Shown piece by piece: positions 1-64,000 of a stretch of DNA of 64,000 nucleotides (position 1 is its first letter; each line of letters begins with the position of its first letter). Origin of the DNA: Choricystis sp. odSpoLacu1 (lineage: Eukaryota; Chlorophyta; Trebouxiophyceae); the NCBI GenBank assembly GCA_958009055.1, contig OY253650.1, forward strand, positions 930,001 to 994,000, given 5' to 3'. The position numbers and the translations under genes were made by a program. The notes under the pieces were generated by a model. It did not search any database, was not told the origin of the DNA, and saw only the letters and a program-made list of their open reading frames with translations.

Positions 1-431
1 ACTGGGGCGCAGCCACGGCGGCGCCCGGGGCGCAGGCGCGTGCTTGGCCCAAGCCGCCGCCGCATGCGGAGCCGTCGAGCCTCCCTCCCCCCAACTCACC
101 GTCGCCGCTTGGCGCCGCCGCCGCTGGTGGAGGCAGGCGGTGCGTCTGTGGTCATGCTGGGCGAAGGAAACAGGGCGTGCGGCGGGGAAGGGAGAGAGCA
201 ACGGGGGAGCGCCTCTTTCACAGATGCGTGGGCTTTGGTGGCGCCGAAGTGCACCCGTCTCAGCACGGGTGCACAGTGAGACCAGAGCCTATCAGTGTGC
301 CGTACTAGAGGCCGAGAGAGGTCGGGCCCAGGACGCGCAGGCACGCAAACGTTTTTTTTTTGTTTTTCTGTTTCGCTTCTCCCTCACTTTCGAACTTGCT
401 TGTTCGGTTGCGCGCTCCTCCTCCCCCTCTC
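1..431. other. Left edge, no supported gene
   Basis: I see no conserved protein on either strand here. Open frames exist on both strands but are Arg/Pro/Ala-rich and look like chance frames in GC-rich DNA. A T-run at 352-361 followed by a pyrimidine-rich stretch precedes the first gene and probably belongs to its promoter or 5' UTR. Confidence 0.5.
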
Positions 432-1336
432 ATGCAGCCCTGCGCACGCCGCCTCCCTCCCATGGCCACGCCCTACACTTTCCTGTCCCTCGTGCGAAGG
501 CCGCGCTGGCAGGCGGGCCGCCGCTTCGCCGTCCCCCCTGCCGACCGCGGCGCCACACTCTCCACTGATGCTGAGCTCGCCTCCCTGTGCGACTCGGGCC
601 TGCCCGACGCCGAGCTGTGCGACGTGTCGAGAGTGCCTCCTCGGAACGCTCCCTCGGCCGCGGCGGAGGCATGGACGCGGTTTAAATGGTTGGCGGGGCT
701 TTTGGCTGTGCAGTCAACCAGCTCGTTTGTGCTCGATGCATACGGCGACCTGCTGCGCGACCACTTGAGCGTGACTCTGTTTTTGGTGAGTGCGGATGGG
801 GAGAAGGATGAGGAGAGAAGGGGAAAGGGAGGGTTGAAACTCGACCCTCGACTCACCAACCACCACCACCCACACACTAGACCATGCTCGTCGGCGCCGG
901 CGGCAACGCGGGCAACCAGTCCGCCATCGCTGTAATCAGGGGGCTGGCTACCGGCACCATCCGGGACGCGTCCGCCGCGTCAGTCCGCCCCGTGCTCGCA
1001 CGGCAAGCCGCAGTTGGCGGCCTGCTTGCCGCCGGCCTCTTCGCGGCCGGCTACGTCCGCGTCCTCGCCTCCACCGGGTCCCCCACCGATGCCGCCGCCA
1101 TTGCAGCCTCCCTGGCGTTGATCGTGCTGGCGTCAGTCATTGTGGGGGCGGGCCTGCCGTTTGGGTTGGCGCGCGTGGGGGTGGACCCAGCGAATGCAGG
1201 CACCTCAGTCCAAGTCGTCATGGACATCCTGGGGTGTGCGATTACATGCGCTACTTGCCAGGTGGTGCTGATGCAGTTGGCCGGGGCGGTGGGGAGTGGA
1301 GGCGCGGCGGCTGTAGTGGCGGCTGCGGGCGGGTGA
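432..1336 (+). CDS. MgtE/SLC41-type divalent cation (Mg2+) transporter
   Basis: Two exons, 432-785 and 881-1336, joined in phase 0 across a 95-bp GTGAGT..TAG intron, give about 269 aa. Seen: the junction creates the MgtE-family motif LVGAGGNAGNQS right after a hydrophobic helix. Further on is GVDPANAGTSVQVVMDILG, matching the family's DPA...D..G helix. About five hydrophobic segments are visible, so this is a single MgtE integral-membrane domain without the CBS or N domains of bacterial MgtE. Known: the family moves Mg2+ through a dimeric channel-like pore. Start: the first in-frame ATG is 432 and a second is 462. The N-terminus is basic and could be a targeting peptide, but the target organelle is not certain. 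Confidence 0.85.
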
Positions 1337-1572
1337 TTTGATTTGAAGTTGTTTAGTCTTTTGTGTGAAAGCTGTACCACCACCCCTCCTTTGTTTTCGA
1401 TTGGGAATCAGAATGCATTAAAGAAAAGCACAGAGTGGGAAAAAACGAGGACACATTGCTGAGGGGTGTGTGGGGGGCGAAACCGCGGGCGGGGGGGCGA
1501 GCAAAAGAAGGTCGAGAAAAAACACAACTCTCTCCTCTCCCTCCCTTCCCGCTGCTTTTCACACACACTCAC

Positions 1573-2610
1573 TCACGCCACCAGCGCGGACGCGGTCGCC
1601 GACTCGTACTTCCAGGTGGGCGGCAGCTTCTTGGCGCGCTTGTAGTAGCGGGCGAGGCGGTGGATGCGCGACTCGACCAGAATGAGGCGGAACTTGGCGT
1701 CCCGGTCCTTGCGGCACGCGTCCAGGTGCTTGCGCATGGACACCGCCTTCTTGATGAGGTAGTACAAGTCTTCCGGGATTTCGGGGGCCAGGCCGGCGCC
1801 CTTGAGGATGCGGAGGACCTTGGAGTTGGTCACTGAGGGGACGCGCGCGACGCCGTGCTGGTCGCGCAGGACGACGCCGATCTGGGAGGGGCGGAGGCCC
1901 TTCTTGGCGAGCTTGAGGATCTGGTCGGTGACCTGGGAGGGAGGGAGGGAGGAGGGGGGGAGAGGTGTGAGCGTCGTGAAATCGACGCGCTGGGAGGCGG
2001 CTCGCCCGATCGCGTCGGCTGCGTGCGCCGATCCGCGGCCCGCGCACCGGGGCAGCCGGCCGACTGGCACCGCTCCCGCCGGCTGCGCACGCGTGCGCAA
2101 GGCACACACACAGGTGGCCAGCGTTTGGCGGGAGGGAGGTCGCGGGTGCGACGCGGGGGCGTTGCGCCGGACACGCAGCGTCGGCCGAGTCGGTCGGCCG
2201 CCTTGCCGAGGGCCTCGTCCCGCGCGCCATGCCTCCGGCTCTGCACCCAGCCTCGCGCCACACGGGCGCGGGCACGCTCACAGGCCCTGATGCGGGAGGC
2301 AGGGCCGGCGCCGAGGCAGGGGCGGCGGTCGGAGCGCGCCCGCGCACTTCACGCAGCCGGGCCGCCGGCTGCGTCCAGCGCGAGGGCGGCGCGCGGCACG
2401 CTCCGCCATCCCTCCCGATCGCGCCGCCCGCCAGCACCATACGGTCCACGCTAGACAACTCGTGGTCCGTGCGGCGCGGCGGGGTGCGCGCAAGTCCTTT
2501 CCACCCACACGTACCTCGGCCGCGGTCGTCTTGAGCCACGACGGGGGCGACCGCTTGTAGGGCAGCGCCGACGACGACATGCCCTTACCTTTGGAGTGCA
2601 TGCGACCCAT
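1573..2610 (-). CDS. RPS13: 40S ribosomal protein S13 (uS15)
   Basis: Exon 1 is 2515-2610 (32 codons, starting [10 protein letters not shown]) and exon 2 is 1573-1932, joined in phase 0 to give 151 aa, exactly the usual eukaryotic S13 length. The C-terminus ends [13 protein letters not shown], nearly identical to animal and plant S13, and the core has [16 protein letters not shown] and [18 protein letters not shown]. It is a component of the small cytosolic ribosomal subunit at the subunit interface. The 582-bp intron (1933-2514) is the longest in the window and carries no recognisable exon. I looked for box C/D snoRNA motifs there, because vertebrate RPS13 introns host U14, and saw none. It is divergent from OST4, with 157 bp between start codons. 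Confidence 0.97.
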
Positions 2611-2767
2611 GGTGGGAAGTGTGGCAAAGGGGGGGGGGATCCGGGGTTCGGAAGGTGAGGGAAAAAGGGGAGGGAAAGTGAAGAGTGAGCGGAAAAACAA
2701 ACGTCACTCTCAATCCCCAAAGCCACTCGCGGACGCGCACAACACAGCCTCCCCTCTCCCCGCCTCC
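2611..2767. promoter_or_regulatory. Shared intergenic region RPS13 / OST4
   Basis: Only 157 bp separate the divergent start codons of S13 and OST4, so both promoters and 5' UTRs must lie here. It has a G-rich half near S13 and a C/A-rich half near OST4. No TATA box is apparent. Confidence 0.5.
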
Positions 2768-3129
2768 ATGGTCGACGAAAACCAGCTGGGCGTCTTCACG
2801 GTGAGTGAAAAGAGTGTGTGTGTGAGGCCGCGGCCGCCCGCACGTCGAAGCCGACGCGTCCCTCGCATCGCGCGATGGTCGGAAGCGAAAGTGACTGCCA
2901 CCGCCTTCCTCGCCTCGGGCCGCGTCCACCTGTCACCCACACCACGTGTGGATCCATGCAAACGTGCATGGAGAGAGAGAGAGAAGAGATGAGGGCGGGC
3001 TGCACCCTGCGTACAACCTCTCACCCTCCCTCCCCTCTTTCCCTCCCACCACAGAACCTGCTCGCCCTGGCCCTCGTCGCGCTGCTCTTTGTGTACCACG
3101 TCATCGTGGCGCCCGCGCTGCCCGAGTGA
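2768..3129 (+). CDS. OST4: Oligosaccharyltransferase subunit OST4 (35 aa)
   Basis: Two exons, 2768-2800 and 3055-3129, join in phase 0 to give a 35-residue protein. It begins MVDENQLGVFTNLL, continues with one hydrophobic helix (LLALALVALLFVYHVIVA) and ends PALPE. This is the length and pattern of OST4 (known homologues: M-x3-QL-x-F-x-N, one helix, YH near its end). Known: OST4 is a single-span subunit of the ER oligosaccharyltransferase that stabilises the STT3 catalytic subunit for N-glycosylation. It is far shorter than most gene finders accept. The stop lies only 37 bp before the ATG of the FAM32A homologue on the same strand, see findings. Confidence 0.88.
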
Positions 3130-3166
3130 GAGAGACAGAGAAGGAAGTGCGACTATTCACAACACG

Positions 3167-3460
3167 ATGCCGCAGACCGCGTTCACTGGCGGCCGGCTCA
3201 AGCTCAAGGGCGCCTCCAAACCCGACAAAAAGAAGAAGAAGAAGAAGGCGGTGTCATTGGACGATGCTGCTGCCACCGCTGCCCCGGTGGACGGGCGCAC
3301 CGAGGCGCAGCGGCGGCACGACGAGATCGTGGCCGCGCGCGAGGCGGAGCGCATCGCCGCGCTGGCGTCCAAGTCGCACCAGGAGCGGGTGGCCGAGTTC
3401 AATGAAAAGCTGGCCCAGCTGAGCGAGCACCACGACATTCCGAAAGTGGGCCCTGGGTGA
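3167..3460 (+). CDS. FAM32A-like protein
   Basis: Single exon of 97 aa. It has a basic run of lysines at residues ~20-28 (PDKKKKKKKA) and a C-terminal block FNEKLAQLSEHHDIPKV, which is the FAM32A signature near the protein's end. Known: human FAM32A is a small nuclear protein that enters the catalytic spliceosome and promotes exon ligation. The same role here is inference by homology. The ATG at 3167 starts the conserved region and is preceded by just 37 bp after the OST4 stop, so either the promoter is inside OST4 or the two share a transcript. Confidence 0.85.
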   Translation: MPQTAFTGGRLKLKGASKPDKKKKKKKAVSLDDAAATAAPVDGRTEAQRRHDEIVAAREAERIAALASKSHQERVAEFNEKLAQLSEHHDIPKVGPG

Positions 3461-3724
3461 GCGGCAGCAGGCGACGCCTGTTTTTTTTTGTCGGTTGGTC
3501 GCTGCTGCGGGCGCGGTCGCCACTCCCGCGCGTGTGTAGAGCAGAGAGAGAAAGAGAGACTGAGCATGTGTGGTAAAGAAACCAGAGGTCGGGGAGGAGA
3601 CAGCGTGGGAGAGAGGGGTAGGTGGATGAAAAGCAAAACGAAAACTCGCGCGCACGCCCACCGTTTTCTCTCTCCGAACCCGCCCCCCCAACCCACCCAC
3701 TCCCACACACACACCACACCAACT

Positions 3725-3950
3725 ATGCCCCCCTGCCGCCGCCGCCACGCGGCCCCCGCCCCCTCCCTCAGCCGAGAACGAGGATGAAGCCAGCTTTGAA
3801 TAGGAGAAGCGGGCCGTGCTGGCTGCGGCTGATGAGGCCGTGGCAGCGGCCGAAACGCGCCGCATCCAGGCGTCGGAAGCGAGGGAGGCGGCGAAGGGCC
3901 GCGTGCACCTGGCGGCCGAGTGCTTGTTTGCACGAAACGGTGGGGTGAGG
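3725..3950 (+). pseudogene. Coding-like fragment interrupted by a stop, identity unknown
   Basis: Between FAM32A and fumarase one forward frame reads ENEDEASFE, then a TAG at about 3801, then continues for ~45 codons as a charged helical stretch (EKRAVLAAADEAVAAAETR ...). Both sides of the stop look coding in composition and share the frame. No ATG starts the second half and I recognise no family. It could be a decayed gene, the last exons of an unrecognised gene, or chance. Confidence 0.25.
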
Positions 3951-4053
3951 TCGGTGAGGGAACAAAGGTTCGTCGACCCACACGGCAGACCCATTCCTCC
4001 TTTTCCTCTCTCCGCCCTCCGCGCCCTCTCCCTCTCCCCGAGACACGGCAGCC

Positions 4054-4258
4054 ATGGCGGCCAGCCGCACTGCAGCCCTTGTGCTGAAGTCCGTGTTGCG
4101 GTCGCAAAAGAGCGGTCGCGCTGGTGCGTGTGTGTGTGAGAGGCCTGCCCAACGCGCGACTGCGCGTTGGGCCGCGGGCGACGCAATGGCTGATGGGTCG
4201 GCCGGTGTCCGCCCTTCCTCCTCCTTTTCTCTCACCCTCACTCACACACCCACCCTCT

Positions 4259-4290
<32 letters not shown>

Positions 4291-5831
4291 GCAGCCCACG
4301 CCCGCGCCTTTGCCACCGCGACCCCCACCCCTCCCGGCGCGACGCGCACCGAGCGCGACACGTTTGGCCCTCTGGAGGTGCCGGCCGACAGGTGAGTTGG
4401 ACGTCGTTGTGTGGAGGGGAGACCACAGGGAGCATAGCACCATCTCACCGCGCCCCCACACCCACACCTTACAGGCTCTGGGGCGCCCAAACGCAGCGCT
4501 CGCTGCAAAACTTCAAGATCGGCGGCCCGCGCGAGCGCATGCCGCCCCCCATCATCGCCGCCTTTGGCGTGCTCAAGCGGGCGGCCGCCTCCGTGAATGC
4601 GCGTGCCGGCGACCTGGACCCCAAGATCGCGGACGCGGTGCAGCGTGCGGCGGCCGAAGTCGCCTCCGGCCACCTTGACGACCACTTCCCCCTCGTCATC
4701 TGGCAGACGGGGTCCGGCACCCAGTCCAACATGAACGCCAACGAAGTCATCGCCAACCGGGCGGCCGAGCTGTTGGGCGGGGCGCGCGGGGACAAGGGGG
4801 TGGTCCACCCAAACGACCACGTCAACAAGGGGCAGTCGTCGAATGACACGTTCCCCACCGTCATGCACATCGCGGCTGTGACCGAGTTGACGCACAGGCT
4901 GCTGCCGGCGCTGGGGCGGCTCCATGAGGCGCTGAAAGAAAAAGCTGCCGCCTTTGACCACATCATCAAAATCGGGCGCACCCACACGCAGGACGCGACG
5001 CCGCTGACCCTGGGCCAAGAGTTTGGCGGGTACGCCGCCCAGTTGGAGCTGGCGGTGGCCCGCGTCAAATCCTGCCTGCCCCACCTGTGCGCCCTGGCGC
5101 AGGGCGGCACCGCGGTCGGCACCGGGCTCAACACGCGCCCCGGTTTTGCGGAAGCGGTGGCCGCCGAAGTGGCCGCCGCCACCGGCCTCCCCTTTGTCAC
5201 CGCCCCCAACAAGTTTGAGGCTCTCGCCGCCCACGACGCCGTCGTGGAGGCGGCGGGCGTACTCAACACGGTGGCGGTGTCTCTGTTCAAGATCGCGAAC
5301 GACGTGCGCTTCCTCGCGTCGGGCCCGCGCTGCGGCCTGGGCGAGCTGCGCCTGCCCGAAAACGAGCCGGGATCCTCCATCATGCCGGGCAAAGTCAACC
5401 CCACCCAGTGCGAAGCGGTGACCATGGTGTGTGCCCAGGTGATGGGGAATGCGGTCGCGACATCGATTGGCGGGGCGAATGGTCACTTTGAACTCAACGT
5501 GTTCAAGCCCCTCATGGCCGCCTCCCTGCTGCAGTCTACCCGCCTGTTGGCTGACGCGGCGGATTCGTTCACGGAGAACTGCGTCGTGGGCATTCAAGCG
5601 GATGAGGTGAGGATTGCTGACCTGCTGCACCGCTCGCTCATGCTCGTCACCGCGCTCAACAACAAGATTGGCTACGACGCCGCCGCCGCCGCCGCCAAGA
5701 AGGCGCACAAGGAGGGGACGTCCCTGAAGGAGGCTGCCGTGGCGCTGGGCGCGGTGACGGAGGCGCAATTTGACGAGTATGTGCGGCCGGAGCTGATGAT
5801 TGGTCCCCGCGGCGACCCCATCCCCGCGTAA
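4054..5831 (+). CDS. FUM1: Fumarate hydratase class II, mitochondrial
   Basis: Three exons, 4054-4123, 4292-4391 and 4475-5831, give 508 aa. The N-terminal ~45 residues ([20 protein letters not shown] ..) are basic and hydroxylated, like a mitochondrial presequence. The enzyme proper starts at [20 protein letters not shown]. The fumarase/aspartase signature [11 protein letters not shown] lies near residue 355, and [17 protein letters not shown] and SSNDTFPT are also present. It interconverts fumarate and malate in the TCA cycle as a homotetramer; all catalytic motifs are intact. Intron 1 begins in a GT-rich run and ends in a (CA)n run fused to the acceptor AG (4262-4291). The next gene is convergent. 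Confidence 0.96.
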
Positions 5832-5995
5832 TGCAGTCTCCTTCCATTCCTTTCGTTCTTTTTTTCTTGTGTGTCAACGCGATTATCGTTTCGCTCTATC
5901 AACGTTTGTGGGGGTGGGGGGGCTTACAATGGGGTGTGGGGCGAGGAAAAGGGGCAAGCAACACGGGGGTTGAGACAGACTAAAACACACTTCTC

Positions 5996-7385
5996 TCACC
6001 GCACCGCCTTGGCCGCCACCTTGGCCGGCGGCGGTGGCGGCGCGATGCCGGCCGCCGCTTGCTGGGCCAGAATCTGGCCAATCAAGTCACCGCGGGCGGC
6101 GCCCACGTGGCGCCCGACGACCGCGCCACCGCGGTGGAAAACAAACGTCGGCACGTCGCGCACACCCAGGGCCGCGGTGGCGGCCGATGCAGCGGGGGAC
6201 GCATCGGACACCAGCCTCGCAAACGAGGCAAAGCCGCCCATGTTGCGGGCCAGGGCCAGAACGGCGGGAAAGATGTGGACGCACGCGACCGCGCGCGACG
6301 ACGACACAAACAGGACGCCGAGTTCGGAAGGGGGGAGGCTGGTGGCCCACGCGGCTAGCCCAGCTTCATCCTCCACCTCTGTGACGTATTGGGAGGCACG
6401 CTCCCCGCCCGCCGCGGCGTCGCCATAGAAGAGGACGCCTTCGCCGAGGTCTTGTTCCAGTTCTAAAAAGCCGGCGTGCTCCCACAGCTTTGTGCCGCCC
6501 CTCCAAAACTGGACGGTGGGCAGCACGCCCACCCCCAGCTCGGACGCTGCGGCGGCGCCCGCTTCACCATCGGCATCCAGGGACAGGAAGACGACGGACG
6601 GGCAGTCGCGCGCGGTGCGGGAGAAGGTGTGCTTGATGGAGGCGCACCGTTTCTTGGCGGCGGCTTCTGCGGCCACCGCGTCCTCCTTCCACACCAGCTC
6701 GGCTTCCTCGCACAGGCCGGAGTCGCAGACGGAGGAGGACTGGACTTCCAGGACGACGAGGCGGTCGCCAGCCTAGGGTTTTGGGGAGGGTGGGTGGGGG
6801 GTGTGAGCACAACACTGTGTCCCACACACCTCTGCCCCGCTTTCATTTCCTCTTCACACACACACACACCACACACACTCACCTTGTCCATTGCAGCGCG
6901 CACCTCCTCCAGCGTGTCCACGTACACCAGCCTCTCCTCCACGCGCGCCGACTCGCGCAGCCGCCGCTCGAGGGCGGCGTCCGGTGTCTCCCCCTCCCGC
7001 CCGGTGGAGGGGAGGGGCGTGGCTGCCACAGCGGTGAACCGGCGAGGCGGGCGGGAGGGGCCAGGGGGGGTGGGGCGGCCTGTGGTGTGGGTTGAGTAGG
7101 GCCGTTGGAGGTGTGTCGGAGGTGGGATGCGCAGAAACCGCTGTCAGGCTGGGCGCCTGCCGTCCCTATTCACAGCACGACGTGTGTGTCCTGTGTCCAG
7201 TTGTGGGGCTGGACGCGCCACACACGGGTCCGTGGTGGCCGGGGGCGCAGCACGTGGCGTTGTGTCGAAATGTCGGCTGCACACGTAGCACACACGCACC
7301 GCCCCCAACCCTCCCTCACTCCTCGCTTACCTAGCGTCGCGGGGCGGGGGCCACACCCCAGCAAGCGGGTCAGAGTGGCCACCAT
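5996..7385 (-). CDS. CDSP32-like chloroplast protein with two thioredoxin folds
   Basis: Exons 7331-7385, 6883-7022 and 5996-6772 give 323 aa. Two thioredoxin-like domains (about residues 55-175 and 190-310) are arranged as in plant CDSP32; the end (VVGRHVGAARGDLIGQIL) matches that family. Known: CDSP32 is a stromal thioredoxin acting on peroxiredoxin and methionine sulfoxide reductase under stress. Here the usual CGPC of the second domain is reduced to a single Cys (AVACVHIF, about residue 229), so a normal dithiol cycle is not possible at that site; a monothiol or structural role is inferred. The first exon encodes a short basic leader (MVATLTRLLGCGPRPATL) compatible with a transit peptide. 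Exon 1 is my reconstruction: the frame has no ATG further downstream before the conserved part. Confidence 0.82.
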
Positions 7386-7567
7386 GGAGGAGGAGAGGGA
7401 CGAGCGAAAGAGTGGTAAGGGCAGGAGGCGGCGAGAAAAAGCGAAACAACTGTTGTCCGTTGTCGTTTTTCACACCCATTCAGCCTTTTTGCGGACAGCA
7501 AAATTGGGTGAAACGCCCACTTGAAACCGCGTCCGCACACACACACAACACCCACCCACACTCCCAC
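7386..7567. promoter_or_regulatory. Shared intergenic region CDSP32-like / ankyrin gene
   Basis: 182 bp separate the divergent ATGs (7385 minus, 7568 plus). The right half is CA-rich. No clear core-promoter element is visible. Confidence 0.4.
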
Positions 7568-10059
7568 ATGGGCGCCGGCGCCTCCCGCGCCAAGCTCGCC
7601 TCCGCCGCGGCCGCCGGCGACGCGGCCCGCCTGGACGACGTCGCGGCCGACTGCGACGCGCGCGGCCTGGGCCGCGCCGATAAAGACGGTTGGACAGCGC
7701 TGCACTATGCGTCCGCCGCGGGAGCGGCGGACGCGGTGGCGGTGCTGCTGTCGCACGGTGTGTCACCCGCACCGCGCGCGGCCGACGGTTCGACGCCGCT
7801 GCACTTGGCGGCCCTGTCCGCCTCCCCCGCCGCCATCAAAGCATTGGTGCGGGGTGGTGCGAGCGTGAACGACCTGGACAACGCGGGCAGATCGCCGCTG
7901 GCGGTGGCTGCCGCGGTCGGCGCGGCCGGCGCGGTCGCCGAGTTGGCGCGCGCGGGGGCGGACGCGGGGGCCAGGATGAAGGTAAGAGGGGATGGTGTGG
8001 GTGTGGAAAGGAGCGAGAAAGAGAGAGAGTGTGTGTGTGTCTGCCCGCCGGCGCTTGGGAGGCAGCGACGCAGAGGCGAGAGAGCTGTCCCCGGTCGCGC
8101 GCTGTCCCCCACTCAAAACGCTCTCCCCCACACCCTCCCCCCCACACAGGACGGCACCACCCCCCTCCACCTGGCTGCCGCCGCCGGCCACGCGTCCACT
8201 GTGCACGCCCTGCTGGACGCGGGCGCCCCTCCTTCCGCTGTCGACGCGCGTGGGCGCACCCCGCTGCACGAAGCCGGCGCGGCCAACGCCGTCGCTGCAG
8301 CCACCGCTCTGCTGGGCGGGGGCGCCGACCCACGCGCCCTGAATGAGCGTGGCAGGTCGCCCGCCAATGTGGCGGTGGAGGTGGGCGCCACCAAGGTCGC
8401 GCTGACACTCACAGAAGCGGCCAAGCGGGGCGCGCTGCGCGTCGCGCTGCGCCGCGCGCGCGCGCGGTCGCAGCCGCGCGTGCCGCGCGCGCCGATCCCG
8501 CGACCGTGGCCGCGGTGGAGGAGGACTGGGGCGGCGCGACGCGCGACCCGCGCGCCGCAGGCCCCCGCACCGCCGCCCTGGCCGCCGCCGCGCGGGACGC
8601 GTTTGGCGGGTGGGAGGATGAGGTGTGGACGGGGCCTCCAGAGCCTGTGGCTGCCCATGTAGCGGACGCGTTGCGCGTGCTGGCCAGCACGACAGCTGAC
8701 GCTGCGGTCGGAGCAGCTGCGGCATCCCGCGGCGCGGCGGCCGGGGCCACAGTGGCGGCTGCCGCGGCGGCATCGGCGGCGGCCGCCGCCCTGGCCGCCG
8801 TCACAGCTGGCCTGGCGGCGGCCGCCCCCGCGCCGGTCGAAGGGGTGGGCGCGCCCGCGGGCGCGGTCGTGAGCGTCGCGCGCACTCCTGAGCGCGCGCC
8901 CGCGCCACCGCCCACCCCCAAAGTGGAAGCACCACCGCCGGCCGCCCCGGTGGCGGTGGTGCTGCAGCCTGTGCGCGCCCCTGTGGCGGCGGAGGCGCCA
9001 GCGCCGGTGGCGGCGGCACCAGCGGCAGTCGCACCAACCCCAGCCCCCGCTGCTGCTGCCGTGCCAGACGGCGCCCCTTCCCTCGCCCACCTCACCTACG
9101 GCGACCTGGGCATCGCCACGTCTGGCTTTGCCGACGCCGCCCGCCTGGGAGGGTCGGGCGGCGGCGTGACGTATCGCGGCGTGCTGGCGTCGGCGACACC
9201 CGGCGCCCCCCCCCGCCGCGGTGGCGGTCAAAATCCTCGACCCCGCCACCGCGCCCTCGGGTGACGCGTTGCAAGCGGGTGTCGCCAAGCTGGTGGCTTT
9301 GGCAGCCACCGTGCCCGGCGTGCTGGCCCCCGTGGGCGTGGGCGCGACCGCGCGCGCGCGGTCGTCACGCCGCTGTGCGACGGCGGCACGCTCGCCGACG
9401 TGCTCGCGTGCGCGCCGGCATCCGTGTCGTGGGCCGACCGTGCCTCCATCGCGGCGGCCGTGGCCACCACCACCGCGTCCCTGGCCGCCTCGGGCGGTGC
9501 GCACGGCCGACTGACGCCGGCCAACGTGGGCCTGGTGGCGCGCGGTGGTGCAGGCTTTGCCCCCGTCCTGATCGACACTGGCCTCGCCGCCCTCACCACC
9601 GACCCGGCCGCCGCCTCCCTGGCTGACGCGCCCGCCCTGGGCGCCCTGCTGTTGGCTCTGGTGACGGGCCGCCCCGACGCGGCGGCCGCGGCGGCTGCTG
9701 TGGCGGACGGCGCCGCGGCGGCCGACCCGGCTTTGCCACCGCCGCCGCCCAGCCTAGTGCAAGGCTTGGCCGCTGTCGGGGGCGCCCTGGCGTCCGGATC
9801 GTTGACCCTGGCCGACGCGGCGTCTGCCCTGGCCGCGGTGGCGGCGGGCGATGGTGCCGTGGTGGCGGCGAGGGTGGCAGGAGTGGTCGACCCCCCGCTC
9901 GAGGCGGCCTTGGCCACCGAGGTGGCGCGCAGAGTTGCGAGTGGCGAGATGGTGGGTGCTGCCGCTGCCGACGATGACAAAGGCATGGCCGACCTGGACG
10001 ATCTGCCCACGCCGCCCCCGGTGCCCAAAGAGAGGGAGCGCGAGACGGCGGCTGTGTAA
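7568..10059 (+). CDS. Ankyrin-repeat protein with C-terminal kinase-like (probably inactive) domain
   Basis: Exon 1 is 7568-7981 and exon 2 begins at 8150. The N-terminus MGAGAS fits an N-myristoylation signal. Five to six ankyrin repeats follow (DGWTALHYASAAG, DGSTPLHLAAL, DGTTPLHLAAAAGH, RGRTPLHEAG), then an Ala/Pro-rich linker (~8500-9060). After it comes a kinase-like fold: a VAVKIL lysine at about 9221, HGRLTPANV in place of HRDLKxxN, and DTG in place of DFG. Loss of both catalytic Asp contexts suggests a pseudokinase. The frame changes three times: at (CG)7 8453-8466, C9 9206-9214 and (CG)6 9349-9360. The conserved fold continues across each, so I treat them as indels in one gene. The last frame ends in an acidic tail with stop at 10057-10059. 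An alternative is two separate genes. Confidence 0.7.
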
Positions 10060-10222
10060 AGGCACGGAGATACTGTGTGTAGGAGAAGGGCGACCAGAGC
10101 ACCAGTGTGTGGGGCAAAAAAAAACCTATTCCCTGCTGACCTCTGCCGTCCCCGCGACACACGGCCCCCCACACGACCCCCCCCACGCTCCATAACACAC
10201 AGACCGCGCCCGCCATGACGCA

Positions 10223-12830
10223 ATGGTCGCGGTCCCGTTGACTCTGCGCGCACGGGTGCCGCCTCCACACAGCCGCGCGTCAACTGCACGCCGCTGCCGC
10301 CGTCCCCGCCCCCCCCCCCCCGCCGCGCTTGCCCGCAAACCGCGGCCAGGCGGCGCGCGCACTGGCGCGGTCGCGATGGAGCGCGAACTGGTGCCCGCGC
10401 AGGCGTCCGTGGACGCCGCGAGGGCGCCGCGCTGCAGCGAGCGGCCCCAGTTCCACCTGGCGCCGCCGCACGGGGGCTGGGTCAACGACCCCAACGCCCC
10501 CATTGTGGACACTGAAGGCAGATTGCACTTGGTGAGTGTGGGGCGTGGAGTGTGAGGGGTTGGCGCAGGGACGGGAGCGGCGGGACGAGCAGGCGCGGCC
10601 TGGGCCGCACATTGCACACCGGGCGGCGCGGCCGCGCGCGCAGGCCGCCCCGACGCGGCACGTGTGCGGTGACGGGTGGGCGCACGCTGCTGGATGGCTA
10701 AGACGGAGGGCAGAGGGGAGGAAGGGGGGGGGCAGGCCGCCCGCAGCCAAAGAGGCCCCCCGCACACACGCTGAGCGTGACCCGTTTGACCCTCACCTTC
10801 GCGCCCCGTCTGCGCGCCCCTTTCCGCTCCTCCCTGCCCCCTCGGCCACCTGCTCAACGCGCCCCACGCACGTGTATGAGTCCCAGCTCGGCGATGCGGG
10901 GGGAGTTGGCGGGTGGAGAGGGTGGGGGGAGGGTGACGAGGGGGGCGCGGGAGGGGGCGGGCACACACCATGGCTGGGGGGGGCCGCGCAGCGGACGTGG
11001 CCTCGCACGAAGGCCCACCTTCCCCACACACCCCGTCCCCACGCCTCCCCCCAGTTCTACCAACACCTCGTCGAAGGCTGCACCTGGGACTTTGGCATCG
11101 TGTGGGGCCACGCCGTGTCGGACGACATGGTGACGTGGCGCCACCTGCCGCCCGCCCTGGCCCCGACGCCCGGCGGCCCCGACGCGGACGGCTGCTTCTC
11201 CGGCTGCGCCGCCGTGGACGGTGCCGGCACCATCCACCTGCTGTACACGGGCGTCCGCCTGCGCTCCAACGCGGACGCGGGGCCGCCGCCGCCCCCCGAG
11301 CACGACCTCGCGCTGCCCTTCATCGAAGCCCAGCTGGCCGCCATCCCGGTCGACCCGTCCTCCGACCCCCTGCTCACCCGCTGGCGCAAGCTGGATGCGC
11401 CCGTCCTGCCCCTGCCCCCCCCTAACGCGGGCCTCGTCGGGTGGCGCGACCCGTTTGTGTTTGAGGCGCCCGGGATCAATGGCGCGACCGAGTGGGCGAT
11501 GCTGCTCGGCTCCGGCTTCAAGGGCAAGGGTGGCGCCGCCCTCATCTACCGGGCGCCCTCCCTGACGGCCGGGTGGAGATATGAGGGCTCCATGTGCGAG
11601 TACGACAACGCGGACACGGGCGCGATGTGGGAGTGCCCGTTGATTGCGAAGCTGAGGGTGAGTGGCGAGGGCGCGGGCGGCGCGACCACGCCACCCTCCG
11701 ACGTCGCCTCCAACATCGCGCCCTTCACGCCACGCGGTGGATCGGCGTCAGCGTCGGCCACGACCGCCGACGGCGTCGCCGACGCGGTGGCTGCTTTGAA
11801 GTTGGATGGTGACGGCAACGGCGGGGCAGACGCGCCGCGCGCCACCGCGGCCTCCACCACCGCCTCCTCCCCACACGACCACTTCTTCTGCGTCTCCCCC
11901 GACGCCCCCACCAACCCCGTCCTCTACTGGATGGGCGCGTTTGACGGCGCCACCACGCTCTTTGACGTCGCCACCGCGTCAGGCCCCCACCGCCTCGACC
12001 TGGGCGACATCTTGTATGCGCCCAACCTCATGACCTGCCCCGCGGGACGCACCATTCTCTGGGGCTGGCTGCAGGAGAGACGGGGCGTGGGGTCGTACGA
12101 CTACGCGGGCTGCATGGCGGTGCCACGCGTCCTCACCCGCACCCCGTCCGGCCGCCTGCACCAGGAGCCCGTCCCCGAAGTCGCCGCCCTGCGCACCGGG
12201 CCCTCGTGGGCGGCGGAGCGTGTCCTGCTGGAGCCCGACGTGGCGACGCCTGTCGAACACGTCGCCTCGCCGCGCCTCGACCTCACAGTTGTGCTCGACC
12301 GGGGAGCCGCCTCCGCAGCGGGCGTCCTCGTCCGCTCCTGGGCGGCAGGCGGGGAAGGGTCCGCCGCCATCGTCGTCGACTGGGAAGCAGGCGTGCTCGA
12401 AGCCGTGTTCGAGGGCGGCGGCGGCGACGCGGGCGCCGACGACGCGGCCGCCGCGGCACAGCGCCGCATCGGGGGCCCCGTCGACCTGGGCCCCCCCGGC
12501 TCCCGCGTCGTCATGCGCGTGCTGCTGGACCACTCCGCGTGCGAAGTGTACCTGGGCACGGGGGAGGTGTTGTCGACGCGTGTGTATCGGGGGACCCCCC
12601 CGCCCGGCGCGGACGCGGGGGTCGACCTCGTCGCCTACGGCGGCGCCGCGGTCGCAGTGCTGGTGGAGGCCCACGAAATGGGCACCTCCGCAGCGGGCCT
12701 GGGGCTGGGCAAGGTGGCGGGCGGTTCGCGTGTGGCCGCGCCGCCGCCGCTGGCGCCGCGCGATGTTGGGGCCACCCCCGCGTACGAGCCTTCAGTCCCG
12801 GCCGGCACGGCGGTGCCGACGTCTGGGTGA
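10223..12830 (+). CDS. Glycoside hydrolase family 32 (beta-fructofuranosidase / invertase type)
   Basis: Exons 10223-10531 and 11055-12830 join in phase 0 as RLHL/FYQHL, the family's conserved YHLFYQ segment. All three GH32 catalytic blocks are seen: WVNDPNA (nucleophile Asp), GWRDPFVFE (RDP, transition-state Asp) and MWECP (acid/base Glu). The C-terminal ~200 residues look like the family's beta-sandwich. Substrate (sucrose, fructan or sucrose-6-phosphate) cannot be read from the sequence. Start: ATG 10223 gives 694 aa with an Arg-rich leader that could be a plastid transit peptide. ATG 10376 gives 643 aa starting just before the enzyme. No signal peptide is visible in either. A ~55-residue low-complexity insert follows MWECPLIAKLR at a perfect GTGAGT (11658) and may be an unspliced intron. 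Confidence 0.9.
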
Positions 12831-13394
12831 CGCGCACGCGCCACATTATTTGTACCTTTTTTTTTGCAGGAAGGAGAGAGGAGTCGAGGGGGAGCGGGCT
12901 CGTTTGGAGAGGGGGGGCGCGACCACCCCCCCTCCTCTCCAACACCCTTCCCCCTCCCTCACCCAAAACACAAACGCTTTGTTTTTCCCTATTCTTGGCT
13001 GGACTTTGCGCCACTGTGCGTCGCCACACACACACGCTTGTTTTTTTTTTTTTCCTTTTTCCAACTCCCAACACTGAAACATCATTCATCCCCCCATCGT
13101 GCCTCAACCCCCACCCCCGCCCGCAATCCCCTTTTTGTCAACCCGCTGGCATCGCCTCCACGGTCCCTCTGCTCCCGCACCAACTGCGGGCGGCGTGGGC
13201 CGGCTGGGGTGTGGCCGGCTTGCCCCCCCCCTCGCTTCCCCCTCGTCCCCCTTTTTTCCCCCTTTTCCCTCTCGGCGCCTGCGTGGGCCATGCCCCCCGC
13301 GTGTTGCATGTGTGACAGAAAAGCAAAACCCATCCCCACAGACTGACACAAAAACCAAATCAAAAACAAAAGGAAGCCTGCCTCTCTCCTCTCT
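12831..13394. other. Convergent 3' region of GH32 and LSG1, no gene seen
   Basis: 564 bp holding T-runs (about 12856-12863 and 13039-13051), C-rich pyrimidine stretches and short A-rich segments. It contains only the two 3' ends; no conserved frame on either strand. Confidence 0.45.
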
Positions 13395-15289
13395 TCACAC
13401 CGCCGCAGGCGGCCGCACCAGCCCACCTTTGCGCCCCGTCACCAGGGCGCCACCATCGTACGCGCCACCATCCTTGTTCAGCCCCCTATCCCCCTTGGAC
13501 CGGGTGGGGCGCATGTGGAACTTGTGCGGGGCGCGGCGCGGGCGGGACGTGGCGGCGGCGGCGGCAGCGGCCTCCACCGCGCCGTCGTCGCCACCACCAC
13601 CATCATCCAGCGCCAGCGCCGCCATGTCGGGCGGAGACAGCGGGTCGGAGGCAGCCGTGCGTGGCCGGGCGGCGGGCGTGGCGGGGGCGGGCGACGCGTC
13701 GTCGTCGTCGTCACCTCGGTCCGCCCACCCGGGCGGCCACTCCCAGTGTGGCAGCCGGCCGCTGCAGTAGTCGCGCAGCACGAGCCGCCCCGCCCGCGCT
13801 TCATCGGGGAGCGCGTTCTGCACGACCCAGCCGCGGGACGCGGCGAAGGTGCGTAGTAGGGTGGCGCCGGTGAGAGTGTCGCTGGTGCTGCCGTCTTCTT
13901 CACCCCTCCCACTCAACGACACCCCATAAATCGACTCCAGGTCGGCTCGCGGCACGCGGGCCGCCACGACGGATGCGGGCGACCGCATATCAGTCAACCT
14001 GTCGATGGGGACAACGCCGGCGGCCACCATGTCAGCTTTGGAGGCCGCCGCGCGAGGCAGGACGAGCCCTGGGCAATCGCACAGCGTCAACTCCCGCCCC
14101 GGCACGTCCAGCGTTTGAAAGTGTTTGGTGCGACCCGGGGTGGGGGCGACCGCCGCTTTTTTGCGCCCAAACAGGGCGTTCAGGGTGGAGGATTTGCCGA
14201 CGTTGGGAAAGCCGACAAAGCCGGCGGTCGGCGGCGCGGCCGCGCGCGCGCGCGCGGCGCGCCCGACGCGGCCGCCGCGTCCCGGCCCGCGAGGGCGAAA
14301 TCCTCCAGTGCGTCCAGCAGTTGGTCGACGGTGAGGATGGGGGGGCCGTCCTCGGTGGTGGGTGGAGGAGGCGGCGGTGGAGGCACGCCCAGCGCGGCGG
14401 CCGCAGCCTCTGCAGCCGCCGCCTTGGTCGCGTCGTCCGCCGCCTTGGCGGACCAGAACACGGCGTCCACGCCCAGGCCCGCAAAGTGGGCCGCCCACGC
14501 CTCCCGCACGCGGGCGGGCAGCAGGTCGGCCTTGTTGAGCAGGACCAGCGTTTTGGGGGGTGGCGCGGGGGCGGCTGCTTCAGCCGCCAACGCCCCCAAT
14601 TCAGCGCTGTAATAACGCAGCGGGTCGCGCCCATCAACCACCTGCACCACCACGTGCGACCTCTCCACCACGCGCCACAGCTGGCGCCACACTTCAACAT
14701 TTTTTTCAAAGGGAGTCAGTGTGAGCGCAGGGTCAGCCTCCAGCGCGGCCAGCCCCCGCCTCCACTCCAGGAAGGCGGCCCTCTCGCTGGCGTCCAGGGC
14801 TTCGGGTGACATGTCGGGCGACCACGGCGGGCGGCGGGGCAGGGTGAGCAGGGGTTCGGCGGCCGCAGTGGCCGCGGCGGCGCGCTCGGCGGCGGCGGCC
14901 GCGGCTTGGGGGTCGTCCACCGCGATCGAGTCGACGATGACGGCGTCGCACGCTTTTTCGGCGGCAAAGTCGCGGTTGGCGAGGGAGGCCTGTGGATGTG
15001 TGAGTGAGGAAGTGTGGAGGCAGGAGGTGAGTGTAGGGCCGCCGCCGCCCGAAAAACACGCCGCGCCCCCTCCGCCCCCCTCTTCCCTCCTCCACAAAAA
15101 ACTCACCAGCTCCATGAACTCGCCCAAGTCGCTGGCCTCCAGCACCGACTGCATGCCGCCGACATCGGTCGTGTGGCGCGTGGACGACGCGGGCGCTGGC
15201 TTCTTCCCCTTCTTGTGCTTGTTGGTCAGGGCCGACCCCACGGGCAGGTGGCCGCCCGAGGAGCGGGACTTGCCGTTGTGGCGGCCCAT
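13395..15289 (-). CDS. LSG1: Large-subunit GTPase 1 (LSG1), circularly permuted GTPase
   Basis: Exon 1 is 15107-15289 (61 codons, MGRHNGKS..) and exon 2 is 14989 down to 13395. Homology is strong: the LTPFEKNVEVWRQLWRVVER block, then the G4 motif NKADLL, then G1 GFPNVGKSS, then G3 DCPGLV. That G4-G1-G3 order defines the YlqF/YawG circularly permuted class. Known: cytoplasmic LSG1 releases the export adaptor NMD3 from 60S pre-subunits. A C-terminal basic tail ends the protein. The frame shifts between the G4 half and the G1 half at a (CG)8 run (14241-14256). Both halves are conserved, so an indel is more likely than two genes. It is divergent from the PPR-SMR gene. Confidence 0.9.
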
Positions 15290-15487
15290 GGTGTGGTGTG
15301 GGTTGCGCGGTGCGGGCAAGCGCGCGGGGCGTGTGGAAGCCGCGAATGGAAAATTGAGAGTGTCGGCCTCAATTCTAGCCGCGGCACTCCCTGATTCAAC
15401 TCTCTTTCCCTCGGCGCGCGCTCCCAGCCGCAGTGGCTCCAGCCACGCTGGATCCGATTCCGCCTGTTGCAGCGAGCAGCTGACAGC
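15290..15487. promoter_or_regulatory. Shared intergenic region LSG1 / PPR-SMR
   Basis: 198 bp between divergent start codons. It contains an AT-richer patch (about 15345-15375) in otherwise GC-rich DNA; no TATA box is clear. Confidence 0.4.
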
Positions 15488-16921
15488 ATGCCACGCTCTG
15501 CTCTGCCGGACGGCAAGCAGGTGACCGCCGCAGTTGAAGCCGCGCTGGCGGCGGCGGCGGAGACGGCCGTCCCGCGCGATCCGGCGCCCGCTCTGCGCCT
15601 GCTGCGCGACAGTCGCGTTCACTTCACCCAAGAAACCATGGTGGACCTGACGCAAGCAGCGGTGAAAGCGTCCGCTCGCGTCTCTGGCGCGTCGCCGCGC
15701 GTCGCACTGGCCGCGCTGCGCGCGCTGGCTCGACGGGGGGGCGTCCCCACAGCATCGCTGGTGTCCTGTGCCGTTGCTGCGTGTGCACGGACGGGGAAGA
15801 CAAAGGCCGGCGACGGAGACCCGGAGTGGGCTGCGGCTGGCGTGCGGCTCTCACGCGATGCTCTCGAGGCGGGCGCTCCCGTCGAGGTAGGGTTGGTGCA
15901 ATCCATCCTGCAGATTGCGGCACGGGTTAGATCACCAGAGATCGCGGCCGAGGCGTTGAGCCTGGCGCCACACGGGCGCGCGCGCGACTCGCGCGGACGC
16001 CTCGGCCAGGGCACACTCGAGCTCGCGTGCCGTGCACGCATGGACGACCCCGCCGCCGTGCGCGCGACAATTGCGCAGTATCGCGAGTGGGGCGTGTCCC
16101 CGTCGCCGCAAGCGTACAACGTGCTGATTCGGGCGGCTGGGCGCGCGCGCAACGCGGACGCTGTCGTTGCAGTGCTCTCCGAGATGCGGGAAGAGGGCCT
16201 GCTGCCCGGCAACACCCTCGAGTCCACGATGCGCGCCGTTGTGGACGGTCTGGCGCCCGACTCGGTCGAGCTGGCGGCGGATCTGGTGGCCGAGTTTGCA
16301 GGCGACGCACTCAAGAATACTAGCCAAGCCGTGCCGCTGCGCCATCCGGAAGCCTCCGACTACGCGTCCGTGGCTGCCGCCATGCGCGCTGAAGGCCGGT
16401 GGGATGCGGCCGCCCCGTCCCTCGGCCCCGTTGTCTTGGATTTGCACGGCCTATCGCGCGGCGGCGCGGCGGTCGCGGCGCTGCACGGGCTGCGGGTGGC
16501 GGCCACCGGCCCTCTAAACAGGAAAGACTCGAAGCGACGCCGCAGAGTGCGAGAACGCGTTGGCGTCGGCGGCCGCGGCGGCGCCCGCGCTGTGGCTGGC
16601 GAGCTGCGCGGTCTCGTGTTGATCGTCGGGCGGGGGCCGCGCGCAGACTACCGCCGCGATGAACCGGACACGGGTGGCCTGAGGGACAGTGTGGCTGACT
16701 TTCTGTCCAAAGTGGGTGTCAAGTCGCCGGTGCCCGACCCTTCCAACCCTGGCCGCCTGGTGGTGACGCCCGCCGCGGTCGCCGCGTGGGCGGCCGCCGA
16801 CACCGCCGCACGCGACACCAGCGCCGCCTTCAACGTGAAAGCTCGGGCGGCGGCCGCGGTGGCTGGTGTCACGCTGGGGGTGGGGGGGCTGTGGGCAGTG
16901 TGGCCGAGCCTAGTTTTGTAG
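15488..16921 (+). CDS. PPR protein with C-terminal SMR domain
   Basis: Single exon, 477 aa. The middle contains helical-repeat stretches with PPR character (AYNVLIRAAGRARNADAVVA..MREEGLLPG, residues ~200-240). The C-terminal part has the SMR signature VLDLHGLSRGGA (~residue 320) followed by LVLIVGRGP (~residue 380), the equivalent of the LHxxTGxG loop. Known: PPR-SMR proteins act in organelle gene expression, some with endonuclease activity. The SMR loop here reads VGRGP rather than TGxG, so catalysis is uncertain. A hydrophobic segment (VAGVTLGVGGLWAVWPSLVL) ends the protein, unusual for the class and possibly a membrane anchor. No clear transit peptide. The start is the first ATG in frame. 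Convergent with the next gene, 54 bp apart. Confidence 0.78.
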   Translation: MPRSALPDGKQVTAAVEAALAAAAETAVPRDPAPALRLLRDSRVHFTQETMVDLTQAAVKASARVSGASPRVALAALRALARRGGVPTASLVSCAVAACARTGKTKAGDGDPEWAAAGVRLSRDALEAGAPVEVGLVQSILQIAARVRSPEIAAEALSLAPHGRARDSRGRLGQGTLELACRARMDDPAAVRATIAQYREWGVSPSPQAYNVLIRAAGRARNADAVVAVLSEMREEGLLPGNTLESTMRAVVDGLAPDSVELAADLVAEFAGDALKNTSQAVPLRHPEASDYASVAAAMRAEGRWDAAAPSLGPVVLDLHGLSRGGAAVAALHGLRVAATGPLNRKDSKRRRRVRERVGVGGRGGARAVAGELRGLVLIVGRGPRADYRRDEPDTGGLRDSVADFLSKVGVKSPVPDPSNPGRLVVTPAAVAAWAAADTAARDTSAAFNVKARAAAAVAGVTLGVGGLWAVWPSLVL

Positions 16922-16975
16922 AGAGGAGAGAGAGAAGTTTTTTCACAAGTAATGACATCTACCGCCTGCTTCTTT

Positions 16976-17692
16976 CTACACGCCTTGCCCTCCCTGCTTG
17001 GCCGCCGCCACAAACGCCTTGATCAGGCCATGGTCCTTGGCCAGCCCGTCAGGCCTACACACCCCGGAACTGACGTCCACCCCGTCGGGCGAGAGCGCGG
17101 CCACGGCGGCTGCGACTGTGTCAGGCGTCAGACCTCCCGCCAGCAACCACCCCCGCTCCCCGCGGCTCGGCGCTTCCAACGCGCTCCAGTCGAACGCGAC
17201 GCCCGACCCTCCCACCGCGCCATCCACCAGGATCCAGCACGGTGATGGAGACTGCGGCGGGGGCGGCGTGAGGGGAGTGCCGTCTTGAGACACTGAGTGG
17301 ACCCACACTGTCTGCCACCCACGGTCCGCCAACTCCGCCGCCGCCTCCCTCGCGCCGTCACCATGCAGCTGAATGGCGTCCAGCCCTGCCGCCGTCGCGT
17401 CGGCGGCGATGGCGGCGGCGTCGCCGTCGACAAACACGCCGACAACAGTGAGAGTGCGCGCAGGGGCAGCCGCGCGCGCTGCAGCCCCAATCTCCGCAGC
17501 CCGCGCGGGCGTCACGCCGCGCTTGGCTTTGGGCCACATGATGATGCCCACCAGGTCGGCCCCCGCCGCCGCCGCGGCGGCGGCGTCGGCGGGGGTGGTC
17601 AGGCCGCAGATCTTGACGAGCATTGCTGCGGGAGGGGTGGGGAGCGCGCGGCGGGCTCGTGGTCGGAAGGTGGAGGTGGTTGAGAGTCGCAT
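16976..17692 (-). CDS. TRPF: Phosphoribosylanthranilate isomerase (PRAI)
   Basis: Single exon, 238 aa. About 23 residues of basic leader (MRLSTTSTFRPRARRALPTP) precede MLVKICGLTTPADA, which carries the catalytic Cys of KICG. GVFVDGDA, QLHGDG, LVDGAVGGSGVAFDW (phosphate loop) and the final VDVSSGVC (catalytic Asp region) follow in the order of the (beta/alpha)8 TrpF fold. It converts N-(5-phosphoribosyl)anthranilate to CdRP in tryptophan synthesis, in plastids of plants. The leader fits plastid targeting. It stands alone here, not fused to IGPS. Start 17692 is the first ATG and leaves 120 bp to the divergent neighbour. Confidence 0.95.
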   Translation of the reverse strand: MRLSTTSTFRPRARRALPTPPAAMLVKICGLTTPADAAAAAAAGADLVGIIMWPKAKRGVTPARAAEIGAAARAAAPARTLTVVGVFVDGDAAAIAADATAAGLDAIQLHGDGAREAAAELADRGWQTVWVHSVSQDGTPLTPPPPQSPSPCWILVDGAVGGSGVAFDWSALEAPSRGERGWLLAGGLTPDTVAAAVAALSPDGVDVSSGVCRPDGLAKDHGLIKAFVAAAKQGGQGV

Positions 17693-17812
17693 TATGGTCG
17701 TCGCCAGGCGAGAGGGAGGGAGGGACGCCGCTTCGGCGCAGCTCCACACTAATTCAGAGTCGGTTTTGTGTCCGTTCTCGTTTGCTTTCGACACAACGTT
17801 CGTCGTTTCGCA
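17693..17812. promoter_or_regulatory. Shared 120-bp intergenic region TRPF / At5g03900-like
   Basis: The shortest head-to-head spacing in the window. It contains a CTAATTCAGAG segment and T-rich clusters toward the plus-strand gene. Both flanking genes encode putative plastid proteins. Confidence 0.45.
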
Positions 17813-19507
17813 ATGGTGTTTGTTTCGTTGCAGCGCCCGCTGCCGCACCACCCCCCCGCCACGCCGCGCCGCGTGGCCCGCGCGTCGACCTCACATGCTG
17901 CACCCCTCGCATGTGGCGCGCGCACCACCCCGCCGCACGCGCTGCGCCGCGCACCGCGCGTTGGGACAGCGCCCCTTCTTCTTGCACCCACCCCGTCCAC
18001 CCGCACCCGTGCCCCGCCCCCACACGCCGCGCGCAAACTCGAGTCGGAATCCTTGCCTCCCCCCGACCTGGCCGCTATCGAAGCCGTCGTCTCGCGCGCA
18101 GACGGCGCCGGCCTGACCGCGGGCGACGCTGCGCGCGCGACCGGCCTCCCTCTGGCCCGTGCTGAAGCCGCCCTGGCCGCCCTTGCCGCCGACACGGCGG
18201 GGTCTCTCAAAGTCAGCGAGCTGGGCGATGTGGTGTATGTCGTCCCGGCCGATGCACGCACCCGCCTGCGCGCCGCATCGGCGCTGCTGCGCCTGCGCCC
18301 CGCCCTGGAGGCCGCCCTGGCGGGCGTCAACTATGCGGCGAGGGCGGCATTTGGCGCGACACTCATTCTGTCAGTGGCCCTCGTGGCGGCTGCTCTGGTG
18401 GCTGCTTCAACAGCAGCGTCTGGCGACGACCGCGACCGCGGGCGCGGACGGTCCCTGCCCGTCTCCTTCTACGTGTCCCCCGCCGACTTGTGGCTGTGGT
18501 TTGATCCGTACGCCTACCGACGGGCGCGCACGTCGGTGGGACAGACGGGGCGCGGTGGCGAGGGAGGGCAGAAGATCGGGTTCTTGGAGTCTGTTTTCGA
18601 CGTCGTGTTCGGTGGCCCCGACCCCAACGCCGACTACGATGCCGCCCGCTGGACGGCAGTCGGGAGAGCCATCGAGGCGGCTGGTGGGGTTGTGACGGCG
18701 GCCCAGCTAGCACCCTACCTAGATGGAGGCTCGTCTGGGCGGGACGCAGACGACGAGTCCTTTGTTGTGCCCGCCCTCGTCCGCTTCCAGGCCCACGCCG
18801 ACGTGGATGAGGCGGGGCGGTTGTTGTACTACTTTCCATCGCTGGCCACGACGACGGCGGCGTCGGGGTGGCTCGGCTCGCGCGCCCCCGCACGCCGCTT
18901 CCCGCCCCCACCCACCCTCGAAGCCCCCGTCCCCTTCACCCGCGCCTCCCCGGGCCAACGCTTCGCTGTGCTGGCCCTGGCCGTCGTCAACTTTGCGGGC
19001 GTGGGCGCGCTGGGGTCGGCCCTGGCCGATCCCACTGCCTCTGCTGCGCTGGCACTCAACGGGTTTGGCTTCATCCGTGCCTTCTTCCCCTTCCTCCAAA
19101 CCTACTCCGCCGCCTTCTTCATCCTGCCCGTCCTGCGCTGGCTCTGGCTGCGCCGCGTCAATGACGCGATCGCCAACCGCAATGAAGCGCGGAGTGCGGC
19201 GGCCGCCGCGCTGGCCGCGCCGTCGCGCGCCGCCGCGTCTGCTCTGGCGGCCGCAGCCGCGGCCGCCGCTCGGGGGGATGGCGCCCGCGTCGTGCGGGAG
19301 ACCGACTTCGTGTTCGATTCCGCCGCCTCCGACCTGGCGGACGCAGAGTTGGACGCGTTTGATCGGAAGTTGAAGGCGGTGAGGGACGCGGGTGGTGGTG
19401 GTGGTGGTGGTGGTGGTGGTGGTGGTGGTGGTGGTGGTGGTGGTGGTAAAGCCGCCCCCGGCAAAGCCGCCCCCGACGCGTCGTATGATTCGTGGTTGGG
19501 GAGGTAG
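17813..19507 (+). CDS. Plastid membrane protein of the Arabidopsis At5g03900 type
   Basis: Single exon, 564 aa. A long basic, Pro/Ala/Ser-rich leader (residues 1-~75) resembles a chloroplast transit peptide. A winged-helix-like segment follows (~residues 85-150), then a hydrophobic helix (~185-205), then FYVSPADLWLWFDPYAYRRAR and FGGPDPNADYDAARW. Two more hydrophobic helices lie near residues 380-455. From memory this order matches At5g03900, labelled 'iron-sulfur cluster biosynthesis family protein' although no Fe-S ligand cluster is visible here. Function is unproven. The C-terminus carries ~20 consecutive glycines from a (GGT)19 run, probably a recent expansion. ATG 17813 is the first in frame. 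Confidence 0.78.
   Translation: MVFVSLQRPLPHHPPATPRRVARASTSHAAPLACGARTTPPHALRRAPRVGTAPLLLAPTPSTRTRAPPPHAARKLESESLPPPDLAAIEAVVSRADGAGLTAGDAARATGLPLARAEAALAALAADTAGSLKVSELGDVVYVVPADARTRLRAASALLRLRPALEAALAGVNYAARAAFGATLILSVALVAAALVAASTAASGDDRDRGRGRSLPVSFYVSPADLWLWFDPYAYRRARTSVGQTGRGGEGGQKIGFLESVFDVVFGGPDPNADYDAARWTAVGRAIEAAGGVVTAAQLAPYLDGGSSGRDADDESFVVPALVRFQAHADVDEAGRLLYYFPSLATTTAASGWLGSRAPARRFPPPPTLEAPVPFTRASPGQRFAVLALAVVNFAGVGALGSALADPTASAALALNGFGFIRAFFPFLQTYSAAFFILPVLRWLWLRRVNDAIANRNEARSAAAAALAAPSRAAASALAAAAAAAARGDGARVVRETDFVFDSAASDLADAELDAFDRKLKAVRDAGGGGGGGGGGGGGGGGGGGKAAPGKAAPDASYDSWLGR
19391..19447 (+). repeat. (GGT)19 microsatellite coding poly-Gly
   Basis: A perfect trinucleotide run inside the C-terminal tail of the At5g03900-like gene, preserving frame. 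Length variation between strains is expected. Confidence 0.95.
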
Positions 19508-19716
19508 AGAGAGATGAGTATGGTGTGTGTTTTGATCGGTGCATGTTTTTTTCTGTGTGTAGACACGGGGCGAGGAAATAGGAACAGAAAAAAAAGAGAG
19601 ACACACCCACGTCGGCCGCGCAGTCTGCTCCACCAACACCCGGGCCCGGCCTCTCCCACACACAGTCCCTGTCCCAATCCGCCTGCGCCTCCCCTACACA
19701 CACGCACCCGTCACCA

Positions 19717-21525
19717 ATGCGCGCCCCCCGGCCCCTGGCCGCGCGCTGCCTGCGCGCCGTGCCGCCCGCGCGCGCCGCCCGGCGCACGCCGCCCCGCCCG
19801 CGCGCCGGCGGGGACGACCCGTCCCCCACCTCCACCTCTACCACGGCCGAACAAGACGATAACATGGCGTCTACCCTGTCCGCGCTGGACGCGGTGCTGG
19901 GGATTGAGCCGGATGCGGTGCCGCCGCCCGGCGCTGCAGCCGACGCCTCCACCCCCCGCGCCGACGTCTCCTTCTCGCCCGACGTGCTGAAAGCATTGGC
20001 GGAAGCTGAAGCCGGGCGCGCAGCGGCGCGCGAGGAGGGTGGCGTGGCGCCGTCCTCCACCCCCCCCTCCTCCGACGCGCTCGGCGAGCGCATGGCGCGC
20101 CTCGCCGACGCCGCCAAGAAAGTGGCCGCCGCCGACGGCGACGACCCCGCCTCCGAGCGCGAACTGAGGGCCGAGTTCGAAAAGCTGGCCGCCCTGGTGG
20201 GCAACCCGGGGGGCGCGGACAAAGCCGACCTGGCCGCGATCAAGGACGCAGTCTTTGGGCCGCGCGTGTTTTGGGTGACCGACACGTCCCCGCTCGACCC
20301 CTTCATCGCCGACGGCTGGCTCGTGCGCGGCAACCTGCGCACCGACAGAGCCGCCGCCTTTGCGGCAGTGGCAGAGGGCGTCGCCCGACTGTTTGGAGAC
20401 AAGTATGTGGTGTTGATGGTCGAAGACCCTCCGCTGGACGGCGCGGCCGACGACGGCGGGCCGAGGGTCGGCGCCGACGGCGCCCCCCGCGTCGCGTTCC
20501 AGATCGTGACGGCGGCTGCCGCCGGCCCCGCCCCCTCGCCACGCTGGCAACCCTTGGCGGGCGCTGTGCTGGCAGCGCTGACGGTGGGGTCAGCCCTGCA
20601 GCTGGGGGTGGCTGCGAACGTGTTTCGCCTCCCCCCCGAGGTCCTGCGCTGGCTCGGCGACCCGGCCGGCCTCGCCCCCGGCCCCGACGGCGGCCTGCCC
20701 GACGTTGTGGCTGACTTTGATCCCACCCCGTTGCTGGGGGCGGCCCTGCCCATCGCAGCCGCCTTGGTGGCGGTGCAGGCGGCGCACGAGGTGGGGCACA
20801 AGGCGGTCGGCGCGGTGCGCGGCATCCGCTCCGGCCTCCCCCTCCTCGTCCCCAACGGCCAGCTGGGCACGTTTGGCGCCATCACCCAGCTGCGGTCCCT
20901 GGCGGCCGACCGGGCGTCCCTGCTGGACTTTGCGCTGGCGGGGCCGGCCGCGGGGGGCGCGCTCGCAGCGGTGTTGTTTTTTTACGGACTTGCCGCGTCA
21001 GCCTCCGGTGGCGCTGCCCCCTCCCCCGACCTCATCCCCATCCCCGCCGCCCTGCTGCAGGGGTCCCTCCTGCTGGGCGGCGTGGCGAAAGCCGCGCTGG
21101 CGGGGGCGGCGTCCACGCCGGGGGGCGCCATCCTGGTGCACCCGACCGTCGTCGCCGGGTGGGCAGGCCTCGTCGCCACCGCCCTCAACTGCCTCCCCGT
21201 CGGCCGCCTAGACGGTGGCCGGGCCACGCTGGCCGCGTTTGGCACGTCCGCGCTGGCTGTGACCTCGTTTTTGACGTACGTGGGCCTGGCGCTGGGCCTC
21301 CTGGGGTCGGCCCTCGCCCTCCCTTTCGGTCTCTACGTCCTCATCTGCCAGCGCGAACCCGAAGCCCCCCCCCGGGACGGTGTCACCCCCCCCTCCTCCT
21401 CGCGCCAGGTGGCTACCGCGTTGGCGGTGGGGCTGGCGCTGCTGATTTTGTTGCCGTCGGCTCCTGATGTCGCTGACGCGGTGGCGTCGGGACCGGGGGC
21501 GGTGGGAGGGGGAATGTTTTTGTGA
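19717..21525 (+). CDS. EGY-type chloroplast site-2 metalloprotease
   Basis: Single exon, 602 aa. A basic leader (residues 1-~30) is followed by an acidic, low-complexity region. Then comes the EGY-specific N-terminal module containing VFWVTDTSPLDPF and GNLR (family motif GNLRG). The membrane half has about seven hydrophobic segments. The zinc motif HEVGH (about nt 20788) sits in one helix, and NCLPVGRLDGG (about 21190) supplies the third-ligand region, equivalent to NPDG in other S2P proteases. Known: plant EGY1/EGY2 are thylakoid or envelope intramembrane proteases needed for chloroplast development. The active-site residues are present, so this is a probable active protease, not the EGY3 pseudoprotease class. 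Same strand as both neighbours, with 209 and 200 bp gaps. Confidence 0.9.
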   Translation: MRAPRPLAARCLRAVPPARAARRTPPRPRAGGDDPSPTSTSTTAEQDDNMASTLSALDAVLGIEPDAVPPPGAAADASTPRADVSFSPDVLKALAEAEAGRAAAREEGGVAPSSTPPSSDALGERMARLADAAKKVAAADGDDPASERELRAEFEKLAALVGNPGGADKADLAAIKDAVFGPRVFWVTDTSPLDPFIADGWLVRGNLRTDRAAAFAAVAEGVARLFGDKYVVLMVEDPPLDGAADDGGPRVGADGAPRVAFQIVTAAAAGPAPSPRWQPLAGAVLAALTVGSALQLGVAANVFRLPPEVLRWLGDPAGLAPGPDGGLPDVVADFDPTPLLGAALPIAAALVAVQAAHEVGHKAVGAVRGIRSGLPLLVPNGQLGTFGAITQLRSLAADRASLLDFALAGPAAGGALAAVLFFYGLAASASGGAAPSPDLIPIPAALLQGSLLLGGVAKAALAGAASTPGGAILVHPTVVAGWAGLVATALNCLPVGRLDGGRATLAAFGTSALAVTSFLTYVGLALGLLGSALALPFGLYVLICQREPEAPPRDGVTPPSSSRQVATALAVGLALLILLPSAPDVADAVASGPGAVGGGMFL

Positions 21526-21725
21526 GAAGGATGGGCAAGGGAGGAAGGCAGTGTGCGCTGTGTCTGTGGTGCTGTGCCGTGTGTTTCGAGGGGCGGAGAC
21601 AGGGTGTGCGCGAGGATGGAAAAGTTGTTTTGCGAGTCGTGTGAAATCCCACCAAAAAAGTCTGCAATTCGCGGAGGGGGGGGGGGGCGCATTGACCCCA
21701 GTCTCGCCCCCCACACACGTACACC

Positions 21726-22907
21726 ATGCTTGCGCCCACCGATCGCCGTTGGCTGCGCGCGCCAACCGCCCCCCCGCCAGACCCAGCCATAGAGTTTGCA
21801 GTTTTGTCGTGGAACCTCCTTGCTCGCGACTGGGCCACCCCCACCACCTTCGCGGCAGACGCGGCCGACCTGGTGTGGGAGGGCGAGGAAGGACGGGCGG
21901 CCCGTTTGTCACGTGAACTGACAGCCATCACGGCCGCGGCGGGTGGCCTCCCCATCGTGCTGTCCGCACAAGAAGTGGACGCCGCCACCTTCACACCCGG
22001 CGACACGCTGGGCCAAGCCCTGCTGGCTGCCGGCTTTGATGGAGGGGTGCACTACCACGATGTGGAGGATGGGGAAGCGCCGGCTAGTGGTGGTGGTGGC
22101 ACTGCTGCCGCGCCGTCGTCCACCGCCGCCCAACGCCCCGCCCCAGCCCTCTTCTGGCCGACCGCCGCGTTTGAGTCGGTCGCCCCCCCATTCCGCCTGC
22201 GGCTGGGGCGCACGCCGTGGGCGGTGGCCCTGCCGCGCGATGCATCCACGCGTGCGCTGTCCCGCACGAAAGATGGTGCTGTCGGCGTCGCCCTGCGCCA
22301 CCGCGCGACGGGCACGACACACGTGTTTGCGTCTGCCCACCTATTCTGGAACCCCGTCTTTGCAGACGTCAAGGCGTTGCAAGCTGCGTCGTTAGCGGCA
22401 GGACTGGAGGCTGCAGCTCAAGCAGCAGGCACCTCATCCATTTTGGTCGGCGGCGACTGCAACGCGCTGCACCTCGAGACGGAGGGCAACAGTCCGCCCG
22501 GGTTTCCGTGCGCTGCTGGCCAACCGTCGGACGTGTACACCCTGCTTTCAACGGGGGTGCTGCCGCCATCGCACCCGCACCACCCGCACCGGTGGCGGGG
22601 GGGGCTGCCGGCCCCACTCGACACAGCGGGGCTGGCCTTTGTGTCGGCGCGTGCTGCCCTGGGAGGAGAGCCGCCCGCTACGACCAAGACCAGGCAGTTC
22701 GAAGGCACGCTTGATTACATCTGGGTGACGACGGCGGCGGGGGGACTGGGCGGGACGGGGGTGGAGCGGGGGGCTGGGGCGCTCCTGCGCCCGGTCGCCC
22801 ACCTGCAAGACCCCGCGCCCAGCGTGGCCGACTACGACGAGCTGCCCAACGCCGTGTACAGGTCGGACCATGTGGCGGTGGGGGCGGTGTTCAGGGTAGG
22901 AAAGTAG
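21726..22907 (+). CDS. Endonuclease/exonuclease/phosphatase-fold enzyme, CCR4/nocturnin-like
   Basis: Single exon, 393 aa. The EEP motifs occur in order: VLSWNLLAR (residue ~21), AQEVDA (catalytic Glu), HLFWNP, GGDCNAL (equivalent of GDFN), TLDYIWV and SDHVAVGAVF (catalytic Asp-His). That set is typical of the CCR4/nocturnin/angel deadenylase branch. The expected activity is Mg2+-dependent 3' exonuclease or phosphatase; substrate is not determinable (poly(A), NADPH or cyclic phosphate are all known in the group). No obvious targeting peptide. A G-run (21668-21677) lies ~50 bp upstream of the ATG. Convergent with the ITPK gene, 133 bp apart. Confidence 0.85.
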   Translation: MLAPTDRRWLRAPTAPPPDPAIEFAVLSWNLLARDWATPTTFAADAADLVWEGEEGRAARLSRELTAITAAAGGLPIVLSAQEVDAATFTPGDTLGQALLAAGFDGGVHYHDVEDGEAPASGGGGTAAAPSSTAAQRPAPALFWPTAAFESVAPPFRLRLGRTPWAVALPRDASTRALSRTKDGAVGVALRHRATGTTHVFASAHLFWNPVFADVKALQAASLAAGLEAAAQAAGTSSILVGGDCNALHLETEGNSPPGFPCAAGQPSDVYTLLSTGVLPPSHPHHPHRWRGGLPAPLDTAGLAFVSARAALGGEPPATTKTRQFEGTLDYIWVTTAAGGLGGTGVERGAGALLRPVAHLQDPAPSVADYDELPNAVYRSDHVAVGAVFRVGK

Positions 22908-23040
22908 GAAAAAAAAAAATGTCAACAAACACCGAATGAGAAAAATCAGGGCGCCAGAGCACAACGAGAACCTTACACGCGCGCCGTTTAGAAACGTGAG
23001 AGTGAAAAGCACGAAAACCACACACACCAAACACCATTGT

Positions 23041-24468
23041 TCACGGCCGGCTGCCCGCGTCGCTGTCGCGGTCGCCGTCGCCGCCGTCGCCCGACCGCAC
23101 GGGCCTCTGCGAATAACTTTTGGACAGCCGCTGCCTCATTTCAGCCAGGTTGGGTTTGTCGCCGGGTGGCGGCACACCAGCAGCGGCGGCCACCGAGGCA
23201 GCGGGCGTGGGCGCGCGCGCCGACGCGTCTGCCGCCGCGTCGCCCGCTGTGGCCACCCCATCCTCCGAAAACAGCCACGACAAAAACTCGGCCATCAGAG
23301 CCTCGTAGTCGGGCAGCTTCTCAAACCCGGGAAAGTAGTTGATGTCGATGACGAGGTAGGAGGCGCCCGGGGGGCAGCCCCCGACGCGCGGGCAGGAGGT
23401 GTCCACTGCGATCAAGTCAAAATTAAAAAGTGTCAACCCCAGCTCCCGCCTCAGCCTCGCGGCCAGGGCTTCCAGCACCCAGCGCGGTGGATCGGGGGCC
23501 ACGGGGGCTGCGTCGGCGGCTGCGGCGGCAGCTGCTGCTGGGCTCGAATCATCGCCGCCCGCGTCGGTGTCGGCTTCAGACACGTACGCGGACACCCGTG
23601 CAATCGCCAGCGCCCCTCCCACCGCCTCCGTCACGTCAGCGGGCGGCGGCGGCACCCTTAACGACGGCCGCCGCGCCAGCATGGTCAACGGCCCCATGAC
23701 AAACACTTTGAAGAGGGGGGCTCGGTGAGGGACGTAGGGTTGCAGGACGGCGGGGGGGGACCAGCCAGAGAGGCCGGTGCCAGCCGCGAGAGCCTCTGCT
23801 GATACTGCATCCATCAACAACGCCATCCTGTGGCCTGCACCATCGCGTGCGCCCGCGTTGAGCGGTTTGGCGAGCAAGGGGGGCGCGATGGCGGCGGCCG
23901 CGAGCGCGGCGCTCGCGGCGGCGGGCGTCGCGCCGGCCTGCAGCACCACTTGGTCGGGCGCCCCCACCACGACAGGCGGGCCCGTGGTACCAGCCGGCGG
24001 CTCAAACGTCCACCCGGGGCCCTGCAGCGGGGACAGCATGGTTGCGCGCGACTGCAGCGCCGCGACGCGGAACGGCGCGTCGACGACGCGCGTGGCGGGG
24101 TGGGCGTCCGCGTAGGCCGCCAGCTCCGCCGCCCACTCTGGGGTGCGAATCTTGTGCAGCAGCGCGTCAAAGGGGCCTTGAGCGGCGAGAGGGAGGGTGG
24201 GGGACACAGGGACGATGTCGAAGCCGGCTGCTGCGGCCGCGGCGAGCAGGGGGGGGCGCAGGTGTTTGACAGACTGCGTGTGTGGAAGGGAATATGGATT
24301 TGTGAGTAGTGCGTGAGAGGGAGAGAGAAGGGAGAGAGGCGCCGCGGGGCCACGACGCGGGGAGATGGGAATTGGCGGCCAGACGCACAAACTCACCTTG
24401 CTCGGCAGCAGCGCCACGCCCACTCGCTTCCTGCCGCTGCTGCCTACGCCAGCAGTTGCGTCCGCCAT
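23041..24468 (-). CDS. Inositol-tetrakisphosphate 1-kinase (ITPK)
   Basis: Exon 1 is 24397-24468 (24 codons, MADATAGVGSSGRKRVGVAL) and exon 2 is 23041-24273, phase 0, 434 aa. The ATP-grasp core ends VIDINYFPGFEKLPDYE, which is almost invariant in plant ITPKs. FNFDLI and FKVFVMG (nucleotide-binding strand) are also present. It phosphorylates inositol tris/tetrakis- or hexakisphosphates in cytosolic or nuclear phytate and pyrophosphate metabolism. The C-terminal ~70 residues after the core are low-complexity and lineage-specific. It is head to head with the FAM136A gene. Confidence 0.92.
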   Translation of the reverse strand: MADATAGVGSSGRKRVGVALLPSKVSLCVWPPIPISPRRGPAAPLSLLSPSHALLTNPYSLPHTQSVKHLRPPLLAAAAAAGFDIVPVSPTLPLAAQGPFDALLHKIRTPEWAAELAAYADAHPATRVVDAPFRVAALQSRATMLSPLQGPGWTFEPPAGTTGPPVVVGAPDQVVLQAGATPAAASAALAAAAIAPPLLAKPLNAGARDGAGHRMALLMDAVSAEALAAGTGLSGWSPPAVLQPYVPHRAPLFKVFVMGPLTMLARRPSLRVPPPPADVTEAVGGALAIARVSAYVSEADTDAGGDDSSPAAAAAAAADAAPVAPDPPRWVLEALAARLRRELGLTLFNFDLIAVDTSCPRVGGCPPGASYLVIDINYFPGFEKLPDYEALMAEFLSWLFSEDGVATAGDAAADASARAPTPAASVAAAAGVPPPGDKPNLAEMRQRLSKSYSQRPVRSGDGGDGDRDSDAGSRP

Positions 24469-24599
24469 GGCGCAGGAGAGGGGGGAGGGGAGAGGGAGAG
24501 GGCACAGAGAGAGTCGCGGAGAGGAGGAGGGTTGTCTTCGTTCTCGTCGCAGCAAGCCAAAACTCACTGCGCCTTTTGACAGCGGATCTCCCTGCAAAA
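24469..24599. promoter_or_regulatory. Shared 131-bp intergenic region ITPK / FAM136A
   Basis: Divergent starts at 24468 (minus) and 24600 (plus). One side is a purine tract (GGGGAGGGGAGAGGG type), the other CTC-rich; no TATA box. Confidence 0.45.
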
Positions 24600-25067
24600 A
24601 TGGGCGCCTCCTCCTCCACCCCGTCCACCGCCCCCGCCCAAGCAGCGGCCGACGACTTGCAAGCGTCCCTCTCCTCCACCGTGGACGGCGTCGTCATGAG
24701 CACCATCGTCACAATTCAGAAGGCGGCCCTCGTCTGCACGCTGCGCTGCTGCGACAGCGCGACCTCCCCAGCCGACCTGGCTGCCTGCTCCTCCCGCTGC
24801 GACGCGCCCGTGCAGGCGGCGCAAGCCGTGCTGCAGCACCACGTGGGCGACTTTCAGGCGCGGCTGGGGCGGGCGGCCCAAGCGTGCGCTGATAAGGCAC
24901 GCAGTGGGCTTCCCTCTAGTCCTAGTGACGCGGACGCTGCCTCTGCGCGCGCCAAAATGGATGCCTGTGTCGCCGCCGCCGCGCGCGAGTTCAAGGGGGA
25001 GCTGCCCCGCGTCGCCAAGCGCGTGAGCGAGGACGCGCCCAAGGCGGCGGCGGCGGCGGTGAAGTGA
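24600..25067 (+). CDS. FAM136A-like twin CX3C protein (DUF842)
   Basis: Single exon, 155 aa. Two CX3C motifs, CTLRC (residue ~48) and CSSRC (~66), lie in paired helices and two further Cys follow (QACADK, DACVAA), as in FAM136A. Known: such twin-Cys proteins are oxidised by Mia40 in the mitochondrial intermembrane space, and FAM136A is found there. The start MGASSS resembles an N-myristoylation site, which is unexpected for an intermembrane-space protein (see findings). The frame is open further upstream, but MGASSS is the first ATG close to the conserved part. Convergent with the NUMOD3 gene, 80 bp apart. Confidence 0.83.
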   Translation: MGASSSTPSTAPAQAAADDLQASLSSTVDGVVMSTIVTIQKAALVCTLRCCDSATSPADLAACSSRCDAPVQAAQAVLQHHVGDFQARLGRAAQACADKARSGLPSSPSDADAASARAKMDACVAAAAREFKGELPRVAKRVSEDAPKAAAAAVK

Positions 25068-25147
25068 TGTTGTGCGTGAATGTTTAATGTTGTATTGTTC
25101 ACAGTAAAAAACCAACGCTCTCTCTATATGTGGATCTACACACACCT

Positions 25148-25726
25148 TCAACCTCTTCTCCTCACATATTCGCGCAACGCCACATACCGCACAAACGCGG
25201 CCAGCGTGGCGGGCGACGCGGCCGCCGCGTCGGTCTGGGTCGGCGGCCGCCCGTGCCTCGCTTCGAACGAGGCGGTCCACCCGGTGACACCACGGCGCAA
25301 AGCATCCATCTCCGTGCGCGCGGCGTCGGGGGTCAGGCGGGCGGCCTCCAGGGCGGCAACGACGGTGGCCACGTCAGACTGAGCGTGGTCGTCATGATCC
25401 TCCTCCTCCTCCTCCTCCCCCTCGTCCCCCCGCTTGGCCGCCCAGTACCGCCGCCGAGCGGCCGCCATCTTGGCCCGCGTCGCCTCGGACGCGGTGCGCC
25501 CCCGCATCGCGGCCGACTGCTTGAGGCGGGTGGACAGCGCGACCGCCCGCCCCCGCTTGGCGGCCGCCATCTTGGCCCGCGTCTCGGGGGAGTGGGAGGT
25601 GCCTGGCTTGCGGCCGCGTGGTTTGGCGGGCGGTGGGGGAGTTGGGGGTGGGTCGGGCGGGTCGGGGCGCGGCGCGGCGCGCGGCGGCGGCAGCAGGCCG
25701 GCGTGCCGCGGCAGCAGGGCACGCAT
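25148..25726 (-). CDS. NUMOD3-motif (nuclease-associated modular domain) protein
   Basis: Single exon, 192 aa from the first ATG. After a Pro-rich leader it has the basic repeat characteristic of NUMOD3: SHSPETRAKMAAAKRGR, then a degenerate unit ending AAMRGR, then TASEATRAKMAAARRR. An acidic run (GDEGEEEEEEDHDD) and a C-terminal helical segment with HGRPPT follow. Known: NUMOD3 units bind DNA in homing endonucleases; plants carry small stand-alone versions. No GIY-YIG or HNH nuclease core is present, so a DNA-binding role is inferred. The frame stays open upstream of the ATG to ~25912 without another ATG, so an upstream exon is possible. Confidence 0.65.
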   Translation of the reverse strand: MRALLPRHAGLLPPPRAAPRPDPPDPPPTPPPPAKPRGRKPGTSHSPETRAKMAAAKRGRAVALSTRLKQSAAMRGRTASEATRAKMAAARRRYWAAKRGDEGEEEEEEDHDDHAQSDVATVVAALEAARLTPDAARTEMDALRRGVTGWTASFEARHGRPPTQTDAAAASPATLAAFVRYVALREYVRRRG

Positions 25727-25851
25727 TGTGGGAGGCGTGAGGGGAACGCGCACGAGTGTGTCGATTCCCCCCACCGGTGCGCCCGCGTGGCCGTGCACAA
25801 GAAATGTCACGGTTTTTCTGGTGGTGAGAGAGGCTCGTGAGAAACACACAA
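25727..25851. promoter_or_regulatory. Shared 125-bp intergenic region NUMOD3 / ABC1K
   Basis: Divergent genes with 125 bp between first ATGs. Because the NUMOD3 frame is open through this interval, part of it could be coding if that gene has an upstream exon. Confidence 0.35.
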
Positions 25852-28506
25852 ATGACCGGCATTCAACGCTCGCCCGTCCCCTACTTTCGCCCGCACAGGG
25901 TGTGGTGTGCAACGCGCCTGGTCGCCGGGATGCAGGTGTCAGCGTCGCTCACCAGCCACCCGTCAGGGCTGCGGGCGGCGCCCCCGCCCCGCGGGGCGGG
26001 GCCACGGTCGCGGCCCCCCCCGCCGACAATGCGGCGCGTCGTCGTCACAGCACGTCCGCACCGCCCACCCCGGTGGCTGCCTCCCGATGTCTGCGCCGCC
26101 ACCAGGGACGATGTAGCATCCGCAGCCTTTGACGGCGATGCTGACGCGGCCCTGCCCTCCATTTATTCTGCTTCAGCAAACGCGGCCTACTGGTCGAGCC
26201 GCCCCGTCGCCTGCCTCGCTCGCGGACTGGAGGTGGGGGGCGCGTTTGTCAAATGGGCTCTCATCACTCGCCCTGCCGCGCCCGATGGTGGCGCCGCCGC
26301 GTTGCGGGAAACCCTCGTAACCCTGGGCGCGTTTTTCGTCAAGGTCGGCCAAGCGCTCGCGTCGCGCCCCGACCTGCTGCCCCCCGCGTTCACGCGGGAG
26401 CTGGAGAAGCTGCAGGATCGCATCCCCCCCTTCTCCGATAACGCGGCGCGCGCCCTGATCGCGGCTGAACTGGGTGTGGCGTCCCCTGACACAATCTTTT
26501 CATCACTCACCCCCACCCCCGTCGCCGCCGCCTCCCTGGGCCAAGTCTACCGCGGCATCGTGTGGGCCACGGGTCAACAAGTGGCCGTCAAAGTGCAGCG
26601 CCCGGGCGTCGCGTCTGCGGTGGCCAGGGACGCGTTTTTGTTGCGCGGCGCTGCCTCCTTCCTGCGCTCCGCGCGCCGCGTCAACACCGACCTGCCCGCC
26701 CTGGTGGACGAGTGGGCGGCCAGTCTGTTTCGTGAGCTGGACTATCGGAGGGAGGCGGAAGCTGGTGCTGAATTCAAAAGGTTGTATGGCGAGTTGGAGG
26801 GAGTGTACGTCCCCTCAATGCTCCCCGAATTGACCACGCGCCGCGTCCTGGTCATGGAGTGGGTGGACGGCACCCGCCTGCGGTCCGCGGGGGACGTGGT
26901 GGAGGGCGGAGGCGGCGGTGGAAACAGTGGCGCCCCTTTTGCGTCCACCCCGGCCAACGCGGCGGCCGACCTCGCCCTGGTCGACGTCGGTGTGCGCTGC
27001 TCGCTGGAACAGATGCTCGAGTGCGGCTTCTTCCACTCCGACCCTCACCCCGGCAACCTGCTGCGCACGCGGGACGGCAAGCTGGCGTACCTGGACTTTG
27101 GGATGACGGGGTCGGTGACGGCGGAGACGAGGTGAGAAGGTGGTGGTGTGTGGGGTGGGTGAAGCGGAGCGAGAGAGAGCGAGCGACGCTGCGCACACAC
27201 ACTCTCGACCACCCTTCCCCCCCACCACCAGGGCCTCCCTCATCACTGCCACCCTGCACCTCGTCAACCGCGACTTCGACGAGCTGGCGGCCGACATGGT
27301 GGTTCTCGGCTTCTTCCCGCCGGGCGCTGAAATGGGAGCCATCGGCCCCGCCCTCACGGGCGTCTTCTCCCGCGCGCTCGCCAACGCGGGCGGCGTCGCC
27401 GCGCTCTCCTTCTCCGACCTGTCCGCCGACCTGGGGCGCACCATGTATGAGTACAACTTCAGGCTGCCCCCGTACTACACGCTGCTGGTGCGCTCGTTGA
27501 GCGTGTTGGAAGGGATTGCCCTTGCGGCCGACCCGAATTACAAGGTCCTCGCCCAAGCCCTGCCCTGGGTGTCGAGGCGGGTGCTGACGTCGCGCGAGCC
27601 CGCCGTGCGGGACGCGCTGCGTGCGTTGCTGTACAAGGGGGGTAATTTCAGATTCGACCGGCTGGAGAGGCTCCTGCTGGAGGCCGCGCGCTCGCCGCCG
27701 CGCCCCGACGCGGAAGCCGCCGCGCGTGCGCGCGGCGCGGGCCCCGACGGCGGCCTCGCCCTGCTCCTGTCCCCCGACGCCGACTTTGTGCGCGGCATCG
27801 TGATGGACGAACTGGCCAAAGCCATTGACGCGGGCGCCCGCGTTGGCGCGGACGGCGCGGTCGCGGGCGCCGCGACTGTGCTGCGCGCGACAGCAGCTGC
27901 GGCGCCGCCCCTGGCGCCGCGGGCGCCGCCGCGCGCCCTGGCTGATGCGCTGGACGCTGTGCCCGCGCTGGCGAGTGCGGCGGACGCCGCCCAGGTGGAC
28001 GGCGTGGTTCGGCTGGTGGCCGCGTTCGGAGAAGTGACGCAGGCGCAGGCACAGCGCGCTGCGGCCGCCGGAGGAGGCGCCACCACCACCACCGCCAGCG
28101 ACGTTGCCGCCACCTGCACTCCCCTGGCCTCCCTGCGCGCCGCCCTGCCCCCCGCCGCCGCGACCGCGGTTGATGCAGCCACCAAGCTGGCGCGCGAAGC
28201 GCTGGCCCTGCCCCCCGACGCACGCGCGGAGGCGGTCGCGCTGCCGCTGCGCGTGGCGGCGGCAGCCGCGTCGCGCGCGGTCGCGCGCGGGTTGAGGGGT
28301 GCGGCCCGGCTGGGGCCGGCGGCGGCGGCGCAGGCGCCCGCGCGCGCGCGCCGCGGCCGAGCGCGGTGCGGGAGGAGGAGACGCGGCCGCCGCCGCCGCC
28401 GCCGCCACCGCAGGCGCAGTCCACTGTGGCGCCCCAGGTGGCAGCCGCCACCAAACAGGCTCGCGTGGTGGTCATGAGGCCGCTGGAGGCGCCGCCGGGG
28501 GGTTGA
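25852..28506 (+). CDS. ABC1-family atypical kinase (ABC1K/UbiB/COQ8 type)
   Basis: Exon 1 is 25852-27131 and exon 2 starts at 27232 (100-bp intron, phase 2). The ABC1 motifs are present in order: the KxGQ helix FVKVGQALASRPDLLPP, the Ala-rich loop AAASLGQVYRG, the lysine AVKVQRPGV, the catalytic-loop equivalent FHSDPHPGNLL and the metal-binding LDFGM. Known: plant ABC1Ks sit in plastoglobules or mitochondria and regulate prenylquinone metabolism. The basic N-terminus suggests organelle targeting; which organelle is unclear. Start candidates are 25852, 25930 and 26029. Downstream of the kinase is a long Ala-rich region. The frame breaks at (CG)6 28339-28350. Before the break it would run Arg-rich to 28477. 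After a shift it reads VREEETRPPPPP and ends at 28506, which I prefer. Confidence 0.87.
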
Positions 28507-28651
28507 GAGAGGGTAGAAGAGCAGAGAGTCGAGTTTTTGTCAGCACACAGACACACACTTTCACTTGAGTTTCTGCGCCTCGCGCGCTCTTTCTCTTGGG
28601 GGGCTCCTCTCTCTTGCGCTCATCACATACCTCACACGCACACACGCGCAC

Positions 28652-29291
28652 ATGCTGGCCGCCGCGGCCGCCGCGTTGCGGTGCCGCCTGGCGGCCGCCG
28701 CCTCCACGCCGGCGATCTGGCCGCCCTCCCCCCTGCTTGCCGCCGCCGCCACCCGTGCCACCCCGCCATCGTCGACGCCACTGACGCAAGCGTGGCCACG
28801 CGCGGCGGCATGGGCGCGCTCGGCGTCGTCTGCACCCTCCCCCCCCCTCCCCATCGCCGCCGCCGCCGTGGACGCCCACTCACGCCCTCACCAAGCGCAA
28901 GTTCATGCCGCGCCGCATGGCCCACCTGCTGCAACTACTGGAAGCGGAGGCGGTGGCTGATACGGGGACAGCGCGCGCCGCCAGCGCGGGCGGCCCGACG
29001 CCCGAGTTTCCCGACTTTCGGGCGGGCGACGTGCTCGAAGTGCGGGTCGTCCTGCCCGACGCCCGGCGCCGGGTGGCCATCCTGCGCGGCGTGTGCATCG
29101 GGCGGCGCAACCGGGGGGTGAGGTCGTCGTTCGACGTGTTGACCCACGTTCCCGGGGGCGGCGCCGTCCACCGCACGTTCCCGCTGCACTCGCCCATGGT
29201 GCACGGTGTGCGCATCGTGGAGAGGCGGCGCGCGCGGCGGGCCAAGCTGTACTATTTGAAGGACCGTAATCCCAAGGAGTATCGGACGTGA
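28652..29291 (+). CDS. Organellar ribosomal protein bL19 (probably mitochondrial)
   Basis: The first ~60 residues (MLAAAAAALRCRLAAAAS.., with ARSASS) form an Ala/Arg/Ser presequence. The bL19 domain follows: FRAGDVLEVRVVLPDARRRVAILRG, then RTFPLHSP and the C-terminal RRAKLYYLKDR, all hallmarks of L19. The presequence frame and the domain frame differ by +1, and the switch coincides with a C9 run (28839-28847). Removing one C would join them through ALTKRKFMPRRMAHLL. The mitochondrial call rests on the presequence and on sequence divergence; plastid L19 remains possible. Convergent with importin-5. Confidence 0.82.
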
Positions 29292-29508
29292 TGATGAGGG
29301 GAGGAGGCGTTCTGTGTTTCAGGGTCTGTTTTTCTCTTCCGTGTTTTTTGTTGTTGCAAAAGAAGTCTGCCCCGTCTCTCCGACGTAAGCACCGTGGTAA
29401 AAAGAGGGCGGGCAGCAGTCCAAAAAAAGAATGTTTGTGGCCAGAATGGAAAATAATCAAAAACACTTGCCCATCGAAACAGAAACACACACCCAACCCA
29501 CACACCAC

Positions 29509-32500
29509 TCACCCGCCCACCACCTGCGCCAGCGCCGCCTGCTCCGGCGCCGACAGCCGGCCCACGCCCGCGCCCCACACGTCGGGCGGCAGGGCGGCCC
29601 TCATCTGGCGCAGCAGGGTGGCCGCGCGCGCGAGCGTGTCTGCATCGCCGCCCGTGTCGCCGCGCGCGACGCCCCCCGCCGAGCGCAGCGACGACAGCCG
29701 GCAGGTTGGCGTTGCCCGCCCCCAGCACGCGGGCGTCCGAAGCTTCCACCAGGCGCACCAGGCGGGAGGTGGAGGCGCGCGCTTCGGCCACGTCGCAGCG
29801 CAGGGGGAGGCCCGCCACGAAGGCCGACGCGGCGGTCGCGCCGCCGTCGCCGTCGACCGCGGCCGCGGCGGGCGCGTGCTCCACCAGCTTGCCCAGGGCG
29901 GAGATGACGTTGTCGCGGGCGGCGGCGTCGTCATCGTCCGCGTCGGGCGGGACGGTCGCGCCCGCGGCCAGGGCTTTGGTGAGAGCAGCGCCCAGCGCGG
30001 CCCCCGCCGCGGTCGCCAACTCGGCCCGCTTCTCAGCCAGCACGCCCAACCCGTACGCCCCACACTGCCTCAGGGCGGGGTCAGGGGACGCCAACGCCCC
30101 CAGAAGCACGGGCACCGCTTGCGGCGCGTAGCGGACGGAGGCGGCGGCGCAGTGTTCGATGACGTCGTCGACGACGCACACCGCGACGCGGCGCTCGCCC
30201 GGGGCCGCGTTGCGTTCGTCCAGCAACGGGGCCAGGTGCGGCATCAACGCGTCCACGGACGCGCCCAGCGCGTCGCCGTGGGCGGCCAGGGCGGCCGACA
30301 CGACGGAGGCAGCGGCGTCGAGGAGGTCTTCCTCGCCCTCCAGCTCCGCGTCCAGAGCATCAGCCTCCTCTGCATCAAAGTCTTCGCTCGCGCGCCGCGC
30401 CGCGCGCGCCGCCCTCCGCTTGGCCGACGCCTCCAGCACGCCCCGCACCCGGTCCAGGGCGGCCGCCGCGTCGGGGGCGGTGAGGGCGGCCGGGCCCGCC
30501 ACCTCGATGACGTCGCGCACGGCTTCGAGGGAGGTGGCCTGGACGTCGGGTTCAGGTTCTTTCGCAACCGCGTCCAACAGCGGCGGCCACACAAACGCCA
30601 CCATGCGCGCCACGTAGGCTGCGTCCGCGCCTGGAGCCCCCGCCTCAGCCGCGGTCGCTGCCGACCGCAGCAGCTCGGGCAGGGCTTGGGCGGCGGCTTG
30701 GCGCACACCCTCGTGAAAGTAGAATTTGAGGAGGGGGACCATCACCCCCGTCACTTGTTCGACGTACGGGAAGAAGTCATCCCTCAACTCTTCCGCATAG
30801 CACACCAGCATGGCGCACGCGGTGGCTTTGTCCTCCAGGGCGGAGGTGCGGATCTGGATGCGGCGCCCGCCGACGATGATGATCTCGGCGTCGTCGTCGT
30901 CGTCGGTGGCGCCGCCCTCCTCATCGTCTGCGTCCGTCACCGACACGTCGGGCGCGGCCTGGGCGGCCGCCAGCAGGGGCGGCATCACCGTGCCCAGGTA
31001 GGGCAGGAAGTCGCGCCCCAGGCACTTGCAGAGGCGGGCGCCCGCTTGCAGGGCGTACGAGGCGGTGGGGTCGTCAGCCGCCACGCCCCCCCCACTCGCC
31101 GCCACCGACTGCAGCAACGCCATGACGGCGTGCGCGTCCGGCCTGAACTTGTCGGGTCCCACCGCCATGCCGACGAGGGAGGCGCATTCCAGGGCTTTGG
31201 CGCGGAGGAGGGCGCCGCCCGGCGTGGCGGAGGGGGGGGCTGCCAGCGCGGAGCGCAGGAGCGGCATGACCGAGTCATAGTGCTTCTCAAAGTCGGTCTT
31301 GGAGGCGTCTGCGACGGAGGCCAGTGCTGTCAAAGCTCCTTCAGTCACCATGCAGGGGCCGGAGGCGAGGAGGGAAAGGAGGGTGGAGACGAGCGCGTCG
31401 AGGTGGGGCGCCAACACGCGCGCGTCGGCCGCCTCTGTGAAGTTGACCAGGGCGGCGGCAGCGTGAGCCTGGACGCGGGGGGAGGCCGCGTCCCGCATGA
31501 CGGCCACGAGGGCGGGCAGGATGCGGGCGCCTTGGGCGCGTTGGAGGGAGGGGCCGAGGTCGGTGCAGGCCTGGCCGACGGCCTGGCACGCAGCCCACCT
31601 CACTTTGGGGTGGGGGTCGGCCAGGCCGGCGAGACACGCGTCGACCAGGGGGGCCAAGGAGCCGGACAGGGCTTTGGCGCACCCCTCCGCGACTTGGGCG
31701 AGCATGACGAGGGCGGCGTGGCGTTTGCGCCAGTCCGGGGCGGCCGCGAGGGACGGAAGCGCAGCCGAGACGAGGGGCGCCACCGTGCCGCCTCCCAGCG
31801 CCAGGGCCAGCCGGTCCAGGCACTCCTGCCCAAACTCGAACAGCTCGCCATCGCCATCGTTGGCGTGGGCGTCGGTGTCGGCGCGGTGCCAGGAGGGGTC
31901 GTCCTCTATGTCGAGCAAAAACGCGACGCACAGTTGGAAGAGGCGGGCAAGCACAGCGGGCAGGCGCCGCATCATCCCCGGCGCTTTTTCGCGAGCCTCG
32001 CACAGCGTCAGCACGAGCTCAGCCGCCAGTTGGCGGGTGGGTGGGTCCAGGGTGTCGGCTTCCGCGATGTGGAGCATGGCAGTGACCGTCTCAGCGAGGT
32101 GCCGCCTCAAAAAGCGCGGGTGGTCCTCCGCCACCTCCATCATCGCCTCCACCGCGTCCTGGGCCGCCGTCTCGTCGCCCGCGTTGAGGGAGGCGGCGAT
32201 GGAGGCCAGCATGGCGGGGACGAGGGATTGGAGGGCGTCGCGGTCGGCGGGCGTGTCGACGGAAGCCACAAAGGCCACCGTCGCGCGCACCGCGGCGGCA
32301 GCCACATCAGGAGACTGCGACGACAGGTGGGTAGACAGCACGGTGTGCAGGGTGCCCATGTAGGACCGCAGCGGGGCGGCCAGGTAGGACGCGAGCGACA
32401 CTAAGATGAGGAGGGACGCCTCCGCAAGGCGGGGGTCGGGCGACTGGGCGCACTGAAACACAAAGGGGAGGAGCTCGGGCCAGGGGGAGGCGTCCATGGT

Positions 32501-33197
32501 GGCGCCCGCCAGCTCGGAGATGGTGTCACAGACCTAGTGGAAGAGTGTGTGGGGGGTGGGTGGGCGAGGCAGAGAGAGGCGCGGGTCTCGACAACCCCTC
32601 TTCTCTCTCCTCCCACACACAAACCTTGTGCGTCGTCGTGCGTTGAGCGTCATTCTGCACGCACGCCAGCAGGCCCGCCTTGACGGCGGTCTGGGTGTCG
32701 GCGGACAGGGAGGGCCAGAGGGAGGGGGTGTCCTTGGTGAGGACCTGTGGGGAGAGAGGAGAAGGGTGGGTCGACCGAAACGTCTGCGCGCTTGCCACCC
32801 CAGCCGTCGCAGCCTGGATTGCACCCGCCCACCCCCTCGCCACCCGGTCGCCCCACCAGCCGTGACCACCACCAATCACAGGTACCGCCGGTGGCCGGCA
32901 TCGGGCACCGGGCACGCGCGTGTGGCGCGTCGGGGGGCCGACGCGCCGCAAATCGACGCTCTCTCGCCAATCGCGCACCTTGCGCAGCAACACCGCGCAC
33001 AAACCCCGCGCGTCCAGCTCGGCGGACGTTGTCAGCACAGCCAGCAGTCCTCTCACGCAGGCGTCGGGCGAAGCCCGCGCCTCTGCAAAGCGCGCCTCCC
33101 CCGCCGCGCGCGCCGCATTGTCGGGCGACAGCAGCGCGGTGATCACGGCTTCAAAGGCGGCGTGCTCGGGGGCGACGCCGCCGGTGGGGGCGGCCAT
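29509..33197 (-). CDS. IPO5: Importin-5 / karyopherin beta-3 (HEAT-repeat nuclear import receptor)
   Basis: Exons 32979-33197, 32625-32744 and 32533 down to 29509, all phase 0, about 1,074 aa, the family's usual length. Strong anchors: VCDTISELAG, DDPSWHRAD, RVQAHAAAALVNFTEAAD, YAEELRDDFFPYVEQV.MVPLLKFYFHEGVR and VCVVDDVIEHCAAASV. HEAT repeats run throughout. It binds RanGTP and imports ribosomal proteins and histones. The last ~50 codons change frame at a C6 run (29672-29677). In the new frame the C-terminus (RLSAPEQAALAQVV) again matches the family, which proves the frame change lies within the gene. Without correction the protein would run into a junk tail ending at 29252. Confidence 0.95.
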
Positions 33198-33449
33198 CGT
33201 GAGAAGGGGGAGGGGGTGGCACCGGTGCCCGCGGCGCACAAAAGAAAAGGGGGAGAGAGAGTGTTTTTGCTGTTGCTCATCGTTCCCTCTCTTCTCGCTT
33301 CCTCGCTTGTGCTTTTCACTCAGGCACACACGCACGCCGGCCGCCGTTCCCACAAACACACACACACACACCGCACACGCGGACACAGGCACACACACAG
33401 AGCCAGTCAGCAAAAAAATAGGGCAGCCCCCTCTTTGATCCCTCTCCCT

Positions 33450-34906
33450 CTACCCACCCCACTTGCCACCGCGGCGGCGGTGCTGGTGCTTCCAGCCGCC
33501 GCCATCGCCGCCCCCGTTGCCCGACTTGGTGGACTCACCGCTGCCCTCGCGGGGCGGCGAGGAGCGGCGGGTGGGGGAGGCGGCCTTAGCCTCCGCGCGC
33601 GCGGGCTGCGGCGGGGCAGGCGGCGCGGGCGCGGGCGCAGCGGGCGCGGACGGCGCCCTGCCCGCCTTGGCCGGCGGCGTGGCCGCCACGCCGCCCCCAC
33701 CGCCGCCGCGGCCGCCACCGCGCTGCAGCCCTGCCGCCCAGGTCGGCAGGCGGGCGGGCGCCTGCTGCTGCTGGCCGCCGGCGGGCGGAGTCGGCGCGCG
33801 CGCGCCGGGCGGCGGCGCGCCCGCGGCCGCGGCCGCCGACGGGGTGCGGGGGCCCCACCCGGGGGGCGGCCCCACATCGCCCGCGGCGTCGCGAGCAACA
33901 GGGCGGCCCACCCCATACTTGGCCGTGTCCTGGGCGGTGCGCTCGGCGACGGCGCGAGCGTCGGTGGGGGCAGGCGGCGGCGCCAGCTGCGCCTGCTGCT
34001 GCGCCGCCTGCACCGGCTTCGCCTGGCCCGCCTGCTTGACCGCCGCCAGTTCGGCCTTTAGCTTGTCCATCTGGGAGGCTGCCGCCTTGCGCGCGCCCTC
34101 CGCGTCCTGCTTGGCGGCTGTCAGCTCAGCACGCGCGCTCTCCACCTCACGCACTGCCGCGTCGCGCGCCGCCACCGCCGCCGCCGCCGCCTTGCGCGCA
34201 TCGTCAGCCACGCGCTCAGCCTCCGCCTTGGCGGCCACCGCGGCCGCCCGCTCGCGGTCGGCCGCGTCGCGGGCGGCGGTCGCGGCCTGCGCAGCAGTCA
34301 GTGCCGACCGCTCGCGTGCAGAGGCGCCCTCCACCGCGGCCACCGCTTTGTCGCGGTCGGAGGTCAGGGAGTACAGGGAGAGCATGTAGTCGGAGGCCTG
34401 GTGTGTGTGGGGGGGGGGGGGGTGTCAGTTTTTTCCTCCCCACCCAAGCAAAAAAAACTGCCTGCCCAAAAAACCCCTCCCCTCTCTCCTACCTCCTTCA
34501 TGCGCGCCGCTTCAGCCGCATACCGCATGGCCAGGTCCAGCGGCCCTCCAGGCCCCCCGTGCAGCAGGGACGCGGCCGCGTCGAGTGGGTCAGGGACACC
34601 AGGCCACGAGAAGGCTTGGGGCGGCCCCAGGCCCGCGGCCGACTGCATGCCGCGCGCGTGCGCCGCCTGCGCATGCGACTGCGCCTGCTGCATGTGGGCC
34701 ATACCCGCCCACGCGGCGGCGGGGTGCAGGTGGGCGTGCGGCTGAGGGGGGGGCTGCTGCGCGGCCGTGTACGCGGGCAGGCCGACCACCGCGCGCTCGC
34801 GCTCGCGCTCGCGCTCGCGCCCCACGCCCGCGTCGGCGGCGGCGTCGCCGGCAGTGGAGCGGCCGCCCGGGGCGGGCGAGTAGCGGGGGCGGGTGGGGGA
34901 GGACAT
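33450..34906 (-). CDS. Unrecognised coiled-coil protein with Gly/Pro-rich tail
   Basis: Exons 34493-34906 and 33450-34397, phase 0, 453 aa. Residues 1-~60 are Ser/Pro/Arg-rich with an (RE)n stretch encoded by a repeated GCGCTC hexamer (about 34792-34824). There is a His/Gln/Ala-rich region (~60-90), then a long heptad-like coiled coil rich in Ala, Arg, Glu and Lys (~140-260). A Pro/Ala/Gln-rich segment follows, and the basic Gly-rich end GGDGGGWKHQHRRRGGKWGG could bind RNA. I recognise no family. A C18 tract (sense strand; G-run at 34916-34933) lies ~9 nt upstream of the ATG. Confidence 0.55.
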
Positions 34907-34915
34907 GATGGGTTT

Positions 34916-34933
34916 GGGGGGGGGGGGGGGGGG
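34916..34933 (-). repeat. C18 homopolymer just upstream of a start codon
   Basis: A run of 18 G on the plus strand, read as poly-C in the 5' leader of the coiled-coil gene and ending about 9 nt before its ATG. The unrelated gene at 59.6-60.3 kb has the same arrangement. Confidence 0.85.
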
Positions 34934-35239
34934 ACGGGTCGGTGTGTCTTTTGTTGCGCGCCAACTCTCTGAACAATTGAAGCGTGGTTTTCCCGAGACC
35001 TGGCACGCCTACCGCACCCCTTCGCATCACCGCATCCCTGCACCCGGCTTCTAGAGGTGGGCTGGTGCTGGGCTGGCGGCCGCGTCCGCGCCCGGCGCGC
35101 GGGGTGGAGGCCGGGAGAAGCGGGCAGGCGCAGGCACGGTGCCTGCGCGGTACCGGCCCACATCCTCCCCCCCGTCCACCTCCCCCACCCCGTCCACCCC
35201 CGCCCCCCCCGCCCCGCCCCCCGCCCCGCCCCCCGCCGG

Positions 35240-35803
35240 CCGAGCGCAACAAAGACGGCATCTTCCACGCGCACGACTGGCTGCGGTGCTTCTGCCCCCC
35301 AACTAAAAACGGAGGCGTCACGGACGTTTGGGCCGACTTCCGAACCCTCAGTCCGCCTCGTTCAAGATGTGGTGCCGCACCTGCGCCGCCTCATCGACGC
35401 TGGCACCATCCGCCCGCGCGGGCGGATGTTGATCGGGATGGCGACCGGATGGCGACCCCAACGGATCCGTGGACGATGATGACGACAACCTGTTTGTGCC
35501 TCTGATCAACGTGAGCGCGGGCGTCGACGGGCGCGCCGTGTTGACGGCGGCCGACGTGCGGTCGTTTGTCAAGGAGGGCAAGAGTGGTCACCTCACCCTC
35601 CTGCCCAACGTGCTCAAACAACACCGCCGCAACCCGCCCAAATGGGTGGTGGACCGGGACGGCTGCCTGACCGTGTCTGGGATTCAAAAAAGAGACGAGG
35701 TGGACGCGGTGGACGACAGGCGGCTGGTGGAAGCCGTCAACACGCACGTGTGCCCCAAGCCGTCCATATCCTGCTGCGCGCGCTCAAGCGCGCACTCGGG
35801 TGA
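35240..35803 (+). pseudogene. Scrambled open region, possibly a broken gene
   Basis: Three forward frames each read well for part of this region. Frame one has RNKDGIFHAHDWLRCFCPP and VTDVWADFRTL. Frame two has LVQDVVPHLRRLIDAGTIRP. Frame three has DDDDDNLFVPLINVSAG and WVVDRDGCLTVSG. The last segment may switch again to end as ALKRALG at 35803. An 11-bp perfect tandem duplication (35436-35457) lies at one switch. I recognise no family and see no ATG or credible introns. It could be a decaying gene, a gene with sequencing indels, or a multi-exon gene I cannot resolve. Confidence 0.3.
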
Positions 35804-36047
35804 GGTTGTTGGCGAGGTCGTTCCATCCTCTCTTTTCTGTGTGTTGGGAGGGCGTGTTGAGGGGAACAAAAAGAGAGTGGCGGCTGCGGTGTCGTCTGCG
35901 CAATGGCACTCTCGCCAAACCGAAGCTTTCCTCTTTCAGCGGGCGCCCGCGCGCGCTGCGGCCCCCTCCACCTTCCCCCGTGCGTAAGGAAGTAGGTGTA
36001 GGCCCGCGGGCGGCAGCGGGGGCGTGTTGCCGAAGCTCCTCCCCCAA

Positions 36048-36599
36048 ATGCGCCGAGCCGCCCTCCTCCTGGCCGCCTCCCTGCGCCACACAGCCAGCGC
36101 CGGCGCCACCGCCCGCTGCAGCGGCGCCAATGCGCCGCCGCACCACTGGCGCGCGGTCGCGGCGTCCCGTGCCGCGACCGGGGGCGCCGCCCGCCCGCCG
36201 GCTGGCGTCGACGGTAGTGGTGTGAACGTCAGGCAGGCGACTGGAGTGACTGGCGCCCCAGCCGACGCCACCACCACCCCCACCTCCACCCCACCCCGCC
36301 GCACCGCAGAACTGGCCGCCGTCTTCACCTGCAACGTGTGCGACACGCGGGACGTCAAAGGCTTCTCCCGCGTCGCCTACGAGCGCGGCGTCGTCATCGT
36401 CACGTGCGCTGGGTGTGAGTCGAGGCACGTGCTGGCCGACCGGCTCGGCTGGTTTGGCGCCCCCGGTGCGGTGGACGACTTTTTGGCTGATGACGGCGTC
36501 AGAGCAAGGGCGGTGGAGGCGGTGGGGAGCGCGGGCGGCGTGCTGGAGGTGGCGGAGGAGTTGGTGGGGTGGAGCAAGAGAGGAGGTAAAGAAGAATAG
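36048..36599 (+). CDS. Zim17/HEP (DNL-type zinc finger) mtHsp70 escort protein
   Basis: Single exon, 183 aa. The N-terminus (MRRAALLLAASLRHTASAG) is a typical organelle presequence. The DNL zinc domain covers residues ~88-160: FTCNVCDTRDVKGFSRVAYERGVVIVTCAGC holds the two CxxC pairs, and HVLADRLGWF carries the DNL-type motif (here DRL rather than DNL). Known: these proteins keep mitochondrial or plastid Hsp70 soluble and stimulate its folding. The start at 36048 is the first in-frame ATG. Convergent with RPN10. Confidence 0.92.
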   Translation: MRRAALLLAASLRHTASAGATARCSGANAPPHHWRAVAASRAATGGAARPPAGVDGSGVNVRQATGVTGAPADATTTPTSTPPRRTAELAAVFTCNVCDTRDVKGFSRVAYERGVVIVTCAGCESRHVLADRLGWFGAPGAVDDFLADDGVRARAVEAVGSAGGVLEVAEELVGWSKRGGKEE

Positions 36600-36780
36600 A
36601 GGCGTGTGTTTTTGTGTTTTTGTTTCCCCGTGTTCGAAAGAACTGGGTAGTTGAGACGTGAGCAGCGCAGAGTCTGCGCAAAGAAAGAAAGAAAAACGGG
36701 TGCGGTCAGGGTCTGCAGGAAGACGACAAAAATAAAAAACGCACGCCTCCCCACACCACCACCACACCACCACACCCTCG

Positions 36781-37316
36781 TCACTCCTTGTTCTCGCTGT
36801 CCTGCTGGCCTCCCGCCGCCCGCCGCACCGCGTCCCGCACGTCGGGGTCGTCGGCATCCACGCCGGGCAGCGATGCGACGACGGAAGCGACGTACCCTTC
36901 ATCCCCTGGGGCGCCGCCTCCCTCCCCACTGCCGCCCTGGTTGGCTTCCGCCATGGACAGCGCCAGCGCCAGCTTGAGTTGTTCGTCCTCATCGTCCATG
37001 GCGGCAGGGGCGGCGGGGGTGGGAGCGGCCGCGTCGCCGCCGGCCTCGCCGCCACCAGCAGCCATGGACAGAGCCAGCGCCTGCTGCAGCAGGGCGTCTT
37101 CATCCATGGGCACGGCAGCATCTGCAGCAGCAGCAGATCCGGTGGCGGGGGCGCCACCAGACGCGGGGGCGCCACCATCGGCTGTGGCCGCGTCGCCGCC
37201 ATCGCCCGCGGCTGCAGCAGCGGCCGCCTGGCGCGCGCGCTCCTCCTCCATGGACACACGCAGCGCCATGGCCAGCTCGGGGTCGAGGGAGGGGTCGACC
37301 CCAAACTCAAAGTCGC

Positions 37317-37356
<40 letters not shown>

Positions 37357-38210
37357 CCCAAAATCTTCGTCCCCCGTCTGAAAGATGGGGGTGCCAAACA
37401 GGGAGTCGGCCAGGATGGCGCCGGGGGGGACGGCCACCAGGTGCGAGTTGCCGCCCGAGTCGGCGGCCGCGCGGAAAGCTTCAAGTTTTGCGACGGAAGA
37501 TGAGTCGGTGTCACCGCTCTCTCCCTCCGCCTCCCCCCCAAACACGACGACGTCGACCGCCACATTGTTCTTCTTCAGCTTTTTGGCCACTTTGACCAGG
37601 GAGGCCGCGTCCTCAGCCACTGGGGACCCAACGAACACGACCACGCGCTGCCTCTGGTTTTTGTTGGCGCGGTGTTTCAACGCCAGGGCGGCCACCTGCA
37701 CCGCGGCCGCCAGGTTGGGGACGGCGCCCTCGACGCGCACGTCGGCGACGGCGTTGAGGACGCGGCCGAGGTCGGGGGTGGGGGTGACGAGGACGCGGGG
37801 GGAGGCTCCCGAAGAAGTCATGACGCCGACCGCGTTCTCGGGGTGGGCCTGCGTCTTGGCGCCGGCCAGCAGGTTGACGGCGTCGGCTTGGGCCTGTGGG
37901 GTGGAGGGTGTGGGGAGGGTGGGGAGGAGGGAGGGTGGGCGCAGGAGTCGGGCGCGATCGGTTGGGGTGCGGTCTTGCCCTCTCTCTCTCCTCGGCGCCA
38001 CAGCCAGCCACGCAAACCAACACACAGCATTGCTGCGGTGCCGTGCCGCATCGCTGAGGGTGCGGCACGCGGCCCCGCACGCTGCACACACACACAGCGA
38101 GGCGCGCCCCCCATTCGTTTTCCTCTCTCCCTCACCTGGAACCGCGTCGGCGGAAAGTCGCCGTTGCGCGTCCACTCGCTGTTGTCGACGACGACGACGG
38201 TGGCCTCCAT
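36781..38210 (-). CDS. RPN10: 26S proteasome non-ATPase subunit RPN10 (PSMD4/S5a)
   Basis: Exon 1 is 38136-38210 (25 codons, MEATVVVVDNSEWTRNGDFP) and exon 2 is 36781-37893, phase 0, 395 aa. The vWA domain (residues 1-~190) includes VVVFVGSPVAED and SHLVAVPPG. A 15-Gly linker from a (GCC)12 run follows. FEFGVDPSLDPELAMALRVSMEEE is UIM1, and two more UIM-like helices follow (LLQQALALSMA, LKLALALSMAEA). It docks polyubiquitinated substrates on the proteasome. Animal S5a has two UIMs, so three Leu/Ala-rich helices are slightly unusual. The 242-bp intron is the only one. Confidence 0.95.
37321..37356 (-). repeat. (GCC)12 microsatellite coding poly-Gly in RPN10
   Basis: A perfect trinucleotide run that lengthens the linker between the vWA domain and the first UIM without changing frame. 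Confidence 0.9.
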
Positions 38211-38611
38211 GTCGGGTTCTGTGGGGGGAGAGGGGGAGAGGGTGGGACGGCGGTCGGTGGGCGAGAAAAACACACGATGCGCGCGATTGCTGCGCGGTGC
38301 GCTGTGCGCTCGCCGCCGGCCCTCGGTCCGGGCTCCTCAAGCGGGAGGGGGTAGCAGGAGTCGCACCTGTATGTAGGAGGCTGTTTGCGAGAGCCGCGCC
38401 GGCTTTGTTTTGGGGGGAAGGAAAGAAAAAAACGCGGTCGCGTGTGTGCGTCCCTGTGCCACGGCAAACCCGCCCTCTCTCTCCCCCAGGCACACCCCAC
38501 TCCCCACACTCGGAGACTCGCGTGCCGATCTCTCACTGTTCTCTCCACAAGTGTAAAAGCGCGCTTGACACACAAAAAATGCAAAAATAAAACACCCACA
38601 ACACCACCCTC
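38211..38611. other. Intergenic region RPN10 5' / FtsHi 3'
   Basis: 401 bp holding the RPN10 promoter side and the FtsHi 3' end; both genes are on the minus strand. An A-rich segment (38572-38592) near the FtsHi stop could serve 3' processing. No gene seen. Confidence 0.4.
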
Positions 38612-40009
38612 TCACTCCTCCCGCACCGGCAGAGACGCCAGCCCCGGCCCCCGGTACCCACCGTTGCCGGCGCCCAGGCGCGGCAGCGCGGTGCCCGCGG
38701 GCGAGAAGAAGGGGTTGACCACGACTTCGCGCCCCGCGACGGTGTCCCCGCCGTCGGACGCGTGCGCTTGCAGGCGCGCGGCGTCGCCGCCGTCGTTGAC
38801 TGCGCCGCCGTCGCCATCGTTCAGCAGCAGCGTGCCGCCCTGAGTCCACGTGTAGCCCGCGGCGCAGGGGTCGGGGAAGGGCACGGCGCCGTGGGCGGCC
38901 AGGAGGGCCCGCACTTCAGCCCCCGACATCTCTTGTTTCGCCAGCAGCTCCTCCACCAGCGCCTCAAACGCGCGCCAGTTGGCCGCGATGCCGGCTGCCG
39001 CCTTGGCTTCCGCGGCTTGGAGCAATGCCTCCACTTCGGCAGAGGCGGCGGCCGCGGTGGCGGTGCCCAGGTCGGCGACGGCGCGCGCGGCGGTGGTCCG
39101 TCCATAGACGGCGTCGGTGTCGGTGATCGCGAGCGGGCCCAGTGACCTGCCGAGCCCCGCCCTCAGGATCAGGTCGCGGGCGGCCGACGTGGCGGCCAGC
39201 ACGTCCCCCGCGGAGGCGGTGGAGAGCCCGCCCTCGCCCAGGACGAGGCGCTCCGCGGCGCGCCCCGCCATGCGGGCGGTGATCAACGCCTCGAGGTAGC
39301 CGCGCGTCATCACGCCCGTCTCCAGGTGCTCCTCCAGCGGCACAAAGTGGGCGTACCCGGTGGGCGACCCACCCGAGCATGCCACCACTTTGGCCAGTTC
39401 CTCGTACTGGGGGAGGAGGGTGCCGACGAGGGCGCGGCCCGCCTCATAGACGGCGACCGCGCGGCGCGTGCGCGGCGCCAGCACGTCGTCCGCATCGATT
39501 TTGCGTGCATCCGCCCCCGTCCTCGTGTAGAACGCGTCCTCCAGCGCCTGCATGATGTCGGCTTCCGCGATGGAGGTGGCGCCCCGGCGCACAGCGACGA
39601 GGGCGGCCGCGTTCATGAGGGCCATCAGCATCGCCCCCGTGAACCCGGCCGTCGTGCGCGCGATCCTGTCGTACTCCACCCCCGCCTCCACCCGCTTGCC
39701 GCGCGCGTGGACGCGCAGGATGGCGGCCCTCCCCACGACGTCGGGCAGGGGGAGGACGATCATGCGGTCGAAGCGGCCGGGGCGGGTCAGGGCGGCATCC
39801 AGGGACGCGGGCCTGTTGGTCGCCGCCATCACGATGACGCCCGTGTTGTCGTCGAAGCCGTCCATCTCGGTCAGCAGCTGGTTGATGGTTTGGACGGCGT
39901 CTGGAGTGCGGGGTGGGGTAGGGCGAGGAGGGGTGGGTTTTTTATGGTTCCGAGCGGGCGCAACACGCACCAGCCACGACACACCCTCCCCTTCCTTTCT
40001 CTCCCTCTT

Positions 40010-40044
<35 letters not shown>

Positions 40045-41878
40045 GGTGCGCTCGGATTAAGAAATTCAACCATGTTTGTCTATCAATGTCTTCAGCCTCT
40101 CTCCCAGAAGGGAGAGAGTCGGAAGCGCGGATAGAGTGCTCGTCCCTGCGCAGAGAGAGAGAGAGAGAGAAGAGGCACAAGACCAACCCACCCACCCCCC
40201 ACACACACTCTCTCTCACCTTCGTTGCCGCCCGCCGACTCGCTCCTCGCCTGCCCAATGCCGTCAAACTCGTCGATGAACAGGATGCAGGGGGCGGCCGC
40301 GCGCGCGGTCTCAAAGGCGGTGCGCACGCGCGACGCGCCGATGCCGACGAGCGACTCGAGAAACTCTGAGCCCGACGTGCTGTAGAAGGGGACGCCCGCT
40401 TCGCCCGCGACGGCACGGGCGAGCAGGGTTTTGCCCGTGCCGGGCGCCCCCACCAGCAGGATGCCGGCGGGGGAGCGGGCGCCGAGGGACAGAAAGCGGG
40501 CCGGGTTTTTCAGGAAGGACACGATCTCCATCACTTCGTCTTGGACGCCGCCGAGGCCCGCGACATCGCTGAAGTTGACGCCGGCGCTGCCTGCGTCCAG
40601 GCGGTTGAGGCGATCGGTGGTGGTGGCTTTGCGCTTCTTTTTGGAGCCGACGCGGTAAGCAACACGCACGGCCAGGGAGAGGAAGGCGAACGGGAAGAGC
40701 GCGCGCAACAGGACGTAGACCGCGTGCGCCGCCCAGCCGGCACGCGCAGTGTCAACAACCACGCCGTGGGCCAGCAGGTGGTCCAGGAAGGCGGGGTCGT
40801 AGGGCAGGCCGACGGGCTCGCAGCGCACGCCGCCCGGGGCGGATGCTTTGGTCGTCACCTTCACGGGCCCTCCGCCCGGCGTGAACGTGACGCGGTCCAC
40901 GTGCCCCTCCCGCACGAGGGACCAGAGTCGCGTGTACGTCATGGCGCGCGCGATCTCGGGCGGGGGGGCGGTCGCGGGCGCGACGCGGCGCTCGCCGCCG
41001 CCTCCGTCGCCGGGGACGCCAAACCCGTCCTCTGGTTCCCCGGCATCGGCTTGAGCGAAGTCGGCGGGGTCGGGGACAACGGAGCCGTAGCGGGTGGGGG
41101 GCCGCATTTGCCAGGCTGTGGGAAGGGAGTGGAGGCGGTGAGCACAAACCGAAACGAAAACACAGGCACTCCCCTTCCCCGCCTTGCCCACACAAACACA
41201 CACAAAAAAACACTCACGCTGCGCGCCCAGCCTCCGCCTCGCAATGCTCGTCCCGACCGCGTTCTCCACCGCGTCGCGCGCGGCGCGACGGTCGCGCCGC
41301 CGTGCGGTGCGCTCGTCATCGTTGGCCGACCGCACGAGGCGGGGGCCGAGCAGCGGGTTGACGCCCTGCCGCACGGGGGCGGGCAGCGTGTCGGTGGTGG
41401 TGGTGCCGGCGTCGACGGCGGTGGGGGTGGGGCTGTGTGTGTGTGTGTGTGTGTGGTGGCGTGGTGGGGGTGGGAGAGGGTGAGGAGAAAGAGTGGCCGC
41501 CATGTGTCGTCCCCATCCGTCCCTCTCTCTCTCTCCCTCCGCTCACCTCTCCTTGGCCGCTGCCGCCGCCTTGGGAGCCGCCAGACTGACCGCCAGACTG
41601 CCCAGCAGCAGCAGGGCCGCCCCCAGCGTGCGCGCCGCCCAGCGCGCGCCGCGCGGCGGCGTCGGTTTGAGGGTGCGTGAAACGTCACGCGCGCCGCTGT
41701 CGCCAGGCGCGCCCGACGCGGATGCCGCCGACGCCACTAGTGTCACAGGCCGCAATGCGCGGCTGGGCGGGGGTGGTGGCGCCAGGGCGCGCCTCAGCGG
41801 GCGTGGTGCCGACGGCGGCACGCGGCGACCTGCCGGCGCGCGCGGCGCGGGGCGGGCGACCGCGGGCGCGACCCGCAT
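38612..41878 (-). CDS. FtsHi-type AAA protein with degenerate protease site, chloroplast
   Basis: Four exons, 41547-41878, 41218-41432, 40219-41115 and 38612-39900, total 910 aa; the phases fit at every junction. The N-terminus ([17 protein letters not shown]..) is a transit peptide followed by a hydrophobic helix, with a second helix before the ATPase. AAA module: Walker A GAPGTGKT, Walker [12 protein letters not shown], and the SRH region [20 protein letters not shown], all intact. In the M41 domain the HEAGH zinc motif is replaced by YEAGR, so both His ligands are lost. Known: plant FtsHi proteins lose this motif and work as the import or unfolding motor (with Ycf2) at the inner envelope. 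That role is inferred. Intron 1 ends in a CA run; intron 3 (39901-40218) has a CT-rich tract. Confidence 0.9.
39995..40044. repeat. CT-rich tract in FtsHi intron 3
   Basis: A run of CTCTCTCTTT-type pyrimidine repeats on the plus strand, read as GA-rich in the transcript. It is intronic and far from both splice sites. Confidence 0.7.
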
Positions 41879-42179
41879 TTTGAGGGGGGTGTGCGTGTGG
41901 GAGTGTGAACTCAAAAAGGGGGGGTGGCGAGAGGGACGACACGAGAGAGGCGGACGGATGCCGAACACAAAACGCGAGCCGTCGTCGTCCTCTTCCGACG
42001 AGAGAGTGCGGAGGTCGAGCGCGCTTGTGTGGAATCGAAACACCACTTCTTCTTTTGCCTCGCCCGCCCCCCCTCTCCTGTGTGCGCGGACGCGCGGGGG
42101 CGCGCACACCACCGCCCCACCCCGACACTGCGGGGGCGTCAATCAGAGCCTCCCTGACCCGCGCACACACACGCGCGCG
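41879..42179. promoter_or_regulatory. Shared intergenic region FtsHi / F-box gene
   Basis: 301 bp between divergent ATGs. It contains a T-rich patch near 42040-42060 and a CA run before the F-box start. No gene seen. Confidence 0.4.
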
Positions 42180-43645
42180 ATGGCGCTCCCCGACGCCGAC
42201 ACCGACCCTCCCCTCCTGACCGACCTCCCCCGCGACTGCGTCGCCGTCGCCACCCTGCTCTCCCTCCTCCCCCCCCCGACCTGGCGGCTGCTGCCACCTC
42301 CTGCCACCTCCTGGCCGACGCGGCGGAGGACGCGTGGCGACTCAAGTGTATGGCTGATTTTGGGGGGGTGACCGACCCACGAGCCTGGCTGTCGCCCAGC
42401 GGCAGTGGCGCCGTCCACCACCACCACCAGCAGCACACGCCCACCGGGCGCCCACCACGTCCACCGTTTTTGAACGGGCCCTCCCCCGCACGATCAGAGG
42501 ACGCCGATGGAGACGCGTCCGACGGCACGTGCCCCGATTACGCCTCTGTCTACCGCCTCCTCACCCGCCTCGCCGCCCTCATCGGCCTGTGGCGGGACGA
42601 TGCAGGCCGCCTCGTCGCCCTGGCCTGGCGTGGTGCTCGTGTCACGGCGGATCGGTTGACGTTTTTGTCGGCGAGGGGGACGCCACCCTACCGATCCCGC
42701 GTCGCCGACATCGGCCTCTGCGATGCAGCCACCGTCGCCGACACGGCGGACGCGTCCCGCTGCGTGCTGCGGTCGCGGCGACCTCGGGAGGGCGGGTATG
42801 GGCCGCGCGCTGATGCCGACACCGCGTCCGGGTCGCCCGCGGCGGGCGCGGCTGCTGCCGTCGCGATCGGCGCTGCGCACGCAGACATGCTGGGCACCTC
42901 CCCGGTCGGCTCCTTTGAGCGTGAAATGCTGAGGTTCATGGGGTCGGTGGTGGCGCGGTCGTCGGGTGGGCGGGCGGCGCGGCGGGCGCGGTCGCGCGGC
43001 CCGCGCAGCGGCGACGGCGGCGCGACCCACTTGACGCGCGTGGTCACCCCCGTCGCCACGCGCGCGCACCCGCTCGCCGGCCTGTGGCGCGCCCACGCTC
43101 CCGGAGATGATGGTGAGGGTGAACGTGAAGACGACGATGGCGACGGCGACGCCACCGCCCCTCCACCCCAGATCCTGGCGTTGAGTTATGATTTTGCGGG
43201 CCCGTCCGCGCGCCTCGTCGCCACCGTCGTCGCGGGCGGCCCCCCGGGCGGCCCCCCTCCCGGCTCCGTCGCGTGGACGGCGGCCGCTGCCCCGCTGCCC
43301 ACGCCATGGCCGGCCAAGGATGCAGCGCTGGTGGGGCTGCGCTGGCTACTGGCGGGTGGAGGCGACGACCACGAGCGGGGAGGAGGAGGAGGCGGCGGAG
43401 CGCCTGAACCGCGGGAGGTCGCTGCCGTGCACCGCGGCCGGGGCGTGCCGCCCGGGGGCGGCGCGGCACCCGCGGGCCTGCCCGCCCGCCTGCAGCACGT
43501 TGGCGGCGGTGCGTCGTCGACGTGCGAGGGGCGGCTCTGGCGATACGCAGACGGGCTTGGGTTGGCATTCGTCTGGTTGCCGTCGGGTGGTGGCCCCGAG
43601 TCGATGTGCGAGTATGAGCCCGTGCCGCCGTGCCATGTGGCGTGA
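42180..43645 (+). CDS. F-box-like protein
   Basis: The N-terminus reads LLTDLPRDCVAVATLLSLLPPP in the first frame and DLAAAATSCHLLADAAEDAW in a second. Joined across the C9 run at 42269-42277 they form a normal F-box (LPxD..xxILSLLPPxDLxxxAxxCxxLxxxAxDxxxW). The remaining ~400 residues include an LAGLWRAHAPGDDGEGE region and a compact end GLAFVWLPSGG, with no motif I recognise. Known: F-box proteins are substrate adaptors of SCF ubiquitin ligases. The target is unknown. The frame switch makes the ATG at 42180 appear detached from the main ORF; an alternative start inside the main frame would lose half the F-box. Confidence 0.65.
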
Positions 43646-43728
43646 AAGTGTGTGTGTGTGTGTGCGTGCGTCTGCCTGTCTGTTTCTGTTTTTGAAAAGT
43701 GATTGTTTTTCGTTTCGACGTCGTTCGT

Positions 43729-43774
43729 TTCACACTCACCCCCTCGTCCGCTTCACACTCACCCCCTCGTCCGC
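43729..43774. repeat. Perfect 23-bp tandem duplication at a stop codon
   Basis: Two identical adjacent 23-bp units (43729-43751 and 43752-43774). The second contains the stop codon of the LRR gene, read on the minus strand; the first is in its 3' UTR. Confidence 0.9.
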
Positions 43775-45117
43775 CCCAGATCACCCGCGTCCGCCACCCG
43801 CCACGCCACGTCCAGCCCCGGGCGGGCCGCCCTCAGCCCCGCCACCAGCTCCGCCGCGCCATCAGCCTCCGCCGCCGGGTTGCCGCCAATGATCAGGGTG
43901 GTGAGCGCGGGCGCCCCCCCGCCCGCGACCGCGGCGGCCAACGCCCCCACCCCCGCCACCCCGACGCCGCACGCCGCCACGTCCAGCGTGGTCAGGGGCA
44001 GGGTGGGCGTGAGGGCGGTGGCCAGAGCGGCCGCGCCGGCATCGCCGAGGCGGGTGCCGGCCAGGGTGAGGGAGGTGAGTGTGACACCCACCAGAGCGGC
44101 TGCAGCGGACGGGTCTGCAAACGCGACACACCCTGCATCCAGGCAGCGCAGGGGGCAGGAGGATGAGGCCAAGGCTCGCCCGAGAGCTTGAGCGCCGGCG
44201 TCGCCCAGGGTGGAGGGAGGGGTGGTTCCCTCCTCCCCTCCCTCGCCCCCCGCCGCGACGCCGCGCAGACTCAACTCGGCCAGCTGGCAGGATGATAATG
44301 CTTCGGCCAACGACACCACGCCCGCGTCTCCCACGCCGCACCCCGAGATGTCCAGGGACGTGAGCGCCGCGCCGTGCGCGAGTGCGGCCGCGAGCGCGGC
44401 AGCGCCGGCATCGCCGACAGCAGGGCACCCTCCCAACGCCAGCGACTTTAGATTCGGCGCTATGGTCAGTGCGTCAGCCAGAGCAGACACACCCTGCGAG
44501 CCCAGAGGGTTGTCGGAGAGCGTCAGGGAGACAGTGCGGCTGTCCGGCGCCGAGAGCGCGGTCGCGAGCGCGGCCGCGCCCGCGTCCCCCAACCCACACG
44601 CCGACGCGTCCAGCGCTGTCAGTCGGCTCAATGCTGGGGCCAGGGCGGCCGCCCCCGCGTCGCCCAACGGGTTGCGCGCGGCATGCAGTGTGTGCAGGGA
44701 AGGGGTGGGTGCAGCCGACAAGGCGGCCGCCAGCGCGGCCGCTCCAGCCGCCCCCACGCCTCTCCCCTCCAGATCAGCGCAGGCTGTGCCCACCACCAAG
44801 CCTGGAGCCAACGCCGCCACGCCGGCGCAGCCAAAGGCGGCGTCGCCGGCTGCCAGTGTGGTCAGCGGCGGCACGCCGGCTGCGCTGCGAACACACAGAG
44901 CGTCCCCCAGCGCGGCCGCTGCGCCTGCATCCAGGGGACGGCCGCCTATGTGCAGTTCAGCCAGCGTCGTGTTGGAGGCAAGAGCGCGGAAGAGGGAGGC
45001 GGCAGCAGCGGCGTCGACGGACCGCCCCGGCAACAGCGCGAGCGCGGTCAGCGTCGGGTCGTTGGCGGCAACGCGGGCGACGAGGCCGTCGATGCCTTGG
45101 TGGGCGCCCCACGCCAT
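43759..45117 (-). CDS. Leucine-rich repeat (RNI / NLRC3-type) protein
   Basis: Single exon, 452 aa. At least ten units follow the ribonuclease-inhibitor pattern L..LdlsgcxvGDAGAAALAxAL (for example TALDASACGLGDAGAAALA and TSLDISGCGVGDAG). The units cover nearly the whole protein, with no kinase, NB-ARC or transmembrane part. The first ATG is 45117; the frame is open a little further but only with non-ATG codons. A solenoid scaffold is the likely role; no partner is implied. No signal peptide. Head to head with the DYRKP kinase. Confidence 0.82.
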   Translation of the reverse strand: MAWGAHQGIDGLVARVAANDPTLTALALLPGRSVDAAAAASLFRALASNTTLAELHIGGRPLDAGAAAALGDALCVRSAAGVPPLTTLAAGDAAFGCAGVAALAPGLVVGTACADLEGRGVGAAGAAALAAALSAAPTPSLHTLHAARNPLGDAGAAALAPALSRLTALDASACGLGDAGAAALATALSAPDSRTVSLTLSDNPLGSQGVSALADALTIAPNLKSLALGGCPAVGDAGAAALAAALAHGAALTSLDISGCGVGDAGVVSLAEALSSCQLAELSLRGVAAGGEGGEEGTTPPSTLGDAGAQALGRALASSSCPLRCLDAGCVAFADPSAAAALVGVTLTSLTLAGTRLGDAGAAALATALTPTLPLTTLDVAACGVGVAGVGALAAAVAGGGAPALTTLIIGGNPAAEADGAAELVAGLRAARPGLDVAWRVADAGDLGRTRG

Positions 45118-45367
45118 GGCAGTGGGAAGGCGTGTGACGATGTTGGCCGCCAAATTGCGGAGAGTGCTTGCCAAGCAATAAAAATAGAGGGTCACAGATT
45201 TTGGTCGGCTTTTCCTTCACCCATTTTGCACCGCGCCCCCCCACTCTCCGCGCGCCCTCAACTCCCCCACCACCAATGCACGCCGTGTGAATCACAGCCG
45301 TCCGAGGGCGCCTGAGTGAGGGGCGAGCGCTGCAAACCACACACACACACACCACACACACACTTTC
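45118..45367. promoter_or_regulatory. Shared intergenic region LRR / DYRKP
   Basis: 250 bp between divergent starts, with an AT-richer patch (45175-45192) and a CA-rich leader before the kinase ATG. No TATA box is certain. Confidence 0.4.
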
Positions 45368-48221
45368 ATGTCCGACGCCGACGTCGCGGCCCTCCTGCGC
45401 GCCCTGCGCGACGCGGGCCTGCACTCCTCGGCCGACACCCTGGTCCGGGAAGCCGATGAGCGGGGGCTGCTGCCTGGAGGCGGCGGGGACGCGGGGAGAG
45501 CAGGGCCGTCGCGCGGTGGGCCGCGGGAGGGGGGCCACGACTTGCCCGGCACGTGGCTGGGGGAGCCGGGTGGGCCGGTGCTGGCACGCAGGTGAGCGAG
45601 AGTGAAGGGAGGGGAGGAGGTGGGGAAAATGGCTTTTTTTTGTATTCGACGAGGCCGCACCCGACCCACCCACCTCCCCCACCACCACGACAGGTCTGTC
45701 GACGCCTCCACGTCCACCCACCCGTCCCGCCGCTCCCTGGATGGCCCGCCAGGCATGCCCACCTTTGGCTCCCCCCCCCGCCCCGGCGGCGGTGTCCCGT
45801 CCCCCGCCGCGCTGGCGTCGCCGCCCGCGCCTCGCCCCCCCCCCCACCTCGGACGACGATTACGACGATGACGACGACCCGGGCTACGTGCGCGACACTG
45901 TGGACGGCCCCGGCGGCGACCCCGCCCTGGCGGCCGAGCTGGCGAGGGCGCTGGCCGCCTCGTCGCGCGACGAGGGGGCGGTCGCCATGGAGCTCTACAA
46001 AGCCGCCCGCGCCGCCGCAGCCGCGGGCGGGGGGCCGGGCGGCAGCAGTGGCGACGTGACGGGGGGGGCGTCGCCTCCCTCGCGCGGCTCGCTGAGCGCG
46101 GCGCGCGTGCGGGGGTCTGGGTCGGCCACCCCCCGCCACGACGGAGGGGGCGCCGTCGTCCGCCTAGCTGCGCCCGTCCTGTCCTCCTCCTCCCTGTCCG
46201 CCATGGCGGGGGGTGGCGGCGGCTCCAACAGTCCCGGGCGGCCGGGGCTGCCGAGGCCGCCGTCGGCTGTGTCTGTCGGCGCGGGGGGCGACGACGCGCC
46301 GCTCCAACGCCAACTCTCCATGGACAGGCGGTCGCCGCCGCCGCACAGCACTGCGTGGCCGCCCAACCTGGTTTTCGGTGGTGGTGTGAGTGGCACCGTC
46401 GCCCCTGGGTCGCCGCCGCAGCCGCCCGCGTCGCCGCTCGGCGGTGGGTCGGCCCGGTCGGCCGCGTCGTCGCCATCGCCTTCGCCGCACAGGGTGGGCA
46501 GCGAGGCGCCGTCGTCGCCCGGCGATGATGAAGCGGCGGCAGCAGCAGCCACGCCACCACCAGCGGCGGCGGCGCGCCCGCCCGCCGTCCCGCCGCCACC
46601 CGCCACCACGCCACCCCCCGCGTCTGCGTTTTCGTTCCCCGTCACCCCGCCCGACGCGCCCGCCGCGGCGCCCGCGGCCGCCGTGTTTGGGTCGTGGACA
46701 TCGTTGAGAAGGGCTAAAAGTGGGGGCGCCTCGTCCGCGTGGTCGCTGGATGCTCCCACTGAGGGCGACAGCGACGACGGCGACGGTGGCGAGCGCCGCG
46801 CGGCGGGCGGCCCCGCGCGCGCGGGGAGGCGGTTTGTGGGCGGGCGGCGCTGGGCGCCCGGCCCCGTGCGGTCGCCGCGCGGCATGGCCGCCCCCGACGC
46901 CGACTCGGCCGCGTTGTTGGGCGTGGGGGGCGGCGGTGGCGCTGGGCTCGTGTCATCGCTCAGCGCGCCACTCGCCCCCCACCCACCGCGCAGAGCCTCC
47001 CCTCCCCCCCCCTCCCGCTTCGACGCCGCCTCCTTTGCCGACACCTACGAAGAACTCAACCTGCGCATCGTGGCCCGGCGCGGGCGGGCGGGCCCGGAGC
47101 CCGCGCGGTCGCTCGCGCTGAGAGCGAACGACGTGATTGCCGGCCGCTACATCGTGCTCGCCCCGCTAGGCGCGCCCTCCGCCTTTGCGGCAGCCGTGTC
47201 CGCGCTGGACACGAAAGCCGCGACTCTGGTGGCGTTGAAAGTAGTGCACAACCGTAAATCGGCGCTGGACGCAGCTTTAGATGAAATACGAGTCCTGCGC
47301 ACGGTCGCGGCCGCCGCGCCGCGCGGCGACGCGGGGGCGGTGGGCTGTGTCCGGCTGCTTGATTTCTTCTACTACCGGGAGCACTTGTTCCTGGTCACCG
47401 AGCTGCTGCGCGCCAACCTGCACCAGGTGGCGCCCGCGCGGCCGCCGCCCAGAGCGGCCCCACTCGGCGCGTCGCCCTCCCCACCCCACCACCCACCCTA
47501 CTTCACCCTGCCCCGCGTCCAGCACGTGGCCCGCCAGCTGCTGCGCACGCTGGCCTTCCTGCACGCGCACGGCATTGCGCACGCGGATGTGAAGCCTGAG
47601 AATGTGTTGCTGAAATCGGCGGCCACAGCCGACATCGCCCTCATCGATTTCGGCTCCGCCACCTTCTACGCCTCCGACCCGCCCTCCGCCTACATCCAGT
47701 CGCGCGCGTACCGCGCCCCGGAGGTCGTGCTGGGGTGTGGGTACGATGGGCGCATCGACGTGTGGTCGGTGGGGTGTGTGGTCGCGGAGCTGATCTCCGG
47801 GCGCGTCCTCTTCCAATCCGACGGTGGCGGCGCCTCCCTGCTGGCCCGCGTCACCGGCATTGTGGGTCCCCCCCCCACCTGGATGCTGAGGAGTGGGGCG
47901 GCGGCGCACAGATTCTACACACCTTCGGGCGCGCTGTATGAGCGCGCGCCGGGAGCGCCGGCACGTGCAGCCCTCTTACGCCCCAAGCGCACCTCCCTGG
48001 GCGCCCGCGTGCGTGGGGCGGACGCGGGCGCGCTGAGTTTCCTGGCGGCGTTGTTGACGGTGGATCCCACGAAGCGGCCGTCGGCGGCCGAAGCGCTGAC
48101 CCACCTCTGGCTGTCTGTGGAGTACGGCGGCGGCAGCGGCTTCGGCACGCCCGCCGCGCCGTCGCCCACCGCCAGCCCGCCGCCGGGGCGGGTGGGGGCG
48201 GGTTTTGTGGTGGCGGATTGA
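45368..48221 (+). CDS. Plant-type DYRK kinase (DYRKP class) with LisH-like N-terminus
   Basis: Exon 1 is 45368-45591; exon 2 starts at 45694 (102-bp intron, phase 2). Residues ~3-35 (DADVAALLRALRDAGLHSSADTL) resemble a LisH motif. An acidic block DDDYDDDDDPGYVRDTVD, characteristic of plant DYRKPs, follows, then a long Ser/Pro/Ala-rich region. The kinase domain begins near 47120: ANDVIAGRYIV, catalytic Lys in VALKVV, FFYYREHLFLVTELL, HADVKPENVL, IDFGS, and the activation-loop segment YIQSRAYRAPEV, with the DYRK autophosphorylation Tyr position. The HRD is HAD, close to plant HCD. The frame shifts by +1 at a C11 run (45835-45845) in the linker; correcting one C joins the LisH exon to the acidic block. 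These kinases act in growth, cell-cycle and storage control in algae and plants. Confidence 0.9.
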
Positions 48222-48655
48222 TGTTGTGGGGTGGTGGTGGGGAGAGAGTTTTGCTGTAGAACTTCTGCAAAAAAAGGAAAGAAAAAACAAAAAACAACTG
48301 GCACAGAGGGAGGAAGGTGGCCTCTAGCTGGGGGCTCCCAGGTGAGACGGAGAGGAAAGGGCTTGAGGCCGCTCGCGCTGCTGCGCCTCTCACTTTCTTC
48401 GTCATTTCTCATCTCGCTCTCCCATCACAGCGGTAAGTGCCCCCCCCAACCCCCACCCACACCCCGATTGCAGGCGCTTGTGAACCGGGCACACGCCCTG
48501 CGCCGAGTGGGGGGCGGCGCAGCGCGCCAACCGCTGAGCGATTGCGGGCCCGACCGAAAACGCAGGCTCGCTAAATCAGCGCTGACCCCCCGTCCCCGCC
48601 CCTTTCCCCGGACAGGCGCCTCTCCTCCCCACCCTCGTCCCACCACACATCAACC
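48222..48655. other. Intergenic region, no gene seen
   Basis: 434 bp between the DYRKP stop and the small secreted protein. A-rich clusters at 48268-48297 fit the kinase 3' UTR; a pyrimidine-rich stretch precedes the next gene. No conserved frame. Confidence 0.4.
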
Positions 48656-48994
48656 ATGGCCCGTTTCGCCACGATCATCGCCGCCCTGGCCCTCGTCTTC
48701 GCCACCCTGGCCTCTGCCCAGTCCCCCGGCCCCTCCTCCTCCTCCCCGCTCACCGGCCTGGCCGGCCTCGCCGGCGGCGCCGGCGGCGTCGACTCGGGCG
48801 CCCTGCTGGGCGCCCTGCTGGGGTCGGTGGGGTCGGTGGCGCCTCTTGTGTCGTCGGCCAAGGACGCTGGTATGAGTGTCGCGGGCGCGGCTGTCCCCGC
48901 CGCGGTGTCGGCCGCCGACTCGCTCAAGTCGTCCTTCTCGGGCGCACTGGGCGGGCTGGGCGGGCGGCGGTTGATGGCGGGCGAGACGGCTTGA
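48656..48994 (+). CDS. Small secreted protein, family unknown
   Basis: Single exon, 112 aa. Residues 1-~21 (MARFATIIAALALVFATLAS) are a clear signal peptide with likely cleavage after SAQ. The mature part is Ser/Gly/Ala/Leu-rich with short GLAGLAGG and GALLGALLG repeats, and ends GGLGGRRLMAGETA. No Cys remains in the mature protein. Not recognised; possibly a wall or extracellular matrix protein. It is head-on to the cupin gene, also secreted. Confidence 0.6.
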   Translation: MARFATIIAALALVFATLASAQSPGPSSSSPLTGLAGLAGGAGGVDSGALLGALLGSVGSVAPLVSSAKDAGMSVAGAAVPAAVSAADSLKSSFSGALGGLGGRRLMAGETA

Positions 48995-49339
48995 TGTGGA
49001 TTTAGGAAGAGAGAGAGCTTTTGAAGGACGAGAAAAAACGCAACGGCGCGACGATATTTTTTTGTGCACCTCCCCCTCTTTTCACTGGCCGCCCGGAATG
49101 ATTGCATTCTTCACCACCGGATCGGGCCTTGTCTTACACCTTGAGGACCGATCGTTGTCCCGTTTTTTTTACATGTTTCATGCGCGTTGTGCTCCCCTCA
49201 CCCCGGAGACGATGCACAATCCCAGACCAGACCACCCATCCCACGCATGCCTGCTTTTCCCCACCCAACCCCATGTTCATTCATGTTAGAAACAAGTCGG
49301 CATCGCACTCTGCGATGCTCATCACAAACCATCCATCGC

Positions 49340-50116
49340 TCACCCCAGCGCCGTCTTGTTGGCCCCCATGCTGAGCAGCGCGGTGTCGATGCCGGTGGCG
49401 ACACTCTCCTTCACCCCCTTGCCAAACAGGGCGGCCGCTTTGGCGGCGGCGACTTGCTCGCCTGATGGAATGAAGCCTTTGGCGAGCTCCAGCTTCGCCT
49501 TCAACGCGTCGCCCTTTGGAATCGTGCCGTTGGTGGGCAGCCCGCACCGCGCCGCGCACGCGGCGTCCACGACCCACGTGCCGGCGCCGCCCGCGGGTTG
49601 GGGCAGCGGCGTCACAAAGGCCGCGTCCGTGTACGTCACCGGTAGCCCCGCCATCATCTGGGGCGCGTTGTTGGTGCCGCCAGACGAGGGAGAGTTCCAC
49701 ACCAGGACGGCAGGAAGGTCGGCACAGTTGTCGTTGAATTGGTAGTGGAGCCAGCCCTGGGGGATTGTGAGCGACTGCCCCGGCGCAATGATGTCAGTTC
49801 TGAGCTGCGCCCCGCCCGCAGCATTAGAGGGTTGTTCCATGACCGACATCAACGACAGCGTCGGGCTGACGGGGGTCAAGACTTCCCACGCCGCCGAGTG
49901 CCAGTGCGCAGCTCTATAAACGCAAGGCCCATAAATAAGACGCGCCACGCTGTTGCCCACCGACGTGGACGACCCCTCGAGAGCGGAGGCGCCGTTGGTC
50001 CAGGGCGTGAGGATGGGCGTCGGCGTGATGAGGAAGTCGCCGTTGAGCGGGGGCGACACTTGGGCAGCCGCGGTGGTGGCCAGCGCCAGCGCGAGCAGCG
50101 CGGCGGCGGTGCGCAT
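49340..50116 (-). CDS. Germin-like cupin, secreted
   Basis: Single exon, 258 aa. A signal peptide (MRTAAALLALALATTAAAQ) is followed by one cupin barrel. The metal-site His pair and Glu occur in AAHWHSAAWE, and the last His in IPQGWLHYQFN, matching the cupin motifs HxH(x)4E and G..H. Known: germin-like proteins bind manganese and include oxalate oxidases, superoxide dismutases and receptors; the activity here is undetermined. The C-terminal ~80 residues (after WVVDAACAARCGLP, with two Cys) form an extra helical segment. The frame is open upstream, but 50116 is the first ATG. Confidence 0.8.
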   Translation of the reverse strand: MRTAAALLALALATTAAAQVSPPLNGDFLITPTPILTPWTNGASALEGSSTSVGNSVARLIYGPCVYRAAHWHSAAWEVLTPVSPTLSLMSVMEQPSNAAGGAQLRTDIIAPGQSLTIPQGWLHYQFNDNCADLPAVLVWNSPSSGGTNNAPQMMAGLPVTYTDAAFVTPLPQPAGGAGTWVVDAACAARCGLPTNGTIPKGDALKAKLELAKGFIPSGEQVAAAKAAALFGKGVKESVATGIDTALLSMGANKTALG

Positions 50117-50368
50117 CGTGCACGGGGGGCGCGGTGAGGCGGTGGGCGAAGTCGCGCGCGTTGCGGGCGGTTTAGAGGACACAATGCGGGATTGTGTTTT
50201 GGGGGCAGCTGTTTTGTGGCGCGCATTTGAAAAAAATCACGAACGTGTCACCCCCCGCGTGCCACCGTGTTCGAAAGCCAGGCATGAACACAAACTGTAA
50301 CTACACACAAGCGCAGGCGCGAACAAAAAAAGAATTTTAAAAAATGTCGTTGCCGTATGTCTAAAAAC

Positions 50369-53300
50369 TCACTTGCCGCCCTTGACGTCGGCGCTCGCCG
50401 CGACCGCGTCGTCGACCGCAAACCCGCCCACCGCGGCCGCCAGCCCCGCCGGCCACTCCCCCACATCCGCAGGCAGCACCTCCACCAGCGCCCCCCCCAC
50501 CCGCCTCGCCCGGGGCAGCAGGTCGAGGTCGTCCGGCAGGCGCGCCGCGCGCAGGCCGCCGAGTGCGGCTCGGCCTGATTGACGCGTCCCCAGAAACTCG
50601 CCCGGCCCCCGCTCCGCCAAATCAGCTTCAGCGATGACGAAGCCGTCGTCGGAAGCAGCCAGCGGGGCCAGGCGGGCGGCGGCGACCGGGTCGTGCGCCA
50701 CCAGCAGGCACGCGCCGTCTGCGCCGCCGCGCCCGACGCGGCCGCGCAGTTGGTGCAGGGCGGCGAGGCCAAACCGGTCTGCTCCCTCGACGACCATCAC
50801 CGTGGCTTCGGGGACGTCGACGCCGACTTCGACGACAGAGGTGGCGATGAGCAGGTTGACTTTTCCAGAGCGAAAGGCGTCCAGTGCTGCCGCTTTTTCG
50901 GCAGGGGGCAGGCGCCCGTGCAAAATGCCAACCCTCACGCTCTCACCCAGGCCGCCGCCCGCGCCCGCCAGCCTGGCAGCCTCATCCTCTGCAGCGCGGG
51001 GACCATCGACTCCCGCACCCTCCCCGGCCGCACCCTCGACGCGGGGGCAGACGACAAAGGCGCGCCCGCCCGCGGCCAGCGCGCCGCGGAGGGCTGCGGT
51101 GACGGCGGCGCGCCCCTCGTCTCCATCCAGCACAACCCGCGTCGCCACGCGCCCCCGGCCGGGAGGCTTGCCCTCCACCACGGAGCAGGCGGCCTCTCCG
51201 GAGGCGACGAGGGCCAGGGTGCGGGGGATGGGGGTGGCTGACATCGACAGGACGTGGGGCGGGGGCGTGGCTTTGGACGTGAGTGCGGCTCGTTGCGCCA
51301 CGCCAAACCTGTGCTGCTCGTCCACGACAGCCAGGCCGAGCCTCGAGAAGGTGACGGCGTCGGACGCCAGGGCGTGGGTGCCGACCGCCAGGTGGATGGA
51401 GCCGTCGGCGAGGCCGGAGAGGGCGGACGTGCGGTCGGCACGTGGCGTCGATCCGGTGAGGAGAGTGACGCGGGGGCGCTCCAGGGGGGCATCACCCGGC
51501 AAAGCATCCACCAACTTCACCAGATTGGCATGCAGCTGCACCGCCAACACTTCGGTCGGGGCCATGAGGGCGGCCTGCACGCCGGCGCCCGCCGCCGCGA
51601 CGAGCGCGCACAGCGCGACGGCTGTCTTGCCTGACCCGACGTCGCCCTGCAGCAGTCTCGACGCGGGGGGGGCGCCCTCGGTGCAGTCTGCCAGCACGTC
51701 TTCCAGGGCAGCGGTTTGACCCGGGGTCAGGTCAAAGGGGAGGGCGGCCGCGGCCGCGGCAGCAGACGCGCGGCACGCAGACCACGCGGCGCCGGAGGTG
51801 CTTTCTCCCCTGCTCGCGCTCGCCGCCCGCGCCTGCCGCGCCCTCGCCAGCGCCACCTCCATGACGATCAACTCTTCCAGGGCCAGCCTGCGGCGGGCGG
51901 CTGCCGCGGCCGCCAGGGAGGGCGGCTCGTGCAGGGTGGCACACGCCGCGCGCCACGCGTCGAGTGCGGCCGCGCGCGCGACACCATCCGGCAACGCCCC
52001 CCCCGTGCCGCCAGGCAGGGCAGCCAACACAGTCCCCACCGCGTCATCCACGCGGTCTGGTTTGAGGGGGGTGCGGGCGGCGTAGAGGGGGGCCAGCACG
52101 CGGGAGGCTTTTGGGTCAGACGCGGGGAGAACGTCCACCGCGCCGTCCGTCTCCCAGGCAGCAGCGCCGCCAGCGGGGGGCGGGGGACCATCCTTGAGCG
52201 TGGCCAGCAGCACGACCCGGGTGCCGGGCGGCAGGGTGGCCACCGTCTTGTCCGCCGCGAAGCGGGCGGCGCGCCCCGCGAAGAATTTCACAGCTGCGAC
52301 GCGGGGCGACGCGCCCGCCGGCACAGCGTCGGCATCCACGTCCACCTCGATGCGCACCGGCATGACGGAGGCACGGGAGGCCCGGGAGGGCGGGCGCACG
52401 GAGGCGATGGAACCGGAGACGCGCACACGCACACCTGGGGACAGCACGGGCTCGGCACTGGTGTACGCGCGGGGGGGTGTCGCCGCCACGTCAGCAGCAG
52501 CGGAGAACCCCGCGGCCGCCAGGTCACGCCGTTGCTTGGGTTTGAGGGAGGAGATGGCGTCCAGGGGCAGGGCGGCGGCGTCGATGGTTGAGGGGGTGGT
52601 AAGTGCAGTCGCAAGCGCAGACGCCAGCCCACCCTCCTCCGGCTCCGGCCCTATGAATCCGTGCGCCGCGTCGCCCGCTGCGGCGACCGCGCCCGCGTCC
52701 GCTGGCATAGCAAAGGGCGGGACGCCGTCGGGGAGAGGGGGCAGGGTGGTGGCGACGGCGGCCCACCAGTCGAGAGAAGAGGAAGAAGCGGACGGGGGTG
52801 GCGACAACGACGACAACGACCGCGCTGTGCCGCCACCATCCTCCCCACTCACCGGCTCCACCATGCTGCTGGCCACGCCCACCGCCTCCACACTGGCCGC
52901 GGCCAGCGGGTCCGGCGGCGGCAGCACGCCGACCCCGGGCACGGCAGCGGCCGCCGCGTGCCCCACACTCGGCAACCCGCCCGCCACCAGCAGCTCTTCC
53001 AGCACGGCCGCCAGCAGGGTAGCATCATCCGCGGCCCGGTGGGCGGCGGCGGGGGGGGGCACGCCCAGGGCGGACGCCAGGGGCTGCAGCGCGTGGGTCG
53101 AGTGGTGTGGCAGCACGGCCCGCGCCAGCGTCAGCGTGTCCAGCGTCGCCCAGTGGGACGGCAGACTCACACCATGGCGGGCGCACTCATTGGCCAGCAG
53201 GGCGTTGTCAAAGCGGGCGCCATTGTGGGCGATGAGGAGGGGGGTGCGAGGCGTGGGGGCGGCGTCACCACCCCCCGCCGCGGCTTGACTTTCCACAAAT

Positions 53301-54237
53301 TGAACAAACGCGGGCCCCACTTCAGCCCACGTCGGCAGGCCCGGGTCGTGCGCCATGTCCGTCGTGATGCCGGTGGCGGCTGCAGCAGCTGGGTCGACAG
53401 GAATCGGGGCACAGTTCACAAGTGTCGAAAACCACGCCCCCGTCTCCAACGCCACCGCCCCCACCTCCACGATGCGGGCGGCCCGCACAGACCGCCCCGT
53501 CGTCTCCAGGTCGTACACGATGGGGGAGTAGGTGGAAGCGGAGGCGTCGGCTGCAGCGGCGACTGCCGCGGCTTGCGCGTCGGCGGCCGCCGCGCGCGCG
53601 AGAGAGAGCACCCGTTCCAGCGCGGCCAGCAGGTCGGCGCGCGCGGGAGGGGGCAGGGATGCGTAGGAAGATGCCGCTTGGACCGCCAGCGGGTGCAGGG
53701 CGGCGGCTGCAGCGGGCGGCGCGACGCCGGTGGCGGCGGCGGACGCCAGGGCTGCAGCGACGCGGGGAGCGGCGAGCGTCTGGTGGTGGGGTGGGGTGCG
53801 TGAGCACTGCATCACGCCCTCCCTTCTTCTCCCTCTCTCTCTCCTTTCCTCTTTCCTCTCCCTCTCTTACCAGGTATTGAGAAAACGGGGCCCCCCCGCC
53901 CCGCGCGTCGCGGCAGCCGCGCTCGCGCTCGAACCTCACCGCCGTCAGCAGGCGGGCGGCAGCAGCGTCGAAGCCGACGTGTGGGGAGGGGGGGGCGGGG
54001 TAGGACGGCGCGGGCAGCGGGGCGGCGTGCTGTGTGTGTGTGTGGAAAGGAAGGGAAAGCGTGCGCGTCGTTTTGCGAGCGTCGGGTTTTTGTTCGCCCC
54101 TCCCTCCCTCCCCACCCTTTTCCCTACTCCCTCACCATCGGCCGCGCGCTCGCCCGCCTCAACAACTTGCGAGCCACGGTCGCCAGCCGCCCGGCGGGCG
54201 CCGCGGGGGGAGGCATCGGCCTGCGCGGCGTGCGCAT
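50369..54237 (-). CDS. RecG-type DNA helicase fused to an N-terminal DnaQ-type exonuclease
   Basis: Exons 54136-54237, 53871-54029 and 50369-53779, all phase 0, give 1,223 aa. The first ~40 residues (MRTPRRPMPPPAAPAGRL) look like an organelle transit peptide. Residues ~170-350 are a DEDDh exonuclease: YDLETTG, AHNGARFDNALL and HRAADDATLL hold the acidic residues and the His. From ~residue 480 a RecG helicase follows: wedge/OB part (SSLKPKQRRDLAAAGF), Walker A GDVGSGKT (~800), DEQHRFG (~905), SATPIPRTLAL and QLRGRVGRGG (~1,097). Known: RecG remodels stalled forks, and plant RECG1 guards organelle genomes. The fused proofreading-type nuclease is not part of RecG as I know it. Exons 1-2 are my reconstruction; without them the protein would start at 53812. 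Confidence 0.88.
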
Positions 54238-54625
54238 CGATTGGGAATGGGGGGCGCAGGTGGCGTGCCGAGCGCAGCGCCCTGCTGGCCTCCCCGAGAC
54301 GTGTGGCGATGTGTGTGTGTGTGAAAGGCGGGGTGCCGTGGACGCTGGGGCGTGTCGCGCGCGCCAGCAAAAGCACACGCAGACTGAGAGAGAGACGGAG
54401 AGAAACGACGGCACAACGAAGAAAAACCACTTGTATTCGTGGCGCGTTGCGCGCGCCGCTGCTTGCCTCCGCGTGGCCTCCGCTCCGGTCGCCCGCGTGT
54501 CCGCCTCTGGCACCGCAGCCTGACAGCCTCCGCGCCTTCGTGCACCAATCGGGGCCCGAGCTGCCTGGCGTCACGCCTTTTTTCTCCACCCCCCATCGCG
54601 CGCCCCTCGCGTCTCGCGACCACCC
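54238..54625. promoter_or_regulatory. Shared intergenic region RecG / EBS-SHL
   Basis: 388 bp between divergent starts. It holds a GTGT tract (54308-54321) and a GA-rich segment (about 54380-54425). No conserved ORF and no TATA box recognised. Confidence 0.4.
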
Positions 54626-55710
54626 ATGCCGCCCAAAGCGGCGGTGCCCACCACGGTGCTCAAGGCGGTCGAGTTCAAGGGGGACAACGACGAGGCGACG
54701 TTGACGTACAAAGGTGAGGGGGATGGGTGGGCAAGAACACACACATAGAAAAAACGCAACGCACACAAAAAGGGCTCAACACCTGACCCTTTTTCCCCAA
54801 ACCTCCCTCCTTCCCCCCAGTCGGCGACAACGTGCTCATCAGGGGCGAAGGCTCCGATCTGCCGTTTGTGAGTTATGGGGGCGTGTGGTTTGGGGATGTG
54901 GGGGGGGAGAAGTGAGGCTCTGTTTCCGGGGAAAAACGGCACCGGTTTCTCGCGCCGTGTTTTTTGTGTGCTCACGTGGTCCTCCCTCCTCTTTCCAAAC
55001 TCAGGTCGCCCGCATCACCGACATCAGAGTCCCCAAAGACCACGCCAAGCGCCCGCCCAACGCGGACAAGACGGCGCTGGCGGTGACGTGGTATTACCGC
55101 CCTGAGGAGTGAGTGTGTGTGTGTTGTGGGCCGGTGCAGAAACAAGAGCGCGAAAAAAAGGGGTGAACAACCAATCACTCACACACACGCACACACACAC
55201 ACACCATCACCACCCCAAAATCACAGGGTCATGGGCGGCCGCAAAGCCTTCCACGGCGCCCGCGAGCTGCTGGCCTCCGACCACGCCGACTCGGCGTCCC
55301 TGGCGACCGTCCTGTCCAAAGCGCGCGTGCTGCCGCTGTCCGACTACCTGGCCTCCCTCCCCGCCGCCGACGGCGACGGTGGAGCCACCGCCCTCCCCCC
55401 CGACCTGTTCTACACGAGATACAGGTTCCTGGTGGCCAAGGTGAAGGGCGGTGAAGAGCGCCCCGCGCGATTCGAACCCGATCGAGTCCCTGTTGTCTGC
55501 GCGTGCGCGCTGCCCTTCAACCCAGACCAACACTACATCAAGTGTGGCCAGTGTGGGGATGCGTGCCACCCGGGGTGCGTGGGGTTGGCGCCCCGCGCGC
55601 GGCAGCCGGAGGGGTGGGTGTGCCCGACCTGTGTCGCGGGCGCGGGCGCCGCCAACGGGGGTGTGCGGGCGGGCGAGGCGACGGCGGGCGGCCCACAGAC
55701 GCAGGCTTAG
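54626..55710 (+). CDS. BAH-PHD chromatin reader, EBS/SHL type
   Basis: Four exons, 54626-54713, 54821-54867, 55005-55108 and 55227-55710, total 240 aa with consistent phases. The BAH domain spans residues ~30-165: VGDNVLIRGEG, VARITDIRV, then TWYYRPEE and GGRKAFHGARELLASDH, the EBS/SHL hallmark. The PHD finger follows (residues ~175-225): CACALPFNPDQHYIKCGQCGD..CHPGC..GWVCPTC supplies the C4HC3 ligands. Known: plant EBS and SHL bind H3K27me3 through BAH and H3K4me3 through PHD and repress flowering genes. In an alga a general chromatin-reader role is inferred. Total length is close to Arabidopsis SHL. Confidence 0.93.
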
Positions 55711-56287
55711 TCAGGCCCTGCGTTTGTTCCACTTTTTCTCTACGGCGTGTGTGTTTCAAACGGGGCGGACCCCCACACGGGCGCGCACACACACAACTCC
55801 CTCTGCGCGCGCGCCCCTGCATCTGGTCGCCTCCTCCCCTCTCTGGGGTGGGGGCTTTCTGGGCACACGAAACTGGGGGCGGCATGTTTCTATCTCCGAA
55901 AGAGACGAGGATGCGATGGATGGAGGGGCCGCGTGCGTGGGGTGTGCGGAGTCTGGGGGGGCGGGTGAGGGGGTGCGAAGTCGGAGAGAGGGGAGACGAC
56001 AAACAACAATGAACGAGCCACCCCGAGCCACTTTCTTTTTCCTTCTGTGTTTTCTTCTTCTTCCACGCACTGTGCACGCCCCCCACAAACCAAAGGACTT
56101 GTCAAAAAAAAACGCTTCACCTGCTGCCGGCTGCAAAAAAACACACACGAGAGTTCTTGTTTCTGCTGGGGAAGAGGGTCGAGTCATCGCACGCAAACCA
56201 CACACACGCTCTCTCTCGTCCCCACCCACACACACATCACACGCAAACCACACACACGCTCTCTCTCGTCCCCACGCACCGTCCACA
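55711..56287. other. Intergenic region with a direct repeat, no gene seen
   Basis: 577 bp between the EBS/SHL stop and the PsbP-1 stop (convergent). It contains a purine/GT-rich left half and, at 56191-56275, two copies of a 35-bp repeat. Frames here are short and CA/GT-driven. Confidence 0.45.
56191..56275. repeat. 35-bp direct repeat, two exact copies
   Basis: Copies at 56191-56225 and 56241-56275, starting ACGCAAACCACACACACG, separated by 15 bp that are also CA-rich. They lie in the 3' region of PsbP-1. Too few copies and no leader for a CRISPR. Confidence 0.88.
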
Positions 56288-57097
56288 TCAAAGCACGGTG
56301 AACGACGACGCCGCCTCCATTGCGCCGACGCTGCTCCCCTTGAACCAACGCTTGTCGCCAACCACCACATGGAGAACGGTCAAATCTTTCGTCGTCGGAG
56401 ACACCGCCGCCACGATCAGGTTGTGACGGCCGCCTTCATCCCCGTCCGCGGTGCGGGTCAAAATGTCAAACGAATAATAATCAGTCTCCCCCTTTTTATA
56501 CTCCTCCACCCCCAGCAACGATGCCGCCGCAATCTTGTTGGGCTGGAACCCGCCCTCAGACCGGGACGTGCCCGTGTAGGCGGTGGAGTCGCCCAGCAGG
56601 TATTTGAGGGAGGTGAGGACTTCTTCTGTCGAGCCGTAGTCTTTGATTGAGTTTTTGCTGCCAGGGTTTTTCAGAATGGTAATGGAATTGGTGAGGTCTC
56701 CATTGTCCTGGAACATGGCCACGGTTCCCTTAAAAGGGCGCTCTTTGGAGGGGTTGGTCCAGCGGGAGGGGAGGTTGAGTTTGAACCCGTCGCCCGTGGC
56801 GGGCACAATACCAGTCGCGTTGGTAGGTTTCCCGCCAAACACGCGCGCCGCGTCGCCATAGGCGGCAACCGCGGGGGGGGGGAACGGCGACCGCGGCGGC
56901 GGCGGCGGCCAGGGTGGCCAGCGCGGAGCGGCGGGTGGGTTGGGGGGCGGCCTGTGTGGTGTTGAGAGGGAGTCGAGCCGAGACGCGGCCACGCCAATCG
57001 AGCGTCGCTTTTCCCTCTCTCTCTCTCTCACCTGCGCAGCCTCCGCCTTGATGGGCGCCACAGGCGCGCGCGACGCGGATGAGACGGCTTTGTGCAT
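56288..57097 (-). CDS. PSBP: PsbP (23-kDa oxygen-evolving enhancer protein), copy 1
   Basis: Exon 1 is 57032-57097 (22 codons); exon 2 is 56951 down to 56288. A bipartite leader is seen: a stromal part (MHKAVSSASRAPVAPIKA), then PTRRSALATLAAAAAAVAV with the twin Arg of a Tat thylakoid signal. The mature protein starts AAYGDAARVFGG. The PsbP core is clear: TSRSEGGFQPNKIAAASLLG, YYSFDILTRTADGDEGGRHNL and GDKRWFKG near the C-terminus. Known: PsbP stabilises the Mn4CaO5 cluster of photosystem II in the lumen. The frame breaks by +1 at a G10 run (56873-56882) exactly between the Tat signal and the mature protein. Exon 1 and the Tat signal are out of frame with the mature part unless one base is removed, so this copy could be a pseudogene or an assembly error. 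Confidence 0.87.
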   Translation of the reverse strand: MHKAVSSASRAPVAPIKAEAAQVREREREKRRSIGVAASRLDSLSTPHRPPPNPPAAPRWPPWPPPPPRSPFPPPAVAAYGDAARVFGGKPTNATGIVPATGDGFKLNLPSRWTNPSKERPFKGTVAMFQDNGDLTNSITILKNPGSKNSIKDYGSTEEVLTSLKYLLGDSTAYTGTSRSEGGFQPNKIAAASLLGVEEYKKGETDYYSFDILTRTADGDEGGRHNLIVAAVSPTTKDLTVLHVVVGDKRWFKGSSVGAMEAASSFTVL

Positions 57098-57734
57098 TGT
57101 GGTGGGGGGAAAGGGGGGCGCAAAGCGCGCTGGGGGAGAGGAAAGAGGGGCGGAGAGAGAGGAGGCGCGACGAGAAAACGACGGGCGCAAGTGAGACCAT
57201 CCACCACACCTCCCAACCTCCGCTTCTTTGGGGAAAAAAAAAACTCGCGCCGGTTAACACACATCCGCCCCCGCGATTTCCGCGCAGGTGTGCGCGGAGG
57301 ACAGACGGGGGGGGCCGACTCGCGACTCTGTCCTCCTTTTTTGTTTTTGTGTTTCTGGGTTTTGTTTTTTGGTGGTTCCGCCACTCCCCACTCTCCACCA
57401 CACACCCTGTAGAAAGACCGCGGCACGTTTTGTTTTTCGATCATCCCGGTCCCGCCCTCCAACCACCGCCCTCCCCACCCCCAGCCACCCCAGCCACACT
57501 AACGCCCGGCGCGCGGCGCCAGTTGGCACGGACACGCCCTCGGCGAAAGGGCAGGGAGGGAGGGGGCATAGAAGGGACGGGGGATCGATGTGTAAGCGAG
57601 GTTGAGGGTTTGCGAGGGGAAGCGGGGGGGCGGCGGAGCCAAAAAAAAGGTTGGTCGACAAAAAGAGGCAAGCGCGGGTGTCGCGCTTACCCTGTTTCTT
57701 TTCGTCACTCTCTCATCTCTCTGCCACTTCCTCT
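57098..57734. other. Spacer between the tandem PsbP genes
   Basis: 637 bp containing the PsbP-1 promoter and the PsbP-2 3' UTR. T- and TTTG-rich stretches (57331-57375) stand out from the GC-rich background. No gene seen on either strand. Confidence 0.4.
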
Positions 57735-58566
57735 TCAAGCGACCGCGAACGAGTTGTAGATGCCCTCCGCAGACTTCTTCTCCCCCTTGAACCACCGCTT
57801 GTCGCCGATGGTGGTGTGGCACACGTACAGCGTGCCGGCCGACACAGCGGCCACGATCAGGTGGTGGCGCCCGCCCTCGTTGCCGTCGGCGGTGCGGGTG
57901 AGGATGTCGTACTTGTAGTACAGCTGTGGAGGTGTGGGGTGGGGGGAAGGGTTAGGGTTTTGTGTGGGGCCGTGCTTCTTTCGTCCTCTCTCCCTTACCC
58001 TCCACCCAAACCATCTCACTCACCTTGCCGTTCTTGTCCTTGGCCTCCTGCACGTCCAGCAGGGAGGCGGCCGCCACCTTGTCCGCCTGGAAGCCGCCCT
58101 CGGAGCGTGACTGGCCGGCGAAGACCTGCTCGCCCAGGAGGGGGCGGACCACGTCGTTCAGGAATTTGTCGGCGCCGCCAAACGAGCCGATGTCGCCGCC
58201 GCCCGCCTTGCGCGCGATGACGTCCACGTGGTTGACGGCGTCGCCGTTGTCTTCGTAGGAGAGGACAACGCCGGGGGCGACGACCTGGCGGCGGGGGCCC
58301 CACTTGGAGGGGAGGAGGAGGGCAAAGCCTTCGCCCTGGTAGGGGACAAAGCCTGTCGTGTTGGTGGCCTTGCCGAACACGTTGGCGGCTTCACCGTAGG
58401 CGGCGTTGGCGGGGGCGGGGGCGGCGGCGCCGGCGACGAGGGCGGCCGCACCCGCGAGCGACGCGAGCGCAGCGCGGCGGTCGACAGCGGCGGCGGCGGC
58501 GGCGGGCTTGTTGACGGTCGCCTGGGGGGCGACGCGCGCGGAGCGAGCACGAGCGGCGAAGGCCAT
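57735..58566 (-). CDS. PSBP: PsbP (23-kDa oxygen-evolving enhancer protein), copy 2
   Basis: Exons 58024-58566 and 57735-57923, phase 0, 243 aa, with an intact frame. Leader: MAFAARARSARVAPQATVNK, then VDRRAALASLAGAAALVAGA (twin-Arg Tat signal), then APANAAYGEAANVFGK, with the lumenal cleavage site after ANA. Core motifs: GQSRSEGGFQADKVAAASLLD, KYDILTRTADGNEGGRHHL and GDKRWFKGEKK. It is a tandem paralogue of the gene at 56.3-57.1 kb in the same orientation. The two differ in intron position: here the intron interrupts the core before the LTRTADG block, whereas copy 1 has its intron in the leader. The duplication is therefore old or one intron was gained or lost. Confidence 0.96.
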
Positions 58567-59563
58567 GGTGATGCGGTGTGTGGTGGTGTGTGGGGGAACG
58601 GGGGGTGGAAGAGGCTGAGGAGGGTAAGGGTGACGAGGGGGTGAGGGTCGCCTTTTTTTTTGGTGCGCGCGCTGTCAGCCGCCGTCAACGCGGGCCGCCC
58701 GCCCACACCACCAGCGCCCCCCAACCTCCACCAGCGCACAACGCGCGCTGGCCCGGTCCCGCGATCTGAGAGCGGTAACGAGAGTGCCAACCGCCCAGAT
58801 TGGGCGCCCGCGCACGAGACGGCAATCCGCTGTCCGCGGACGGCGGTTGGCGGTCGGTCGCGAGCCGGGGCACGGTGACGCCCCCACGCACACGCTCGCA
58901 CGCGTGGCTGCGAGCGGCCGGACGGGGAGCGGGCGGGCGGGGGGGCGGGCGGGCGGCAAACGGACGGCAAACGCGAGAGGGTGAGAGAGCAACAAAGAGG
59001 CCGATCGGCCCCCGCGCCCACACTACGGCCCCTCGCCCACGCTCCCGCTGCAGCAGTGGGAACGTCCTCATCAGAGGTGCCGCCGAGGGAGGGCATTGGC
59101 ATTGGGGAGTGCGGCGCCGCAGGTGACGGAGGCAGGGGTCGGAAAGGGTGGTGCAATTGCTCTCTTCGCAAAACCAAACCGTCCTCGACCCAGCGCCTCG
59201 GGAGGAGGCGCGTGGTGGCGAGTGTGGGGTTGCGCACGAGCTCCGAGGTCGTGTGTAGGGGCGCGGCTAAGGGCGGCGGGGGGTGACGGGAAACCAAACG
59301 CACCTGTTCGTTAAGGGTGTGACAAGAGAGGAGCGGCGAGAAAAAATGGGAGAACGCCGCACCCGCCGCACCCCCCTCCTCCCCCGCACCCGCCGCACCC
59401 CCCTCCTCCCCCGCACCCGCCGCACTGAGTTCGCCCCCCCACCCCCTGCGCTCCACACTGAGAGAGCACTGCTGCCTCCCTAGTCCAATCAGAAAAATCA
59501 CCTATGATCGGTGGCTACGACATCAAAAACAGAAAAAGGTTAACGCCTTCCTCAACACTCCCA
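58567..59563. other. About 1 kb without a recognised gene
   Basis: Upstream of PsbP-2. It includes a T-run (58652-58661), GC-rich stretches with CGG/CCG repeats near 58790-58960, and a 27-bp tandem repeat at 59358-59425. Open frames on both strands are Arg/Pro/Ala-rich and I recognise none. Probably promoter of PsbP-2 and the 3' region of the next minus-strand gene. Confidence 0.45.
59358..59425. repeat. 27-bp tandem repeat, 2.5 copies
   Basis: Units at 59358-59384 and 59385-59411 are identical (starting CGCACCCGCCGCACCCCC) and a half unit follows to 59425. C-rich on the plus strand. Confidence 0.9.
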
Positions 59564-60302
59564 TCACCCGACCACCGCCCTCCGCGCTTCCAACGCCTTG
59601 CCCAGCATCCGAGCCGGCGTCACCCCATCCACGCTCGCATCAAACTCGACCCCCACCGCGGCGCACACGGCGGCCAAGTCGGTGAGGTCGTCCCCTGTGC
59701 CGCCCCCGGGGAGCAGTTGAGCCCTCAAATCCGTCAACAATGGCCCCAGGTCGGCGACGCCGCCCCCGCCCGCGCCCACGGGGGTGGAGGGGCACGCCGC
59801 CCGGGCGGAGGATAAAACTCGGCCAACGAGGCGCGGGACAGGGCGGCGCGGCCGGCTGCGGCAGCGGTGGCGCGGCGGGCGGCGCGGACGGAGGAGGCGG
59901 CGGAGACGGCTGCGGCGCCCAGGAGGAGGAGGGAGATGGCGCGTTTGCGAGAGGAGGAGGGTTGGAGAGGGGAGCCGGGCAGGAAGGGCAGGGTGAGGGT
60001 GGCGTCGGAGCGGCCTGGGTTGGGGAGGAGGGAGGAAAAAAACAGCGTTGGATGGGGAGCGATGGGGCGTGCACGCGCGTCTCCCTCTCGCCCTCCCCAC
60101 ACACACTCCATCCACACACACACACACACACACACACACCTGCATACGCCACGTTGGCCACCAGCAGCACCAGGATGCCGGCCGCCCCCTGCTCCAGCAG
60201 CACGGCGACGCCGGACAGTGCCCGCGCGGCGGCGACCGCCAGGTTGTCCAAGCGCAGAGGCTCTGGGGGCTGAGGGCAGAGGACGCGGCTGAGGGTATCC
60301 AT
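59564..60302 (-). CDS. Unrecognised protein with two hydrophobic helices
   Basis: Exon 1 is 60140-60302 (MDTLSRVLCPQPPEPLRLDN..) and exon 2 starts at 60014. The donor opens directly into a (GT)n run. Helix 1 (GILVLLVANVAYA) spans the end of exon 1 and helix 2 (RAISLLLLGAAAVSAA) lies in exon 2. The exon-2 frame stops at 59734 after a Pro-rich stretch. A second frame, VADLGPLLTDLRAQLLPGGG to ARMLGKALEARR with stop at 59564, looks more protein-like, so a frame change or a further intron is likely between 59740 and 59820. I cannot resolve it. No family recognised. A C17 tract (G-run 60311-60327) sits ~8 nt before the ATG. Confidence 0.5.
60117..60139 (-). repeat. (GT)n run forming a 5' splice site
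   Basis: A CA repeat on the plus strand. On the sense strand the exon ends CAG and the intron opens as GTGTGTGT, so the microsatellite itself supplies the donor. Confidence 0.7.
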
Positions 60303-60310
60303 GATTGGAT

Positions 60311-60327
60311 GGGGGGGGGGGGGGGGG
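60311..60327 (-). repeat. C17 homopolymer just upstream of a start codon
   Basis: 17 G on the plus strand, poly-C in the sense strand, ending about 8 nt before the ATG at 60302. It parallels the C18 tract before the gene at 33.5-34.9 kb. Confidence 0.85.
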
Positions 60328-60498
60328 AGAAAGAGGAAAATGCGATGCGGGGACTGCGTACTTAGGTTGTTTCGTCGACCCTCACCCACCACCCACCCCT
60401 CTCCTAACAAAAGAATGGTGCTCCTCTTTGCACACCCACACACACGCACACAAAATCTGAGACACAAACAAAAAAAACACTCTCTCACACACTCTCTT

Positions 60499-63400
60499 TC
60501 ACGCTGTCGCCGCGGCCGCTTCCGCGGGTTCGGCCGTGCCCCTGCCTTTCCCACCGCCACCACCCCCGTTCTGCTGCTTGGGCTCAAACACGTACGCATT
60601 GTAGATGGCGTTACGCCGGATCTGGGCCATGAGCTCGACGAACAGTTGGTAGCCTTCGAGTTTGTACTCTGCGAGCGGGTCGCGCTGGGCATACCCTCGC
60701 AGGCCCACCGCCGCCTGCAAAAACTTCATCGCCTGCAGGTGCTCCCGCCACAGGGCGTCGGTTTGGACGAGTACAAAGAAGCGGCACGCGTCCTGCATGA
60801 GGCCGGGTTCCAGGGCGTTGACGGACGCGGCCTTGGCGCGCAGCGCGTCGACGCCGCGCACGCGCAGAAAACTGCGCAACTTTTCGTAATCTCCACCCGC
60901 CGCTTCAGCCAGCGCCTCCGCCGTCAAATCAGCCATGGGCGCACAATACTGAGCCAGCTTGGCGGCCAGCGCGTCCAGGGGCCAGTCGGCGGGGAGGAGG
61001 GTGGAGTCGACGTTGGCTTCCAGGATGTCGTCCACGGTGCGTTCCGCGTACTCCTCATACAGCGCCGTCAACGCGGGCCCGTCCGCCAGCAGGGCGCGCC
61101 TCCGCTCCGCATACACGCGGTCGCGCTGGGTGTTGAGGACTTGGTCGTACTCGAACAGTTGGCGCCGGATGTCGAAAAAGTAGGCTTCCACCTTGCGTTG
61201 CGCTTCGTTGAGCGCGTCTGTCAACATTTTGCTCTCAATCGGCAGGTCCTCGATCGCAAACGCGGTCATCAACCCTTTCACCCTGTCTCCGCCAAACACG
61301 CGGAACAGGTTGTCCTCCAGCGACAGAAAGTAGCGAGTCGACCCGGGGTCCCCCTGCCGCCCCGCGCGCCCGCGCAGCTGGTTGTCGACGCGGCGCGACT
61401 CGTGGCGCTCCGTGCCGACGACGTGCAGGCCGCCCAGGGCGACGACGCGCTCCTTCTCGGCGGAGGTGACGACCTCGAACTCGGCCTCCGCCGCCCGGAA
61501 GGCGGCCCGCAGGGAGGCGGTGACCGCGTCGTCGGTGGGCGCACGCTCGCACGCGACCGCCAGGCGGTCTTCGGCGTCGAGTTCATCCAGTGACCTCTCG
61601 CCCCACGCGGCCGCGGCAGCCGTCACAGCAGCCTCAATGGTCGCCCTCGTCTCAGCCGACAGAGCCACCGGGAACAGGTCGGGGGCGGCCGCCCAGGTTT
61701 TGACGCGGCCAGACGCGCGCGCACCCGCGCGCGCCCCGCCCTCCAGGCTCTCCACCTGGCTCGCCACCCTCGGCATCAACGCTTCCCGCAGCTTGAGCCG
61801 GGCCATGTACTCCGCGTTGCCGCCCAGCAGGATGTCGGTGCCCCGCCCAGCCATGTTGGTGGAGATGGTGACCGCGCCCGCTCGCCCGGCTTGAGCAACG
61901 ACTTCGGCCTCCTTTTCGACGTTTTCGGGTTTCGCGTTCAACAACTGGTGCTTGATGCCCGCCTCCGCCAACGCAGCCGACAACGCTTCCGACCGTTCCA
62001 CGCTAGTCGTGCCCACCAGCACGGGGCGCCCCGTCTCCACCATGCGCTCGACTTCGGTGACGACGGCGCCCCACTTGCCGCCGTCGGTGCGGAAGACGAC
62101 GTCCGTCGCGTCGACGCGGGCGGGGGGCTTGTTGGTGGGCACGGGCGACACTTCCAGGCCATAGATGTTAGAGAATTCAGCGGCCTCAGTGGCGGCCGTG
62201 CCCGTCATGCCGGCCAGCTTGGGGAAGGCGCGGAAAAAGTTTTGATAAGAAATAGAGGCCAGCGTCACCGACTCGTCCTGCACGCTCACGCCCTCCTTTG
62301 CCTCGATCGCTTGGTGCAGCCCCTCCCCCCACCGCCGCCCCGGCATCGTGCGTCCCGTGAACTCGTCCACGATGACGACTTCGCCTCCGCGCACGATGTA
62401 GTGGACGTCGCGGGAGTGGAGTTCTTTGGCTTTCAAAGCGTTGACGACAAAGGACGCCCACTGCGCGCGCGGGTCGTAGAGGTCGGCCACCCCCAGCACG
62501 TCTTCCGCAGCTTCGTACCCATCCTCCGTCAACAGAACCGACCTCTGCTTCTCGTCCACCGTGTAGTGGACGTCGCGCGCCATGGCGGTGGCCAGCTTGG
62601 CGGCGCGTGCGTACTTGTCGGAGGGAGCATCGGCAGGACCGGAGATGATCAACGGTGTCCGTGCTTCATCGATCAGGATGGAGTCCACCTCATCGATGAC
62701 GCAGTAGTTGAAGTCGCGCAGGACGAGGTCGTCGGCCGAGGAGGCCAGGTTGTCGCGCAGGAAGTCGAAGCCGAGCTCGGAGTTGGTCACGTACGTCACG
62801 TCCGACGCGTACGCCGCCCGCCGCGCCGCCTCCGGCAGCCCCTGCTGCACCAGGCCCACGGTCAGGCCCAGGAAGCGGTGGACTTGGCCCACCCACTCGG
62901 AGTCGCGGCGGGCGAGGTAGTCGTTGACGGTGACGACGTGGACGCCGGCGCCGGTCAAGGCGTTCAAATACGCGGGGAGCACAGCGACCAACGTTTTGCC
63001 CTCCCCCGTCCTCATCTCCGCGATGCGGCCTTCATGCAGGACGGCGCCCCCCATGATTTGCACGTCAAAGGGGCGCAGGCCGAGGACGCGGCGGGAGGCT
63101 TCGCGCACGACAGCAAAGGCGGACGGGAGAAGTGAGTCGAGGGACTCACCCGCAGCCAGGCGCGCGCGCAGGGCGGGCGTCTGGGCGGCCAGGTCGGCAT
63201 CGGACAGAGACTGCATGGACGGCTCCAGCGCGTTGACGGCGACGACGATGGGCTGGGGTTGATGGGAGGGGGTGGGGTTGGTTTGTGGGTGGGAGGACAG
63301 CGGGGGGTAAGGCAGCAAGCCGACACGGCGCCTGCTCAATTTGGCAACCACGCCCCCACCGCCGCGCCCTGCCGCACTCTCCCTCTCTCTAGCATTCCTT

Positions 63401-63719
63401 CTCACACACACTCTCCCCCACTCACCTGGTACTTGGCCCGCGTCTTCTCCGCCAGGTCGGCCCCACCAAACAGCTTGCCCAGTCCGCCAAACACGTGGGC
63501 CACGCTGGAGTCGCCCCGGCGCAGGGAAGTGGCGGCAGCGTCACCGGGGGAGAGCGGCGTCATGCCGGTCAGTCGCGTGCGGCGGGCGGGGGACGGGGCG
63601 GCGGCGCGTGGGGGGGGCAGCAGGGGGGTGCGCGTGGGCGCACAACGCAGCGCGCGCGGGCCGGCGGCGCGCATTGTGGGCAGGCAGGCCGATGTGTGGG
63701 AGTGGGGAAAGAGGCGCAT
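60499..63719 (-). CDS. SECA1: Chloroplast protein translocase ATPase SecA (SECA1)
   Basis: Exon 1 is 63426-63719 and exon 2 is 60499-63252, phase 0, 1,015 aa. Exon 1 encodes a basic Ser/Pro/Arg transit peptide, then GGLGKLFGGADLAEKTRAKYQ, the start of plastid SecA. Motifs: MRTGEGKTLVA (Walker A), NDYLARRDSEWVG, VIDEVDSILIDEARTPLIISG (DEAD motif as DEVD), TGTAATEAAEF, TNMAGRGTDILLGGNAE and NQLRGRAGRQGDPGST. The helical scaffold and wing domains are complete. It drives Sec-dependent transport of lumenal proteins across the thylakoid. No zinc-finger CxC tail is present; the end is Gly-rich then Ala/Glu, as in plant SECA1. Start at 63719; a second in-frame ATG is 63674. Confidence 0.96.
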
Positions 63720-64000
63720 GCGTGCCCGAGTGCGCAGGAAGGTGCGAGCGGCGACGAAGCCGGGAGAGAGGGTGTGGCAAAAAAACAGCGCGGCGCCTCG
63801 TCTTCAGAACCCGACGCGGCCGTCGCGGGGGGTGTTGCGTTCGTTTCGCCAGGGTCGTGTTCCCTTACCCCCCTTTTGCCTGGCCTGGATAGTCGTCGAC
63901 GTTGGCACGCTCTCCGCCCCACTCCCTTCCAAAATGCGCGCCGCACCACGCGGCGCCACGCCGCGCCGACCGCATTACCGGTCCACCGACCCACGCCCCC
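63720..64000. other. Right edge, SecA upstream region
   Basis: 281 bp containing the presumed SecA promoter. No conserved frame on either strand and no partial gene recognised. Confidence 0.4.

Follow-up and report, generated by a model that had tools for sequence, protein, structure and literature searches.

The window, i.e. the whole stretch of 64 kb that was analysed, is part of contig C2 of a genome of 14.59 Mb in 19 contigs with a GC content of 70% (70.2% in the sample). TTAGGG telomere repeats are present at those contig ends that were inspected, and in five telomere arrays the variant repeats are mostly of the substitution type; the G runs in these arrays are short and have little bearing on long ones. 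The window carries photosynthesis genes, e.g. for PsbP, and the nearest named relatives of its large subunit GTPase 1 (LSG1) among the matches listed are from Coccomyxa and Trebouxia, and therefore the DNA is that of a green alga. A sequence-only reading had reported that ten conserved reading frames break here at CG runs or C/G homopolymers, and all ten tracts (10/10) are present in the DNA as written, at the positions and lengths given below.

The LSG1 coding region (13398..15289, reverse strand; start codon taken from the related protein P0001, and with a putative intron inside) is interrupted by a (CG)8 run at 14241..14256 (reverse strand), where homology on both sides and codon phase place a +2 change of frame. 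P0001 is a single-frame metagenome protein of 626 residues, which reads GAPRTRAAAPPTAGFVGFPNVGKSS across the tract site. The frame preceding the tract gives a gapless alignment to P0001 residues 1-349 with 305/349 identical (87%), while the other frame, from the base directly after the (CG)8, corresponds to residues 350-626 with 258/282 aligned columns identical (91%). Hence the two frames adjoin exactly on P0001 (349/350) and two bases remain, as expected for one CG unit too many; were two units missing, there would be two residues more. As read from the sequence, LSG1 alone would thus favour surplus over missing units. No second close LSG1 copy was found in the alga's own assembly, where the other matches are 36-43% identical.

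The importin-5 coding region (29509..32533, reverse strand, counted from the first base of the open frame, and in the other frame after the tract) changes frame by +1 near its 3' end at a G6 (29672..29677, reverse strand) according to homology and codon phase; the change could equally sit in the adjoining CGTCGCGCGCG. Human importin-5 matches in one frame to about the G6, and among the matches listed all eight importin relatives (8/8, the alga's own protein aside) read on like the other frame of the window (...LLRQM...ALP...). A second close copy was not found in the own assembly, the sole other match being 31% identical. The importin protein of the window is itself present in the protein database, from a contig of 1,340,986 bp (C2 is here 1,428,307 bp), and has the same broken end. 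If that contig represents an independent assembly the break is reproducible, and it may then be a reproducible difference and not an error.

The ankyrin-repeat and kinase-like gene at 7289..10056 (forward strand) is in four pieces, with Ank families matching 7289-8659 and PK_Tyr_Ser-Thr matching the joined pieces. Its first tract, (CG)7 at 8453..8466 (forward strand), shows a +2 change by codon phase (margins 22.7 and 11.7), without homology across it. The other two, C9 at 9206..9214 (+1) and (CG)6 at 9349..9360 (+2; both forward strand), lie inside the same kinase-like domain and are identified by homology as well as codon phase. Specifically, the domain spans both tracts with 130 residues on 130 profile positions and scores 22.4 bits with XXX placed at the joins, just under the Pfam cut-off of 23.1, and the last piece of the gene alone scores 13.1 bits.

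In PsbP a G10 (C10 in the transcript sense) at 56873..56882 (reverse strand) is positioned between signal peptide and mature protein, and codon phase and homology indicate a +1 change. The mature protein begins AYGDAAR in one frame, and just before the C10 another frame encodes the signal RRSALATLAAAAAAVAV, which we take to be twin-arginine-like. Moreover, a putative intron of 80 nt (GTGAG...ACACAG; 56952..57031, reverse strand), as read from the sequence, would connect the transit peptide with the frame of the signal peptide. A second PsbP copy follows in tandem (57735..58566, reverse strand) with the same layout in a single frame, i.e. with the signal peptide in frame. The presence of this intact copy next to the broken one is what might be expected if the broken genes were pseudogenes. 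We consider this exceedingly improbable: LSG1 is not decayed, because its identity to P0001 is 87% before and 91% after the break, neither LSG1 nor importin-5 has another close copy, and across the sample the breaks fall at long tracts.

The remaining four tracts are all on the forward strand. A C9 at 28839..28847 with a +1 change separates a presumed mitochondrial targeting peptide from ribosomal protein bL19 in a probable mitochondrial bL19 gene (28652..29288; best chain 7pkt_n, mitochondrial ribosomal protein L19, E 2.7e-29). Homology to L19 is confined to the downstream part, beginning near the C9, and the upstream margin in codon phase is 5.6, below the stricter margin of 7; an upstream intron might take the place of a break. 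The (CG)6 at 28339..28350 is located in an ORF (27119-28474) without assigned family, for which no Pfam match was obtained; its phase call was 'strand' and a break is not established. For the C9 at 42269..42277 codon phase (margins 11.4 and 9.4) gives a +2 change in a protein that by eye resembles F-box proteins; there was no Pfam match for this piece, and the two relatives of 42158-43642 among the matches listed do not cover the tract. Finally, codon phase shows a +1 change at a C11 (45835..45845) within the N-terminal, low-complexity region of a gene for a protein kinase (Pkinase on 45606-48218).

Taken together, the observation largely holds, and its reality is partly confirmed. The sign that had been claimed for each of the ten breaks was recovered by codon phase for nine at a margin of 3 and for eight at a margin of 7, the exception in both cases including the 'strand' call at 28339. 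Five of the six homopolymer breaks are +1 as reported (9206, 28839, 29672, 45835 and 56873; 42269 is +2), and the common sign of the CG runs applies to 8453, 9349 and 14241 (all +2), while the fourth, at 28339, drops out. "Ten conserved frames" was too strong a wording, since homology places five breaks at the tract: LSG1, importin-5, the kinase-like domain twice and, less firmly, PsbP. The joins that had been singled out as real, in LSG1, importin-5 and PsbP, are so in that homology continues in the other frame, again less firmly for PsbP. Support is weaker for the C9 of L19 (homology downstream), the C9 at 42269 (F-box resemblance by eye) and the C11 at 45835 and (CG)7 at 8453 (codon phase).

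Further genes beyond the window are split in the same manner. A family A (organelle-type) DNA polymerase in L014 is interrupted within its polymerase domain by a (CG)9 (7110-7127); homology to E. coli Pol I reaches the tract in one frame and is taken up again just past it in the other. An MFS transporter with a C15 (L018) has its halves in two frames, and in a Nrap-like gene with four shifted tracts (L028) domains 4 and 5 are read in a different frame from domain 3. A hexokinase split at 4388 of L014 was considered as an intron-free case and rejected; about 97 nt lie between the homologous parts, and an intron is possible.

For a scan that is free of homology, a three-periodic model was trained on the long ORFs of the window and of 25 stretches of 10 kb (314 kb in all), and the frame was called on both sides of each tract with a margin of 7. 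The model is self-trained and may contain some wrong frames; L001-L004 and L030-L034 were left out. Among control positions the numbers in frame, +1 and +2 were 4362/299/279, i.e. 578/4940 were shifted, without sign bias. The corresponding numbers were 4/17/5 (22/26 shifted) for C/G runs of at least 10 and 3/0/7 (7/10 shifted) for CG runs of at least 14 nt, counted without the tracts called unclear, strand or edge (40/66 and 5/15, respectively). With a stricter margin of 12 they were 4/12/0 and 1/0/4. Outside the window 19/23 of these C/G runs and 5/8 of these CG runs were shifted (Fisher p 2.9e-14 and 1.1e-3 vs control), and the sign of one surplus unit was seen in 20/24 shifts (p 0.0015; homopolymers 15/19, CG runs 5/5). 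A simpler phase scan divided the tracts between in frame and shifted in a like manner (C/G runs of at least 9, 15 in frame and 15 shifted; control, 2238 and 58), and for LSG1, PsbP and importin inspection by eye gives frames consistent with the signs reported here.

Shorter runs were affected far less. For C/G runs of 4, 5, 6, 7, 8 and 9 the shifted fractions were 195/1533, 91/932, 50/295, 18/103, 9/48 and 7/28, and for CG runs of 6-7, 8-9, 10-11 and 12-13 nt they were 56/575, 11/160, 2/57 (55/1/1) and 3/9; GC-only trinucleotide repeats were shifted in 13/80 cases. Enrichment over control was mild for C9 (p 0.039), C6 (p 0.0096), the class to which the importin tract belongs, and CG runs of 12-13 nt (p 0.079). 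Six of the ten tracts in the window (three C9, two (CG)6 and one C6) are thus shorter than the lengths with a strong effect and fall where enrichment is mild, and sporadic error may account for some of them.

Frequent shifts are not in themselves diagnostic, because other-dinucleotide repeats (31/24/37; 61/92 shifted, of near-random phase and with no strong bias in sign) and A/T runs (12/30 at length 6 and 11/19 at length 7, without sign bias) show it too. We take these repeats and runs to be mostly in introns, the dinucleotide repeats also being intergenic; A/T runs in coding exons were too few for a test of a length effect. The C/G runs of at least 10 differ from the other-dinucleotide pattern (p 0.001), and the CG runs of at least 14 nt, of which there are ten cases, do not differ significantly (p about 0.10). 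The near-random phase of the other-dinucleotide repeats is in keeping with introns that contain the tracts and thereby bring the frames back into register; short introns do exist in the genome (PsbP, LSG1), and they would be possible at the L19 tract and at those tracts for which codon phase is the evidence. As a general account this has next to no probability: homology is contiguous over the tracts of LSG1, importin-5, the kinase-like domain (two) and polymerase A, leaving no room for an intron, neither missing residues nor extra sequence were found at these breaks, and introns predict no sign by repeat type.

The sign bears likewise on the reading that the tracts are hypermutable and that the sequenced culture carries length variants as at contingency loci. 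Long mononucleotide and dinucleotide runs generally mutate fast, which is in its favour, but random drift should give three equal phases, and outside the window the C/G runs of at least 10 were 4/15/4 (p 0.0029 vs one third each). Contingency (phase-variable) loci are mainly surface or other dispensable genes, while the genes affected here (LSG1, importin-5, bL19, PsbP and DNA polymerase A) are not of the dispensable kind; those tested are housekeeping genes, two of them without a second close copy. We therefore regard hypermutability as very unlikely.

Alternatively, the tract lengths could be true, with RNA polymerase slipping or ribosomes changing frame on long C or CG runs so that the frame is regained. 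Constraint persists past the break in LSG1 (258/282 columns identical) and in importin-5, one predominant direction of shift suits a fixed recoding step, and slippage on poly(A) has a precedent in AT-rich insect endosymbionts, as described in PMC5009743. Such recoding would have to be efficient on two kinds of repeat that have little in common, by one unit of the same sign in each and, by rough scaling, at about a thousand places, and some long tracts are in frame. A frame change kept in relatives was not seen, as the eight listed importin relatives and P0001 all read on in one frame; database proteins are single-frame by construction, and so they demonstrate that intact relatives exist and not that broken ones are absent. 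What PMC5009743 describes is alike in that frameshifted homopolymers lie inside otherwise conserved genes; the differences here are C/G and CG tracts, a nuclear genome, a predominant sign, and knowledge from the DNA sequence alone. We give very little credence to recoding, and as little to the notion that this nuclear genome, with long C and CG tracts truly one unit off in many genes and corrected by slippage in one direction, would be the GC-rich counterpart of poly(A) slippage.

Our data therefore point to over-calling by the consensus, which we prefer because of the length threshold, the mostly one-unit surplus and the intact relatives of housekeeping genes for which no further close copy is present. 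Specifically, the assembly very probably over-calls, by a single unit, long C/G homopolymers (at least 10 as written) and CG runs from about 14 nt upwards, and the frame breaks are probably a correctable data fault and not new biology. One surplus unit at a long tract in a coding exon would put the downstream part of the gene out of frame, by one base per homopolymer and by two per CG run; the cause would be the consensus of the reads or its polishing and not the DNA itself. Observed directly are the frame changes, their concentration at long C/G and CG runs and rise with length, the predominant signs and the single-frame relatives of LSG1 and importin-5. The genome-wide scan supports the proposal of the sequence-only reading that one surplus unit reflects systematic consensus error, through its length dependence, its sign by repeat type and the lack of any effect for CG runs as short as 8-11 nt. 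Since one unit added equals two removed modulo 3, the frame as such, LSG1 apart, does not distinguish one surplus from two missing units. Against error are the long tracts in frame (4/26 C/G, 3/10 CG), the 5/22 shifted homopolymers of opposite sign, the non-significant difference of the long CG runs from other-dinucleotide repeats, the high shift rates of A/T runs, the mild enrichment at C6, the recurrence of the importin end on a contig of another length and the deletions described in PMC12007338.

If the error reading is true, the assembly would contain in the order of a thousand artefactual coding breaks (29 shifted tracts in 314 kb scale roughly to 1,350 in 14.59 Mb, some background included), and therefore predicted proteins and pseudogene counts would need correction before use. 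If it is wrong, the breaks would represent a new kind of genome-wide recoding. In either case the phase scan works without relatives and could flag like faults in other GC-rich genomes.

Length errors at homopolymers and short tandem repeats in the consensus of long reads, as reported in PMC7500977 and PMC12007338, resemble the present case in that conserved genes are frame-broken at homopolymers. In the fungus of PMC7500977 homopolymer errors in nanopore assemblies are more often over-predictions of length, and PacBio-only fungal assemblies are stated to be free of the problem; in PMC12007338 deletions, and not insertions, are tied to homopolymers in nanopore data, and homopolymer indels are cited as most of the errors in PacBio CCS reads. 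The present case differs in that a strong effect is confined to long runs of C/G or CG, with a surplus mostly of one unit, and errors at CG runs do not feature in the passages considered. A comparable genome, according to PMC9871001, is that of Medakamo hakoo (15.8 Mb, 72.7% GC, 18 contigs, TTAGGG telomeres, PacBio RS II), which is likewise a small GC-rich green-alga genome, unlike ours in contig number and sizes (here 14.59 Mb, 19 contigs).

For the gene encoding LSG1 (large subunit GTPase 1), an intron is inferred on the minus strand at 14992-15109 (GTGAGT...CCACAG). This segment is open in frame throughout, both in the window and in P0001, a 626-residue single-frame metagenome protein related to the LSG1 of the window, and between the two it diverges more than the flanking sequence does. 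Short introns also appear to be present in both of the PsbP genes that are arranged in tandem at 56291-58566 (minus strand), at a position that differs between them; where the second PsbP could be matched to the first, in two parts, the identity is 47% in one and 65% in the other.

On the plus strand at 7289-10056, ankyrin repeats are fused with a kinase-like domain, perhaps a pseudokinase, whose canonical catalytic motifs appear degenerate (HGRLTPANV, LIDTGLA).

The protein database entry for the importin of the window, P0121, is assigned to a contig of 1,340,986 bp, compared with 1,428,307 bp for contig C2, and therefore a second assembly may exist besides the one with C2. At the ends of contigs C1-C3 (L030-L034), the TTAGGG telomere arrays are interspersed with blocks of the variant units GTAGGG, TTAGGA and TCAGGG, the mix of which varies from end to end.
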